A stretch of DNA of 64,000 nucleotides from Limnobaculum xujianqingii (GTDB taxonomy: Bacteria > Pseudomonadota > Gammaproteobacteria > Enterobacterales > Enterobacteriaceae). Made by a program: the position numbers and the translations under genes. Positions 1 to 64,000 of this stretch are shown here, piece by piece. Under the pieces are notes generated by a model. It saw only the letters and a program-made list of their open reading frames with translations. It was not told the origin of the DNA and ran no database searches. The stretch covers positions 1,507,501 through 1,571,500 of the forward strand of contig NZ_JABMLK010000001.1 of assembly GCF_013394855.1 (NCBI RefSeq). Reading direction: 5' to 3'. Numbering within the stretch: position 1 is the stretch's first letter; each line of letters begins with the position of its first letter.

Positions 1-294
1 CCAACCGCTGATATCCAGTTCATCATCCAGTGGTCGTTCTATCACATCTCTGCCCGGTTCAACGGTTAAATACCATTCAGGTTTATGCACATAAATAAAG
101 CGAACATCATAATCGCTGTCCGTTGAAGCAAATCCCCATCCCCGGCTTCCAGATTCACAGGCATACAGTACTTTCACATCAAACTTTCTTTCTATCTCTT
201 TCAGCTCATTCAGGATGCGATTTTTCATCTCTGCTGATACTGGATGGTCATCAACAGGTAAATCTTTACGATTAGTTAGTAATCCTTTTTGCAT
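1..294 (-). CDS. RlaP-type nucleotidyltransferase (3' end outside window)
   Basis: The first 98 codons of a predicted nucleotidyltransferase of the COG3541/RlaP (RNA ligase-associated) type are visible; the rest lies beyond the window edge. The DNA polymerase beta-like signature is clear: GSRGWGF at residues 49-55 followed by DSDYD at 59-63, whose aspartates would bind the metal ions. The start at 294 is chosen because AGGAGA (301-306) sits six bases upstream. The gene diverges from rtcR and has a sigma54 promoter, so it should be switched on by RtcR as part of an RNA-repair operon. Family members are linked to RtcB/RNA ligase systems by gene neighbourhood; the exact reaction is not established. 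Downstream partners such as rtcB or rtcA cannot be seen. Confidence 0.85.
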   Translation of the reverse strand, partial: MQKGLLTNRKDLPVDDHPVSAEMKNRILNELKEIERKFDVKVLYACESGSRGWGFASTDSDYDVRFIYVHKPEWYLTVEPGRDVIERPLDDELDISGW

Positions 295-344
295 CGCATT
301 TCTCCTTTTTATTCGTTATTACTTACGGTATTACTATCAGATAT

Positions 345-361
345 TGCAATCAGCTTGCCAA
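345..361 (-). promoter_or_regulatory. Sigma54 promoter of the nucleotidyltransferase operon
   Basis: On the minus strand the sequence reads TTGGCAAG, four bases, TTGCA. This matches the sigma54 -24/-12 consensus (TGGCACG-N4-TTGCW) at nearly every position, including the essential GG and GC. Transcription would start near position 333, leaving a leader of about 40 bases before the ATG at 294. An RtcR-type activator encoded next door on the other strand fits this promoter class. Confidence 0.85.
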
Positions 362-374
362 CTTTCTTCTTATC

Positions 375-430
375 ATTAAAAGTAGATTTAATTTATTGTT
401 TTAAATGAACATTAAAGTAATTAGTTTAAT
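375..430. promoter_or_regulatory. Two ATTAAA/TTTAAT inverted repeats, candidate RtcR upstream sites
   Basis: Two short palindromes with the same half-site lie in the rtcR-nucleotidyltransferase gap: ATTAAA-N6-TTTAAT at 375-392 and ATTAAA-N8-TTTAAT at 411-430. They sit roughly 40-100 bases upstream of the predicted sigma54 start, where an enhancer-binding protein would bind. The region is AT-rich, so chance palindromes are possible; the assignment to RtcR is inference. Confidence 0.35.
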
Positions 431-497
431 GCTGGAGAATTCTGAAAATATAAGATAATTTATTTATTCAGATAATGTTTATATTTAGAGATAAAAT

Positions 498-2090
498 ATG
501 AAACGGATTGCAATTGGTGTGTTAGGTACCGTTCTGGATAAACGTGGTAAACGGGAAAACCGTTGGAATAAATGGCGTCCAACCGTAGGAATGTGCCAGC
601 AACCTGATTTACATATTGACCGACTTGAGCTGATTCATGCTGCCAGAGATCGGGGAATGGCTGAGCAGCTGGTTCAGGATATCCATCTGGTATCGCCACA
701 AACTGAAGTTAAACTCAATGCCATTACGTTAGATGATCCCTGGGATATTGAAGAGGTCTATACCAAGCTATTAGATTTTTCTGAACACTACCCTTTTGAT
801 ACTGAGAATGAAGAGTACTTAGTTCACATCACCACAGGTACTCACATTGTACAAATCTGTTGGTTTTTACTTACCGAGGCCCGTTATCTGCCAGGTAAGT
901 TAATTCAAACCATGCCGGACAGGAACAATAAGAGCGATGAACACCCCGGTAATCCTGAAGGTAATTACGCCATTATTGATTTGGATTTAAGTCGCTACGA
1001 TCAGATATCTACTCGTTTCCAACAAATCAGTGAAAACTCGGTCTCTTATTTGAAAGCCGGTATTGCAACGCGCAATGCCACCTTTAACCGTCTGATAGAA
1101 GAAATAGAACGTGTCGCTATTCGTTCTACCGCACCAATATTGATGGTGGGACCCACCGGAGCAGGAAAATCATTCCTTGCCCGACGAATCTACGAACTTA
1201 AGCTGGAACGACATCAAATAAGTGGCCGATTCGTTGAGGTTAACTGCGCCACTCTTCGGGGTGATAGTGCAATGTCAACGCTGTTTGGTCATGTTAAAGG
1301 TTCATTTACCGGTGCTCAAACTGACCGACCAGGCCTGTTGCGAGCAGCAGATAATGGCATGTTATTTTTAGATGAAATCGGAGAGCTCGGGCTGGATGAA
1401 CAGGCGATGTTGCTAAAAGCCATTGAAGAGAAAAAATTTCTTCCTTTTGGTAGCGACAAAGAAGCACAAAGCCACTTTCAACTTATTGCCGGTACCCATC
1501 GGGACTTACGCAAGCAAGTCAGTGAAGGTCTGTTTCGTGAAGATCTGTATGCACGCATTAACTTATGGACCTATAAACTTCCCGGTCTGGCTCAACGCAA
1601 TGAAGATATCGAACCCAACCTGGATTATGAGTTAGCTCGTTTTGCTCGTGAACAAGGTGAACAAACTCGTTTTAATGCTGAATCACGCCGTAAGTATCTC
1701 TCATTTGCCACCTCATCTGAGGCGCTTTGGTCAGGTAATTTTCGTGAACTCAGCGCTTCTATTACCCGTATGGCAACACTGGCTGAATCAGGAAGAATTA
1801 GTGATGATATTGTCAATGATGAAATAAAACGTTTACAGGAAAGCTGGGGATATATCACTAAACCACTTTTATTACCCGAGTTGGATCAACCCATAGATCT
1901 GTTTGATCAGTATCAACTACAGGCTGTTATTGAAATCTGCCACACCAGTAGCAGCTTGTCGGAGGCAGGAAGGAAACTATTTGCCGTTTCCCGTCAGCAA
2001 AAACAGAACCCAAATGATGCCGATAGATTGAGAAAGTACCTCTCTCGTTTTGGCCTTAGCTGGGAAACACTGAAAAAAGATAAAACATAA
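498..2090 (+). CDS. rtcR: RtcR, sigma54-dependent activator of RNA repair genes
   Basis: A 530-residue protein very similar to E. coli RtcR, a bacterial enhancer-binding protein that turns on RNA-repair genes. The N-terminal ~180 residues form the CARF-like sensor, whose ligand in related systems is a 2',3'-cyclic phosphate RNA product. The AAA+ core has Walker A GPTGAGKS (218-225), the sigma54-contact loop as GSFTGA (268-273; usual form GAFTGA) and Walker B LFLDEIGE (289-296). The C-terminus, about 475-525, carries the Fis-like helix-turn-helix. It is divergent from the nucleotidyltransferase gene it probably regulates. The ribosome-binding site upstream of 498 is weak. Identity is secure; the target operon is inferred from the adjacent sigma54 promoter. 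Confidence 0.95.
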   Translation: MKRIAIGVLGTVLDKRGKRENRWNKWRPTVGMCQQPDLHIDRLELIHAARDRGMAEQLVQDIHLVSPQTEVKLNAITLDDPWDIEEVYTKLLDFSEHYPFDTENEEYLVHITTGTHIVQICWFLLTEARYLPGKLIQTMPDRNNKSDEHPGNPEGNYAIIDLDLSRYDQISTRFQQISENSVSYLKAGIATRNATFNRLIEEIERVAIRSTAPILMVGPTGAGKSFLARRIYELKLERHQISGRFVEVNCATLRGDSAMSTLFGHVKGSFTGAQTDRPGLLRAADNGMLFLDEIGELGLDEQAMLLKAIEEKKFLPFGSDKEAQSHFQLIAGTHRDLRKQVSEGLFREDLYARINLWTYKLPGLAQRNEDIEPNLDYELARFAREQGEQTRFNAESRRKYLSFATSSEALWSGNFRELSASITRMATLAESGRISDDIVNDEIKRLQESWGYITKPLLLPELDQPIDLFDQYQLQAVIEICHTSSSLSEAGRKLFAVSRQQKQNPNDADRLRKYLSRFGLSWETLKKDKT

Positions 2091-2133
2091 AGTTAATCAT
2101 TTTTCTCTTCGCTACATAATTCTGAACAAACAA

Positions 2134-2163
2134 AAAAATGGGTGACTATTGTCACCCATTTTT
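2134..2163. terminator. Bidirectional terminator between rtcR and clpB
   Basis: A 13-bp perfect stem (AAAAATGGGTGAC / GTCACCCATTTTT) with a TATT loop. The A-tract on one side and T-tract on the other let it serve both the rtcR transcript (+) and the clpB transcript (-). Confidence 0.9.
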
Positions 2164-2177
2164 CAGTTACTTATTGA

Positions 2178-4751
2178 TTATTGCTTAGCAACAATCTTGC
2201 CACCTTCAACATCCAGTACCACTGGTACTCCAGGTAATAACTGGCCAGAAAGAATTTGCTGTGCCAGCGGATTCTCAATTTCCTGTTGAATAGCCCGTTT
2301 CAATGGACGCGCACCATAAACCGGATCGTATCCCTCTTTAGCTAACAGATCCAAAGCGGCTTCAGACATGCTGACGATATAACCACGATCGTCCAGACGC
2401 TGATACAAACGTTCCAACTGAATTCGTGCGATGGATTTAATCATGCTCTCACCCAGCGGATGGAACACTACGGTTTCGTCAATACGGTTGATAAATTCCG
2501 GACGGAAGTGATGACCAACAACACTCATCACTAACTCTTTCATCTCGCCGTAATCCAGTTGACCAAAACGTTCCTGGATCATGTCAGATCCCAGGTTAGA
2601 CGTCATGATTACCACGGTATTACGGAAATCAACGGTACGCCCCTGTCCATCAGTTAAACGACCATCATCCAGTACCTGCAACAGGATATTAAATACATCC
2701 GGATGCGCTTTTTCGACTTCATCCAGCAAAATAACTGAGTATGGACGACGACGAACTGCTTCTGTCAGATAACCGCCCTCTTCGTAACCAACATATCCCG
2801 GAGGTGCGCCCACCAGACGGGAAACACTGTGTTTCTCCATAAACTCGGACATATCGATACGCACCATGGCATCATCGCTGTCGAACATAAAGTTGGCCAG
2901 TGCTTTTGCCAGCTCGGTTTTACCTACCCCGGTTGGTCCCAGGAACAGGAATGAACCAATGGGTTTATTCGGATCGGATAAGCCTGCACGACTACGACGA
3001 ATCGCATTCGATACCGCTTCAACCGCCTCATTTTGGCCTATCACTCGCTGATGCAGTTGTTTTTCCATGCGCAGTAATTTGTCACGCTCACCTTCCAGCA
3101 TACGATCGACCGGAATACCCGTTGCTTTAGCCAGTACTTCAGCAATTTCAGCATCAGTTACTTTATTGCGCAGCAGCTTCATGGTCTTACCTTCAGAACT
3201 TTCCGCCAGCGCTAATTGCTTTTCCAGTTCCGGAATGGTGCCATACTGCAATTCAGACATTCTGGCCAAATCGCCTACGCGGCGCGCTTGTTCCAGAGTG
3301 GTTCTTGCCTGTTCCAGATCGGACTTAATGGTCTGGGTGCCGGATACCGCAGCTTTTTCCGCTTTCCACTCTTCTTCCAGCTCAGAATATTCACGCTCTT
3401 TTTGCTCTAACTCTTCGTTCAGCATTTCAAGGCGTTTCTTACTGGCTTCATCAGACTCTTTCATCAGCGCCTGCTGTTCCAGTTTTAACTGAATAATACG
3501 ACGATCCAGACGGTCTAATGATTCTGGTTTAGAATCCATCTGCATACGAATGCTGGAGGCCGCTTCATCAATCAGGTCAATCGCTTTATCCGGTAACTGA
3601 CGATCGGAAACATAACGATGCGACAATGTCGCTGCTGCAACGATAGCCGGGTCAGTAATTTGCACATGGTGGTGCAATTCATAACGTTCTTTTAAGCCAC
3701 GCAAGATAGCAATAGTATCTTCCACGCTTGGTTCTGCGACATATACCTTTTGGAAACGACGCTCTAACGCCGCATCTTTTTCAATATACTGACGGTATTC
3801 ATCCAGCGTTGTGGCACCTACACAGTGCAATTCACCACGGGCCAGCGCTGGTTTGAGCATGTTACCGGCATCCATTGCGCCATCACCTTTACCGGCACCA
3901 ACCATGGTGTGTAGCTCATCGATAAACAGAATAACGCTGCCTTCCTGTTTCGCCAGATCGCTCAATACACCTTTTAAACGCTCTTCAAATTCACCACGAT
4001 ATTTCGCACCAGCGATCAATGCGCCCATATCTAAAGAGAGCACACGTTTGTTTTTCAGACCTTCAGGCACTTCACCGTTCACAATACGCTGAGCTAAACC
4101 TTCTACGATCGCGGTTTTACCAACGCCGGGTTCACCAATCAGTACCGGGTTATTTTTAGTACGACGTTGTAATACCTGAATGGTACGGCGAATCTCTTCA
4201 TCACGGCCGATCACCGGATCCAATTTGCCTTGTTCTGCCCGTTCAGTCAGATCGATAGTATATTTTTTCAATGCCTGACGTTGATCTTCTGCACTTGCAT
4301 CATCCACGCTTTCACCTCCTCTTAATTGATCAACCGCCTGAGTTAACCTTTCACTGGTTGCACCGGCTTTTTTCAGCAGATCGCTTAACTGACCGCGCTC
4401 TTGCAATGCAGCAAGAACAAACAGTTCGGAAGAGATAAATTTATCGTTACGCTTTTGAGCCAGTTTGTCGCACAGGTTCAGAATACGAACCAGTTCATTC
4501 GATGGCTGAACATCACCACCTGCGCCCTCAACCTGTGGGGCACGACTTAATGCATCATCCAGGTCGCGACGTAACCGGTTAATATCAACCCCGGCAGACG
4601 TCAGTAATGGACGAATGCTCCCACCATCCTGACTGAGCAAAGCGCTCATCAGATGAATAGGTTCTATAAATTGATTATCACGCCCTAACGCTAATGATTG
4701 AGCATCGGCCAGAGCGAGTTGAAATTTGCTGGTAAGACGATCCAGACGCAT
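2178..4751 (-). CDS. clpB: ClpB disaggregase, AAA+ chaperone
   Basis: An 857-residue protein, the same length as E. coli ClpB. It is the cytoplasmic hexameric ATPase that works with DnaK to pull apart heat-aggregated proteins. An N-terminal Clp domain (about 1-145) is followed by nucleotide-binding domain 1 with Walker A GEPGVGKT near residue 206, a long coiled-coil middle domain (about 410-525), and nucleotide-binding domain 2 with Walker A GPTGVGKT near residue 605. ATG at 4751 is preceded by GGAGGTG. A heat-shock promoter lies upstream (4797-4824), and an internal start at codon 149 is marked separately. In E. coli, pgeF and rluD are likewise upstream, as here. Confidence 0.98.
4305..4320 (-). 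promoter_or_regulatory. Internal ribosome-binding site and GTG start inside clpB (short isoform)
   Basis: Within clpB, AGGAGG (4315-4320) lies seven bases before an in-frame GTG at 4305-4307, which is exactly codon 149. E. coli makes a truncated ClpB from Val149 by the same kind of internal start. The site would give a 709-residue form without the N-terminal domain. Confidence 0.8.
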
Positions 4752-4796
4752 AACACCTCCAAGAACAAATCAACAATATATGTTGCTATGCCATAT

Positions 4797-4824
4797 AGAT
4801 AAGGGTGCGAGAGCGTTTTTCAAG
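4797..4824 (-). promoter_or_regulatory. Sigma32 (heat-shock) promoter of clpB
   Basis: The minus strand carries CTTGAAAA (4817-4824) and, about 12 bases on, CCCTTATCTA. This resembles the sigma32 -35 (CTTGAAA) and -10 (CCCCATNT) elements, lies about 50 bases upstream of the clpB ATG, and fits the known heat-shock control of clpB. Confidence 0.7.
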
Positions 4825-4889
4825 ACCAAAGTCAATATAAATTATTGAGGTGAGTTCACAGAATAAAGAAACGTTTTGATATCAATAGA

Positions 4890-5621
4890 TTAATCAAACC
4901 AAATCAGACTGACCATTCTGCCGGTATCTCTTTCACGACGATATGAAAAAAAGAGTTCAGGTTGACTAACCGTACAGTAACTACCGCCATAAATTTTTTG
5001 TATACCCAGAGATTGAAGGCGCTGACGAGCCAGCAGGTAAATATCAGCCAGGTATTTATCGGCTCTGGGAGTAAATGCACTATCTGCAAGTGGATTTACC
5101 GCCATAAAAGCATCACGAACTTCTGGTCCAACTTCAAACTGCGTTGGGCCAATTGCCGGCCCCAACCAGGCAATAATGTTATCCGGCGTAGTCATAAAGT
5201 TTTCAACCGTCCGTTCAAGAATTCCCGCTTGAAGCCCTCGCCACCCGGCGTGGGCCGCCGCCACTTCATCACCATTTACCGAGCAGAATAGTACCGGAAG
5301 ACAATCGGCGGTCATGATGGCGCAAACTTTACCCGGAGTACGGGTATAGCTGGCATCAGCACGTAAAGATATTGGTGTATTTTGCGTCAGAGTTAATACT
5401 TCAACACCATGAACTTGTTCAAGCCAGGTAATATCGCCGGAAATGTTTAACTGTTGCTCCAAACGCTGACGATTCTGTAACACAGCTGTTGGTTCATCAC
5501 CAACATGGTTCCCCAGATTCAACGTATCATAAGGCGTTTGGCTGACGCCGCCATTACGCGTAGTGCTAACCGCTTTCACTCCTGCAGGTGCTATCCATTC
5601 CGGCGTTATTAGTGGGATCAT
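4890..5621 (-). CDS. pgeF: PgeF (YfiH), peptidoglycan-editing factor
   Basis: A 243-residue member of the YfiH/DUF152 family, once called polyphenol oxidase. In E. coli PgeF removes wrongly added L-serine from UDP-MurNAc during peptidoglycan precursor synthesis. The family's metal-binding residues are present in the TADCLPV segment (about 103-109) and the AAHAGWRG segment (about 121-128). The ATG overlaps the rluD stop by one base (TAATG), so the two genes are translationally coupled. An rluD-yfiH-clpB order is also found in E. coli. Confidence 0.93.
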   Translation of the reverse strand: MIPLITPEWIAPAGVKAVSTTRNGGVSQTPYDTLNLGNHVGDEPTAVLQNRQRLEQQLNISGDITWLEQVHGVEVLTLTQNTPISLRADASYTRTPGKVCAIMTADCLPVLFCSVNGDEVAAAHAGWRGLQAGILERTVENFMTTPDNIIAWLGPAIGPTQFEVGPEVRDAFMAVNPLADSAFTPRADKYLADIYLLARQRLQSLGIQKIYGGSYCTVSQPELFFSYRRERDTGRMVSLIWFD

Positions 5622-6598
5622 TACCAGTTCAGCTCATCTTTAAAAATTTCAGTATCAGCACGTAGTGCGGCTATCAGTTGTACCATATCTTCCGGCAATG
5701 GCGCATGCCATTCCATCAGTTCACCGGTAATTGGATGATGCAAGCGTAACATGATGGCGTGCAGAGCCTGACGGTCGAAAGAGCGTAATTGCTGTATAAA
5801 AGCTTCAGATGCGCCTTTAGGTGGCCGAGGACGACCACCATATAATGGATCCCCTACCAGTGGATGAGTAATATGCGCCATATGCACGCGGATCTGGTGT
5901 GTCCGGCCCGTTTCCAGACGTAAGCGTAAACGGGTGTGGGCACGGAAGTGCTCCATAATGCGATAGTGAGTAACCGCGGGTTTACCCATTGGATAAACCG
6001 ACATATGAGTACGTTTAGTTGGATGGCGCGCAATCGCTGCATCTACTGTCCCGCCACCGGCCATAGTACCAATTGCTACTGCTTCATATTCACGGGTAAT
6101 TTCTCTGGCCTGCAACGCTTCTACCAGACGAGTCTGAGCCGGTACCGTTTTTGCTACCACCATTAAGCCTGTCGTGTCTTTATCCAGACGGTGAACAATA
6201 CCGGCGCGCGGTACATCGGCAATTTGTGGGTAATGATGTAACAAAGCATTTAATACCGTGCCATCAGGGTTACCGGCTCCCGGATGCACAACAAAATCCC
6301 TTGGTTTATTGATAACGATAATATCGTCATCTTCATAAACAATGTTTAATGCAATATCTTGCGATTCCCAACGTACTTCTTCTTCGATCAGCGCATCAAT
6401 TGCGATACACTCACCACCCAAAACTTTTTCTTTAGGTTTGGCGATTATTTGACCGTTTACTGATACACGCTCTTCCAAAATCCATTCTTTTATGCGAGAA
6501 CGTGAATAATCAGGGAACAATTCGGCCAAAGCCTGATCTAATCGTTGTCCGAGTTGTGACTCGGCAACTGTTGCTGTGAGTTGTACTTGCTGTGACAT
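5621..6598 (-). CDS. rluD: RluD, 23S rRNA pseudouridine synthase
   Basis: A 325-residue enzyme that isomerises uridines 1911, 1915 and 1917 in helix 69 of 23S rRNA. An N-terminal S4 RNA-binding domain (about 18-80) is followed by the RluA-type catalytic domain with the active aspartate in HRLDKDTTGLM (about residue 139). Length and sequence match E. coli RluD. It is divergent from bamD and is the first gene of the rluD-pgeF unit. Confidence 0.97.
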   Translation of the reverse strand: MSQQVQLTATVAESQLGQRLDQALAELFPDYSRSRIKEWILEERVSVNGQIIAKPKEKVLGGECIAIDALIEEEVRWESQDIALNIVYEDDDIIVINKPRDFVVHPGAGNPDGTVLNALLHHYPQIADVPRAGIVHRLDKDTTGLMVVAKTVPAQTRLVEALQAREITREYEAVAIGTMAGGGTVDAAIARHPTKRTHMSVYPMGKPAVTHYRIMEHFRAHTRLRLRLETGRTHQIRVHMAHITHPLVGDPLYGGRPRPPKGASEAFIQQLRSFDRQALHAIMLRLHHPITGELMEWHAPLPEDMVQLIAALRADTEIFKDELNW

Positions 6599-6731
6599 AA
6601 AATAACTTCTTAAGTTTTAAGTTGGGTTTTCGCGGCAATGCCGTTTAAAATAATGTGCTATTGTAACTGGTACTCACCGGAAGCTGAATGGATAGCTTCC
6701 AGAACAACACTCTGAGGATAAGCAAAACGTC

Positions 6732-7463
6732 ATGATGCGTATGAAATATTTAGTGGCCTCTGCCATATTGAGCCTGACGTTGGCAGGTTGCTCATCGGAC
6801 ACTGTCCCCGATAATCCGCCATCGGAAATGTATGCAACCGCGCAAGAAAAACTACAAAGCGGTAACTTCCGGGGCGCCATCACAGAACTGGAAGCGCTTG
6901 ATAACCGCTATCCATTTGGCCCTTATTCACAGCAAGTGCAACTGGACCTGATCTACGCTTATTATAAAGCAGATGAGTTACCAATGGCACAAGCCACTAT
7001 CGATCGCTTTGCCCGTTTAAACCCTACGCACCCTAACATTGATTATGTTATGTATATGCGCGGTTTAACCGATATGGCGTTCGACGGTAATACGGTACAA
7101 GATTTCTTTGGTATTGACCGTTCGGATCGCGATCCGCAACATGCTCGCGCCGCATTTCGCGACTTTACTCAGTTGGTGCAAAGCTTCCCACAAAGCGCCT
7201 ATGCTGCTGATGCTCAAAAACGCTTAGTCGCGTTGCACAACCGTCTGGCTAACTACGAGCTTTCCGTTGCGCAATATTACACTAAGCGCGGCGCTTTTGT
7301 TGCAGTAGTTAACCGCGTTGAACAAATGATGCGTGATTATCCTGATTCTGAAGCAACGCGCAATGCATTACCGTTAATGGAAAATGCATACCGGCAGTTA
7401 AATCTGGCGTCTCAGGCGGATAAAGTCAAAAAGATTATCGAAGCTAACGATATCAAAGGCTGA
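6732..7463 (+). CDS. bamD: BamD, outer-membrane assembly lipoprotein
   Basis: A 243-residue lipoprotein, essential partner of BamA in inserting beta-barrel proteins into the outer membrane. The signal peptide ends in a lipobox LAGC, with the lipid-bearing Cys at residue 20. The mature part carries five TPR-like repeats and shares long identical stretches with E. coli BamD (for example [20 protein letters not shown]). The start at 6732 matches the E. coli N-terminus; GAGGAT lies about 11 bases upstream. In E. coli raiA (yfiA) follows bamD; here raiA is not the next gene. Confidence 0.97.
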
Positions 7464-7483
7464 TTGTTTTAATAGTATCTTCA

Positions 7484-7518
7484 GTTAATCGCTATGCGAA
7501 TAATGCATAGCGATTAAC
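7484..7518 (+). terminator. 14-bp hairpin after bamD
   Basis: GTTAATCGCTATGC pairs perfectly with GCATAGCGATTAAC across a seven-base loop, 21 bases after the bamD stop. The T-tract that follows is poor (TTATTACTTCTC), so termination is likely but the hairpin may instead protect the 3' end. Confidence 0.6.
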
Positions 7519-7672
7519 TTATTACTTCTCTTCTTTATCTGTCACTTTATCCCTCTCTTTATTTTCTCACAGTAAATTTATTTCCTGATATTTACAATAT
7601 TCATAAAACTCGCTAGGTTATTGCGGATAACCCATATTTATTGAATAAATATTCATTATAAGAGAGAAAATT

Positions 7673-8851
7673 ATGGACAGACGTACGCTATTAAAATCGT
7701 CAGGATTACTGCTGGGTGGATTAACCTTTGGCAATTTGGCCACCGGCGTCGCCAGAGCCAGTCAGGATCATCAAACCGCCAGTGCTGCAAAAGTTTTACC
7801 GACACCAACCAAAGAACAACCACTGTTACTTAACTTTAATGAAAACTCTCTGGGAATGTCGCCTAAAGCGCAGCAAGCCGTGGTTAATGCCCTACCTCAA
7901 GCCTTCCGCTATCCGGATGCTGCCAGAGAGCAATTAATTGAAAAAATAGCAGAAAGCCACAAACTACAATCAAAAAATATCTCATTAGGTAACGGCTCAT
8001 CAGAATCCATTCAGGCTGTGGTTCAAATGGCTATTTATCAGGCCCAAAAAGCGGGTCAGAAAGTTCAGGTTATTGTTCCCGATCCAACCTTCAACTATGC
8101 CGAGCTATACGCTAAAGCGCTTGGTGTTGCAGTGATTAAAGTGCCACTAAACGATAAGCTGGCGTTTGATATTGCGGCAATGAAGAAGATTGCCGATGAG
8201 TTCCCAGGTTTATCCATTGTGTATCTGTGTAACCCGAATAATCCAACAGCAACCATTACACCAGCTGACCAGATTGATCCATGGATTAAAACAGCATCAG
8301 AACGCACCCTGTTCCTGTTGGATGAAGCCTATGCTGAGTTCGTCACCGATCCCCGCTTTAGCAGTGGCATTGAGTTGATTTTAAAACAACATAAAAACGT
8401 GGTGGTAACCCGTACTTTCTCTAAAATTTATGCCTTAGCAGGCCTGCGTATTGGCTATGCTGTTGCCCATGAAGAAATTATCGCTCAGGTTGAAGACTTT
8501 ATTTCACTGGATAATACCAATGCAGCCGGAGCGGTTGCAGCACTTGCCTCGCTGGATGACAAGACCTTCCTGACTATCAGTAAGACATCTGTAGAAACTG
8601 CTCGTAAGATTGTTACCAATGCACTGGATGAGCTGGGTCTGGAATATTTGCCCTCACAGGCTAACTTTATCTTCCACAAAGTACCGGGAGAGGTAAAAAC
8701 CTATCAGGACAGAATGAAAGAATACCATGTGTTTGTTGGCCGTGAGTTCCCACCAGCTAAAGGTTGGAATCGCCTGACATTGGGCACACCAGAAGAAATG
8801 ACAACCTTTGTTAGCGTGCTAAAAGAGTTTCGTAGTAAAGGCTGGGTCTGA
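7673..8851 (+). CDS. Tat-exported HisC-like PLP aminotransferase
   Basis: A 392-residue fold-type I pyridoxal-phosphate aminotransferase of the histidinol-phosphate aminotransferase group. Catalytic residues are intact: CNPNNP at 186-191, DEAY at 217-220, Schiff-base Lys251 in TFSKIYALAG and the phosphate-binding Arg259. Unlike cytosolic HisC it begins with a twin-arginine signal: DRRTLLKSSG, a hydrophobic stretch LLLGGLTFG and an ARA cleavage-type site at about residues 27-29. Export by Tat after cofactor insertion makes sense for a PLP enzyme. The gene stands alone between bamD and the rplS operon. The periplasmic substrate is unknown and it is probably not part of histidine synthesis. RBS GAGAG lies before ATG 7673. 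Confidence 0.85.
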   Translation: MDRRTLLKSSGLLLGGLTFGNLATGVARASQDHQTASAAKVLPTPTKEQPLLLNFNENSLGMSPKAQQAVVNALPQAFRYPDAAREQLIEKIAESHKLQSKNISLGNGSSESIQAVVQMAIYQAQKAGQKVQVIVPDPTFNYAELYAKALGVAVIKVPLNDKLAFDIAAMKKIADEFPGLSIVYLCNPNNPTATITPADQIDPWIKTASERTLFLLDEAYAEFVTDPRFSSGIELILKQHKNVVVTRTFSKIYALAGLRIGYAVAHEEIIAQVEDFISLDNTNAAGAVAALASLDDKTFLTISKTSVETARKIVTNALDELGLEYLPSQANFIFHKVPGEVKTYQDRMKEYHVFVGREFPPAKGWNRLTLGTPEEMTTFVSVLKEFRSKGWV

Positions 8852-8873
8852 TTTACAGAAGTTTTCATAAAAA

Positions 8874-8896
8874 AGGGCTTAGCACTGCTAAGCCCT
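8874..8896 (-). terminator. Terminator of the rpsP-rimM-trmD-rplS operon
   Basis: AGGGCTTAGC/GCTAAGCCCT stem with a three-base loop, followed on the minus strand by a run of T residues, about 30 bases beyond the rplS stop. Confidence 0.9.
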
Positions 8897-8925
8897 GTAT
8901 ATAACTAATAGCTTTTGGATGTTGC

Positions 8926-9297
<372 letters not shown>

Positions 9298-9338
9298 CTA
9301 GGTAAACTGAAACTGCGGGAACGAATATCCTTCCCTTA

Positions 9339-10085
9339 TTAGTCTTGCTGTTGGTGTTCCTGTTGGAACTGTTTCAACAGCATTGCTTGCTCATCAGTCA
9401 GAGCTAGGCTTTTTAGAAGCTCAGGTCTTCTAAGCCAGGTTCGACCCAGCGACTGTTTCATGCGCCAAAGACGAATATGTTCATGGTTGCCCGATAGTAA
9501 TACTGCCGGTACTTCCATATCATCTAACACCTCAGGTCGGGTATAGTGCGGACAGTCCAACAAACCGTCAGCAAACGAGTCCTCTTCTGCTGACATTTGA
9601 TGCCCCAGTACTCCCGGAATAAATCGGGAAACCGAATCAATCAATGTCATCGCGGGAAGCTCGCCGCCACTGAGAACATAATCACCGATAGACCATTCTT
9701 CATCGACTTCGGTTTGTATTACGCGCTCATCCACGCCTTCATACCGGCCACAAATCAAAATCAACTTCTGATTAGTTGCCAGCTCGCAAACACCCTGTTG
9801 GTCCAGTTTGCGACCCTGTGGAGAAAGATAAATAACTTTCGCCCCTTCGCCTGCCGCTGCTTTTGCCGTGTGTATTGCATCCCGTAAGGGCTGAACCATC
9901 ATCAACATCCCCGGTCCGCCGCCATAAGGTCGGTCGTCCACAGTACGATGCCGATCGTGCGTGAAGTCGCGTGGACTCCAGCAGGTTACACTCAGCAGGC
10001 CATTTTTTACTGCTCGGCCGGTTACCCCATAATCGGTAATCGCGCGGAACATTTCGGGGAACAGGCTAATTACACCAATCCACAT
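9339..10085 (-). CDS. trmD: TrmD, tRNA (guanine-N1)-methyltransferase
   Basis: A 248-residue SPOUT-family enzyme that methylates G37 of tRNAs reading CNN codons, preventing frameshifts. The N-terminus [13 protein letters not shown], the knot region ([20 protein letters not shown]) and [11 protein letters not shown] are typical of TrmD. It is third in the rpsP operon, 54 bases after rimM. Confidence 0.98.
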
Positions 10086-10139
10086 ACTTAACGTTCCATT
10101 TGCTACTACCGCCAGACGCTTAACGCATCAAATACGGAG

Positions 10140-10670
10140 TTAGAAACCAGGATCCCAATTAACTTCAATTAATTGAGCAGTGAGATCGATTTTTTTGATA
10201 ACTTGTCCATCCAGGAACGGAATTAAACGCTCCTTGGCGCCAAAAGCATCTTTCAGATTTGCTCTAACCACCAAAACGTCATTAGAACCGGTTTCCATCA
10301 TATCTGTGACTTTACCCAGTTCGTAACCTGAAGTTGTTACTACCTGACAGCCCATAAGGTCTTTCCAGTAGTAATCACCCTCTTCCAGTGGTGGCAGTTG
10401 CTCAGCTTCAACGGCAATTTCGCAATTGGTTAAACTGTTAGCAACTTCACGATCGTCAACGCCTTTCAGCTTGATGATCAAATCTTGATTGTGGCGTTTC
10501 CAGCCTTCCAGCTCGATAACCCGCCATTCACCAGCCCGCTGGATATACCACGGCTGATAATCAAAAATGCTTTCAGACTGCTCGGTGGATGAGAACACTC
10601 TGAGCCAACCCCGGATGCCATACGTAGAACCCAGTTTCCCGAGAACTACCGGATTTAGTAGCTTGCTCAT
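10140..10670 (-). CDS. rimM: RimM, 16S rRNA processing factor
   Basis: A ribosome maturation factor that binds S19 and helps form the 30S head domain. Two beta-barrel domains are recognisable: [17 protein letters not shown] at the N-terminus and the PRC barrel around [13 protein letters not shown], ending in the conserved WDPGF. The ATG at 10670 gives 176 residues and begins [11 protein letters not shown], like E. coli RimM; a TTG six codons upstream (10688) is the alternative. It follows rpsP closely. Confidence 0.95.
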
Positions 10671-10689
10671 TTGTTGACACCCAGACAAA

Positions 10690-10938
10690 TTATGCTGCTT
10701 TGTTTGCGTCTTTGATCAGCGAAGCTACGCGATCAGAAACGGTTGCACCCAGACCAGTCCAATGATTGATACGGTCCAGATCTAAACGCAGACGTTCTGC
10801 CTGACCGGTTGCAACCGGGTTGAAGAAGCCTACGCGTTCGATGAAGCGACCGTCACGTGCATTACGACTGTCGGTCACAACAACTTGATAAAACGGACGC
10901 TTTTTAGCGCCGCCACGAGCTAAACGAATTGTTACCAT
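10690..10938 (-). CDS. rpsP: Ribosomal protein S16
   Basis: An 82-residue small-subunit protein S16 ([21 protein letters not shown]). It is the first gene of the rpsP-rimM-trmD-rplS operon, with AGAGG upstream of the ATG. In E. coli ffh lies directly upstream; here about 5.3 kb with a peptidase and a mur gene set separates them. Confidence 0.98.
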
Positions 10939-11361
10939 AACATCCTCTTTAGTTAATAAAACACACAGACCCCATCGAGGAACGGGGTCTGGTGCAATAT
11001 AAAAAGCCCGAAAATTTTACTCATTTTGGCGCAAAAAGCAACCTAAAGCGCCTGATATTAGTGATTCAATTCCAAAAGTGGCTGGAACTGAGACTACATC
11101 ACTCAATAAACAGGTGTAACTTACCACATAAATCAATTGACCATGTCGGAATAAAGCATTTCGACTCGGTTTAATTTAGTTGTAAATATTAGATAGAAAG
11201 AATTCAGCTCAAACAAACCTCAGAAAAAGTAACAATGCAAAGAAAGCAGGACGCATGCAAAACAAGTATTAGATCCAAATCAAAAGCGTGTTTGATCGGT
11301 TTTCTTTTCTCTTATCAGAAACGCTATACTCGGGTTCCTTGCTAAAAATAAGGTTATAACT
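10939..11361. promoter_or_regulatory. Intergenic region with rpsP promoter and leader hairpin
   Basis: This 423-bp gap holds the start region of the rpsP operon. On the minus strand TTGCTT (11036-11041), a 16-base spacer and TAAAAT (11014-11019) form a reasonable sigma70 promoter. The resulting leader contains a hairpin at 10966-10991 (CAGACCCC/GGGGTCTG, ten-base loop). Near the other end, TATACT just upstream of 11340 may be the -10 of the peptidase gene on the plus strand. Nothing else is recognisable. Confidence 0.5.
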
Positions 11362-12483
11362 ATGTCAGCAATTTCCTCTTATTTGACTCAACATCAGAGT
11401 CGCATTTTGGCCGATCTTGAATTATTAGCTAAAGCCGAATCCCCTTCCCATGACAAAGCGGCGGTTGATGCCTGCGGTCAGGTTCTACAAAAACTATTTA
11501 TGGAGCATTTAGGGGCAAAAGCCGAGGTTTTCCCTCAAACTGAATACGGCGACCATCTGGCGTTTGATATTGGTACTGGTTCGCAGCACACCCTGATTCT
11601 GGGCCATTTTGATACCGTTTGGGACATTGGTCGCCTGAGCTTACGTCAGGAAGATGGCAAGCTATTTGGCCCCGGAGTACTGGATATGAAAGGAGGCCTG
11701 GTTCAGGCTATTTGGGCAGTTAAAGCACTAAAAGAACTCAATCTGCTAGGGGATCGCCATATCCGTTTTCTGTGCAATGCCGATGAGGAATTAGGCAGCC
11801 CAAGTTCTCGTCCGATTATTGAACAACAGGCGAAAAACTATCAACAGGTACTGGTAGCTGAACCAACCACCGCAAGTGGCGCACTAAAAACCGGTCGTAA
11901 AGGTACCGGACGTTTTTATGTTCATATCAAAGGACGTGCGGCTCATGCGGGTAACAACCCGGAAGATGGTATCAGCGCCATTCAGGAAATGTCTTATCAG
12001 ATTCAGCATCTGCACTCACTTAACGCACCGCAAAATGGCACCACGGTTAACGTTGGGATCGTCAGCGGCGGCAGCAAGATTAACGTAGTCGCAGAAGAAG
12101 CCAATCTGAGCATAGACGTACGGGTAACCCGACTGGACGAAGCCGAACGCATTCATCAGGCAATATACGGTTCAATTGCCAAACTTGATGGCATCAAGTT
12201 AACGATAACGGGTGGTATGGTTCGCCCGCCAATGGAACGAAACTCTGCCTCTGCCGGACTAATGGCAAAAGCACAAGATGCAGCGAAAGCGCTGGGTTTT
12301 GAAGTAACTGATGCCGCCGTTGGTGGTGGTAGTGATGGTAACTTTACTGCTGCGATGGGTATTCCAACTCTGGACGGATTAGGCTCAACGGGCGCAGGTC
12401 CGCATGCTGAATATGAGCATATTAATATTGCTGATATGGCTCCACGTTCAGCCCTGCTGGCTGAATTGATTACCCGGTTATAA
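11362..12483 (+). CDS. M20 metallopeptidase, glutamate carboxypeptidase-like
   Basis: A 373-residue zinc peptidase of family M20 (carboxypeptidase G2/ArgE/DapE type). Metal ligands and catalytic residues are in place: HFD at 82-84, the bridging Asp108 in VLDMKGG, DEE at 141-143, and a C-terminal GPHAEYEH segment. The dimerisation (lid) domain spans roughly 185-290. No signal peptide is visible, so it is cytoplasmic. It converges with murP; a role in processing amino-acid or muropeptide-derived substrates is possible but unproven. It lies in the segment separating rpsP from ffh. Confidence 0.85.
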   Translation: MSAISSYLTQHQSRILADLELLAKAESPSHDKAAVDACGQVLQKLFMEHLGAKAEVFPQTEYGDHLAFDIGTGSQHTLILGHFDTVWDIGRLSLRQEDGKLFGPGVLDMKGGLVQAIWAVKALKELNLLGDRHIRFLCNADEELGSPSSRPIIEQQAKNYQQVLVAEPTTASGALKTGRKGTGRFYVHIKGRAAHAGNNPEDGISAIQEMSYQIQHLHSLNAPQNGTTVNVGIVSGGSKINVVAEEANLSIDVRVTRLDEAERIHQAIYGSIAKLDGIKLTITGGMVRPPMERNSASAGLMAKAQDAAKALGFEVTDAAVGGGSDGNFTAAMGIPTLDGLGSTGAGPHAEYEHINIADMAPRSALLAELITRL

Positions 12484-12539
12484 TCAAAATAGTTCGTATT
12501 AATGACAGAATATGATAATTCAGTTTTGCACCTTAAATA

Positions 12540-12765
12540 GCCAATCGGAGGGAGACCTTTCCGTTTGGGTCGACTTGGCGTAAGCCAACGAAGCGCCCAT
12601 AGGAAAGGTAGGCCCGACGCGTTCCACCGCTAAATACAGACGAGTTACCGACCGTTACTGATGCCAATATAAGCACAGTGTTTTTACGGTCGGAATATAC
12701 GTAGGTGTTGATTTATTAAGTTTGTCAGTAGTCTGAAGGGCACCCAATAGTGCCCTTTTTTATAG
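12540..12765 (+). ncRNA. Structured intergenic element, candidate small RNA or dispersed repeat
   Basis: The gap between the M20 peptidase and murP holds an elaborate palindrome: ACCTTTCC (12555-12562) pairs with GGAAAGGT (12602-12609), and inside it TTGGC-GTAA-GCCAA forms a tight tetraloop hairpin, with TGGG/CCCA between. A second pair, CCGACCGT (12648-12655) and ACGGTCGG (12686-12693), follows. The stretch ends in a plus-strand terminator. No plausible ORF covers it. It could be a small RNA or a palindromic intergenic repeat; no second copy was noticed in this window. Confidence 0.4.
12736..12763 (+). terminator. Rho-independent terminator, plus strand
   Basis: AAGGGCAC/GTGCCCTT stem with a six-base loop followed by a T run. 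It lies about 255 bases after the M20 stop, so it ends either a long peptidase 3' UTR or an independent RNA from 12540 onward. Confidence 0.8.
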
Positions 12766-12782
12766 CTAAAAGTAAAATTGAC

Positions 12783-14237
12783 TCACGATAAATCAATATC
12801 TTTAATACCAAAGAAATAAGTCACCACAAAACCGCCGATATAAGAAACTAACAAACCGGCGGTATACACACCTATACCAGCAAAAATACCGTGATTAGAC
12901 GTCATTAACGGAATCGCCACCAACCCTGACGGTCCAAAAACCGTATTTAAACCAACCGGTAATCCCATATAGGCAACCAAACCAATAAAGAAACCACCAA
13001 TAGCCCCACCGATACAGGCAGTGACAAAAGGCTTAACTCTTGGCAATGTAACGCCATAAATCAGTGGTTCGCCTACTCCCAGCAGACCTGGAATAATCGC
13101 GCCACGAATTTGGGTACGTAATAATGAAGTCTTATCTGATTTAACATACAACGCCAGAGCCGCGCCTACCTGCCCTGCTCCAGCCATGGCTAAAATAGGG
13201 AATAAGGAGTTAAAACCCTGCGCGTCCATCAGAGCGAAATAGACCGGAATAAATCCCTGATGAATCCCAAACATGACCGATATCAGGAACAGACCGGCCA
13301 GAATGGCACAACCAATCGGATTACCATTTAAATGCAGGAACAACCAGGACATACCACTAAACAGAACGCCACCAAACGGCATAATCGCCACAAAAGTTAC
13401 TGCGCCCATAATCAGTAAAGTGATCGTAGAAGTGAGGATCATATCTAAATTATCAGGAATAAAACGTCTGACACCGCGTTCTACATAAGCGCCCACAATA
13501 GTCGCAATCAGTACCCCGATAATGTTGCCCTTCGGCACAATATGCAGACCAAAGAAGTTATCCATACCGGAATAGATTCCAGCGGTTGCATTAGGGTCAT
13601 AGCCCAGAATAAACAGTGAAGCAATAATCGCCCCATTCACACCAGACCCACCAAAAGCCTGCTGGGCGTTATAACCAATCATGATACTCAGAAAAGCGAA
13701 CAGACCTTTGCTGAACAATTTCATGTACGCTATAACATGTAGCAAGTAACCGCTCACCTCCTGACCGCTCTGAACGTAAGATTGTTCTATCAGCGTGGCA
13801 AAACCTAATAACAGACCTGCTGCAATAAATCCCGGGATAAGTGGAGTAAAGATAGTGGCAAACTTAGTTAAAAAATGATGAACAGCACTATTCTGCTTAG
13901 ATTTCATCTCTTTCTTTTTCGAAGAGGCAATATCTTTTAACTGAGTTTCACCAGCAGGTTTGGTTGCACTTTCCATTGGTTGCTCTGACAGAACAGCACT
14001 CACTAATTCAGCCGCCGCCTGTGCTTTTCCTGGCCCTACAATAATTTGTAGTTGGTTATCGCTCTCTACCACCCCCATTACGCCAGGAATAACCTTAAGG
14101 CGACTCTTATCAACCATCTGATTATCTTTCAGCGTTAATCGCAATCTCGTCATGCAATTACCGCTTTTCAGAATATTTTCCTGTCCACCGATTGCAGCAA
14201 CGATCTCTTCAATCATCTCTCTGGTGATTTTAGCCAT
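12783..14237 (-). CDS. murP: MurP-like PTS transporter EIIBC for N-acetylmuramic acid
   Basis: A 484-residue PTS permease with EIIB and EIIC domains and no EIIA, as in MurP; the phosphate would come from Crr. The EIIB phosphocysteine is Cys28 in [14 protein letters not shown] Lys/Ser-rich linker (about 90-125) leads into the multi-span EIIC domain (about 125-480) with the glucose-superfamily [12 protein letters not shown] motif. It imports a sugar as the 6-phosphate into the cytoplasm. The gene follows murQ by 24 bases, so N-acetylmuramic acid is the expected substrate. Confidence 0.88.
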
Positions 14238-14261
14238 ATCTTTTTCTCATTCCCGCGCTGA

Positions 14262-15225
<964 letters not shown>

Positions 15226-15285
15226 AATAAACTAAAATAAATAATAAATTATTCCTTAAAAGAGATAAAAACAGAACCATCAATA

Positions 15286-15301
15286 TGTGATTGGCATCAC
15301 G
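15286..15301. promoter_or_regulatory. CRP site of the murQ-murP operon
   Basis: TGTGA-TTGGCA-TCACG matches the CRP consensus TGTGA-N6-TCACA in nine of ten core bases. It lies between murR and murQ, consistent with catabolite control of MurNAc use as known in E. coli. Confidence 0.75.
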
Positions 15302-15346
15302 TATTAAACAACAGATAAATCAGAGAGGAATTAGCCGGAGAAATGA

Positions 15347-16207
15347 TTACAGACTGATTTTATTCACTAATTCGCGGCTTTGTTGAATTAGTAAATTAGC
15401 ATGTTCCTGATTATGCTGAACCAATCCCATAAACAATAGATCGGTAATTGCATTTTGAGCGGTACGGGAAGAGATAGAAGAACTGCGCCACTGACTTTCA
15501 TCCGCTACGGAATGAAGAGCATAATCAGCCAGATTTTTTAACGGATTACTTTTTAAACTGGTAATTGTTACCAGCTTAGCTCCCTGTTTTTTAGCGACTT
15601 CTGCCGCCAGAACCACTTCACGACGCATCCCGGAATAGGAAACAGCGATTTGAACATCGTCTGGTCCCAACGTTTGGGCGATAGTTAGCTGAACATGGCT
15701 GTCCATCTCAGAAAAAGCAGGAATGCCAATTTTTAATAATTTATAAGTGAGATCTTTCGCAATTAGAGCTGAGCCACCAACGCCGGTAATATGCACTTTT
15801 TTAGCATTGAAAATCTGCTCAACCACCAGCTCAAATATTTGAGGCTGCAAAGCATTCATGGTTTCACGCAATGCGCTTTGCTTTTCTAACAGTAACTTAC
15901 CAGCAATCTCAAGCAGGGTATCATCACCGGTAATTTCATTATGCAGATGCAACGCTGACTTACTGGCTACCAGCTCACTACGCCCCAACTCTTCACTGAT
16001 GGCCAGTTTAAATGCGGTATAGCCTTTAAAACCCAGTTTTTGCGTGAATTTAACTACCCCTGACTGACTAATATTTAAAATTGTCGCCAGTTCCTGAGAT
16101 GAAAGCTCCCTGATTTTTTTGGGATTTTCCAGTATATATTCAGCAATCTTTTTTTCCATTGGGGGAAACTGAGCCAGATTGGTGGCTATCACAGCTAAAC
16201 ACGCCAT
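15347..16207 (-). CDS. murR: MurR, RpiR-family repressor of MurNAc genes
   Basis: A 286-residue regulator with an N-terminal RpiR helix-turn-helix (about 1-75; ILNISQSGVVKFTQKLG) and a C-terminal SIS sugar-phosphate domain (about 125-260; VGGSALIAKDLTYKLLKIG, SYSGMRREVV). It closely follows E. coli MurR, which releases DNA when MurNAc-6-phosphate binds. Unlike in E. coli, where murR is divergent from murQP, here murR lies upstream in the same direction. It begins 38 bases after the ffh stop with no evident terminator, so read-through from ffh is possible. Confidence 0.92.
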   Translation of the reverse strand: MACLAVIATNLAQFPPMEKKIAEYILENPKKIRELSSQELATILNISQSGVVKFTQKLGFKGYTAFKLAISEELGRSELVASKSALHLHNEITGDDTLLEIAGKLLLEKQSALRETMNALQPQIFELVVEQIFNAKKVHITGVGGSALIAKDLTYKLLKIGIPAFSEMDSHVQLTIAQTLGPDDVQIAVSYSGMRREVVLAAEVAKKQGAKLVTITSLKSNPLKNLADYALHSVADESQWRSSSISSRTAQNAITDLLFMGLVQHNQEHANLLIQQSRELVNKISL

Positions 16208-16245
16208 TTATCTCATCTCCCCCATGGAACTATCAATATATCTGA

Positions 16246-17604
16246 TTAACGCATCATACCCGGTGGCATCATGCCTTTCATACCGCGCATCATTTTCGCT
16301 AATCCACCTTTCTTCATCTTTTTCATCATACGCTGCATATCGTCGAACTGTTTCAGCAAGCGGTTAACGTCCTGTACCTGCATACCTGAACCAGCCGCAA
16401 TACGACGCTTACGTGAACCTTTGATGATTTCCGGACTGGCACGCTCTTTCAGCGTCATGGAATTAATAATCGCCTCCATACGCACCAGTAATTTGTCATC
16501 CATTTGTGCTTTTACGTTATCCGGAATCTGGCCTGCTCCCGGCAATTTGCTCATCATGCTGGCCATTCCGCCCATGTTGCGCATTTGCTTAAGCTGGTCC
16601 AGAAAGTCGGTCAGGTCAAAACCGTCGCCTTTCTTCAGTTTATTTGCCAGCTTTTCCGCTTGTTCACGGTCAACTTTACTCTCAAGATCTTCAATCAAAG
16701 AGAGCATGTCGCCCATGCCAAGAATACGCGATGCTACGCGATCCGGATGGAAAGGCTCCAGCGCTTCGGTCTTCTCACCAATACCAAGGAACTTAATCGG
16801 TTTACCGGTAATATGACGAATAGAAAGCGCCGCACCACCACGTGCATCACCATCTACTTTGGTCAGTACTACACCGGTTAATGGCAGTGCTTCATTAAAC
16901 GCTTTCGCCGTATTAGCCGCATCCTGGCCGGTCATGGCATCAACCACAAACAGTGTTTCTACCGGGTTAATAGCGGCATGAACCTGTTTGATTTCGTCCA
17001 TCATCGCTTCATCAGCGTGTAGACGACCGGCGGTATCGACAATCAGAACGTCATAGAATTTAAGCCTGGCCTGTTTTAAAGCATTATTGACGATATCAAC
17101 TGGTTTTTCCTGAGCATCGGACGGAAAGAAATCAACACTAATAGCCTCCGCCAGAGTTTCTAACTGACGGATCGCTGCCGGGCGATAAACGTCGGCAGAA
17201 ACCACCAGTACTTTCTTCTTTTGTTTTTCTTTCAGGAATTTAGCCAGTTTGGCAACGCTGGTGGTTTTACCCGCCCCTTGCAAACCCGCCATTAATATTA
17301 CTGCTGGTGGTTGAGCAGCCAGATTGAGGCTGTTGTTTTCCTCACCCATTGCCGCAACCAGTTCGTTACGAACAATTTTGACAAACTCTTGTCCAGGGGT
17401 CAGGCTCTTATTAACTTCCTGCCCAACGGCACTTTCTTTAACTTTATTAATGAAATCGCGAACCACCGGTAAAGCTACGTCAGCTTCTAACAACGCCATA
17501 CGAACTTCACGCAGTGTATCTTTAATATTTTCTTCGGTCAGTCGCCCACGGCCACTGATGTTGCGCAGCGTGCGCGACAATCTATCGGTTAAGTTTTCAA
17601 ACAT
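16246..17604 (-). CDS. ffh: Ffh, signal recognition particle GTPase
   Basis: A 452-residue SRP54 homologue that binds signal sequences and 4.5S RNA and docks with FtsY. An N domain is followed by the G domain with GLQGAGKTT (about 107-115), DTAGRLHAD and TKVDGDARGG, then the methionine-rich M domain ending in GMKGMMPPGMM. Length matches E. coli Ffh. It diverges from ypjD, as in E. coli, but is separated from rpsP. Confidence 0.98.
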   Translation of the reverse strand: MFENLTDRLSRTLRNISGRGRLTEENIKDTLREVRMALLEADVALPVVRDFINKVKESAVGQEVNKSLTPGQEFVKIVRNELVAAMGEENNSLNLAAQPPAVILMAGLQGAGKTTSVAKLAKFLKEKQKKKVLVVSADVYRPAAIRQLETLAEAISVDFFPSDAQEKPVDIVNNALKQARLKFYDVLIVDTAGRLHADEAMMDEIKQVHAAINPVETLFVVDAMTGQDAANTAKAFNEALPLTGVVLTKVDGDARGGAALSIRHITGKPIKFLGIGEKTEALEPFHPDRVASRILGMGDMLSLIEDLESKVDREQAEKLANKLKKGDGFDLTDFLDQLKQMRNMGGMASMMSKLPGAGQIPDNVKAQMDDKLLVRMEAIINSMTLKERASPEIIKGSRKRRIAAGSGMQVQDVNRLLKQFDDMQRMMKKMKKGGLAKMMRGMKGMMPPGMMR

Positions 17605-17777
17605 CGTCTTATGCCCAACATGATGGTAATCCGCGACAGCGGTAAAATTTTAGCAAGTATAACACGAACAATACTCAGGTCAGTTACCGATACTTATTGA
17701 GAATTGATTGGAGGGAATCGCCACTAACGTTATACTGGTTACACTTTTTTCCATGGTTTATGCAAACATTAATTATT

Positions 17778-18569
17778 ATGCCTGTTTTCGCCATATTATC
17801 ACTGATCGCATATCTGACTAGTCTTGGGTTGATTATTCCCAGTCTGTTAAGAAAAAAAGGCATTCATCGTCGCTGGACGCTGATATCGGCCATTATTGCG
17901 CTCGTTTTTCACGGAATCGCTCTTCAACAGCGTATTTTTGATGTCGACTATGGCCAAAATCTAAGTTTGCTTAATATTGCTTCAGGAACCAGCCTGTTGA
18001 TCAGTGCCATCATGACATTTGTGGCTTCTAAAGATCGCGGCTGGATACTACTTCCTATTGTTTACAGCTTTTCCATTATCAATCTGGCGCTGGCCAGCTT
18101 TACTCCCTGGGAGTTTATTACCCATTTGGAAGATAGCCCAACGCTGCTGGTTCATATCGTCTTAGCCCTGTTCTCTTATGCTACGCTGATTATTGCAGCG
18201 CTGTACGCGATTCAAATTGCCTGGATTGATTATCGCCTGAAGAATAAAAAACTCTCCTTCAGCCCGGATATGCCACCGCTGTTGTCTATTGAACGTAAGT
18301 GTTTTCATATCACCCAGGTTGGTGTCATTCTGCTCACCTTAACGTTACTGAGCGGCGTTCTTTATCTGGATAATCTGCTTGGTCAGGAAAATGTGCATAA
18401 AACCACGCTCTCAACCATGGCATGGCTAGTCTATTTGGTCTTACTTTGGGGCCACTACAGTAAAGGCTGGCGCGGTCGTAAAGTGGTATGGTTTAGCCTG
18501 AGCGGAGCATTTTTACTGACTATGGGCTATTTTGGCAGCCGACTGATTCAGGAACTTTTAGCGCATTAA
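17778..18569 (+). CDS. ypjD: YpjD, inner-membrane CcsA/HemX-like protein
   Basis: A multi-span membrane protein of the cytochrome c assembly (CcsA/HemX) family, about eight predicted transmembrane helices, function unsettled. The start at 17778 (MPVFAILSLIAY) gives 263 residues, the length recalled for E. coli YpjD. An ATG at 17760 and a TTG at 17697 are in-frame alternatives, and none has a good ribosome-binding site. It is followed by corB in the same direction, as in E. coli. Confidence 0.88.
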   Translation: MPVFAILSLIAYLTSLGLIIPSLLRKKGIHRRWTLISAIIALVFHGIALQQRIFDVDYGQNLSLLNIASGTSLLISAIMTFVASKDRGWILLPIVYSFSIINLALASFTPWEFITHLEDSPTLLVHIVLALFSYATLIIAALYAIQIAWIDYRLKNKKLSFSPDMPPLLSIERKCFHITQVGVILLTLTLLSGVLYLDNLLGQENVHKTTLSTMAWLVYLVLLWGHYSKGWRGRKVVWFSLSGAFLLTMGYFGSRLIQELLAH

Positions 18570-18666
18570 CAGCTTTTCATTCAAGCTGTTTATATACTAT
18601 ATCGTATAGCTCATCATAACTGAGGACATTTATCGGTGGACGACGTATCAACCCGTCTTAATTGTC

Positions 18667-19917
18667 ATGGTGCTGATTTCAGCCTATTTCTCAGCCTCGG
18701 AAACGGGGATGATGACGCTGAACCGTTACCGACTCCGCCACCTTGCCAGTAAGGGCAACCGTCAGGCACGACGAGTTGAAAAACTGCTTCAGCGTCCGGA
18801 CCGTTTAATCAGCCTGGTTTTAATTGGCAATAATCTGGTTAATATTCTGGCCTCCTCACTGGCTACTGTTATTGGTATCCGCCTCTATGGCAACCTCGGT
18901 GTCGCCATTGCTACTGGTATTCTGACCTTTGTTATTTTGGTGTTTGCAGAAGTTCTGCCAAAAACTGTTGCGGCGCTCTATCCTGAGCGAGTAGCATTTC
19001 CCAGCAGTTTTTTACTGAAACCGCTGCAGAAAATCATGGCACCGTTGGTCTGGTTACTAAACGGCATAACCCGCCTGATTATGCATCTGTTTGGTTTACG
19101 TTCGGACGTTAAAGGCAGTGATGCCGTCAGTAAAGATGAACTGCGCACTATCGTAAACGCCTCAAATCCGCTAATTTCTCATCGTTACCAAAGCATGCTG
19201 TTATCGGTACTGGATTTAGAAGTTGTCAATGTTGATGACATTATGGTTCCACGCCATGAGATTGTCGGAATTAACGTAAATGACGAATGGAAAGATATTC
19301 TTAAGCAGCTAACTCATTCCCCTCATGGCCGTATTGTGCTATATCGCGATACTCTGGATGATGCCATCGGTATGTTACGGGTTCGCGAAGCTTATCGTCT
19401 GATGATGGAAAAAAGTGAGTTTAATAAAGAGACTATGTTGCGCGCAGCGGACAAAATCTACTTTATTCCGGAAGGAACACCACTCAACGTACAGTTAGTT
19501 AAATTTCAACGCAATCGTGAAAAAGTCGGCATCATTGTTGATGAGTATGGCGATATTCAGGGGCTGGTTAGCGTAGAAGATATTCTTGAGGAAATCGTGG
19601 GTGACTTCACTACCTCTATGTCTCCTTCGCTGGCTGAAGAAGTAGTACCTCAGGCAGACGGCTCAGTTTATATTGATGGCAGTGCCAGTATCCGGGAGCT
19701 GAATAAAGCTTTTGGCTGGCACTTACCGACATCTACTGCTAAGACCATTAACGGATTGCTGCTGGAGTATTTTGAAGATATCCCGGTAGCAGGCACCCAC
19801 GTAGACTTCAAAAACTATTCTGTCGATATTATCGAAGTGAATAACAATATGATTAAGCAGGTGCTGATTCGCCCACTCAACGGTGAACCACCGGCGAAAA
19901 ATCTGAAAAAGAAATAG
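18667..19917 (+). CDS. corB: CorB (YfjD), CNNM/CBS magnesium transporter family
   Basis: A 416-residue membrane protein with a CNNM (DUF21) domain (SAYFSASETGMMTLN at the start), a CBS pair (about 195-320) and a C-terminal CorC_HlyC domain. The family moves or senses magnesium and cobalt. The only canonical start in this frame, ATG 18667, has no ribosome-binding site. A GTG at 18636 with GAGG ten bases upstream opens a different frame encoding MDDVSTRL, which resembles the expected N-terminus. The two frames appear to be joined by a frameshift near 18655-18661, so the N-terminus may be broken or shortened. Confidence 0.85.
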   Translation: MVLISAYFSASETGMMTLNRYRLRHLASKGNRQARRVEKLLQRPDRLISLVLIGNNLVNILASSLATVIGIRLYGNLGVAIATGILTFVILVFAEVLPKTVAALYPERVAFPSSFLLKPLQKIMAPLVWLLNGITRLIMHLFGLRSDVKGSDAVSKDELRTIVNASNPLISHRYQSMLLSVLDLEVVNVDDIMVPRHEIVGINVNDEWKDILKQLTHSPHGRIVLYRDTLDDAIGMLRVREAYRLMMEKSEFNKETMLRAADKIYFIPEGTPLNVQLVKFQRNREKVGIIVDEYGDIQGLVSVEDILEEIVGDFTTSMSPSLAEEVVPQADGSVYIDGSASIRELNKAFGWHLPTSTAKTINGLLLEYFEDIPVAGTHVDFKNYSVDIIEVNNNMIKQVLIRPLNGEPPAKNLKKK

Positions 19918-19940
19918 TAGAATACGGATAGATTACTGAT

Positions 19941-19974
19941 AAAACAAAACCCGCTTTCGCGGGTTTTGTTTTTT
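19941..19974. terminator. Terminator between corB and luxS
   Basis: A 14-bp perfect stem (AAAACAAAACCCGC/GCGGGTTTTGTTTT) with a TTTC loop. It has A and T tracts on both sides, so it can stop both corB (+) and luxS (-) transcripts. Confidence 0.93.
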
Positions 19975-20007
19975 AACAGCTTAACGACATAACTGCAGAT
20001 AACTAAA

Positions 20008-20523
20008 TTACAAATGTAACTCAGATAATTTTTCTGCCGGTAATGCCAGTTCATCGTTGTGGTTCACCCGAATGCCGCTATCAATAATGTGGCGGGCAAT
20101 ATCATGGGCTTCTTTCAATGAGTGCATTTCATAGGTACCACACTGAAATTCATTCAGTTCAGGGATCTTATTTTGATCCTGCACTTTAAGAATATCAGCC
20201 ATTGCATCTTCCCATGCTTTAGCTACCCGTCCTTCTTCTGGTTGACCAATCAGACTCATATAGAATCCGGTACGGCACCCCATTGGAGAAATATCGATAA
20301 TCTCAACGCCGTTACCGTTCAGATGGTCGCGCATAAATCCGGCAAACAGATGCTCCAGCGTATGGATACCTTTCTCTGGCAGAATTTCCATATTCGGGCG
20401 ACAGAAACGTAAATCAAACACTGTGATGGTATCCCCATGAGGTGTTTGCATTGTTTTTGCAACCCGGACAGCGGGCGCAGCCATGCGGGTATGGTCAACG
20501 GTAAAACTATCTAACAATGGCAT
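20008..20523 (-). CDS. luxS: LuxS, S-ribosylhomocysteinase
   Basis: Cleaves S-ribosylhomocysteine to homocysteine and DPD, the precursor of autoinducer-2. The metal site is HTLEH (HxxEH) and the catalytic Cys lies in [12 protein letters not shown] 20523 gives 171 residues, the E. coli length, with AAGGTG six bases upstream; an in-frame GTG at 20532 overlaps that ribosome-binding site. MicA and gshA flank it as in E. coli. Confidence 0.97.
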
Positions 20524-20564
20524 TTTCGTCACCTTATAAAAAAATAATTTTTTTTACTTAAACA

Positions 20565-20594
20565 GGAAACCTTTCTCGAAAACGTGAGTCCTAA
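20565..20594 (+). promoter_or_regulatory. SigmaE-type promoter of micA
   Basis: GGAAAC (20565-20570), a 17-base spacer and GTCCTAA (20588-20594) resemble the sigmaE elements GGAACTT and GTCTAA. The site lies just upstream of the MicA-like RNA, whose E. coli counterpart is sigmaE-dependent. Confidence 0.65.
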
Positions 20595-20603
20595 TAAGTA
20601 CAA

Positions 20604-20671
20604 GAACACTCGTTATCATCATCCCTCTTTAGAGATGTTTATAAGGCCACTAGATATGTGGCCTTTCTTTT
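20604..20671 (+). ncRNA. micA: MicA small RNA
   Basis: The luxS-gshA gap carries the conserved MicA core TTATCATCATCCCT followed by an AGAGAT segment, then the terminator hairpin AAGGCCAC/GTGGCCTT with TCTTTT. In E. coli MicA occupies the same gap, binds Hfq and represses ompA and other outer-membrane protein mRNAs under envelope stress. The 5' end is placed about ten bases after the sigmaE -10 element; the terminator fixes the 3' end. It slightly precedes the gshA 3' end on the opposite strand. Confidence 0.9.
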
Positions 20672-20677
20672 ATCCAA

Positions 20678-22240
20678 TTAACGCTGGTTTTGTTCAGCCA
20701 GATATTCATCAAAGCTCATCGTATCCCGCTGTTCCATCTCTTGCTGACGACGGAGAGAAGCGACGCGTTCAGACTCCATCGCGTCTTCGGTTAATACACT
20801 TAACGGTTCTGATTGCAACATCTGACGATATTGTTCTGCCAACGCCAGACCAAAACTGCCAATACCAACATCTTTGATGGCCTGTAGCATTCTGCCAGAG
20901 AAGGTCAGTTCAGGATCTTCAAACGCTGATATTAATTTATTGCATACATCCTGATATTGCGAATTTTTGTTTGAGCCATCCAGCACTTCAGCAACCCGTA
21001 ATAAATCAGCAAACAACGATTTACCAACCACTTCCAGCGGCTGACGAGCCGTATCACAACCAATACCAATAGTCTGCCCTGGTTTACGCCCTTCCAGAAT
21101 AACCCGATTCCAGTTATGGCGAGTACACTGAAGTTCTTCACTACTCATTTCTGGCGCATCCGCCAGCGTACACCAAATCAGGAACAGATCGAGGAAACGA
21201 GCCTGATCGGCATCAATACCTATTGGTGAGAACGGGTTGATATCCAGCGCTCTGACTTCAATATATTCCACACCACCACGCAATAATGCATCAGATGGTG
21301 ATTCGCCTTTGCGCGTAACGCGTTTTGGCCGGATTGGTGCATAGAATTCATTTTCTATTTGCAAAACATTACTGTTGATCTGTTGGTAATGACCATTACT
21401 CTTCTCATCCAAATGTTTAAACTGTTCAGCTGGAATAGAAATGGCTTTTTTCAATCCTTCCACATAAGTGGTCAGATTGTTAAAGGTGATACCAAGATTG
21501 CTTTGTGCCGTATTGGTATAACCCAGATCGCTCATACGTAATGAAGTTGCATAAGGCAAATAACAGGCCCCGCTTTTCAGCTTTTCAAAAGGCATTTTGT
21601 TTTCACGGCCTTTAATAAAAGAGGAGCAAAGTGCAGGAGAAGCACCAAACAGATAAGGGATCACCCAGCCATAGCGATAATAGTTACGAATCAGACGGAA
21701 GTATCCTTCCGAAATTTTCTCTTTACCACTTTCAGCATCCGTTATTCCTTCTCGTGCTTGCCAGAATTCTAATGGCAGAGAGAAGTTGTAATGAACACCT
21801 GAAATGGTCTGCATTAACGCACCGTAGCGATTCTTTAACCCCTCACGATACAGGGTCTTAAAACGGCCGACGTTTGAAGTACCGTACTGAGCTAACTCAA
21901 TTTTGTCTTCTGAACTGATAAAGCACGGCATACTTAATGGCCACATCAGTTCAGAACCCAAATCACGACTCACGTGGCGGTGAATATCACGCAGGAAAGC
22001 CAGCAGATGATCGACATTTCCATCCACCGGCGTAATGAACTCGAGCAATGCCTCAGCAAAGTCTGTTGTTATCCAGCGATGAGTCAACGCCGAACCCAAT
22101 GATTTAGGGTGCGGAGTCGTCGCCAGATGGCCATCTGAAGTTATGCGGAGGGTCTCACGTTCAATACCACGTTGAATACCATTTAAAGCCTGAGGGTGCG
22201 CTTCCAGCCAGGATAGCGCTTTCGATACGTCCGGGATCAA
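20678..22240 (-). CDS. gshA: GshA, glutamate-cysteine ligase
   Basis: A 520-residue ATP-dependent enzyme that joins glutamate and cysteine, the first step of glutathione synthesis. It shows the proteobacterial GshA signature throughout (ERETLRI near residue 30, [31 protein letters not shown]). The start codon is TTG at 22240 preceded by GGGAGG, and E. coli gshA also starts with TTG. Confidence 0.96.
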
Positions 22241-22312
22241 TTCGACCTCCCGTAATCAATGTTCATACAACCTGCCGAAACCGAAGATTCATATCAGTAC
22301 TTTTCTCTTTTG

Positions 22313-22741
22313 TTAGCTAAAAAAAGAGATGCCTTTTAGAGTAATAGCCATCACAAGCAAGTAGCGCAGCGATTTCCCTAACAGCATAAAAAAAGTCACC
22401 GACCACCAGGGTAAACGTAACCACCCGGCCAGCAGACACAATAAATCACCCATTACGGGCAACCAACTTAATAACAACGCTGGCGAACCATAACGTTGTA
22501 GCCATTTCATAGCCAATTCTAATCGAGGGTGATGTTTAGGTACTGGCGCTATTCGGCCAATGATGACATTCGTCAGCCCTCCTAGCGTATTCCCTATAAT
22601 CGCCACTACCAGCAATAACCACGGAGCTGTATTTACTGTGGTTAGCAAAGTGGCAAATACCACTTCTGAATTGCCCGGCAGTATAGTCGCACTCAAAAAA
22701 CTGCTGCTAAAGAGCGCTGATAGCGATAATGCATCACTCAC
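22313..22741 (-). CDS. yqaA: YqaA, DedA-related membrane protein
   Basis: A 142-residue inner-membrane protein of the SNARE-associated/DedA-like family with three or four hydrophobic segments and the characteristic FATLLTTVNT and GNTLGGLTNVIIGR stretches. Function is unknown; relatives are tied to lipid carrier recycling. The ATG overlaps the yqaB stop by four bases, so the pair is co-translated, as in E. coli. Confidence 0.88.
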   Translation of the reverse strand: MSDALSLSALFSSSFLSATILPGNSEVVFATLLTTVNTAPWLLLVVAIIGNTLGGLTNVIIGRIAPVPKHHPRLELAMKWLQRYGSPALLLSWLPVMGDLLCLLAGWLRLPWWSVTFFMLLGKSLRYLLVMAITLKGISFFS

Positions 22742-23304
22742 AAATAACGAACATCCACGGCGTCCATACCAGCAGCTTTAGCTGCCTGAAGGCCAAATGG
22801 TGCATCTTCAAACACGATGCAAGAATCAGGAGTTACTTTCATTAACTGCGCACAGAGTAAGAAAGTATCCGGTGCCGGTTTATGATGTTGTACATCATCG
22901 GCACCAACAATCGCCGTAAAATAATCTTTTAGCCCAACGTGTTGCAACAGCCTTTCTGCAAAGCCATGCATACTACCTGTACCCACTGCCATTGGGCGTT
23001 TTCCACGATAAGATTTAACCACTTCAACAATTGGCAATGGTTTAACCATATCCAATACCATCTCTTCGACAATATCGAATTTTTCCTGCGCTAATTTATA
23101 AGGGTCCATATCAACCTGATAGCTGTTGATAACAAACTCGGCAATCTTCCAGGAAGGTGAACCATTCAGAGCGATAACTTTTTCTAAATCCAGTTCCATA
23201 CCATATTTTGCCAGCACTTCATTCCAGGCTTTTCGATGCCCTTCTTCGGTATCCAGCAAGGTGCCATCCATGTCAAAGATCAACCCCTGATAGCGGTCAT
23301 ACAT
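22738..23304 (-). CDS. yqaB: YqaB, HAD-family fructose-1-phosphate phosphatase
   Basis: A 188-residue haloacid dehalogenase-like hydrolase. The nucleophile and acid/base are Asp11 and Asp13 in FDMDGTLLDTE; GTGSMHGF provides motif II and VFEDAPFGLQAA motif IV. The E. coli enzyme dephosphorylates fructose 1-phosphate and 6-phosphogluconate in the cytoplasm. It is first in a two-gene unit with yqaA. Confidence 0.92.
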   Translation of the reverse strand: MYDRYQGLIFDMDGTLLDTEEGHRKAWNEVLAKYGMELDLEKVIALNGSPSWKIAEFVINSYQVDMDPYKLAQEKFDIVEEMVLDMVKPLPIVEVVKSYRGKRPMAVGTGSMHGFAERLLQHVGLKDYFTAIVGADDVQHHKPAPDTFLLCAQLMKVTPDSCIVFEDAPFGLQAAKAAGMDAVDVRYL

Positions 23305-23689
23305 AACAGACCCCTCAATATTTAGGTAACAGATAACAAACTATTCGGCTACTTTAACTTAAAAGCTAATTAATGTCGCTGATTGAGTTAACTGGTTAGC
23401 AGATTATGTAACACAATATAAACCCATATATTTATTAAGGTTAATTATCAATATCAAGCAAGAAAATGACTATTTTCACGAAAACATTATCTATCCAGAA
23501 CAACACGTTGTAACAACTAAGCCACATAAATAGCGCGTTTATAGTGAATTCTATACTTGATTTTACTATAATAACCGACGGTTCATAGCCAAGGCTCCAT
23601 GCCAAAACAAATTCTATGCGCAACGTTTTTTTATTTGGGAACGCGCAGAATAGGGACATATACATATACTGGAAAGTAACTCTTAAATT
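23305..23689. promoter_or_regulatory. Divergent yqaB-pagP regulatory region
   Basis: This 385-bp gap separates yqaB (-) and pagP (+). A good -10 box TATAAT is at 23567-23572, giving a pagP leader of about 110 bases, with no strong -35. pagP in relatives is PhoP-activated. One CGTTTA half-site occurs at 23536-23541, but no convincing PhoP direct repeat was found. Nothing else was recognised. Confidence 0.4.
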
Positions 23690-24241
23690 ATGAAAGCCGT
23701 TATCATTACATCAGCTCTGTTATTCAGTTTGTCTTTCAATGCCGTCGCAGAAGAATCGGCAGATGACGGTATTTGGGAAACCATTAAGAGCAATGTTAAA
23801 CAAACCTGGAATTCCCCTACCCGTGACCTCTATGTGCCTCTGAATACCTGGCATAACCGAGCCATGTATGACAAAGATAAAACCGACTCTTATAACGAGA
23901 GACCTTGGGGGGTTGGCTATGGCGTATCGCGATTCGACAATGAAGGAAACTGGCATTCTATTTACGCAATGGAATTTCAGGATTCACATAATCAATTTCA
24001 ACCAATTGCTGGTTATGGCTATCAGAAAAACTGGTATTTTGGTAAAGACCGAGACTGGCGCTTAGGATTGGGTTTCACTGCAGCAATTACTGCACGCCAC
24101 GACTATTCCTATATTCCAATCCCATTACCACTGCCGCTATTCTCAATAGAATATAAACAGTTTGCTATTCAAAACACCTATATTCCTGGTACCTATAACA
24201 ACGGTAACGTCTTATTTACCTGGGCTCGCTGGCAGTTCTAG
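23690..24241 (+). CDS. pagP: PagP, lipid A palmitoyltransferase
   Basis: A 183-residue outer-membrane beta-barrel enzyme that moves palmitate from phospholipid to lipid A. A signal peptide (about 1-20, ending VAEE) precedes the barrel. The catalytic His is in NTWHNRAMYD (residue 55) and the Asp-Ser pair in FQDSHNQ; the C-terminus WARWQF ends in Phe, as expected for BAM substrates. It modifies the outer leaflet whose polysaccharide the 38-61 kb clusters may supply. Confidence 0.96.
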   Translation: MKAVIITSALLFSLSFNAVAEESADDGIWETIKSNVKQTWNSPTRDLYVPLNTWHNRAMYDKDKTDSYNERPWGVGYGVSRFDNEGNWHSIYAMEFQDSHNQFQPIAGYGYQKNWYFGKDRDWRLGLGFTAAITARHDYSYIPIPLPLPLFSIEYKQFAIQNTYIPGTYNNGNVLFTWARWQF

Positions 24242-24412
24242 CTGAGAGCTTTCTCAGAGTCGGTAACGTTAACCCTTTTTCTCAGGCAGGTTAACGTCCG
24301 GCCTGATTATTTAAGCCCTGTGACTAAAGTTCTATTAACATCTATTCTGGATGTAATAACAGTAGAACTTCACTTTATCGCCTGATTATACCCTTAGCCA
24401 CAGAGAGAATTT

Positions 24413-25522
24413 ATGGATCAAGCACAACATCATCCTTCGGGCAAAACTCGTCATAAAGAGTATTCACTCATTCTGACTATGATTACCATTCCTGTACTGC
24501 TCTTTATGCAGCACAATACTAACCTTCTGATTACTGTCTTAATTAACCTTCTTGCACTGGTTACGATTCTGGGTGCAGCTTTTAGTGTGGTTCGTCATGC
24601 TGACGTACTGGCTCACAGATTAGGAGAACCCTATGGTTCACTGATCCTGAGTCTGGCTGTGGTAATACTGGAAGTCAGCCTGATTTCTGCGCTGATGGTT
24701 ACCGGTGATACTGGGCCAACGCTAATGAGGGATACGCTATATTCTGTCATTATGATAGTCATGAGTGGGCTGGTAGGGATATCTTTGTTATTGGGTGGCC
24801 GTAAGTTTGCAACTCAACACGTTAATTTGGCCGGTATCAAACAATATTTGACCGCGTTATTGCCATTAGCAATTATCGTTCTGGTCTTACCCGCGACCTT
24901 TGGCAGTGGAACCTTTAGCTCTGGCCAACTTTTAATTATCGCCCTGCTGTCTGCCGCAATGTATATCGTGTTTCTGACTATACAAACTAAAACTCACCAA
25001 AATCTGTTTATATATGAACACGAAGATGAAGGTGATGGCCCGGACGATCATCATGGAAAGCCCTCTGCTCATGGTAATGCCTGGCATGCATGCTGGTTAG
25101 TCGTTCATCTGGTTGCTGTTATCGCCGTTACAAAAATCAATGCCGGATCGCTGGAGTATTTATTAACCGAGTTACATGCACCACCACAATTTACCGGCTT
25201 TCTGATCGCATTATTAATTCTTTCACCGGAAGGTCTGGGGGCTTTGAAAGCGGTAATGAATAATCAGGTACAGCGAGCTATGAATCTGTTCTTTGGCTCT
25301 GTATTGGCAACGATTTCCCTTACGGTACCAGCCGTCGTAATTATTGCGATGATCACTGGTCAACATTTGGTCTTTGGCCTGTCGACCTCCAATGCTGTAT
25401 TACTTATTACCGTATTGCTGCTTTGTCAGAGTTCATTTGCAACCGGCAGAACCAATGTGCTAAACGGAGCGGCTCATCTGGCCATATTTGTTGCTTATCT
25501 GTTAGTCCTGATGATGGGATAA
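24413..25522 (+). CDS. chaA: ChaA, Ca2+/Na+-K+:H+ antiporter
   Basis: A 369-residue inner-membrane cation/proton antiporter of the CaCA family with about eleven hydrophobic helices. The two alpha-repeat motifs are seen in SLAVVILEVSLISAL and ALLILSPEGLGALKA, each with the acidic residue that binds the cation. An acidic, His-rich cytoplasmic loop (YEHEDEGDGPDDHHG, about 200-215) is typical of ChaA. It is a single-gene unit with a terminator at 25539-25569. Confidence 0.95.
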   Translation: MDQAQHHPSGKTRHKEYSLILTMITIPVLLFMQHNTNLLITVLINLLALVTILGAAFSVVRHADVLAHRLGEPYGSLILSLAVVILEVSLISALMVTGDTGPTLMRDTLYSVIMIVMSGLVGISLLLGGRKFATQHVNLAGIKQYLTALLPLAIIVLVLPATFGSGTFSSGQLLIIALLSAAMYIVFLTIQTKTHQNLFIYEHEDEGDGPDDHHGKPSAHGNAWHACWLVVHLVAVIAVTKINAGSLEYLLTELHAPPQFTGFLIALLILSPEGLGALKAVMNNQVQRAMNLFFGSVLATISLTVPAVVIIAMITGQHLVFGLSTSNAVLLITVLLLCQSSFATGRTNVLNGAAHLAIFVAYLLVLMMG

Positions 25523-25538
25523 CTCTCACCTCTCACTA

Positions 25539-25569
25539 AAAAACGCCACTAAATTTCAGTGGCGTTTTT
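25539..25569 (+). terminator. Terminator after chaA
   Basis: AAAAACGCCACT pairs with AGTGGCGTTTTT around a short loop, 16 bases after the chaA stop, ending in T residues. Confidence 0.92.
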
Positions 25570-25727
25570 ATTTCTGTTGCTCTGTCTTCCCTTCTCCTGT
25601 CTGGCTTTTCATTTTTTCACTCAATTAGATAAACACAAACGCTGTTTATTGACCATGATTAGAGGTACTTTGTGTTACGCGAATAAAGCTCAGTTTCCCC
25701 TTATCAGTATTAATGAAGGAAGCCATT

Positions 25728-26765
25728 ATGAGTCAAAGTCCAAATATCAACCGTCGTATTGTTCTTGCCTCTCGCCCTTATGGTGCCCCTACTCCGAATG
25801 ATTTTCGTCTGGAACAGCAACCTATTGCTGTTCCAGGTGTGGGTGAAGTACTACTGCGCAATGTTTATCTTTCCCTCGACCCTTATGTGCGCAGGCGTAT
25901 GAGTGATGCTCCATCCTATTCTCCTCCAATGGAGATAAATGATGTTATTGTTGGTGGTACCGTTAGTAAAGTAGTGCAATCCAACCATCCTGAATTTCAG
26001 GTTGGTGACTGGGTAGTAGGCCAGGCCGGTTGGCAAGATTATACGGTGAGTGATGGTCAAGGCATTATCAAACTGGATAGTGTTATTCCTCACCCTTCTT
26101 ATGCATTAGGTATTCTTGGAATGCCAGGATTTACCGCCTACATGGGGCTTCTGGACATTGGTCAACCCAAAGCTGGAGAAACGTTGGTAGTAGCCGCCGC
26201 AACAGGCCCGGTGGGTGGTACCGTAGGTCAGATAGCTAAACTGAAAGGATGTCGGGTAGTCGGTATTGCTGGCGGCGCTGAAAAATGCCGTTATGCAGTA
26301 GAAACATTGGGATTTGATGTATGTCTCGACCATTATCAGCCGGATTTAGCCCAACAGTTAGCCAACACTTGCCCTCAGGGAATTGATATCTACTATGAAA
26401 ATGTAGGAGGCAAAGTGTTTGATGCAGTTCTTCCATTACTAAACCCGCGCGCCCGTATTCCTGTTTGCGGCATCATTTCACAATACAACGCCACTGCCCT
26501 GCCAGATGGCCCTGACCGACTCAGCCTGCTGGAAAGTATTATTTTGAAAAAAAGAATTCGTATGCAGGGATTCATTATTTTTAATGACTATGCCCACCAT
26601 TTTGGCGAATTTATCCAGCAAATGGGGCAATGGGTATCTGAAGGCAAAATCAAATATCGGGAACATCTGGTTCAGGGGTTGGAAAACGCACCTGAAGCCT
26701 TTATCGGCCTGTTAAAAGGCGAGAATTTCGGAAAATTAGTTATTCAGCTAGGCAATGAGAACTAA
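25728..26765 (+). CDS. curA: CurA (YncB), NADPH-dependent curcumin reductase-like
   Basis: A 345-residue zinc-independent medium-chain reductase of the leukotriene B4 dehydrogenase type, the same length as E. coli CurA, with long shared stretches (LGMPGFTAYMGLLDIGQP, YYENVGGKVFDAVLPLLN). It reduces conjugated double bonds in enones with NADPH; the NADPH-binding motif is AATGPVGGTVGQ. ATG 25728 is preferred because GGAAG lies just upstream; an in-frame ATG at 25713 is less well placed. An aldo-keto reductase gene follows 82 bases downstream. Confidence 0.93.
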   Translation: MSQSPNINRRIVLASRPYGAPTPNDFRLEQQPIAVPGVGEVLLRNVYLSLDPYVRRRMSDAPSYSPPMEINDVIVGGTVSKVVQSNHPEFQVGDWVVGQAGWQDYTVSDGQGIIKLDSVIPHPSYALGILGMPGFTAYMGLLDIGQPKAGETLVVAAATGPVGGTVGQIAKLKGCRVVGIAGGAEKCRYAVETLGFDVCLDHYQPDLAQQLANTCPQGIDIYYENVGGKVFDAVLPLLNPRARIPVCGIISQYNATALPDGPDRLSLLESIILKKRIRMQGFIIFNDYAHHFGEFIQQMGQWVSEGKIKYREHLVQGLENAPEAFIGLLKGENFGKLVIQLGNEN

Positions 26766-26847
26766 TTGTCACAGTTCAACACTGATCTATTCAATTTTAT
26801 TATTTGGTACACCTGCTACTTGGGTGCACCTTTCTAAGGAGATATGA

Positions 26848-27840
26848 ATGTCCCACTTTGTCAATCCACAACGGTATGACTCGATGCAATATGCTCGTTG
26901 TGGCCGCAGCGGAATACAGCTGCCTAAAATATCGCTTGGCCTTTGGCATAATTTTGGTGATGTTACCCTGTATGAAAACAGTCGTGAAATGATCCGCACG
27001 GCTTTTGATGCGGGTATTACCCATTTCGATTTAGCAAATAACTATGGCCCTCCTCCCGGTTCCGCAGAGATCAATTTCGGGCGTATTCTGAAGCAAGATT
27101 TCCAGCACTACCGCGATGAAATGATTATCTCCTCTAAAGCCGGATATACCATGTGGCCTGGTCCTTATGGTGATTTTGGCTCTAAAAAGTATCTGGTCTC
27201 CAGCCTTGATCAAAGCCTGAAGCGTATGGGGCTCGACTATGTTGATATTTTTTATCACCACCGTCCTGACCCTGATACGCCGCTGGAAGAAACCATGTCA
27301 GCACTCGACTTAATTGTTCGTCAGGGTAAGGCGCTGTACGTTGGACTTTCCAACTATCCGGCGGATAAAGCCAAAGAGGCTATTCGTATTCTGAATACAC
27401 TGGGAACACCTTGTCTTATCCATCAACCCAAGTACTCAATGTTTGAACGCTGGATTGAAAATGGATTACAGGATGTTTTACAAGAAGAAGGTGTTGGTTC
27501 AATTGCCTTCTCACCACTGGCAGGAGGCCTGTTAACCGATCGCTATCTGTCGGGTATTCCGGAAGGTTCTCGTATCGCCAGTGACAGTCCTTTCCTCACC
27601 AGCGATCAGTTAACAGAAGCTCGGGTAACTCAAATTCGTCAGTTGAATGAAATCGCTCAGCGTCGTGGACAAAAACTGGTTCAAATGGCTCTGGCATGGG
27701 TGTTACGGGAAGGAAGAGTAACTTCTGCGTTAATTGGTGCCAGTAAAGTCAGCCAAATCGAAGATGCAGTGGCTGCATTGAATAACCTGACGTTTAGCCA
27801 ACAGGAACTCAATGAGATAGAAACTATTCTGGCCAAATAA
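26848..27840 (+). CDS. gpr: Gpr/YghZ-like aldo-keto reductase
   Basis: A 330-residue TIM-barrel NADPH reductase of the AKR14 (L-glyceraldehyde 3-phosphate reductase) group. The N-terminal half matches E. coli YghZ closely (LGLWHNFG, ITHFDLANNYGPPPGSAE). Catalytic Asp and Tyr lie in DLANNYG, Lys in SSKAGY and His in YHHRPD. RBS AAGGAG is seven bases before ATG 26848. It probably detoxifies methylglyoxal-type or other aldehydes. Co-transcription with curA is plausible. Confidence 0.9.
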   Translation: MSHFVNPQRYDSMQYARCGRSGIQLPKISLGLWHNFGDVTLYENSREMIRTAFDAGITHFDLANNYGPPPGSAEINFGRILKQDFQHYRDEMIISSKAGYTMWPGPYGDFGSKKYLVSSLDQSLKRMGLDYVDIFYHHRPDPDTPLEETMSALDLIVRQGKALYVGLSNYPADKAKEAIRILNTLGTPCLIHQPKYSMFERWIENGLQDVLQEEGVGSIAFSPLAGGLLTDRYLSGIPEGSRIASDSPFLTSDQLTEARVTQIRQLNEIAQRRGQKLVQMALAWVLREGRVTSALIGASKVSQIEDAVAALNNLTFSQQELNEIETILAK

Positions 27841-27893
27841 GATTGTTAGCTCAGATAACCGCTATTGGGTGCTTTTACCGTGGCGGTTATCGG

Positions 27894-29123
27894 CTATAAG
27901 AAGAAACTGATTAACAAATAGATATTCAAGCTGACGACCAGTCCGACAATTGCCCGACCAATATTTTGCATCAATGTACTATTAACCAAATCACCCATAA
28001 GTTCTCGATTCCCGGTAAAACTCAATAATGGAATCAGCGCCAGAGCAATACCAAAGCTGAGAAATACCTGGCTAACAATTAGTATACGGGTCGCATCCAT
28101 ACCGCTCATAATCACAACAAACGATGGCAGCATCGTCACTGCGCGGCGCAGCCAAAGCGGTATCCTGAAGTGAATAAAACCCTGCATAACAACCTGTCCG
28201 GCCATAGTTCCGACAACGGTAGAAGACAGCCCAGCGGCCACCAGACTAAGGCCAAAAGTCACTGCAGCAAACTTACCCAGCAGAGGTTCTAATGTGACAT
28301 AAGCCTGATCAAGTTCAGTAATTCCCGTTTGTCCATGAAAATGAAATACTGCTGCTGCCATTGCCATCATCGATAAGTTAACGAAACCAGCAATAGTCAT
28401 CGCCACGGCAACATCCCATTTTGTGGCGGAATAGCGCTCTTCCCGAGTGCCTTTAGAATTTTGCGTCAATGCAGAATGCAGATAAATGACATGCGGCATG
28501 ATAGTCGCACCTAATACGCCCGCAGCCAGAAATACAGCCTCATTATTTGGTAATCCGGGTATTAGCATACCGGTGGTGAGTTCGGTAACATCAGGTGCCG
28601 AAAACACCAGCTCAATGATATAGGCTCCGGCAACAAACAACAGAAAAGCGCCAATTATCCGTTCTAAAGGTTTGTCCCCTTTACTCTGTAACATTAAGAT
28701 TAGAAAGGTACAAATACCAGTTATCACTGCACCATTAAGCAAACTTACGCCCAGCAATAACTTAAACCCAATTGCCGCACCAATGAATTCAGCCAAATCT
28801 GTTGCTATTGCAACCAACTCAGCCTGAACCCAATAAAACCAGACAATTGGACGTGGAAATCGATCGCGAATATGTTCTGCCAGATTTTTATTAGTCGCAA
28901 TTCCCAGCTTGGCAGAAAAAAGCTGTACTACCATTGCCATGATATTGGCCCAGACAACAACCCAAAGCAGCTGGTAGCCAAAAGCTGAACCAGCCTGAAT
29001 GTTGGTCGCAAAGTTACCGGGATCGATATAGCCAATGGCTGCAATAAAAGCAGGTCCCATCAGAGCAAGCCTGATCTTTCTCGATACTTTACCTGATTGA
29101 ACTATGGCACCTGAATCTGACAT
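27894..29123 (-). CDS. mntH: MntH, proton-coupled Mn2+ transporter (Nramp)
   Basis: A 409-residue inner-membrane Nramp with about eleven helices. The metal site in helix 1 is IDPGNFATN and in helix 6 [10 protein letters not shown] (family motif MPH-x-LH; here [11 protein letters not shown]). ATG 29123 has GGAG nine bases upstream; a TTG nine codons upstream is unlikely. A Fur box lies 34 bases before the start, fitting known iron repression of mntH. No convincing MntR palindrome was seen. Confidence 0.95.
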
Positions 29124-29156
29124 GGATATATTCTCCGAATCACCACACAATCAAAT

Positions 29157-29175
29157 GATAATGATTCTCATTCAA
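29157..29175. promoter_or_regulatory. Fur box upstream of mntH
   Basis: GATAATGATTCTCATTC agrees with the 19-bp Fur consensus GATAATGATAATCATTATC at about 14 of 17 aligned positions and lies 34-52 bases before the mntH start. Confidence 0.8.
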
Positions 29176-29798
29176 ATATCAACTTAATTACGCTTATCGT
29201 TCAGATAGGCGCAATTAAACAGCCAGATAATATTTCGCATCAAAAGCCGAAGTTGTATTACCTAAATCAACGTAAATATTACGGTCATTATAATACAGTA
29301 AACTACAGCCCACCTCATAAATACAACATTTAAGAAACCATTAGTAACAATAATGACATTAAGTAATAACAATCATGCATTAGGCTCAGGATAAAAGTAC
29401 TAACGGTCATTTATATCCTATAGCAGTAAGAAAACCATTACTCATTCCATAAAAGAATAATATTAAAAATAGAGAATTAACCATTTGAATTAAATGAATA
29501 TAAATAAGATGAGATCTCACCAACTTTCTTTAATCAAATCATCAAAATAATTATTTTTGATTAAATAAAGTGAATTGCCAATCAATGTCATATCCACTGA
29601 CAATTAATCAGGAATATTCGCCTCTTCCAGACAATTTTTCACTTTACGTACGGTAATCAAAAAACTTATAGTCGAGAAACACTGATATTTAGTTGCTCAT
29701 ATTCCGAATAATGAAAAATTAACCATCAAAATTTGTTCAACCACAAATATGATGACAAATTAGTCTTAACCCCTTTAAACAGCGGACTGAATACTACT
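29176..29798. other. AT-rich gap between mntH and iaaA
   Basis: About 620 bp with many stops in all frames. It must hold the mntH promoter (minus) and the iaaA promoter (plus), but no clear -35/-10 pair, riboswitch or small ORF was recognised. An upstream in-frame ATG for iaaA at 29733 lies inside it and lacks homology support. Confidence 0.4.
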
Positions 29799-30776
29799 AT
29801 GACACTCACTCCCGTAATAGCCATCCATGGCGGCGCTGGCGCTATCACCAGAACAGCAATGACCGCAGAAAAAGAGCAGGAATTTCGTCAGGCACTCTCT
29901 GAGATAGTAACCGCCGGTCAAACCATTCTTGCCGCCGGAGGCAGCGCTCTTGATGCAGTAACGGAAGCTGTGCGATTACTGGAAGAAAATCCTCTGTTCA
30001 ATGCAGGAAAAGGCGCTGTTTTCACCCATGCAGGAACGAATGAGCTGGATGCATCAATTATGGATGGCGCCACGCTAAATGCTGGTGGCGTTGCCGGTGT
30101 GTCTCATATACGTAACCCAATTCTGGCGGCTCGAGCCGTAATGGAACATAGCAGCCACGTATTGTTTATTGGTGATGGCGCTGAAGCATTTGCCAAAACT
30201 CAGGGAATTGAATTTGTAGAGCCTGAATACTACTTCACTGAAGCCCGTTATGAGCAACTCCAACGCGCCCTAAGAGAACAAAGTGGTGCCGTACTGGATC
30301 ACGATGGCGCTACTCAGGCAGCACAAAAGCCACAAAGTGAACCTATCGATCCAGATAAAAAATTCGGCACTGTAGGAGCGGTTGCTATCGATATCCATGG
30401 CAACCTGGCGGCAGCAACCTCTACCGGTGGCATGACCAATAAACAGGTTGGCAGAGTCGGTGATTCACCTCTTATCGGTGCTGGTTGTTATGCCAATAAC
30501 AGCACTGTCGCAGTATCCACTACCGGCACCGGCGAAATGTTTATGAGAACCGTTGCTGCCTATGACGTTTCTGCCATGATGGAATACGCAGGAATGTCAT
30601 TAGAACAAGCAACTAACAGAGTGGTCATGGAAAAATTGCCCGCAATCAATGGACGCGGCGGCTTAATTGCCATCGACTCAAAAGGAAACGTGGTTACTCC
30701 GTTTAATAGTGAAGGAATGTATCGAGGTATCGGTCGCGTGGGGCACGCGGTGTATGTGAATATTTATCGGGATTAG
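29799..30776 (+). CDS. iaaA: IaaA, isoaspartyl peptidase/L-asparaginase
   Basis: A 325-residue Ntn-hydrolase that self-cleaves into alpha and beta subunits. The nucleophilic Thr is the T of KFGTVGAVA (about residue 189), which becomes the N-terminus of the beta chain; GGMTNKQVGRVGDSPLIGAG follows, as in E. coli IaaA. It removes isoaspartyl dipeptides and hydrolyses asparagine. The start at 29799 (MTLTPVIAIHGGAGAI) matches the family; the frame upstream to 29733 adds 22 unconserved residues. E. coli iaaA sits with the gsi glutathione importer; that neighbourhood is absent here. Confidence 0.93.
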   Translation: MTLTPVIAIHGGAGAITRTAMTAEKEQEFRQALSEIVTAGQTILAAGGSALDAVTEAVRLLEENPLFNAGKGAVFTHAGTNELDASIMDGATLNAGGVAGVSHIRNPILAARAVMEHSSHVLFIGDGAEAFAKTQGIEFVEPEYYFTEARYEQLQRALREQSGAVLDHDGATQAAQKPQSEPIDPDKKFGTVGAVAIDIHGNLAAATSTGGMTNKQVGRVGDSPLIGAGCYANNSTVAVSTTGTGEMFMRTVAAYDVSAMMEYAGMSLEQATNRVVMEKLPAINGRGGLIAIDSKGNVVTPFNSEGMYRGIGRVGHAVYVNIYRD

Positions 30777-30780
30777 TGGG

Positions 30781-30798
30781 TGGTGTGGGGATTCGAAC
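30781..30798 (-). other. tRNA 3'-end-like fragment
   Basis: On the minus strand the sequence reads GTTCGAATCCCCACACCA, which looks like a T-loop followed by a tRNA 3' end with CCA. The rest of a tRNA is absent and the acceptor segment is too short for a whole gene. It lies just after the tRNA-Ala terminator, so it may be a remnant of a lost tRNA gene, or chance. Confidence 0.35.
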
Positions 30799-30824
30799 TA
30801 CTTCTATTTTTTTATTAAAACGTA

Positions 30825-30852
30825 AAAAAGCCGACTTTACAGTCGGCTTTTT
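30825..30852 (-). terminator. Terminator of tRNA-Ala
   Basis: AAAAAGCCGACT/AGTCGGCTTTTT stem with a TTAC loop lies seven bases beyond the tRNA 3' end on the minus strand, followed by T residues. Confidence 0.9.
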
Positions 30853-30858
30853 CGAATT

Positions 30859-30934
<76 letters not shown>

Positions 30935-31146
30935 ATATATATCATATGATGTGTATCTGGTAACATCATCAGGACGGGCGCATAATATGAAACATCGGGG
31001 AGGTCTGTCAACGGCTAATTTACAGAATCAGTCTGAATGCTGAAAAAGAGAACAAAGCTGTGAATTTATAGACAGAAAAATACAAAAAGTCAGGCCTTTT
31101 ACAACCCGACTTTCGTTATCAATCCAATAAATTTTTAATAGGTTGA

Positions 31147-32568
31147 TTATTGTTGAGCTTCACGCTCAGCAATAAATGCCAGTGCGCGATCAATACGGGC
31201 CAGACTGCGAGATTTTCCAACCGCATGAACAGTTGCATCAACTGCCGGAGACTGACCGCATCCGGTTACCGCAACACGCAACGGCATACCAACTTTACCC
31301 ATCCCTACTTCCAGTTCAGTAGCAGTGCTTTCAATTGCATGATGCACATTTTCGACGGTCCAGTCACTAATCGCACTTAACTTAATCCGAACCAAATCCA
31401 GAGGCTCTTTAGCTACCGGACGCAGATGTTTCTTCGCTGCATCAGCATCAAACTCATCAAACTCTTCATAAAAATAGCGACAAGACTCAGCCATTTCCTT
31501 CAGGGTCTTACAGCGCTCCCCCAACAGTTGCACTATTTCTACTAACTGCGGACCATTTTGAGTATTAAAACCTTGCTCATGAATATGCCATGATAAATGA
31601 ACAGCAACATACTCTGGCGGCAAATGATTAATATAATGATGGTTTAACCACTGTAACTTTTCAGTATTAAATGCGCTGGCTGATTTGCTAACAGCATCCA
31701 GAGTAAACAGTTGTTTCATTTCGTCAACGCTAAAAATTTCCTGATCGCCATGAGACCAGCCCAGACGAACCAGATAGTTCAGCAGCGCCTCTGGTAAATA
31801 ACCCGCATCACGATATTGCATCACACTGGCAGCGCCATTGCGTTTAGACAGCTTTTGTCCATCATCACCCAGAATCATCGAAACATGCGCATATTCAGGA
31901 ATAGGCGCACCCAGAGCTTTCAGAATATTAATTTGGCGAGGTGTATTATTAATATGGTCTTCCCCACGAATGACATGAGTAATTTCCATATCCCAATCAT
32001 CAACCACTACACAGAAGTTATAGGTTGGAGCGCCATCGGTACGACGGATAATTAAATCGTCCAGCTCCTGGTTGCTGATTTCAATCGGGCCACGGATTTT
32101 GTCATCAAAAATAACTGAGCCTTCCTGTGGGTTCAAAAAACGCACCACATGAGGTTCATTATCAGCATGATTACACTGGTCATGGCGACAATGGCCGTCA
32201 TAACGCGCTTTTTCACCGCGAGCCATTTGCTCTTCACGTAATGCTTCCAGACGCTCTTTAGAGCAATAACACTTATAAGCAGTACCCGCAGTTAACATTT
32301 CATCAATAACCGCATTGTAGCGGTCAAAACGCTTGGTCTGAAAATAAGGACCTTCATCCCAATCAATACCTAACCAGTTCATACCATCCATAATCGCATC
32401 TATTGCTTTTTGGGTTGAGCGTTCCAGGTCAGTATCTTCAATTCGTAAGACAAACTCACCGCCAAAATGACGTGAAAACAGCCAGGAATAAAGCGCGGTA
32501 CGGGCACCACCGACGTGTAAATCACCGGTTGGACTTGGAGCAAAACGTGTTTTTATTTTCATGGACAT
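31147..32568 (-). CDS. gltX: GltX, glutamyl-tRNA synthetase
   Basis: A 473-residue class I synthetase that charges tRNA-Glu. The HIGH-type motif is in [11 protein letters not shown] and the KMSKS-type motif is KLSKRNG (E. coli KLSKRHG). A cysteine-rich zinc site (CYCSKE...CRHDQCNH, about 98-127) is present. The start could be ATG 32568 or the second ATG two codons on (32562), which matches the E. coli N-terminus [10 protein letters not shown]. It is divergent from the tRNA-Val/Lys cluster, as in E. coli. Confidence 0.97.
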
Positions 32569-32764
32569 TGAGCGTTAGCCTTGTTGCAAGATTTAATCAG
32601 CAAAGAGTAATTTGATATCTGTCTTTCGCTATAGTGGGGCACATTCTATCACTCCATGCTGAATCCTCAATGTTCAAGCAGCACTGAAAACAGAGATAAA
32701 TTTAAAAAGTATTTACTATACTGTCTAAAATTACGACGAACAGTCAGTTTCATTCAAAAAATCA

Positions 32765-32792
32765 TTGACTCAGTTGGACGGTTCCCTATAAT
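32765..32792 (+). promoter_or_regulatory. Sigma70 promoter of the tRNA-Val/Lys operon
   Basis: TTGACT (32765-32770), a 16-base spacer and a perfect TATAAT (32787-32792) lie 18 bases before the first tRNA. The C-rich discriminator after the -10 is typical of stringently controlled stable-RNA promoters. Confidence 0.88.
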
Positions 32793-32809
32793 GCACCTCC
32801 ACACGAGAA

Positions 32810-32885
32810 GGGTGATTAGCTCAGTTGGTAGAGCACCTCCTTTACACGGAGGGGGTCGGCGGTTCGAGCCCGTCATCACCCACCA
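32810..32885 (+). tRNA. tRNA-Val (TAC), copy 1
   Basis: 76 bases including CCA, anticodon TAC in the CTCCTTTACACGGAG arm. First of three identical genes; counterpart of E. coli valU/X/Y. Confidence 0.97.
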
Positions 32886-32935
32886 TTCTTGTGTAATGCA
32901 GTAAAAGCGTAGTAAAAATAACAGCATGTAGTTTT

Positions 32936-33011
32936 GGGTGATTAGCTCAGTTGGTAGAGCACCTCCTTTACACGGAGGGGGTCGGCGGTTCGAGCCCGTC
33001 ATCACCCACCA
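32936..33011 (+). tRNA. tRNA-Val (TAC), copy 2
   Basis: 76 bases, identical to copy 1. The 50-base spacer before it resembles the spacer before copy 3, which points to tandem duplication. Confidence 0.97.
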
Positions 33012-33060
33012 TAATTTATGTGGTGTAGTAGAAGCGCAGTAAAATAGCAGTATGTAGTTT

Positions 33061-33136
33061 GGGTGATTAGCTCAGTTGGTAGAGCACCTCCTTTACACGG
33101 AGGGGGTCGGCGGTTCGAGCCCGTCATCACCCACCA
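33061..33136 (+). tRNA. tRNA-Val (TAC), copy 3
   Basis: 76 bases, identical to copies 1 and 2, six bases upstream of tRNA-Lys in the same transcript. Confidence 0.97.
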
Positions 33137-33142
33137 TTAATT

Positions 33143-33218
33143 GGGTCGTTAGCTCAGTCGGTAGAGCAGTTGACTTTTAATCAATTGGTCGCAGGTTCGA
33201 ATCCTGCACGACCCACCA
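33143..33218 (+). tRNA. tRNA-Lys (TTT)
   Basis: 76 bases including CCA, anticodon TTT in the TTGACTTTTAATCAA arm. It closes the Val-Val-Val-Lys operon, as E. coli lysV does. Confidence 0.97.
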
Positions 33219-33249
33219 ATTATGGACAGTTTATAACAAGTTAGAAATG

Positions 33250-33269
33250 GCGCTAAGAGCGCTTTTTTT
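33250..33269 (+). terminator. Terminator after tRNA-Lys
   Basis: GCGCT/AGCGC short GC-rich stem followed by seven T residues, 31 bases after tRNA-Lys. Confidence 0.8.
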
Positions 33270-33287
33270 ATATAAACTTCCAGTATG

Positions 33288-33374
33288 GCCCGGGTGGTGG
33301 AATCGGTAGACACAAGGGATTTAAAATCCCTCGGCGGCAACGCCGTGCGAGTTCAAGTCTCGCCCCGGGCACCA
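33288..33374 (+). tRNA. tRNA-Leu (TAA)
   Basis: 87 bases including CCA, with the long variable arm of leucine tRNAs (CTCGGCGGCAACGCCGT). The anticodon arm GGGATTTAAAATCCC gives anticodon TAA. It lies after the terminator of the Val/Lys operon and so probably has its own transcript; it is not part of the equivalent E. coli cluster. Confidence 0.97.
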
Positions 33375-33473
33375 TTTCAATTTCAGTTATTCCTGTTTAT
33401 CTTCCGCTTCTTTTAGCAATTTCATATCAAAAGTATAAAAAAAGAGCCTGAATAAATCAGACTCTAAATAACC

Positions 33474-33689
33474 CTATACTCGTTTTAATGGCCGGATAAC
33501 ACTATCTAACCCTTCTATCTTTAATGCTAATGTCAGTTCCATCAGTTGTCCTAATGAGCCTGCAGGAAAACCTTTTTTCGCAAACCATAATAGATACTCG
33601 TCAGGTAAATCCACCAACATTCTGCCTTTATATTTACCAAACGGCATTGGCGTGTTGGCAATCTGAAGCAAATGTTCTTTTTCTATCAT
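33474..33689 (-). CDS. ypeB: YpeB, DUF3820 family small protein
   Basis: A 71-residue protein matching E. coli YpeB (MPFGKYKGRMLVDLPDEYLLWFAKKGFP shortened here to its core MPFGKYKGRMLVDLP). The family, DUF3820, has no known function; the FGKYKG-type motif resembles parts of exonuclease-associated domains. It follows ligA by 24 bases on the same strand, as in E. coli. Confidence 0.9.
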   Translation of the reverse strand: MIEKEHLLQIANTPMPFGKYKGRMLVDLPDEYLLWFAKKGFPAGSLGQLMELTLALKIEGLDSVIRPLKRV

Positions 33690-33713
33690 TTCACTAATAT
33701 CCTGTTTATTAGC

Positions 33714-35741
<2,028 letters not shown>

Positions 35742-35753
35742 TCACCGATAGTG

Positions 35754-35782
35754 ATAAAAAAACCCCGACAGGCGGGGGTTTT
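35754..35782 (-). terminator. Terminator between zipA and ligA
   Basis: AAAACCCC/GGGGTTTT stem with a GC-rich interior, followed on the minus strand by a T run. It ends the zipA transcript just upstream of ligA. Confidence 0.8.
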
Positions 35783-35825
35783 ATTGAATAAACAGACAAT
35801 TAAATAACAGCCTTATTCATTATTA

Positions 35826-36728
35826 TTACTTGGATGTATTCTCAAGTACTTCTCTGATTTGGGCTTTATACGTTTCAAGCTTTTGCGGAGTTATCATATG
35901 ACGGGCATCATCCAAAACTACGCCACCAACATCGTCAGCAATGCGTTGTGCTGACTGAAGCATCAGCTTAAAGTTTTGATGAGCATTACCATAAGATGGC
36001 ACCATCATAAACATCGAAATACCCGGCGTTGAAAAATCAGCCATGTTTTCCGGATCAAATGAACCAGGTTTAACCATGTTAGCCAGACTAAACAATACAG
36101 GACCACTTCCTGCAGGATCCACATGGCGATGGAATATACCCATAGCGCCAAACTTAAATCCTGCATGCAAAATACTTTGTAGCAGTACATCTCCAACGAT
36201 ACTACCGCCATTTAATGCAGAAACATGCAATACAATAACCAGTTCCTGTGGTTTATCTGTTAACTGGGCTTTAGTCTCTTCCTGTACCTGCTCCGAAGCA
36301 GCTGTAACCTCAACGGCTTCTGACTCTGCCGCTTTAGATTCTTCAGGGAAAGCCAAAACATCATCAAAAGACATCTGAATTGGTGAAACCTCATCATCTT
36401 CAGGTTCCAGTCCTAATTCAGGCTCTGACTGTTTTAACTCATTAGATACCAATGAGAACTCTGGTAATGGGTCATTATCCACAACCGGTTCTTGGGCAGA
36501 TAAAGGATCGGCTCGAGATACTGAAACTGGGCGCACACGAACTTCTCCAACCCCTTCTTCCAAAGAATCGAAAGGTTTAGAGTTTTCCTGTGTTATCCCA
36601 CGCTTTAGTGGTTTGTCCCGAAAAATTGACGAGCGTTCCTTACGGCTGATCCATAAACCGTGAATTAACAACGCTAAAATTGCTATAGCTCCAACAACTA
36701 TCAATACTAGACGCAAATTCTGCATCAT
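35826..36728 (-). CDS. zipA: ZipA, FtsZ-anchoring division protein
   Basis: A 300-residue bitopic inner-membrane protein that tethers FtsZ to the membrane. An N-terminal anchor (about 4-24, [20 protein letters not shown]), a basic juxtamembrane patch (RKERS) and an acidic linker lead to the C-terminal FtsZ-binding domain (about 165-295; [35 protein letters not shown]). The linker is acidic rather than Pro/Gln-rich, and the protein is somewhat shorter than the 328-residue E. coli form. The MMQNLRL start at 36728 matches E. coli; upstream codons to 36770 are not conserved. Confidence 0.94.
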
Positions 36729-36945
36729 CGCTATCTCTGCTCTTCTAATACATGCCACCGCGGCAAACATTTACCCTACTAATCTATTTGTCCGCGTATC
36801 CAAGTGCAAGCCCGTGCTTGATTTTATTATCGATAAATACGTTTTTTTACTTTCTTGCTTACTTTTTGGTCTTCACAAAGTTCGCAATGTATTTATCATA
36901 GAATATGATAACCTGATTTGCGTTTATAACTGGAACTTTTAATGC

Positions 36946-37704
36946 ATGACAATACAATCTGATCAATATGGCCAAACCGTTAAAAGTGGCTTTTACTATA
37001 TCACACAAGGCTTTAAGCTTGTTACTCTTCCCGGTATCAAACGCTTTGTCATTCTCCCGCTGTTAATCAATATATTGCTAATCGGTGGGGCATTCTGGTG
37101 GTTATACAATCAGTTAGGTGAGTGGATCCCCTCTATTATGAGTTATGTTCCAAGCTGGCTACAATGGTTAAGTTATTTGCTTTGGCCTGTGGCAGTGATC
37201 ACAATTCTGCTAATTTTTGGTTATATCTTTAGTACCATAGCAAACTGGATTGCTGCGCCATTTAATGGACTGCTGGCAGAAAAACTTGAAGCAAAACTAA
37301 CAGGAAAACCATTACCTGATACCAGCATTATTAAAGATATTCCGCGCATCATGAAGCGCGAATGGCTAAAACTGGTCTATTACCTGCCTCGGGCTCTGCT
37401 GCTGCTGATCCTTTATTTCATTCCAGGTGTTGGCCAAACGATATTTCCTGTTCTGTGGTTTCTGTTCAGCGCCTGGATGCTTTCGATCCAGTACAACGAC
37501 TACCCTTTCGATAACCACAAAGTCAGTTTTAAAGATATGAAACTAACACTGAGCCAGGAAAAAGTTCGAAACATACAGTTCGGCGCAGTCGTCAGTCTGT
37601 TTACCATGATACCGTTTCTTAATCTGTTTATTATGCCGGTTGCCGTGTGTGGTGCGACGGCGATGTGGGTGGAGAGGTATCGGGGGAGACTGATTGGGGA
37701 ATGA
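36946..37704 (+). CDS. cysZ: CysZ, sulfate uptake protein
   Basis: A 252-residue inner-membrane sulfate channel feeding cysteine synthesis. Four hydrophobic segments and the conserved [18 protein letters not shown] and [14 protein letters not shown] ([10 protein letters not shown]) motifs match E. coli CysZ. It diverges from zipA. In E. coli cysK follows directly; here 24 kb of polysaccharide genes lies between. The ribosome-binding site (TGGA) is weak. Confidence 0.96.
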
Positions 37705-37969
37705 AAAAATAATAATTTTGATAATTAATCATACAACAATAAAGAATACTTTAAATGCATTCGTTCAATTTTACGATTCAAACCATTTTTATATAAACAA
37801 CTATATATTTTAATAACAATTAACTTTATGTTAAACATCTCCTTTAAGAAAAGAAAGAAGCTAAATTCACAATATATTTAATTAGTTAAAAATAGATAGG
37901 GATAAAAATATCGTATCAATACTTATATATAAAGTACTCACCCTTAGATAATTATTTCAAAGATTCAGA

Positions 37970-38530
37970 TTAGGGTATGTGTCGAATAATTTTTGCTGGA
38001 GCTCCAGCAAGTACAGTATTTGTAGGAAAGGATTTTGTTACAACTGAATTAGCTGCTACAATGACATTATCACCAAGATTAACTCCTGATAAAATTTTCG
38101 CATTATCACCTAACCAAATATTCTTCCCTAAAATAGTTTCTCCTTTAACAATTAAGGGTCTTTCTTTTGGCAGTACACTTAACTCATTGTGATCAAATGA
38201 ATGGTCATGATCAGTGATTAAAACATCACTTCCAATAAGGCAGCCATCACCAATGATTACTTTACATACAGATGCCACATGTACATTTTGACTAAATGAA
38301 ACATTATTGCCAATTCTGATCTCTCCACTATTAATAGCATCAATCCAAGTTTGATTACCCAAATTAACATTATATCCAATGAAAATATTTTGTGTTCCAC
38401 GTAATATAGAATTATCACCAACACACAATTTTTTAGTATTAAACGCTTTTTGATAAAAAAGATTTCTAATTCTTCTATATGGATACCATAACATTCTAAT
38501 AAAAAGAATAAGTGGTCGCTCGTTATGCAC
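37970..38530 (-). CDS. Hexapeptide-repeat O-acetyltransferase (WbbJ-like)
   Basis: A 186-residue left-handed beta-helix acyltransferase. Imperfect hexapeptide repeats run from about 45 to 170 (IRIGNN, VIIGDG, ILGKNI), the catalytic His lies in ITDHDHSFD, and the end AGAPAKIIRHIP is typical. It probably O-acetylates a sugar of the cluster A repeat unit in the cytoplasm. It is the last gene of cluster A, 34 bases after the preceding glycosyltransferase. Confidence 0.85.
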   Translation of the reverse strand: MHNERPLILFIRMLWYPYRRIRNLFYQKAFNTKKLCVGDNSILRGTQNIFIGYNVNLGNQTWIDAINSGEIRIGNNVSFSQNVHVASVCKVIIGDGCLIGSDVLITDHDHSFDHNELSVLPKERPLIVKGETILGKNIWLGDNAKILSGVNLGDNVIVAANSVVTKSFPTNTVLAGAPAKIIRHIP

Positions 38531-38564
38531 TAGTATTACCTCCTAATTCGATAGCAACCTATCA

Positions 38565-39323
38565 TTAATGATGATACTTATTTTTTAAAATTAAAAACCT
38601 AACTATACTTTTAACATGCCAAATAAAACTTTTAGACAATAATTTTCTATTTGAATGCGCAGCCAAGTGGACTGCTTGATATTGAGGATAGTATATAAGC
38701 TCTTTTCCATATATTTTATAAGCTCTATAACAAATATCAATATCCTCACAATACATAAAATATTTTTCATCAAAGCCATTTAATAACTTAAATAATGTAG
38801 CTCTAAACATCATAAAAGAACCTGAAGCCCAATCAACTTTAATTGGTTCTGTAACTTTATTTTTATCAATAATTGTTTTATTGATACCAAAGATATATGA
38901 ACTGATAAAATCAAATAAACTAGGGTAATGCCTTATAGAATTATCATGGTTAATATAATTAAAATCTTTAAAGAGATTAATTGCTGCAAAACAATGAGTG
39001 TTTTTGGTCATATTATTTATTAGTGAGGAAATAACTGATGGCTCAATACTTACATCTGGATTTAAAACAAGAAACCAGTCATCATCATTGAGATCCCTTT
39101 GAAAATAATGATTGAAAACGATATTATTATTCTGTCCAAAACCATACTTTTCTTTATTTGAAAGATAGTTTATTTTATTCTCGTCACACCACTCATTTAA
39201 CCCTGACTCGGCTACATTATCTATAACATAAACAGTAAATAATTTAGCTAATTTTGGCAAGCATTGTAGTCTTTTTATCACAGCAAAATGGTTATGTGAT
39301 ACAACAGAGATTACTACATTCAC
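38565..39323 (-). CDS. GT2 glycosyltransferase, WbbL-like rhamnosyltransferase
   Basis: A 252-residue GT-A fold enzyme that resembles E. coli WbbL, the rhamnosyltransferase of O16 antigen (shared YGFGQNNNI, LNPDV, VDWASGSFM and KYFMYCEDIDICYR-type segments). The metal-binding motif is LNPDVS near residue 90. It probably transfers rhamnose made by RfbC/RfbD, perhaps onto WecA-made GlcNAc-PP-undecaprenol. Its ATG overlaps the stop of the preceding gene by four bases. Confidence 0.85.
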   Translation of the reverse strand: MNVVISVVSHNHFAVIKRLQCLPKLAKLFTVYVIDNVAESGLNEWCDENKINYLSNKEKYGFGQNNNIVFNHYFQRDLNDDDWFLVLNPDVSIEPSVISSLINNMTKNTHCFAAINLFKDFNYINHDNSIRHYPSLFDFISSYIFGINKTIIDKNKVTEPIKVDWASGSFMMFRATLFKLLNGFDEKYFMYCEDIDICYRAYKIYGKELIYYPQYQAVHLAAHSNRKLLSKSFIWHVKSIVRFLILKNKYHH

Positions 39324-40333
39324 GTTATTGCACCTTTAATTATATCTTTGGCATATTTTAGCCACAACTCATGCTCACTCTTTAAAGTTAGCTCTCTAAT
39401 ATTTAAATCCCCAGAGTTTTCAGACCCAAGTATACTTATATTGCTAAGTTGATTAAAAATAATAGTAGAAATCTCATTTTCATCACAATCATAGTCAACA
39501 ATACTTATACAATCAGAATCTAATTTCTGTAAAAATAATGCCGATGGAATAGCAGTAGAAATAACATAATTACCAGCTACATAAGCTTCAAGATTTGGCA
39601 AGCCCAACCCTTCCCATTTAGATAAACATATAAATATTTTTGATTGCATCAACAAAGAAAAGAATTCACTTCTTGATTGGTTTCTGATGATGAAATTAAA
39701 TTTCTCATCTTGTCTTGATGCATTAATTGCCAGAACATTAACTCCTTGAGCATATAACAAACGCATAACCTCAAGCGTCTTTTTGGGATTTTTATATTCC
39801 CCATCACGTATAATTGCCACAACATCATAGTGAAACTTGCTATTTGTATCCCTGTCATATTTAAAAGCTTCAGCTATATAAGGGAAACCTATAACAGGTG
39901 TACTTATTTGTAACAAATCCGCTAGAGTCTGATTCGTTACAATGACATTTTTCGCAGTCAGATAATTCTTCCAAAAAAAACGGCCTAGCCATTTTAAACG
40001 ATTAGGATAAAAATCAACCTCAATATCTTGAATCAAAGCATACTTGGATTTTTTAATAAAATTAAATACTGATGTTAAATGATGTGTGGCAACATAATTT
40101 TTCAAAAATAATGCATGCAAAGAAAGTAAAAAAAATGCTGTTATATTCGCTAAAGAATTTAAAATACCTCTGGTTGGCTTAACCAATTTAACATCGTTGA
40201 CATGAAGAATACTAAAGCCAGAGCAACAATAAACATCTATTGTATGAGATGAAAGGTGTCGCGCTAATTCTAAACTTACTAAGTTCCCTCCAGATAAAGC
40301 AAACCTAGGAATTGAAAAATATATTTTCGTCAC
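39320..40333 (-). CDS. GT4-type glycosyltransferase
   Basis: A 337-residue GT-B fold protein. The N-terminal FALSGGNLVSLELARHLSS is the acceptor-domain glycine-rich region; the C-terminal SKWEGLGLPNLEAYVAG is the E-x7-E nucleotide-sugar motif. The sugar is not predictable. It overlaps the next gene (four bases) and follows the previous one by four bases. Confidence 0.82.
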   Translation of the reverse strand: MTKIYFSIPRFALSGGNLVSLELARHLSSHTIDVYCCSGFSILHVNDVKLVKPTRGILNSLANITAFFLLSLHALFLKNYVATHHLTSVFNFIKKSKYALIQDIEVDFYPNRLKWLGRFFWKNYLTAKNVIVTNQTLADLLQISTPVIGFPYIAEAFKYDRDTNSKFHYDVVAIIRDGEYKNPKKTLEVMRLLYAQGVNVLAINASRQDEKFNFIIRNQSRSEFFSLLMQSKIFICLSKWEGLGLPNLEAYVAGNYVISTAIPSALFLQKLDSDCISIVDYDCDENEISTIIFNQLSNISILGSENSGDLNIRELTLKSEHELWLKYAKDIIKGAIT

Positions 40334-40337
40334 CTCA

Positions 40338-41174
40338 CTACCCCCATAAATATTTCCAATCCCTATATTTCAAAGCCATATAAAATCTGTGGATTACGAA
40401 ATATGAAGTAACCATTAATTTCTTAAAAACTGTATCCCCAAAAACTATCGTTTTTGATTTGATCATCTCTTTATATCTTAGCCTTAATTTTTCGGAGTTT
40501 TCATTCAATGTTGATAATGTCAAATGGTGATTAAAACTGTATTTCATAACATACATCTTTCCTAAATAACGCCTGGCGTGACGCATAATATCGTCATCAG
40601 TACAATAATTTCTTATACTTGGATTATATGAAAAATCAGTTCTTACCACAAAATCAAGGCAAATAATCATTCCACTATTAATAGCCGAAATATCTAATCG
40701 AGTAAATCCATAAGGTGGCACATCGAAATATGAACCTTTGACAAAAAATATACGTGTAGGACTTACAACTTTAGAATGATAATAAATAATTGGTAGAATG
40801 ATATCAGGCGAAAACTCCGTTATAACTTGCTCAAGCTCAGAAAAATAAGCAATATCAAACTCTGAATCTTGATCAAGCAAAATAACATAATCACTACCTC
40901 CCTTAATATTACTGAGAGTCTTGTTATACAATGCTGATAACGCAACGTTTTCTGGTGTATTAATATACTGGACATTAACATTTAATCGTTCAAAATCAGC
41001 AATAACCAAATCAACATTATCGCTATTAAAATTTTTTTCGCTATTATCCCAAAAAATTACATCATAATTTATTTTTGTTTTTTCCACAATCGAGAATGAT
41101 GTAACTAATGATTTATATGTTTCAGTATAGAGAATATTTTCATTATAAATTACAACAAGAATACTAATTTTCAT
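40338..41174 (-). CDS. GT2 glycosyltransferase (rhamnosyltransferase-like)
   Basis: A 278-residue GT-A fold enzyme with the nucleotide-binding start ISILVVIYNE, the metal motif LLDQDSEF (about 97-104) and YCTDDDIMRHAR. DQDS-containing proteins of this size are often rhamnosyltransferases in O-antigen clusters; the linkage is unknown. It overlaps the wzy gene by 11 bases. Confidence 0.8.
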   Translation of the reverse strand: MKISILVVIYNENILYTETYKSLVTSFSIVEKTKINYDVIFWDNSEKNFNSDNVDLVIADFERLNVNVQYINTPENVALSALYNKTLSNIKGGSDYVILLDQDSEFDIAYFSELEQVITEFSPDIILPIIYYHSKVVSPTRIFFVKGSYFDVPPYGFTRLDISAINSGMIICLDFVVRTDFSYNPSIRNYCTDDDIMRHARRYLGKMYVMKYSFNHHLTLSTLNENSEKLRLRYKEMIKSKTIVFGDTVFKKLMVTSYFVIHRFYMALKYRDWKYLWG

Positions 41175-42447
41175 ATATAATTAATTCTTTCGATATTATT
41201 GATGAGTTATATATAAGCCAAATGAAAAATGCCATCATTATCCTTTCAGAAAAAAACACTGGTCCTTTTAATACAAAACTAAAAATCAACCCTATAAATA
41301 AAAAGCAAAAAGCATACAGTTGAATTTTATTTTCTACTTTCAGATATCTAAAATAACTTGTAATAAAATGGGTTGCATATACAAAAACAAATAACAACCC
41401 ACAAATTCCAAAAGCAATGAAATTAAGAAGTATTCCAGAATCAGTGCTATATAAAAAATTATATTGCTCACTTAATCCAGGTTGTGCCCAAAATCCAGTT
41501 CCTATAAATACTGGTACATTCCATGGTATAAAGAGATAGCTATCAAATAATTCATTTGTAGAAGCCGTTTCAAGAGTTCCATTTTCAATAAAGTTATAGA
41601 TAGGCTCAAATACAAACCTTAAAAAGACATTAAATTTATCTACGCCTAAAACAGCAGTCAACAAAGCAACAGAAATAAACATGCAACTAATTAAGCAAAA
41701 AAGATAGAATAACTTTCTTTTTGAAATACTAAATAGCAATATGAAAACCGAAAAAACCAAAATAAAACCACTTCTTCCTGCAATTAGCGAAAGGGCAGCC
41801 AACAAAGAAGTCACAATTACAAATTTAACATTATCCCTATACTTAAGAGATAGACACCAATTTGAAAACATAAAATATATAAGTCCATAACAAATTGATG
41901 TGTCATATATAGATAACCCTGCCAATCCCGTAGCTCTAAAATGTCCCTGTTCAGCTAAAATCTTCCATTCATTAGTTAAGTCTATAATTGAATTAAATAA
42001 AGTACGAAATGAAGGTAATGATAACTGTGCAATTATAACTAGCAACTGTATAAATAAAGAAAATAATACTGCTTTAATTAACAAACCCTGATAAGTTTGA
42101 AAATTCTCCTTAGATATTTTCAATGCAATATTACGAATAAATAAACAACAACCCAAAGGTATAATTAAAGCCTTAAGTACATAGCGTAATATGATAAATA
42201 ATGAATCAGTATTTTGGCCAACAAAAAAAGAAACCAAACACATTATTAATAATACTGTGATGAATATAATTTCATTACGAAGAGTATTAGGTATTTTATA
42301 TTTGAATATGCATGTTGAAAATCCTAAAAATGCAATAATTAGTGGGGGGTAAACTTTAATTCCACTTATTATATAGCTGCCAGAAAATAAGCTAAAAAGG
42401 ACAATTACATTTAGGAAAAACTTACTAAAACAACTAAATGCATTCAT
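41164..42447 (-). CDS. wzy: O-antigen polymerase Wzy, cluster A
   Basis: A 427-residue, very hydrophobic protein with about 10-12 membrane helices and a large loop around RATGLAGLSIYD and LIAGRSGF, which fits Wzy polymerases joining repeat units on the periplasmic side. Sequence conservation in the family is low, so the call rests on topology, these motifs and its place among wzx and wzz. It overlaps the following glycosyltransferase gene by 11 bases. Confidence 0.78.
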   Translation of the reverse strand: MNAFSCFSKFFLNVIVLFSLFSGSYIISGIKVYPPLIIAFLGFSTCIFKYKIPNTLRNEIIFITVLLIMCLVSFFVGQNTDSLFIILRYVLKALIIPLGCCLFIRNIALKISKENFQTYQGLLIKAVLFSLFIQLLVIIAQLSLPSFRTLFNSIIDLTNEWKILAEQGHFRATGLAGLSIYDTSICYGLIYFMFSNWCLSLKYRDNVKFVIVTSLLAALSLIAGRSGFILVFSVFILLFSISKRKLFYLFCLISCMFISVALLTAVLGVDKFNVFLRFVFEPIYNFIENGTLETASTNELFDSYLFIPWNVPVFIGTGFWAQPGLSEQYNFLYSTDSGILLNFIAFGICGLLFVFVYATHFITSYFRYLKVENKIQLYAFCFLFIGLIFSFVLKGPVFFSERIMMAFFIWLIYNSSIISKELIIYEN

Positions 42448-42563
42448 AAAATCATCATCTCATACATATATACATACCCTACAAGATATAATAGTATTAA
42501 TCAAATATTAAAATTTAATTTGAAAAGTTCAATTTTAATTACTTTACACAATTAACTAAAAAA

Positions 42564-43817
42564 TCATGTGCTGATTTTATATATAATACGCTCTAAGGTA
42601 TCTACTTGCACTTTTGCTGAAGTTGTCTTCAAGGCAAACTCTCTAGCTTGAAATTTCATTTTATCAACTTCATCAACATTTTTAGAAATAAAAGATTTTA
42701 TTGCCTCAGCTAATGCACTTGCATTAATATCATCAGCAAGGAACCCTGTTTCACCATCAATGATAAGATCTTCCGCAACACCCATTTTAAATGAAATTAC
42801 AGGTACACCTGACATCATGGATTCATTTATCATCATTGGACCTGCATCTTCAATAGAAGAACAAATAAAAACATCTGCTAAGTTATAAAGATATGGATAA
42901 AGAGTCTTATCTTTTATAAATTTTAATTTTGTATGAGAAACATTATTTAAACTAAAATCACTATCGCCAACAGTTAATATTGATATGCCATCCAGCAAAA
43001 ACCCATCATTTTCGAGAATACTTAAGGCATCGACTAAATACTTATATCCCTTTCTGGGAACATTTAATGATTGAGCCCCTACAAATAATACATATTTATC
43101 TTTTGGCAATTCTACTGATAATTTATTTTGTGCAACAAGCTTTGATCTTGGAAAAAACAATTCATCATCGATACCAATCAATAGTTTTTCTCGCCCAAAC
43201 TTTGCATTAATAGCACTCAAATCATATTTTTCGTCTAACCATTTACTAGCCGATAAGAAAATACTATTTATTTCTCTAAACTGTTTTATTCTAGAAGTTA
43301 AAACTCTCTCAGCTATATTTATTAAATTCGGATATTTTATTGCAGGACATCCAGTGCAAGTTGTTTGATAACCAATACACTCCCAAGGATAATGGCATCC
43401 TCCGGTTAACATTCCCGCATCCATCAAATAAAAAGCTACTGGGACTTGATAATATTTCTGTAATTCATATATATCTTTATCAGATAAAAATCCGGACACA
43501 TAATAAACAATAATCATATCAGGCTTAAATTTAGTTTTCTTTTCTATTTCAGAAACACTAAATGTTGTACCATATAATAAATATGCACGATCTTTATCTG
43601 TTTTTCGTCTAACAATTAGTCTACGTAAGACCTTATAAAAAAAGTTGAAGAAAGATGTTCTTTTTTTGGACATTTGATAAACATCATCATCCATAGATCC
43701 TTTTTCTGCTACATACATTAAAGAATTATGATTATATTTTATTAAATTTAAATGAGTCCTAAATGCACCAAAAAATGCCCCACGATCATCACCAGTAGAT
43801 AGATGTAAAATATTCAA
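42564..43817 (-). CDS. GT4 glycosyltransferase, WcaC-like
   Basis: A 417-residue GT-B enzyme beginning NILHLSTGDDRGAFFGAFR. A cysteine-rich segment (GGCHYPWECIGYQTTC, then CPAI; about 140-163) is typical of WcaC-like polysaccharide glycosyltransferases, and the C-terminal half holds FVGAQS and the donor-binding EDAGPMMINESMMSG. The sugar transferred is unknown. It lies between wzx and wzy of cluster A. Confidence 0.83.
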   Translation of the reverse strand: MNILHLSTGDDRGAFFGAFRTHLNLIKYNHNSLMYVAEKGSMDDDVYQMSKKRTSFFNFFYKVLRRLIVRRKTDKDRAYLLYGTTFSVSEIEKKTKFKPDMIIVYYVSGFLSDKDIYELQKYYQVPVAFYLMDAGMLTGGCHYPWECIGYQTTCTGCPAIKYPNLINIAERVLTSRIKQFREINSIFLSASKWLDEKYDLSAINAKFGREKLLIGIDDELFFPRSKLVAQNKLSVELPKDKYVLFVGAQSLNVPRKGYKYLVDALSILENDGFLLDGISILTVGDSDFSLNNVSHTKLKFIKDKTLYPYLYNLADVFICSSIEDAGPMMINESMMSGVPVISFKMGVAEDLIIDGETGFLADDINASALAEAIKSFISKNVDEVDKMKFQAREFALKTTSAKVQVDTLERIIYKIST

Positions 43818-43864
43818 TTTATTGCCTTCTAGGTATCCTATTTAACCTGATATAAACTACATTA

Positions 43865-45382
43865 CTAATTTAATGTTATTTTTGAAAAAAACAAATGAAT
43901 ATATCTCTTTACAAGAAAATATATTAATAGCGTTATAAAGAAATTAATCAATGGTGGTATAAATAAATCAAGAATAGGTACTGATGTAATATATTTTGTA
44001 TTTGAAAATATATAAAATATACTTGTAGAAAGTATAAAAACTCCGCCAAAAATCAATGCAAAAAAATTAATAAATTTATTCATTAATTTATGGACACAGT
44101 ACCCCCCCCAAAAAATCATAAATAATAAAGAATGTATAAATACAAATTTAGCACTAATCACTGCGCCATAATACTTAGCAATAAGAACTGACAATGGAAT
44201 TGTTAGTGATGAGTAAATAATATATGCATAAAAATGATTTTTTAATTTTCCTTGTGCATACAAGATAATAAATACAAAATTCATAATCCCTGCAATCAGT
44301 GCAGCAGCAATCAACCATTTTGCATAACCATTAATATTCGCACCTAATAAGTCACTTCTTATCCATAATGAAATTATATCATCACCAAAAAGAAAAAAAT
44401 AAGGAATAATAGGAGAAAGTAGCGCAACAAAAACAAATAATGATATATTATATATTCTTAAAAATTCTTTTTCATTTTTATCTTTATATAACACACTTAG
44501 TCTTGGAAGCAAAAACTGTGTTAATGGAACAGTAAAAATTGATATGGTAGTAGCTAGCTGAGCAGCAATTTGGTAATTAGCATATTCTTCTAATATTAGG
44601 TACTTTGACAATACTACTTTATCAATTTGTGTCGCAATTATCCAGATAATTGATAATCCAGATAATTGTAATGAAAACTTCGCAATCTTTAGCAAAGAAA
44701 ATTCATCTGCAATTTTATCAAATTGCGTAGTTTCATTTATTTTTTTCTTAGTTAACTTGATATTAAAAAATACTAATAATATCCAAATAAAACTAATAAT
44801 AGAAAAATCTAGTATTGATACAAATAATATTATTTTAAAAAAAGTATAGAGATCATTACTCACGTTTTTTATTGCTAAATAAGAACCACAATAAAATAAT
44901 GTTGTATATATAATGCCCCAAAGAGCAAGAATATCTTGTCTCTCCATGCCATTTATAAAACTTGAAACAAATGATTTCAAATACATTATTGATAAAATAA
45001 TGCCAATTAACTTTATGCAATAAATAGCTTCAGGATAATTAATTGATGTTTTTAACCACCCAATAACAATATAATCAGAGCTGAAATAAAATGAAACAAT
45101 AATTATGCATGCTATAATTAAAAAAATAAAAAATACTTTAAGAAATAAACTTATTACCTTTTGAAAAGAATATTGATTAAATCGATTTGTAGAAACAATT
45201 TTTATAAATGCACTTCCAATACCAGCATCTAATATCCCAATCAATCCTATTAGCATTGTAAAAAAAGAAACCAATCCATAATTTTCTGCACCTAGAATAC
45301 CGATTGTATATGGAACAAATATTAAAGGAATTATTGCTCTATAAATTTGTGATGAATAAAGTATTGTTATTTTTTTTAACAT
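43865..45382 (-). CDS. wzx: O-unit flippase Wzx, cluster A
   Basis: A 505-residue polysaccharide transporter of the MOP/PST superfamily with about twelve to fourteen membrane helices; the start KKITILYSSQIYRAIIPLIFVPY and GAENYGLVSFF are typical. It flips undecaprenyl-linked repeat units across the inner membrane. Codon use is very AT-rich compared with flanking core genes. Confidence 0.88.
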   Translation of the reverse strand: MLKKITILYSSQIYRAIIPLIFVPYTIGILGAENYGLVSFFTMLIGLIGILDAGIGSAFIKIVSTNRFNQYSFQKVISLFLKVFFIFLIIACIIIVSFYFSSDYIVIGWLKTSINYPEAIYCIKLIGIILSIMYLKSFVSSFINGMERQDILALWGIIYTTLFYCGSYLAIKNVSNDLYTFFKIILFVSILDFSIISFIWILLVFFNIKLTKKKINETTQFDKIADEFSLLKIAKFSLQLSGLSIIWIIATQIDKVVLSKYLILEEYANYQIAAQLATTISIFTVPLTQFLLPRLSVLYKDKNEKEFLRIYNISLFVFVALLSPIIPYFFLFGDDIISLWIRSDLLGANINGYAKWLIAAALIAGIMNFVFIILYAQGKLKNHFYAYIIYSSLTIPLSVLIAKYYGAVISAKFVFIHSLLFMIFWGGYCVHKLMNKFINFFALIFGGVFILSTSIFYIFSNTKYITSVPILDLFIPPLINFFITLLIYFLVKRYIHLFFSKITLN

Positions 45383-45527
45383 TTATTTTCACTGCTTATT
45401 CTAATGAATAATAAATTATTTAATGAAAAATAAATTATTAAAGAACCAATTAACCTATAAATATAAAATTCAAAGAATAATAATGAATTTCTTATTACCT
45501 AATTAATATATTGTTTATTTATTAGAA

Positions 45528-46082
45528 CTATAAATACTGATTAGTCTCTAAAGAAAAACTCTTTGCATTCATATCTTTATGCGATAAAATAATCTTATTT
45601 CTATTAATTGGCCAATTAATATTTAAACTAGGATCATTCCATGCGATAGTACCTTCAGCAGCAGGCATATAATAACTTGTTGTTTTATATAAAAACTCAG
45701 CTATTTCACTTAGAACGACAAAACCATGCGCAAAACCTTCAGGTATCCACATAAATCGTTTATTTTCAGCAGAAAGATTGCACCCAACCCACTGACCAAA
45801 AGTAGCTGAATCATGGCGGATATCTACCGCTACATCAAACACTTCACCCACAACACACCTAACCAACTTACCTTGAGCATGAGGTGATAACTGATAATGC
45901 AAACCGCGCAAAACTCCCATCATTGACTTTGAATGATTATCTTGTACAAAATCAATTTTACGACCAACAACCTCTTCAAAAACCTTCTGATTAAAACTTT
46001 CAAAGAAAAACCCTCGTTCATCTCCAAAGACTTTTGGTTCTAAGATTAACACATCAGGAATTGTTGTCTTAATAACGTTCAT
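45528..46082 (-). CDS. rfbC: RfbC (RmlC), dTDP-4-dehydrorhamnose 3,5-epimerase
   Basis: A 184-residue cupin epimerase, third step of dTDP-L-rhamnose synthesis. Catalytic residues are visible in FVQDNHSKS, GVLRGLHYQ (His) and AEFLYKTTSYY (Tyr). The intergenic stretch just upstream contains a remnant of rfbA, so an rfbB-D-A-C operon has been cut down. RfbD is encoded further upstream in the same direction. Confidence 0.95.
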   Translation of the reverse strand: MNVIKTTIPDVLILEPKVFGDERGFFFESFNQKVFEEVVGRKIDFVQDNHSKSMMGVLRGLHYQLSPHAQGKLVRCVVGEVFDVAVDIRHDSATFGQWVGCNLSAENKRFMWIPEGFAHGFVVLSEIAEFLYKTTSYYMPAAEGTIAWNDPSLNINWPINRNKIILSHKDMNAKSFSLETNQYL

Positions 46083-46085
46083 TAT

Positions 46086-46200
46086 TTAATAACCTTTAAC
46101 TATCTTTAGCTAATATTTATTGTAATCATTATTTAGTAATAATGAAGCCAATATTCTTGCAGGCCTCAAATCTATAAATCCCTTACCGCAGCATTCAATA
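46086..46200 (-). pseudogene. 3' remnant of rfbA (RmlA)
   Basis: The 220-bp gap between rfbD and rfbC encodes, on the minus strand, CGKGFIDLRPARILASLL, then NNDYNKY, an in-frame TAG and LKIVKGY before a stop at 46086-46088. This aligns with the C-terminus of RmlA (YRKGFID...KNAYGQYLLKMIKGY in E. coli). Only about 35-40 codons survive and one is a stop, so the glucose-1-phosphate thymidylyltransferase gene is dead here. Its position matches the usual rmlB-rmlD-rmlA-rmlC order. Confidence 0.8.
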
Positions 46201-46302
46201 ATGATCTAATACCAGTTTATTTTATATGATTCCAATTTATGGCTATAAATTATAGGCTTCCATAAGTAAAAAGAATCTAAGATTCCGTTTTTTATATGTT
46301 AA

Positions 46303-47211
46303 CTATACACGATTCGCCGTCATAGAAAATAGTTCAGCCAGCATTCGTTTAACACCCACTTCCCATTCAGGTAATATTAAATTAAACGTTTGCTGAAACT
46401 TTAGCGTATTCAGGCGTGAATTATGAGGACGATTTGCAGGAGTTGAATAGGAGCTTGTTGGGACAGGGTAAATATTTTCTACCGCCAGAACTAAGCCCGC
46501 TTTTTCTGCTTCATCAAAAACAAGCCGAGCATAATCAAACCATGTCGTCGTTCCCGCAGCAACAAGATGGTAAAGTCCACCGACTTCAGGTCTACTTAAC
46601 GCGGTGCGAATAGCATGAGCGGTACAATCAGCTAGTAATTCAGCTCCTGTTGGCGCACCAAATTGGTCATTAATTATCGAGAGCGAATTACGTTCTTTTG
46701 CCAGCTTTAGCATTGTTTTCGCAAAATTATTTCCTTTCCCTGCGAATACCCAACTAGTACGAAAAATGAGATGTTTTGTACAATTCTGTTGAACAGCTAG
46801 CTCACCCGCACGTTTAGTTTCACCATATACATTTAATGGCGCAGTCATATCAGTTTCTAACCATGGTTTCTCACCATTACCTGGGAAAACATAATCAGTA
46901 GAATAATGAACCAACCAAGCGTTTAACTTCTCAGCTTCTTTAGCAATGATTTCTACACTAATAGCATTTAATAAGAGAGCAAAATCAGGTTCACTTTCTG
47001 CCTTATCAACAGCTGTGTGTGCTGCAGCGTTAACAATCACATCGGGCCTCACCCGACGGACTGTATCGGCCACACCTTCCGGATTGCTAAAATCGCCACA
47101 ATACTCTGTAGAATGAATATCAACTGCAATAACATTCCCCAATGGTGCTAGTGAACGTTGCAATTCCCAACCTACCTGCCCTGTTTTGCCAAACAGAAGA
47201 ATTTTTGTCAT
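46303..47211 (-). CDS. rfbD: RfbD (RmlD), dTDP-4-dehydrorhamnose reductase
   Basis: A 302-residue short-chain reductase making dTDP-L-rhamnose from the RfbC product. The nucleotide site is FGKTGQVGWELQ and the catalytic Tyr-Lys pair is in YGETKRAGE; NAAAHTAVDKAE is characteristic. The start is ATG 47211; a TTG one codon upstream is unlikely. No intact rfbA or rfbB is present in the window. Confidence 0.95.
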   Translation of the reverse strand: MTKILLFGKTGQVGWELQRSLAPLGNVIAVDIHSTEYCGDFSNPEGVADTVRRVRPDVIVNAAAHTAVDKAESEPDFALLLNAISVEIIAKEAEKLNAWLVHYSTDYVFPGNGEKPWLETDMTAPLNVYGETKRAGELAVQQNCTKHLIFRTSWVFAGKGNNFAKTMLKLAKERNSLSIINDQFGAPTGAELLADCTAHAIRTALSRPEVGGLYHLVAAGTTTWFDYARLVFDEAEKAGLVLAVENIYPVPTSSYSTPANRPHNSRLNTLKFQQTFNLILPEWEVGVKRMLAELFSMTANRV

Positions 47212-47280
47212 CAAAATATTTCTCTATAATTCTGTGTAATTCAATTTTTTGTCATAAACACAGTTTTAAACACTTCTAAT

Positions 47281-48357
47281 CTATTTTCTTTTTTTGATAG
47301 CATCATTAAAAAAAACAAAAAGAACACTTATGCACACACCTAATAAACTACCAATGACCAATATTAGTAATTTTCTAGGCTTATCTTTATTTGTTGGAGA
47401 AATAGGGCTCTTTAAATAACTAAATCCTTTAGCATCGGTACTATCAACTTTAAAATTATCTAAATTTATCCACTGACGCTGCAGATCATAATAAAAATCA
47501 CCTAGAACCAAAGGTTGTTTTTCTATACTTTCAGACATAGCACTTAGTGCATCTTTACCTAATAAAAACAATCTGTTGCTATCCAGCTGAGTTAAACCAG
47601 TTACCTCTGGTTTTTGGATATTAGTTCTTTCCGCAATAGTCAGTGCCATTTTAATATTCTTAATTTCTTCCTGGCGCTGCTCTTCTGCCACTTTCTTAAT
47701 AGCAGCCATTTGATTTTTCAATGTTTGCTTTTTATTCTTTATTTGAGACATTAACTGGGCATACCAAACTTGGCTAACATTAGCGTTAACTCTATCGATA
47801 TACTCTTCCAATAGATTTTTTGCTTCAGAGGCTGTGGTAGCTGAGAAACTAAAGGTATATATTAAATTGTCTTGATTTTTAGTTAATTTTACATTTTCGA
47901 TGAGTTCATTCAATATATTAGCTCTATCTCGTTCATTCTTTCCTTCAACTAATTTTTTAAAATAATTAGTTTCACTAATAAATTTACTTAACTCATTATA
48001 AGAACCGGCCTGCGAAATGAATTGTTTAAACAATTTATTAGCTACTTCCTCTGATGAGGTGGGTCTATCAACATTGCCCTCCAACAATCTCGAACCCTGA
48101 TAATAATTATCCATTGAATCGAAATTTGGCACATCAACAACGGCAGTAGCAGTCCACTGCTCTTTAGCTGTAAATGCATAAACTGCAGACAAAAGTGTGG
48201 TCACTAACATACAACCAACTATCCAATGCTTTTTCTTCCATAGTTGTACAAAGAGATCGAACAAATCGATCTCTTCAGTTTTAGTAGCGTGATACATTGG
48301 ATAGTAACCAGAAAGGACCGGTTGGGGGTGTGATTGAATTTGCTCTTTATTGCTCAT
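47281..48357 (-). CDS. wzz: Wzz, polysaccharide chain-length regulator
   Basis: A 358-residue polysaccharide co-polymerase. It has an N-terminal membrane helix (about 44-65), a long periplasmic coiled-coil region (about 70-330) and a C-terminal helix (about 332-352) preceded by the proline-rich YLKSPISPTNKDKP. It sets the length distribution of Wzy polymer. It is the first gene after the JUMPstart of cluster A. It is the only intact wzz in the window, so it may serve both clusters. Confidence 0.92.
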   Translation of the reverse strand: MSNKEQIQSHPQPVLSGYYPMYHATKTEEIDLFDLFVQLWKKKHWIVGCMLVTTLLSAVYAFTAKEQWTATAVVDVPNFDSMDNYYQGSRLLEGNVDRPTSSEEVANKLFKQFISQAGSYNELSKFISETNYFKKLVEGKNERDRANILNELIENVKLTKNQDNLIYTFSFSATTASEAKNLLEEYIDRVNANVSQVWYAQLMSQIKNKKQTLKNQMAAIKKVAEEQRQEEIKNIKMALTIAERTNIQKPEVTGLTQLDSNRLFLLGKDALSAMSESIEKQPLVLGDFYYDLQRQWINLDNFKVDSTDAKGFSYLKSPISPTNKDKPRKLLILVIGSLLGVCISVLFVFFNDAIKKRK

Positions 48358-48413
48358 CTACTATTCCAATTCATTGAAATTTAATGCATTCAGTTTTACA
48401 TGCATTAAAAATG

Positions 48414-48446
48414 CATGCTACCGCCCTTAGGTTAAGCTCCTAAAGG
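48414..48446 (-). promoter_or_regulatory. JUMPstart/ops element of cluster A
   Basis: The minus strand contains GGGCGGTAGCATG, matching the ops core GGCGGTAGCGTG, preceded by GGAGCTTAACCTAAG, a shortened form of the JUMPstart GGTAGCTGTTAAGCCAG. It lies 56 bases before wzz. RfaH loads onto RNA polymerase paused at ops and prevents early termination in long polysaccharide operons. Confidence 0.88.
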
Positions 48447-48544
48447 CACAATAGATAATGATAGTGCATGAACACTAGCACATCTAAGTTAGTTAATTAG
48501 GCCAAAACCAATATAATAATACTTTTATCTATATCTTATACTGG

Positions 48545-48574
48545 ATTATAAGCGTGGTGTCATTGCGCTGTCGA
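48545..48574 (-). promoter_or_regulatory. Candidate sigma70 promoter of cluster A
   Basis: On the minus strand TCGACA, an 18-base spacer and TATAAT lie about 100 bases upstream of the ops element, the usual spacing for an RfaH-controlled operon. The match is good but was found by eye only. Confidence 0.55.
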
Positions 48575-48803
48575 TTATACTCACTTACCCCTCAATCGCA
48601 AGTAAAGCGCTCTATGGCATCAATGATTAAGATTTAGAATATCTAGTGGGCAACAAACCTTACACATGAGGGCTTGTATGGTAATAAACTTTTTGATTGT
48701 TAAATATTCTGAATAGAGATACACAAGAACATCATGCAATCGCAGTCAATATGTAAATACTCCACCTATTAGTTCTATGTACTTTTTTAAATTTGGAATT
48801 GCG

Positions 48804-49991
48804 GAGCTGTCCCAAAATTTATTCCCTGCTAATTACGCTATCGCTTCATAATCAACCGGAGATAAATCATCCGATGTTGAATCCTTGCAATCGCGATTGT
48901 AGAACACTTAGATATAATCAAATATTGAACTCATTGCAGCGACTCAGATAATTAACGCTTTTCCCTACATTCCCCTGTTTTTAACGCTCACCATATTGTC
49001 ATAACCGCAGCCCTTGCCACTCATTGAGCAGCTTAATCCATATTTCCCTAACTCTACTCAATAGTTATGACTGGTATACAGCCGAATCACTCGAAAAATC
49101 ATTGTCTGGAACTTAAGCCTTTTTTTTTGAAAATGCCATTAATTATCAATACCCTGAACATGATAGTAAAACAACATCAGGCTGGTAAAAAAATGATAAC
49201 TCATTCAGATAGAGATAGCCAATATAGGTCAAGTATTGTGGCCAGATATTACAAGCCTTCCGCCGTTTTGATGTATGTAATAGCGGATACCCAAGCAGAA
49301 GGGGCGGAAGTCACGGTCTAATAAATTTAGGTGCAATGGGTAATTATGTCCACTCTTGGTTGTCACTTTATAGTGGGACTCATTAACGGCTTTTAGGCTA
49401 ACCTGTTTCATCAATCGACCCAGCTGAGTGTTACCATAAAAACACCGCCCATTCTTTAAATCACTTTGTAAACGATGTATACTATAAGTCCCACTGCTGT
49501 TTTGTTGCACCCTAATCTATGGCAATAATTAAATTATCTAATTGCTTACGGGTACAAAGTGCTTACCCATGCCATGCAAGCAACTGACAAAGATGATTAA
49601 CAGAGAGAAAACTGATAATTTAGTTTCTATAGTCTATTTCAGCGATTTTCCCTGTGCAAAAAATACCGTCGTTTTTTAGGATAGTTTTATCCTCTTCCAG
49701 TTTGGCTGCTTTGGCTTTTAGACAACGTATTTCTAATTTTTGCTCAGAGGATTATGGGGAATTGGAAAGGCGGAATCAGGCTTATCCTTGATACAATTTT
49801 TCCAGTCATGGATAATATTTTCTCTTATATCAAATTATTGAGTCATGAGAGCAACTGATTTACCGCTTTCAAATAGTAATGTAACGGCTCTGCCTTAAAC
49901 TCAAGAGTATAAAGTTGTCTTGCCATAATATAATAGCCTCGCTTTTATTAATTGATTTAAAAACATGGTGGTATTAAATCAAGGACAGCTC
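48804..49991 (-). mobile_element. Decayed IS3-family insertion sequence with an inverted internal segment
   Basis: Matching ends GAGCTGTCC bound about 1.19 kb, at 48804 and (inverted) 49991. On the minus strand a broken OrfA starts at 49926 (MARQLYTLEFKAE) and continues as a coiled-coil part (EIRCLKAKAAKLEEDKTILK). OrfB follows: a frame at 49510-49229 with TKSGHNYPLHLNLLDRDF, and its C-terminal part near 49050-48837 (CSMSGKGCGYDN, VFYNRDC, LSPVDYE). The central piece with LIINTLNMIV and ITHSDRDSQYRS reads on the plus strand at about 49095-49250, so it appears inverted or comes from a second copy. Several stops and frameshifts make it non-functional. Confidence 0.82.
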
Positions 49992-50108
49992 AAACAATGT
50001 AATGATAAATAAATATCATTACATACTTTATCTTTCAGATAATTAAAGTACTCTCTTACGAATTCATTAATTTCAGTGATTAAAAATGCAATGCTCAAAC
50101 TTGTTATA

Positions 50109-51221
50109 TTATGACTTATATATATCTATATGCGTATTAATAACATGATTTATATTAAAGGCATTCTCAGCTAATATTCTGCCTTGTTTAGCAAATGAAT
50201 ATCTTTTAGTAGAGTTATTAATCAAGTCAAGAATATTATCAACCAAAGCATTTACATTTTTCAGAGGAACCAGAGTGCCTGTAACATCAGGAATAATTGC
50301 ATCCCGACACCCAGGGACGTCTGTAGTTATAACAGCTCTGGCACAAGCCGCTGCTTCAATTAAATTTTTAGGTAGCCCTTCTCGATATGAAGGCAACACT
50401 ATAATATTTGATTGAGAAATAGTTTTTGCCGGATTATCAGTATACCCCCAGTATTCAATAACATTATAATTAACCCAAGATTCGAGCTCTAATTTAGTAA
50501 TTGAATTAGGATAACTATCATCAACATCACCAACCAAAACCATACGTACATCGATAATGTTTCTAAGAATTTTTGCAGCTTCAACAAACTCTAAAACACC
50601 TTTATCAATTAATAATCTCGCCATAAGCATTACAACAGGTACACCATCCGGCTCAGGTAAAACAGGATATTTATCTAAATTAACACCAGAACCTCTGATT
50701 AAAATAGATTGACTTAGATTAACAATATTTAATTTTAAAAATAAATCCTTATCATCTGGGTTTTGAAAGATAACAATAGAATTTTTACATTTTATAGATA
50801 ATCGGTAGAAAAGAGAAATTACATATCTAAATAATGTAGCCTTAAAACCAGAAGCTATAAACACATAACCCAAACCAGATATAGAAAATATACGCTTCTT
50901 AATGTTGAGTAATTTACTAGCAATTCCAGCATAAATAACAGGTTTTATTGTTACCATATGTATGATATCAGGCTTTATTTTTGATACAACTTTATAAATA
51001 TGAAAAAAAAGCTTTAGCTCTGACAAAAGTGATGTTCCACTTCGACTAATCGCAAGAGGGTAAATTTTCAACCCCAGGTTTTCTAACATTTCCTGCTTAT
51101 CTGTGATACCACATGCCAGATACACCTCAAATCCCTCATCTATTGCTTTTAAGGCAATTGGCAGGCGATGCGACACAAAAAACCAATCAACATTCACAAC
51201 ATATAATATCTTTTTTTTCAT
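50109..51221 (-). CDS. GT4 glycosyltransferase, PglA/WbpT-like
   Basis: A 370-residue GT-B enzyme starting KKKILYVVNVDWFFVSHRLPIA, a start typical of the PglA-like GT4 branch that transfers N-acetylated hexosamine or hexosaminuronic acids. ARLLIDKGVLEFVEAAK and PSYREGLPKNLIEAAACAR form the donor site. Its ATG overlaps the stop of the asparagine synthase-like gene by one base. It is the last gene of cluster B. Confidence 0.83.
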   Translation of the reverse strand: MKKKILYVVNVDWFFVSHRLPIALKAIDEGFEVYLACGITDKQEMLENLGLKIYPLAISRSGTSLLSELKLFFHIYKVVSKIKPDIIHMVTIKPVIYAGIASKLLNIKKRIFSISGLGYVFIASGFKATLFRYVISLFYRLSIKCKNSIVIFQNPDDKDLFLKLNIVNLSQSILIRGSGVNLDKYPVLPEPDGVPVVMLMARLLIDKGVLEFVEAAKILRNIIDVRMVLVGDVDDSYPNSITKLELESWVNYNVIEYWGYTDNPAKTISQSNIIVLPSYREGLPKNLIEAAACARAVITTDVPGCRDAIIPDVTGTLVPLKNVNALVDNILDLINNSTKRYSFAKQGRILAENAFNINHVINTHIDIYKS

Positions 51222-53152
51222 TATTTATTATTCTCATACCATAACTGAAACATTAATATATTCCACAATTTATGTTGCCAGTTTCTCTTACCTGAAAGGT
51301 GTTCTTCCCAAAGTTTTTTTACTACCTTGTGTTCCAAAAAGCCTTCTTCAATCAATCTTTTTTCATCAAGTAACGCTTCAGCCCATTCCTTTAAAGGGCC
51401 TCTTAGCCAAATTCCAATAGGAATACCAAACCCTTTCTTAGGTCTTTCAATTAAATTTCGAGGAACATATTTATATAAAACCTCACGCAGGCACCATTTA
51501 GAAGTATTGTTATAAATCTTATATTCAACAGGTAGCGATAGTGCAAATTCAACAATCTCACGCCCTAAAAAAGGAACTCTGGTTTCTAATGATACAGCCA
51601 TAGCTGCCCTATCTACTTTTACTAGAATATCATCCGGTAGATATGTCAGCATATCCAGAACCATCATATTATCAATATCATGTGATAAAGATGGCAATCT
51701 ATCTCTATTTTTCATTATATCAGTAGATTTTGTTGCACCTAAAACCAATTCCTCAGGGAAAAGCCAATGCACAATCAAGTTATTATAAACTTCCATGACA
51801 CTATCTGAAGTTATAATATGAGTAGACTTATATAGCTTATCGCCAAAATTTGATATCCTATATTTTTTAGGCAATAAACTACCCAGGAAATTCCACACAG
51901 ATATAGGCAAAAGAAATATAAGCTTAGACAGCAAAATTCTACTCAACTTAGGGAAACATACTAACCTTTTCCATAAATTATATGCCATTGTATAACGTGT
52001 ATAACCAGCAAATAACTCATCACCAGCATCGCCAGAAAGTGAGACTGTAACATGTTCTTGAGTCATCTTTGAAACAAGATATGTTGGAATTTGTGATGAA
52101 TCAGAAAAGGGCTCGTCATATATTTCATGAAGTAAAGGTATTGTATTTAAAACATCTTCAGGTGAGATATATAATTCCGTATGCTGCGTACCTAAATGTT
52201 CTGCAATACGTTTAGCATAAATGGCTTCATTGTATTCTTCCTCATGAAACCCTATTGAAAATGTTTTAACAGGGGTATCAGATCGAGCCTGCATTAATGC
52301 CACAATAATTGACGAGTCAACTCCTCCAGATAAAAAAGCCCCCAAAGGTACATCGGCAATCATTTGCTGCCCTACAGATTTTTTCAATAATTTTTCAAGG
52401 GTAAGCACAGCTTCGTTTTCTGTACCATCAAATAGTTTAATGTTTTTACATATAGATTTGACTGACCAATATTCGGTTGTCTGAATTGAATAATCATCCA
52501 AATTAAGCGTAATGAAATGGCCTGGAAATAGTTTGTAAATATCTTTGTAAATTGAATGAGGGGCGGGTATATAACTATATTTCAACATCGTAGCGATAGA
52601 TTCACGGTCTATTTCACCAATAAAGTCCGGATGACATTTAAATGATTTAATTGTAGAACCAAAGAAAAATATTTCTTTTTGCCAGCCATAATATAATGGT
52701 TTTTCCCCCATTCTATCTCGGCCTAATATCAATGTGTTCATTTCCCTGTCAAATAAAGCAAAAGCAAACATGCCATCAGACATTTCTAATGTTTTCTGAA
52801 CACCCCAATGTTCAAAACCAGTGAGTAAAGTCTCTGTATCCGAATGACCATGCCATTGTATATCAAAGAACTCATTGCATAATTTATTTCTTAACTCCAA
52901 GTGATTATAAATTTCACCATTATATGCAATTACATATTTACCCGAATGAGAAACAGCTGGCTGGTAACCTGACGAAGAGAGATCAACAATTGCCAATCGT
53001 CGATGAGAAAAACCCAACTTAGCAGTACGTTCTACCCAAACACCACTACTATCAGGCCCTCGATTAAATAAAGCATCTCCCATATTTTTCAAAATCAGTT
53101 CAGCATCGATTGGAAAATTACCACGATTAACAAAACCTGAAAAACCACACAT
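51221..53152 (-). CDS. Asparagine synthase-like amidotransferase (WbpS-like)
   Basis: A 643-residue class II glutamine amidotransferase. Cys2 (MCGFSGF) is the glutaminase nucleophile and RGPDSSG and [12 protein letters not shown] belong to that domain. The synthetase half carries the ATP PPi loop SGGVDSS (about 270). In O-antigen clusters such proteins, for example Pseudomonas WbpS, are thought to amidate hexosaminuronic acids, which fits the TviB/TviC-like genes of this cluster. It is one-base coupled (TAATG) to genes on both sides. Confidence 0.85.
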
Positions 53153-54270
53153 TAATCATTCTTCCTTAATTTTTCATAAAGTAGTTCATACTGTTCAGAT
53201 ATTTTCTCCATCGAATAGCAATCTACTATTCTCTTAGAAGCCGTAGCACCCAAGGATAACTGAATTTCTGGTCTATTCAGTACATATTCAATACTTGATG
53301 TTAAGGACTCTATTGTGGGCTCTGAAAAAACAACGGAATCTCCACCAAGTACACGAGAATCACCAACATCAGTCGCAACACAAGGCAATCCAATAGCCAT
53401 AGCTTCTGCTAACCCATTAGGAAATCCCTCTGAGCGGGAAGGCATACAAAATAGATCAAATGCAGATAAACAATCTCTGACATTATTATGCTCGCCTAAT
53501 AAAATAAAAAAATCTTGTAATCCCAGGTCATTAATAAGTTGAACTAATTCATCATTAGACTTATCACATCCCCTACCTACTAAGATAAATTTAAGATTTG
53601 AAAATTTTTGAACTAAAGGGTTTACTGCTTTAACAAAAATGTCTTGCCCCTTATCATTATGATAGCGTCCAACACATCCAATGACTTTAGTCTCAGTATT
53701 TATAGCCCAAGAGTTTCTTAACAAACCCCTCGCATTCTGATTATGCTTCCATTGATTAATATCATAACCATTTGAGATAACCATCATTTTTCTTTTTGCA
53801 TAACCATAAGATATATGTGACTTTCTGGCCGCATCTGCGACACAAATAATATATTTGGGTATCACATATGACAATAGAGCTCCAAGTTTCATTATAACAT
53901 AAGTAGCTTTATTGCCTGTTGGTACAAAAGTACAACGAATTCCCCATATAATATTTTTGCAACCAACCAAAAATGCAGATACTCCACCAATAAAATTAGC
54001 GTGATACATCCATGTTTGCACTATTGAAGGATTAATTTCATGCAGTAACTTCGATAATTTAAAAATAACAATGGGAACAGATAACAAGCCAGTTAGACCC
54101 AAACTATATACTTTGAAACCTTTAAGTTTTAACTCATTACCAATATGGCCGACATCAGTTAATGAAATAATCACAACATCATCTTTATTATTTGTCCTTG
54201 ACGTAACCAAACGGCCTAAAGACATTTCAGCACCACCAACATCTAATCCAATTATAATATGAGCAATCAT
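53152..54270 (-). CDS. GT4 glycosyltransferase, cluster B
   Basis: A 372-residue GT-B enzyme. [17 protein letters not shown] is the acceptor-side glycine-rich motif; [16 protein letters not shown] and [19 protein letters not shown] with its E-x7-E pair bind the nucleotide sugar. Donor and linkage are unknown. Its stop overlaps the start of the asparagine synthase-like gene. Confidence 0.83.
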
Positions 54271-54286
54271 TTAACAACCTAAAGTA

Positions 54287-55276
54287 TCATTTTAGTAAAA
54301 GAAACCACTGACTAATGAATAGAATCATACACAATACAATAAAAAGAAGCCGATAATCTTTCCTAGTCGAAAACATAGATAAAAAAACAAATAAAAACGC
54401 TGACTCAAACACTCTTGCTGTCACTGCTAAAGTAAAATAAGTAGACAAATAAAAACCAACTGAAAATAATGAATAGAATTCATTCCTTATCCAGTTACTA
54501 CTTTGAAGGATAAAAAGAAAGAAAAATACACTCCAAATTAAAAAACCTAAACCACTACCATCAGGTAATACATTGACATATTGTTCAGCCTGTCGAGCAC
54601 CGCTAAACTGTATTATGTAGGGAAAAAGAAAAGTTAATAAAAAGGTAAAAATGATATACAATAACATTACTTCTCTTGGCGATAAGATAAAACCGCTAAA
54701 TTTATATTTCTTAATTAATTCTGAAAAAATATAAATAGGTAATAAAAAGAAAAAACTCGCATGAATAAAAGGCGTCATAAACAATAATAGGTATTTAAAT
54801 CTATTATTTACAAGGAAAGCGAAAATAAAAATAGCAACCGCAACACCTTGTCTCAAATGTGTCGTGTGATTCTTTAATACCTGAGGCATCAATAAAACAA
54901 GAATAAGAATAAATAAACTTGTTTTACTATAACCTATTCTCAAGAATGAATAAGATACAAGGAATGAACTAAAAAAGATAATAAAACGAACAGTATTCTC
55001 ACCACCAAATATAGAAGATATTAAAACATTCAAATACAACCAAACTGGCTCATTTGTTAAATATGGTAAAAAACCATCATTAAGATTTCTTTCTAAGATA
55101 ATTCTGGAGCTATTAGCGTAGTTAAGATAATTATCCCTATCCTGAAACACATCCATTGGTAATAAAGTCAAAATAATAGCGTAAAAAAGAGATATTAAAA
55201 CGCATATAAATATAACGTTTTTTGACGCATTATTTTTTAAAAATGATGGTTGTGATACTGGATATACAATAGCCAT
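54287..55276 (-). CDS. wzy: EpsG-family polymerase (Wzy), cluster B
   Basis: A 329-residue membrane protein with about nine helices. DVFQDRDNYLNYANSS, then NEPVWLYLN and THLRQGVAVAIFIFA are hallmarks of the EpsG/Wzy family that polymerises surface polysaccharide. It differs in type from the cluster A polymerase. It sits between two glycosyltransferase genes. Confidence 0.8.
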   Translation of the reverse strand: MAIVYPVSQPSFLKNNASKNVIFICVLISLFYAIILTLLPMDVFQDRDNYLNYANSSRIILERNLNDGFLPYLTNEPVWLYLNVLISSIFGGENTVRFIIFFSSFLVSYSFLRIGYSKTSLFILILVLLMPQVLKNHTTHLRQGVAVAIFIFAFLVNNRFKYLLLFMTPFIHASFFFLLPIYIFSELIKKYKFSGFILSPREVMLLYIIFTFLLTFLFPYIIQFSGARQAEQYVNVLPDGSGLGFLIWSVFFFLFILQSSNWIRNEFYSLFSVGFYLSTYFTLAVTARVFESAFLFVFLSMFSTRKDYRLLFIVLCMILFISQWFLLLK

Positions 55277-55341
55277 TAGTTATACCATTTTCATACGATA
55301 ACTAAATAACATGAATTAATTTTCATGTATTCAGATAATTT

Positions 55342-56640
55342 CTATGGAGACTCTCTAACAACAGAGGATAGTGTTTTCCCACTCATTCTACAGCGAATGG
55401 AATATAAAAACAAACTACAAGCATAACGGATACGACCGATAAGAGATGATTCATTTTTCACACTGGAAATATCAATTTCCCTGAGCGAAATTCCGTTAAA
55501 GTTGTCCACACAACTTTCTATAGAAAATAGTTCTGCTTTATTTTTATTTTTTTCCGATAATGAAGCTATTTCGTTATCGTTTAATTTCATATAGTTATAA
55601 ATCAACTCCTCAACCCCTACTTTATCTTGCGGCATGCCATCTTCGTTGTAAGAAAAACCTTTTATATCACAAAAAAAGCCATATGTCTGTGGGGTTTCGA
55701 TATTCTCTATACCTATAATAGAAGGTATACCTAAGCCAGCCGCTTCAACAATTGCTGTACCTGAACCAATAAATAAATCGTATTGCATGATAGTTGAACA
55801 AAATTTAGAATAGTCCAAGTTCCCTCTTAAACTAATATTATCACTCAACCCTAATGTATTAATTTTGTTATTTATCTCATTATATAGTGTCCCATTACCA
55901 TAGATATCATATATGACCTTGCACCCGTGTTGTTTCAAATTAGCAACAACATCCACCATCCAAAGATTATATTTTTTAAAATACTCTAATCGACCAACTG
56001 AACATATTCTAATGCTATGGTTATCGTTTGGCCTTTCCATACTTTGATTAACAATGGTATTTTTACTTATTACACCCAAAGGGAAAAGATTTACTTTTGA
56101 AAAATCTCTTTTATTATGAGAATTATAAAAATTTATCATGTTATCATTGAAAAATATGATATTTTTATCACTCAGTATATTGAAAAATATCTTTCTATTG
56201 ACCATCTCAAAATAAGGTAAATTCTTATCAAGGCCTTTCCATACGAACTCTAATGAATGATACAAACCTATTGACAAAGGTATATTTTCCCCAAGCTTTT
56301 TAAAAAAAATAAATGAAAAAACAGCACACCAACCACAAGATACATGAACATGTTCCGCGTTATGAAATATATTGAAAACCTTATTCATATTTAATGGCAG
56401 AAAAAAATATGCATGAGGAGGTAATATCTTTGTCAAAAATCCCCCAAAAAATAACAAATCAGAAATAAAATATACTGAAGCATATTTTCTAGCCTCACTT
56501 AACAAATCAGGATTACTTGAACTTTCATCAGACAAGAGAACAATCGTTGTTTTTAATCCTCTTTTCAATCGCTCTTTAGCCATTCTAATGAAAAATGTTT
56601 CTACACCACCTAATGCTAATGACCCATGTACAAATATCAT
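55342..56640 (-). CDS. GT4-type glycosyltransferase, cluster B
   Basis: A 432-residue GT-B protein with FVHGSLALGGVETFFIRMA at the N-terminus and SVGRLEYFKKYNLWMVD plus IGSGTAIVEAAGLG in the donor domain. The substrate is unknown. Its start overlaps the wzx stop by four bases. The C-terminal ~50 residues form an unassigned basic extension. Confidence 0.82.
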   Translation of the reverse strand: MIFVHGSLALGGVETFFIRMAKERLKRGLKTTIVLLSDESSSNPDLLSEARKYASVYFISDLLFFGGFLTKILPPHAYFFLPLNMNKVFNIFHNAEHVHVSCGWCAVFSFIFFKKLGENIPLSIGLYHSLEFVWKGLDKNLPYFEMVNRKIFFNILSDKNIIFFNDNMINFYNSHNKRDFSKVNLFPLGVISKNTIVNQSMERPNDNHSIRICSVGRLEYFKKYNLWMVDVVANLKQHGCKVIYDIYGNGTLYNEINNKINTLGLSDNISLRGNLDYSKFCSTIMQYDLFIGSGTAIVEAAGLGIPSIIGIENIETPQTYGFFCDIKGFSYNEDGMPQDKVGVEELIYNYMKLNDNEIASLSEKNKNKAELFSIESCVDNFNGISLREIDISSVKNESSLIGRIRYACSLFLYSIRCRMSGKTLSSVVRESP

Positions 56641-58055
56641 TTTATAAACCTAGAAATTATATATCTATAAGAATCTAAATACACATCATAGAAAAATATG
56701 ATGGAAATAAAGATTGGAATTAACCAAACTGAATACATTAAATACTGATATTCTGGACCACATAAACTGAAGATAATTGATGTAATAACCAATATAAAGA
56801 CAGAGAATGATATTTTGACAGTAGGCAATTTAATCCAAATCCAACTAGAAAATAATACTTTCAAAAGGAAAAAAAAATAAAATGCTATGACTGTTGATAT
56901 TGCGGCACCTTTTGCGCCTAATAAAGGAACAAAATTATAGTTACAAATTACATTTACAACCAAAGCCATTATCGTTATAAAAGATAGATAAATAGTTTTC
57001 CTTTTAATACTTATACCAATACCTGTGATCTCTGATAAAACAATAAGAAAAGAAGGCATTACACAAACTACAATAATATAGTTAATACCTGAGTAATTCT
57101 TAGGTAAAATATCATCAATGATCCAAGAAAAACACCCAACTAAAGTCATTAAAACAATAGCAACAACCGTCATTCTATTTCCAATGATGATTAGTTTCTC
57201 ATGGTCAAAACCATTAGCTATCCATTTATATATCATTGGTTGCCATATGGTTGAAAATACTTGTTGAACTAATACTGATATCGCAGCGATATTTACAGCC
57301 ATTGTATAAATGCCCAACTCAGATAATGTTGAATATTTTGTTATAAATATACGGTCTGAGTAACTTAGCCCCCAAAAAGCAAGGCTACTTAAAATTAATG
57401 GAATACCAAAAGCAGATAACTTAATTATTTTTTCATATTCAATCTTTTGTTTTATACCATCTTTTATTATTTTTCTGAGAAAATAAAATAAAACGATGAC
57501 AACAGCGCTCCAACTTATGATATGAACTAAAGACAATGTTATAAAATCATCAGTTCCTTTCTTCCATAAAACAAAAAAGAGCAAAATTAATAGCACTAAC
57601 TTTGGTATTATACGCGTAATTGAGTAAGCAATTGGTTTTTCTTCCATTCGAAGAAAAACAGAGAAGAAACGCTCAAAAAACAAAACAAACACAAAAGAAG
57701 ATAAAAGAAATAGTAGATAGTAATTATTATACTCAAATATTTTTTTGAGATATGTCTCAAAAAATAAAAATAATATTACAAAAAATAATAATAATAATGA
57801 TAGGCCTGGTAATATGCAAGCATTAAAGAGTGAACATCTACCCCTTTTATCTACTTCATTATACTCTCTAACATAAGCTTGATCTAAACCAAGACTAAAT
57901 ATAACTACAATTAAAGATGATATTATTTGCAATAAACCAAAACGGCCTATATCTTCTTGGCTAAAGATATAGGCAGTCAATGGCAATGAGACTAATGTTA
58001 AAGCGGCTGATATTATTGGCCCAAAACTATATGAACCTATTGTTTTAATATTCAT
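56637..58055 (-). CDS. wzx: O-unit flippase Wzx, cluster B
   Basis: A 472-residue MOP-superfamily polysaccharide exporter with about twelve to fourteen membrane segments (GPIISAALTLVSLPLTAYIFSQEDIGRFG near the start, given here only as its core LTLVSLPLTAYIFS). It is unrelated in detail to the cluster A Wzx and so probably handles a different repeat unit. It lies between the TviC-like epimerase and a glycosyltransferase. Confidence 0.87.
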   Translation of the reverse strand: MNIKTIGSYSFGPIISAALTLVSLPLTAYIFSQEDIGRFGLLQIISSLIVVIFSLGLDQAYVREYNEVDKRGRCSLFNACILPGLSLLLLFFVILFLFFETYLKKIFEYNNYYLLFLLSSFVFVLFFERFFSVFLRMEEKPIAYSITRIIPKLVLLILLFFVLWKKGTDDFITLSLVHIISWSAVVIVLFYFLRKIIKDGIKQKIEYEKIIKLSAFGIPLILSSLAFWGLSYSDRIFITKYSTLSELGIYTMAVNIAAISVLVQQVFSTIWQPMIYKWIANGFDHEKLIIIGNRMTVVAIVLMTLVGCFSWIIDDILPKNYSGINYIIVVCVMPSFLIVLSEITGIGISIKRKTIYLSFITIMALVVNVICNYNFVPLLGAKGAAISTVIAFYFFFLLKVLFSSWIWIKLPTVKISFSVFILVITSIIFSLCGPEYQYLMYSVWLIPIFISIIFFYDVYLDSYRYIISRFIK

Positions 58056-58101
58056 TTATATAATGTAGATAGTTTGTTAACGTACATAAATCACGCAACC
58101 T

Positions 58102-59139
58102 TTAACATTGGTTAAAATCTTTCTTAATATACCATGGCATTGAAATTTCTAAACCTTGTTTCACTGTATAGTTAGGTATATACCCAAGCTGACTACATAT
58201 TTTAGATATGTCTGCCTGAGAATGTTTTACATCACCAATACGGAAATCCTGATAAATTGGTTTTTTACTATGAAAAACGTCATTCTCTTTTAAATAAAAT
58301 TGAATATACTTAACCAATTGATTTAACGTCGTTCTATCTCCAACAGCCACATTAAACACTTCACTTTTAACTGGAGAACTTAACGCTGCAAGAATATTAG
58401 CTTGAACTATATTTCTAATAAAACAAAAATCTCTACTTGTTTCACCATCACCATTAATAATGACATCACTCCCATGTATCATTTGTGATATCCATTTGGG
58501 TATCACTGCTGCATATGCACCATTAGGGTTTTGACGAGGACCAAATACATTGAAATAACGTAGACCAATGCAATGGAATGAATAGCAACGACTATATACG
58601 TCCGCATATAATTCATTAACATATTTTGTTACTGCATAAGGTGATAGAGGATTACCAATACGATCCTCTACTTTTGGTAATGCAGGATGATCGCCATAAG
58701 TAGAACTACTTGCTGCATATACAAAACTTTTAACTCTTTCCTCTTTTGCAGCTGTTAATATATTTAAGTACCCTGAAATATTCGTAGAGTTTGTTGTAAT
58801 TGGATCATTTATTGAACGAGGAACAGAGCCCAATGCAGCCTGATGTAATACATAGTCCACTCCCTTTACAACTTTCTCACACGTAGAGTAATCTCTAATA
58901 TCTCCTTTAAAAAAAGTAAAATTTTTCCATTGAGTTTCAGAAACTAAACTTTTAACCTCATCAAGATTATATTGAAATCCTGTAGAAAAATTATCTAATC
59001 CTATAATTTTTTGGTCTAACTTTAGTAAATTTTCCAATAGATTAGATCCGATAAATCCAGCTACACCTGTGATTAACCAAGTCTTAGTCTCTCTCTTCAA
59101 ATTTTCAAACGCTTTATCAATTGCAGTCATAACATTCAT
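58102..59139 (-). CDS. tviC: TviC/WbpP-like UDP-sugar 4-epimerase
   Basis: A 345-residue extended short-chain dehydrogenase closely resembling TviC of the Vi capsule ([18 protein letters not shown] NAD motif, [41 protein letters not shown]). The catalytic Tyr-Lys pair is in [16 protein letters not shown]. It interconverts UDP-GlcNAc(A) and UDP-GalNAc(A). Together with the adjacent TviB-like dehydrogenase it should yield UDP-GalNAc-uronic acid. Confidence 0.9.
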
Positions 59140-59158
59140 TACCCATAGGTCATTAACT

Positions 59159-60442
59159 TTACAAGCGTATATCTGATTCTTCTTTTGAGAACAGATACTT
59201 TAGATCATATAAAACGTGTTCTTTCTTACCTAAGTTACGGATTGCTTCAACGCCAATATCTTTGAATTCCTGGTGTGCGACAGCGACTACAATCGCATCA
59301 TAACTATTATTAGAAACTTTATCTTTCAAATTAATATTATATACATGCTTAGCTTCTTCAATAGAAGCCCAAGGATCATAAACATCAACGTTTATACCAT
59401 ATTCTTTTAATTCATTATAAATATCAAAAATCTTCGTATTTCTAACATCAGGGCAATTCTCTTTAAATGCTAATCCCATTATTAATACGTTTGCACCATT
59501 AACATGTATACGCTTATGTAGCATGGATTTTACTAATTGAGATGAAACATAACGTCCCATTCCATCATTAATTCTGCGACCAGCTAATATAACTTCTGGA
59601 CGGTATCCGATAGATTGCGCTTTATGAGTTAGATAATATGGATCCACACCAATACAATGACCACCAACAAGACCTGGACGGAAAGGTAAGAAATTCCATT
59701 TAGTACCAGCGGCTTCTAATATAGCTTCAGTATCGATTCCCATTTTATTAAAAATAATCGCTAATTCATTGATTAGTGCTATATTCAAGTCTCGTTGAGT
59801 ATTTTCAATAACTTTTGCAGCCTCTGCAACTTTAATTGAAGATGCTTTATGTGTACCAGCAGTAATAATTTGCTGATAAAGAGTATCAACAAATGAAGCG
59901 ATTGCTGGAGTCGAACCAGACGTAACTTTTTTAATATTTGTTACTCGATGAGTTTTATCACCCGGATTAATTCTCTCTGGGCTATAGCCAACAAAGAAAT
60001 CCCTATTGAATTTCAGTCCTGATACCGTTTCAAGAATAGGAACACAATCGTCTTCAGTTGCTCCAGGATATACTGTTGATTCATAGATAACTACATCATT
60101 ATATTTTATTACTTTTCCTAATAATTCAGAAGCCTTAATCAGTGGGCTAAGGTCGGGTTGATGATGTTCATCAATAGGTGTTGGTACTGTAACAATATAA
60201 ATAGATGCTTTTTTTAAATTTTCAATATCACATGTATACTGGAGATATTTAGCGTCTCCTAGCTCAATAGAAGAAACTTCTAATGTGTGATCTTTTCCTG
60301 AAGTGAGTTCAGTAATACGCTTAGCATTAATATCGAAACCTATTGTATTAAATTTTTTACCAAATTCTACCGCCAAAGGTAATCCTACATAACCTAACCC
60401 AACAATAGCAATTACATCGCTCTTTAATAACTCTCTAGACAT
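59159..60442 (-). CDS. tviB: TviB/WbpO-like UDP-N-acetylhexosamine 6-dehydrogenase
   Basis: A 427-residue NAD-dependent nucleotide-sugar dehydrogenase. The Rossmann motif is [16 protein letters not shown], the catalytic Cys lies in [16 protein letters not shown], and Lys in [15 protein letters not shown]. The resemblance to Vi-antigen TviB extends to the C-terminus ([15 protein letters not shown], SDIRL). It oxidises C6 to a uronic acid. It is the first intact gene of cluster B, preceded by a ruined wzz. Confidence 0.92.
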
Positions 60443-60496
60443 TTTTAAGAAACCTTAACTTAATTTATATAATATTAAATTATCAATTGAAACTTA

Positions 60497-60850
60497 TTAA
60501 TTCAAAGCATTGAGTCTTTTCGACTCATTATAAATAATCACAATCCCGAAACCAATTATTCTATCAAGAATAACACCTATAATTAGAATTAATCCTATTT
60601 TTGGCTGTTCTTTACTTATAGGTACAATTGGACTTTTTAAATAGCTAACTATCTGACTATAGCACTATTAGCTTAAAAATTATCTAAACTAATGAACTGC
60701 TTTTGATAATGTATCTAGTTCTATAGGTCATTTATTAATGCTTTCAGCCATAATCGCTAATACATCTTTACCTAAAAGAAATTAAGATGCCCCATCAAGT
60801 TTACTTTAATTCAATCCATTTAGGTTTAATTATATTAGATTCTTCGGTCA
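60497..60850 (-). pseudogene. wzz pseudogene (C-terminal half), cluster B
   Basis: On the minus strand, broken frames encode GKDVLAIMAESINK and YLKSPIVPISKEQPKIGLIL..., which align with GKDALSAMSESIEK and YLKSPISPTNKDKP in the intact Wzz at 47281-48357. Stops and frame changes separate them. The frame ends ESKRLNALN at 60497. The N-terminal half is missing, with IS1-like sequence upstream. Cluster B once had its own chain-length regulator. Confidence 0.85.
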
Positions 60851-60944
60851 TATATTTATATTGTAGATGGCATTACAATATATGATGCTAACGCTCGATA
60901 AATATATCAATGCTATTATCATGCATTTCTACGATTTTGAGTAC

Positions 60945-61345
60945 CTTTGCCGACTTTGATTCTTTTGTTGCCAACAAATTATCACGTTTCATCCACTTCA
61001 CTAATTAGCTGAATTGCCAGATTATCCAGTAGAAGAGAGATTACGTTTTGTGGCGAGAATTCTTTAATGTGCACAACGGCATTAGTGTCGATATGCAATC
61101 AGTTTCTCGAATACCGGTATTACTTATAACAAGAGCAATAATTTGTGTTTTTATTCACTATTTGCAGGCACAATATTCAAGTTGAAACTTCTACAGCATA
61201 CCTGACAACAATAATGCTGATGTCCAGTACTCCCTTGCCCATACCTTTTCACTAGAGCTATTTTTGCTTACAAAGTGGGCATTTCAAAAATCCACCTCAG
61301 CTATCAGAACCTCTTAAATAAAAACAGGGTTTATCTGATGATCTC
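60945..61345 (-). mobile_element. IS1-family remnant
   Basis: Minus-strand fragments in several frames match IS1 InsA (LKCPLCK; GSTGHQHYCCQVCCRSFNLN; NTGIRETDCI...LKNSRHK) and the start of InsB (LLLDNLAIQLISEVDET, two stops, FVGNKRIKVG). The order is correct but every frame is broken. It lies between the cluster B JUMPstart and the wzz pseudogene. The outer boundaries are approximate. Confidence 0.75.
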
Positions 61346-61500
61346 CGGACTTAATACATAACTTAAATTAGAATACAAGTAAATCCAAATATCCAATATT
61401 AATTGGATTCATTTGCAATTAATACAATGGTTATATTTTCATGATACTAATGTGACATTTTTGTATTATTCTAATTGACAATAGTTTAACTATTTTATAT

Positions 61501-61536
61501 ATGCTACCGCCTTGGCTTAATAGCTACCAGCACACT
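61501..61536 (-). promoter_or_regulatory. JUMPstart/ops element of cluster B
   Basis: The minus strand reads GTGCTGGTAGCTATTAAGCC followed by AAGGCGGTAGCAT, an excellent match to the JUMPstart CTCTGGTAGCTGTTAAGCCA...GGCGGTAGCGTG. It is about 1.06 kb upstream of tviB, with IS1 debris and the wzz pseudogene in between, and should recruit RfaH to the cluster B transcript. Confidence 0.92.
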
Positions 61537-61852
61537 AAAATAAGGAATAATATTCGTTCCTCATAATGTTATACCTTGATTTATTATCATCATTTTTTAA
61601 AAATTTATTTTCTCATTAGCATTTAACAGCGTACTTATATACCAAAGTTTATAAAATCAATTACAATAACGTTCTTCTATTTGAGCCTTTGACTATACTA
61701 TGCCCACTAAATTTCATCAAAGGTTATATTACTTCTTATAAAACTTATTCCTTAATCACATATCGATATGCCAAAACTTTCCTTTACGCTACAGGGTTTA
61801 GCGCTATGCTATATGGGTTCTCTAAAAAACTCATAATATTAAAGGATAAACC
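61537..61852. promoter_or_regulatory. Divergent promoter region, cluster B and cysK
   Basis: This 316-bp AT-rich stretch should hold the cluster B promoter (minus) and the cysK promoter (plus). For cysK, TTTACG (61783-61788), a 16-base spacer and TATGCT (61805-61810) form a weak activator-type promoter, as expected for CysB control. For cluster B, TTGATT and TATA-like sequences occur around 61640-61670 without a clear best pair. No gene is seen. Confidence 0.4.
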
Positions 61853-62821
61853 ATGACTAAGATTTATGAAGATAACTCACAAACCATCGGTCATACCCCG
61901 CTGGTACGCTTGAATCACATAGGTAATGGGAAAATCCTGGCGAAAATAGAATCCCGTAATCCCAGCTTTAGTGTGAAGTGCCGAATCGGTGCAAATATGG
62001 TTTGGGATGCTGAAAAGAGTGGGGCATTAAAGAAAGGTGTTGAATTAGTCGAACCAACCAGTGGTAATACCGGTATTGCTTTAGCATTCGTTGCAGCTGC
62101 TCGTGGATATAAGTTAACGCTTACTATGCCAGAGTCGATGAGCCTTGAGCGTCGTAAATTGTTAAAAGCGTTGGGCGCAAATCTTGTTCTGACCGAAGCA
62201 GCAAAAGGTATGAAAGGTGCGATAGCTAAAGCAGAAGAGATAGTTGCATCCGATCCTGCACATTATTTAATGCTACAGCAGTTTAACAATCCCGCTAACC
62301 CTGCAATTCACGAGAAAACTACCGGTCCTGAAATTTGGGAAGATACCGATGGTAATGTAGACGTGTTTATCGCTGGTGTTGGTACTGGTGGTACATTAAC
62401 TGGCGTAAGCCGTTATATAAAAAATACCAAAGGTAAGAAGATTATTTCAGTAGCTGTAGAGCCAACTGACTCTCCGGTTATTAGCCAGGCATTAGCTGGA
62501 GAAGAATTAAAACCTGGACCACATAAAATTCAGGGTATTGGTGCCGGATTTATTCCAGGTAACCTTGATCTTAGTTTGATTGACCGGGTTGAAAAAATAA
62601 CTAATGAAGAGGCTATTTCTACGGCCCGTCGCTTGATGGACGAAGAAGGTATTCTGGCCGGTATTTCATCAGGTGCTGCAGTAGCTGCCGCTTTGCGTTT
62701 AATTGAAAAACCTGAGTTTGCCGACAAAAACATTGTGGTGATTCTACCTTCATCAGGAGAACGCTATTTAAGCACTCCTCTTTTTGCTGATTTGTTTACT
62801 GAGAAAGAGTTACAACAGTAA
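61853..62821 (+). CDS. cysK: CysK, O-acetylserine sulfhydrylase A
   Basis: A 322-residue PLP enzyme making cysteine from O-acetylserine and sulfide. The Schiff-base Lys is in [11 protein letters not shown] (about residue 43), the substrate loop is TSGNTG and the phosphate-binding loop is GTGGT. Length matches E. coli CysK. AAAGGA precedes ATG 61853. It normally follows cysZ and precedes ptsH; the ptsH side is conserved here. Confidence 0.98.
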
Positions 62822-62846
62822 GATAGTACTCACTGACCATTTTACT

Positions 62847-62885
62847 AAAAGCCACCACAAATGTTTTTTGTGGTGGCTTTTTACT
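62847..62885 (+). terminator. Terminator after cysK
   Basis: AAAAGCCACCACA pairs with TGTGGTGGCTTTT around a T-rich loop and is followed by T residues, 26 bases after the cysK stop. Confidence 0.92.
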
Positions 62886-63365
62886 TAGATAAACAATCTG
62901 CTTTTTTCTGGCTACCAGATAATCATTTTTCTATTAAAAATTCGATCGTTACAAAACATTCACTCTGTTTAAATTCATGATCCAATCAAATAACATTTTC
63001 GTAACCAATGCTATTTTTCAGACCATTTTCTGTGCACCACATCTCGCTTTTAAATAAAAAAATTTGATTTTTTTCGCCTCAACGCGTATCAAGCTAAATA
63101 CTTTTTTCGATGCGCGAATTAAATCACTTCTTAATCGTTTAGCTTCTTGCTAAAAGGAGCCATATATAATAGCGTAAGTGAGATATCGTAGTTCGGAACA
63201 ACAAGAAACGGCTGCTAAGGCCCCTCACGTAGTTCCATCTATCCCGCGCATTCCAGCATTAATATGGCAATGTTGCTGTTACGCTAACGCCGTATTAGTA
63301 AAAATAATAGGCTAAACTTAAGTGTTAACGCCAAAAGCTTTAATCCAACTAAGTTGAGGATCACT
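62886..63365 (+). promoter_or_regulatory. ptsH upstream region with Mlc-type site and -10 box
   Basis: This 480-bp gap carries a sequence like the Mlc operators of pts genes, TTTTTCGATGCGCGAATTAA (63104-63123). A perfect TATAAT is at 63165-63170 with a poor -35, suggesting activator dependence and a leader of about 190 bases. No convincing CRP consensus was found by eye, although ptsH in E. coli is CRP-controlled. No small ORF was recognised. Confidence 0.55.
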
Positions 63366-63623
63366 ATGTTCCAGCAAGATGTTACAGTAACTGCACCAAA
63401 CGGCCTGCATACCCGCCCAGCAGCACAGTTTGTAAAAGAAGCGAAAGCTTTTACTTCTGATATCACCGTTACTTCAAATGGCAAGAGCTCCAGTGCTAAA
63501 AGCCTGTTTAAATTACAAACTCTTGGCCTGACTCAAGGTACTGTGGTGACTATTTCAGCTGAAGGCGAAGATGAGCAACAAGCTGTTGAGCATCTTGTAA
63601 AGTTAATGGCAGAACTTGAATAA
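63366..63623 (+). CDS. ptsH: HPr, phosphocarrier protein of the PTS
   Basis: An 85-residue cytoplasmic protein that passes phosphate from enzyme I to EIIA domains. The phosphorylated His15 is in [13 protein letters not shown] and Ser46 in KSSSAKS. ATG 63366 follows GAGGATCACT and gives the exact E. coli length; an ATT-initiated extension at 63354 is not credible. ptsI follows 45 bases downstream. The MurP permease in this window depends on it. Confidence 0.98.
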
Positions 63624-63668
63624 GCCCTGTATTACATTTTAACACCCGTTTTAGATTAAGGTAGGCTT

Positions 63669-64000
63669 ATGATTTCAGGCATCCTAGTATCTCCAGGCAT
63701 AGCATTTGGTAAGGCTCTTATATTAAAGGACGATCCAATCGTCATTAATAACAAGAAGATTTCCAGCGATAACATCGAGCACGAAATAGCCCGTTTTAAA
63801 GCTGGTCGCGATAAAGCCAGCACCCAGCTTAATGCCATCATGGAAAAAGCGAGCGAAACGTTCGGTGAAGAAAAAGCGGCCATCTTTGAAGGTCATATCA
63901 TGCTGTTGGAGGACGAAGACCTCGAGCAGGAAGTCGAAAGCCGAATCAAAACGAAATTGGAAAGTGCTGATGCCGCCGCTCATGGTGTGTTTGAAGCTCA
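63669..64000 (+). CDS. ptsI: PtsI, PTS enzyme I (5' part only)
   Basis: The first 110 codons of enzyme I, which autophosphorylates from PEP and phosphorylates HPr. [19 protein letters not shown] and [20 protein letters not shown] match the N-terminal swivelling/HPr-binding domain of E. coli PtsI. AGG lies before ATG 63669. The gene runs off the right edge. Confidence 0.96.

Follow-up and report, generated by a model that had tools for sequence, protein, structure and literature searches.

The interval between cysZ and cysK in Limnobaculum (this genome, G000) holds 18 genes on one strand with no internal stops, arranged as two operons, A and B, and together these encode two Wzx flippases, two Wzy polymerases differing in fold and seven glycosyltransferases. 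This bears out the initial annotation, which had described two same-strand Wzx/Wzy clusters between the two cysteine genes. Judged from their gene content, the operons probably direct two Wzy-dependent polymers, of which that of A would be the LPS O antigen and that of B either a second O antigen or a capsule exported by Wza/Wzc. The cysK-cysZ interval is the O-antigen-type site of the Budviciaceae, in all nine genomes examined.

Gene content and control regions of the two operons

Features are listed by position in the window, meaning the whole 64,000-nucleotide stretch of DNA analysed; G001 to G003 denote the other Limnobaculum genomes.

36946..37704, plus strand: cysZ, left boundary (PF07264)
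37970..38530, minus strand: A10, hexapeptide O-acetyltransferase, WbbJ-like (PF00132; NF007240 133.7 bits, under cut-off 243)
38565..39323, minus strand: A9, GT2 glycosyltransferase (43% relative in the G002 A half)
39320..40333, minus strand: A8, GT4-type glycosyltransferase (PF00534)
40338..41174, minus strand: A7, GT2 glycosyltransferase (PF00535)
41164..42447, minus strand: A6, Wzy candidate of FtsW/RodA-like fold (topology, relatives, fold)
42564..43817, minus strand: A5, GT4 glycosyltransferase (PF00534)
43865..45382, minus strand: A4, Wzx flippase (PF01943, 71.6 bits)
45528..46082, minus strand: A3, rmlC (TIGR01221, above cut-off)
46303..47214, minus strand: A2, rmlD (TIGR01214 and NF007440, above cut-off)
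47281..48357, minus strand: A1, wzz, the sole intact wzz of the locus (PF02706, above cut-off)
48414..48450, minus strand: JUMPStart/ops of A, native Budviciaceae type (GGCGGTAGC at 48417-48425)
48574..48601, minus strand: native O-antigen promoter, TTGCGA-16-TATAAT (occurs in 9/9 Budviciaceae loci)
48620..50108, minus strand: degraded inter-operon sequence (no ORF reaching 100 aa; words resembling a transposase, read by eye)
50109..51221, minus strand: B8, GT4 glycosyltransferase (PF00534)
51221..53152, minus strand: B7, AsnB-type amidotransferase (PF00733, PF13537; TIGR01536 460 bits, above cut-off 267)
53152..54270, minus strand: B6, GT4 glycosyltransferase (PF13692)
54287..55276, minus strand: B5, Wzy of EpsG type, GT-C (OST/PglB/ArnT-like) fold (PF14897)
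55342..56640, minus strand: B4, GT4-type glycosyltransferase (PF00534 24.8 bits, just under Pfam cut-off 26.4)
56637..58055, minus strand: B3, Wzx flippase (PF01943, 72 bits)
58102..59139, minus strand: B2, WbpP/WbgU/TviC-like 4-epimerase (PDB WbpP 516 bits; NF011728 485.7, under cut-off 760)
59159..60442, minus strand: B1, TviB-type UDP-GlcNAc 6-dehydrogenase (NF011729 659.6 bits, above cut-off 592)
60515..60805, minus strand: remnant of the C-terminal end of a wzz (97 codons, 6 of them stops)
60963..61284, minus strand: IS1 relic (67.7% to annotated IS1 transposases)
61498..61536, minus strand: JUMPStart/ops of B, unlike the native type (GGCGGTAGC at 61503-61511)
61691..61742, minus strand: B leader block (matched in G002 alone, at 43 of 52 nt; the opening few bases of the block are native spacer)
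61853..62821, plus strand: cysK, right boundary (PF00291)

Operon A has the composition of a Wzx/Wzy O-antigen cluster, with Wzx, Wzy, Wzz, glycosyltransferases and sugar genes behind an ops. A1 scored 189.6 bits against the WzzB model NF012015, under its cut-off of 267. The Wzy candidate A6 has no Pfam match, and its relatives of similar length were found in Kosakonia (57%) and Enterobacter (55%). With Foldseek alone, neither polymerase had a match at E <= 0.001, and the fold statements for A6 and B5 are those of second looks with VIA-align.

Operon B likewise places Wzx, Wzy, glycosyltransferases and sugar genes behind an ops, its eight genes being 98.6% coding with no internal stops, but its wzz is a relic, matching G001 Wzz at 44% (tblastn, E 6e-12, in a search set of four sequences). 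Its leader block contains a promoter-like TTGATG-17-TATAGT (61720-61692); plain promoter scans were uninformative. B4 shows 34% to one gene of the G048 locus. WbpO and WbpS belong to the WbpO/WbpP/WbpS-type pathway for UDP-GalNAcA(amide). The B sugar genes resemble TviB/TviC of Vi and this Wbp-type pathway in that B1 lies above the TviB cut-off, B2 is near WbpP/WbgU and B7 is an AsnB-type amidotransferase, and from this context B7 would convert the uronic acid to the uronamide. They differ from these systems in that B2 falls under the TviC cut-off, B7 is typed as a general AsnB-type enzyme only, and Wzx/Wzy rather than ABC export genes lie beside them. The best E. coli DNA match to a 3.9-kb B query covered 19% of it at 66% identity, within one glycosyltransferase, and any match at all was found in 21 of 5426 E. 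coli genomes.

In the degraded sequence between the operons (48.6-50.1 kb), one relic ORF had no Pfam match and no plasmid match was found. An IS3 identity gained no support: tblastn with the G002 rve transposase gave just a chance match elsewhere. The ops elements lie solely ahead of operon A and ahead of operon B. A repeat search of the locus returned AT-rich partial matches only, and by repeats alone no inversion or recombinase arrangement was noticed. Within that search, the switching suggested in the initial annotation found no support.

The cysK-cysZ site in Budviciaceae and the tandem layout in Limnobaculum

Of the 129 genomes for which cysZ and cysK are both listed, nine, namely those of the Budviciaceae, show a gap of 11.4-24.2 kb between these genes, and the remaining 120 a gap of 146-2167 bp (median 181). 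An ops and a wzz lie inside the locus in every one of the nine. The initial annotation had taken the site to be unusual for the organism; it is instead the family's own, and its use in 9/9 Budviciaceae genomes rules out an odd landing site. No description of it as such was found in a full-text search of open-access papers, where precedents for tandem O loci were thinly checked, nor by a term search within the part covered of the large survey PMC7305143.

The tandem, in which ops, Wzx and Wzy are each present twice, occurs in two of the four Limnobaculum genomes, G000 and G002, the latter being a second species, and the other two genomes have a single operon. Together with the separate ops of each half, this agrees with the earlier proposal of two separate repeat-unit operons and supports separate evolution of the A and B halves. 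The gene sets of the two tandems differ in both halves, the insertion region and B leader being common to them, and in both genomes B parts the cysK-side 161 nt of the native spacer from the promoter side. The 52-nt B leader scored 34 against G002, where the shuffle maximum was 17, and 6-9 against the seven single-locus genomes, within their shuffles. The B half of G002 carries Wzx, Wzy, three glycosyltransferases and LicD; the Wzx of its A half is below the Pfam cut-off.

Across the 12 proteins shared by all four Limnobaculum genomes, G000 has 97.8% identity with G003, 97.6% with G001 and 95.5% with G002; the species tree was built from three proteins shared by seven genomes. Within the locus, wzz of G000 is nearest G002 (81.6% vs 74.6% to G001) and so is rmlD (87.7% vs 71.6%). 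For rmlC the pairwise identity is also highest to G002 (69.8% vs 65.9%), but the rmlC tree does not group G000 with G002. A wholesale exchange of flanks between these two genomes was not seen, as the flanks are nearest G003 or G001 in most 300-nt windows.

An assembly artefact joining the loci of two strains is extremely improbable: no sign in its support was seen, the locus is interior to a contig of 3,025,282 bp, both flanks are nearest G001 or G003 in most windows, and G002, a separate one-contig genome, has the same layout. It is unlikely, to a far lesser degree, that A alone works and that B survives as a silent or decaying remnant of a former O-antigen type. The wzz and IS1 relics in the B leader and the degraded sequence past B8 would fit such decay, against which stand the eight B genes without internal stops, the equipped B half of G002 and the conserved B leader.

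Distant genes and the predicted polymers

Neither half is the whole locus it had first been taken for, since B has no working wzz and an initiating transferase, rmlA and rmlB are absent from both. The operons depend on the distant ECA locus, which carries wecA (TIGR02380 above cut-off), wzzE, rmlB and rmlA. The genome has one Wzy_C protein as O-antigen ligase, and RfaH is above cut-off in 4/4 Limnobaculum. A single polymer requiring genes from both halves could account for the missing rmlA/rmlB of A, the missing working wzz of B and the site in common. It is nevertheless very unlikely, as Wzx, Wzy, glycosyltransferases and ops are present in each half separately, rmlA/rmlB are supplied at the ECA locus, and the seven single-locus relatives each have just two polytopic proteins at the locus, Wzx and Wzy where typed.

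B, a second repeat-unit operon, has cysK on one side and the native promoter of the older A on the other. In the preferred reading of two polymers, RfaH would be recruited at both ops sites, and both operons would thereby be transcribed. WecA of the ECA locus would start the units with GlcNAc-1-P. The A unit would contain rhamnose, made from the dTDP-4-keto sugar of the ECA-locus RmlA/RmlB, and be assembled by four glycosyltransferases; its polymer would have its length set by Wzz and be ligated by WaaL, giving LPS O antigen. The B unit would contain GalNAcA(amide) and be put together by three glycosyltransferases; the Wzx and Wzy of B would flip and polymerise it, giving a second polymer that might either borrow the Wzz of A to reach LPS or depend on Wzc for handling and on Wza for export.

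Next to dsbD in 4/4 Limnobaculum lies an ops-bearing wecA2-wza-wzb-wzc operon, on which both operons may perhaps also depend. It stops at wzc, and is thus export-only, in G000, G002 and G003; in G001 wzc is followed by an EpsG-type Wzy, a GT2, a protein with 10 TM segments and no Pfam match, a pyruvyl transferase and a GT4. No wza, wzb or wzc is among the 18 locus genes, so that the locus is not of the group 1 capsule type, and a separate wza-wzb-wzc operon without glycosyltransferases, as in group 4-like distant export, is present. It is possible, though at rather low probability, that B is specifically a capsule (K-antigen) repeat-unit operon using this export operon in trans, with A alone making LPS O antigen; this is a sharper form of the two-polymer explanation, and the probabilities of the two overlap. 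The ops-bearing operon at dsbD in all four genomes speaks for it, as do the tandem genomes being two of the three export-only ones and the wzz of B being a relic in G000 and undetected in G002, a loss that fits use of Wzc. Against it, G003 is export-only but single-locus, the sample is four genomes, the wzz relic suggests that B earlier had its own Wzz, and a direct link between B and Wza is lacking. A locus of two slots is put forward tentatively, in which A (native promoter, ops and wzz) would be the LPS O antigen and B (wzz lost, with a conserved leader and an ops of its own) a capsule unit served in trans by wecA2-wza-wzb-wzc. From one species to another, the contents of each slot would be exchanged independently and the promoter scaffold kept.

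Relation to known systems and meaning

Enterobacterales Wzx/Wzy O-antigen clusters are sited at galF-gnd in E. coli, cpxA-secB in Proteus and hemH-gsk in Yersinia. The Limnobaculum locus is like them in its JUMPStart/ops, wzz, wzx, wzy, glycosyltransferase and nucleotide-sugar genes, low GC and species-variable gene content, and unlike them in its cysK-cysZ site, its tandem repeat-unit operons with one wzz and its reliance on rmlA/rmlB from the ECA locus. Klebsiella (cps plus rfb) and Vibrio parahaemolyticus (K plus O) have a capsule locus next to an O locus, and these are likewise paired surface-polysaccharide clusters, but both members of the Limnobaculum pair are Wzx/Wzy sets that lack export genes, lie behind separate ops elements and occupy the O-antigen site. 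In the E. coli group 4 (O-antigen) capsule, gfcABCDE-etp-etk acts with a distant O-antigen cluster. The separation of a Wza/Wzb/Wzc operon from the repeat-unit genes is shared with that system, whereas the Limnobaculum export operon adds a second WecA and an ops, and its link to B is hypothetical.

As the O-antigen-type site of the Budviciaceae, cysK-cysZ is of use for typing. Two Wzx/Wzy systems at one locus with one Wzz offer a natural case for how Wzx, Wzy and Wzz separate two units with a common starting enzyme. The tandem locus is also a natural test of whether one site serves two surface sugars in a cell, and can test whether a capsule operon may reside at an O-antigen site.

The cysK-cysZ interval in Budviciaceae

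The interval between cysK and cysZ is an ordinary site for an O-antigen-type locus in Budviciaceae. CysZ and CysK were searched in 295 genomes of the family as defined by the tool used and matched in 191 and 217 genomes, respectively, and the 150 matches listed for each were used for comparison. Among the matches listed, 129 genomes had both, each pair on one contig, and the gap was 11.4-24.2 kb in nine and 146-2167 bp (median 181) in the other 120. All nine long gaps contain ops and wzz, and they belong to four Limnobaculum, two genomes each from the genera of Budvicia and Leminorella, and G062, probably a member of Budviciaceae (named genera Limnobaculum, Budvicia, Leminorella and Pragia), a placement resting on its close CysZ (86%) and CysK (94%). 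The initial annotation had considered the site unusual, a view overturned by comparing the intervals across relatives, since the site is filled in 9/9 Budviciaceae among the matches listed. No paper combining 'O-antigen gene cluster', cysK and cysZ was found by a full-text search of the open-access literature, which does not prove that none exists; Limnobaculum and O-antigen occur together in two papers, and a term search found neither cysK nor Limnobaculum in the main text of an Enterobacteriales survey (PMC7305143).

Two operons in one locus

The own genome (G000) has three contigs and 4.76 Mb, with the window on contig C1, and its closest named CysZ in protein comparison is that of Limnobaculum allomyrinae (96%). 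All 18 locus genes lie on the minus strand and are read from the cysK side, forming operons B and A.

Features of the locus and of a distant operon (operon genes in transcription direction)
start 61853: cysK, right flank
60963-61284: IS1 relic in the B leader
60515-60805: degraded wzz C-terminus upstream of B1, 6 stops in 97 codons
60442 to 50109 (-): operon B; TviB-type UDP-GlcNAc dehydrogenase, WbpP/TviC-like epimerase, Wzx, GT, EpsG-type Wzy, GT, AsnB-type amidotransferase, GT
48357 to 37970 (-): operon A; wzz, rmlD, rmlC, Wzx, GT, Wzy, GT2, GT, GT2, acetyltransferase
end 37704: cysZ, left flank
extracted locus L148 (own genome, contig C2), 7815-13058 (-): ops-bearing wecA2-wza-wzb-wzc operon beside dsbD, without sugar-unit genes

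This gene content bears out the two Wzx, two Wzy and seven GTs first read at the site. A reading-frame check of both operons found no internal stops, and coding density is 98.6% in B and 94.1% in A. The claim of two whole loci holds for Wzx, Wzy, GTs and ops, present in each, and fails for the wzz of B, a degraded relic, and for RmlA/RmlB, encoded in the ECA locus. The latter encodes WecA, WzzE, RmlB and RmlA and would supply all four. The relic is 44% identical to the Wzz of G001, a single-locus Limnobaculum, and 38% to the window's own, and B appears to have lost its Wzz.

Within the window the ops sequence GGCGGTAGC has just two copies, at 48417 and 61503 (-), one upstream of each operon. 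The A site resembles that of most other Budviciaceae loci and the B site is unlike this type. A promoter, TTGCGA-16-TATAAT, lies 118-175 nt upstream of ops in 9/9 native Budviciaceae loci including A, and all four Limnobaculum have an RfaH gene.

Origin of the second slot

The locus of G002, another Limnobaculum, likewise contains two each of ops, Wzx and Wzy, its halves being separated by an IS transposase (rve). Predicted topology gives four polytopic proteins in both tandem loci and two in each of seven single loci. Counts of PF01943 flippases, which leave out one per genome taken as the ECA WzxE and miss some Wzx, are two in G000, G002 and G048 (one at its wza site), one in G001, G003, G062 (at its wza site), G181 and G239, and none in G145 (probably Leminorella grimontii). 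In G239, of Leminorella's genus, several short ORFs within the locus (L116 4561-8352) resemble gene fragments.

The B halves of G000 and G002 differ in genes. In G002 this half encodes a PF14296-type Wzy alongside a LicD protein and three glycosyltransferases, and an EpsG-type Wzy belongs to the A half. Apart from wzz, rmlD and rmlC, and with G002's second rmlC-rmlD pair also set aside, appreciable identity is confined to one A-half glycosyltransferase (43%). G002 thus holds two rmlC and two rmlD within one locus; rmlC-rmlD pairs at the cysZ end of the locus in G002 (L119 17311-18704) and G062 (L115 1036-2429) are 85% and 73% alike between the two genomes.

The native cysK-to-wzz spacer is about 600 nt. 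In both tandem genomes its first 161 nt remain beside cysK and the promoter-to-wzz part remains with A. Adjoining the 161-nt block is a 52-nt stretch common to the two (43 identical, first few bases native, end TATAGTC), within which lies a promoter-like TTGATG-17-TATAGT. G000 and G002 align over it with a score of 34, where 1000 shuffles reach at most 17; the seven single-locus genomes score 6-9, inside their own shuffle range. The sharing of this stretch suggests that the B slots of G000 and G002 have one origin. The B leader of G002 gave no trace of wzz (best E 3.4). A three-protein tree places G002 outside G000/G001/G003 (support 0.79-0.91), so that the tandem may be old and have been lost twice, or may have passed from one lineage to another; G000 wzz and rmlD group with G002, and the G000 flanks do not.

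Capsule functions and the two polymers

The second WecA of the dsbD-side operon scores 418 bits with TIGR02380 (cut-off 326); Wza is above its cut-off and Wzb and Wzc are below theirs. The operon is kept in 4/4 Limnobaculum. It ends at wzc in G000, G002 and G003 and extends in G001 into an EpsG-type Wzy, GT2, a 10-TM protein, a pyruvyl transferase and GT4. Poly_export was found in 8/9 Budviciaceae and not in G239, and since the match of G181 (probably Budvicia aquatica) proved to be VexA, part of a Vi-like set, Wza together with Wzc stands at 7/9. That Vi-capsule-like set (L172 7008-19629) has TviB, TviE and VexA above curated cut-offs, and TviC, TviD and VexE as strong matches, yet below cut-offs. 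The same genome has 14 Wzz matches, with paralogues 86-91% identical among L172, L173 and L174; in L173 and L174 a reverse transcriptase (PF00078) is found close to Wzz, as are repeated surface-type proteins, of which one contains an invasin domain (PF21764).

It is possible, though less likely than not, that B is a capsule repeat-unit operon working in trans with the distant wecA2-wza-wzb-wzc, as the lack of sugar-unit genes beside dsbD in G000 and G002 and the loss of the B wzz would suggest, but in G003 the wza operon also ends at wzc, yet the locus is single. The sequence itself shows which genes are present, in what order and how conserved, together with their predicted folds, and all further steps we infer from them: probably RfaH governs transcription of both A and B, and the two operons supply two Wzy-dependent polymers, of which that of B may end up on LPS or as a capsule.
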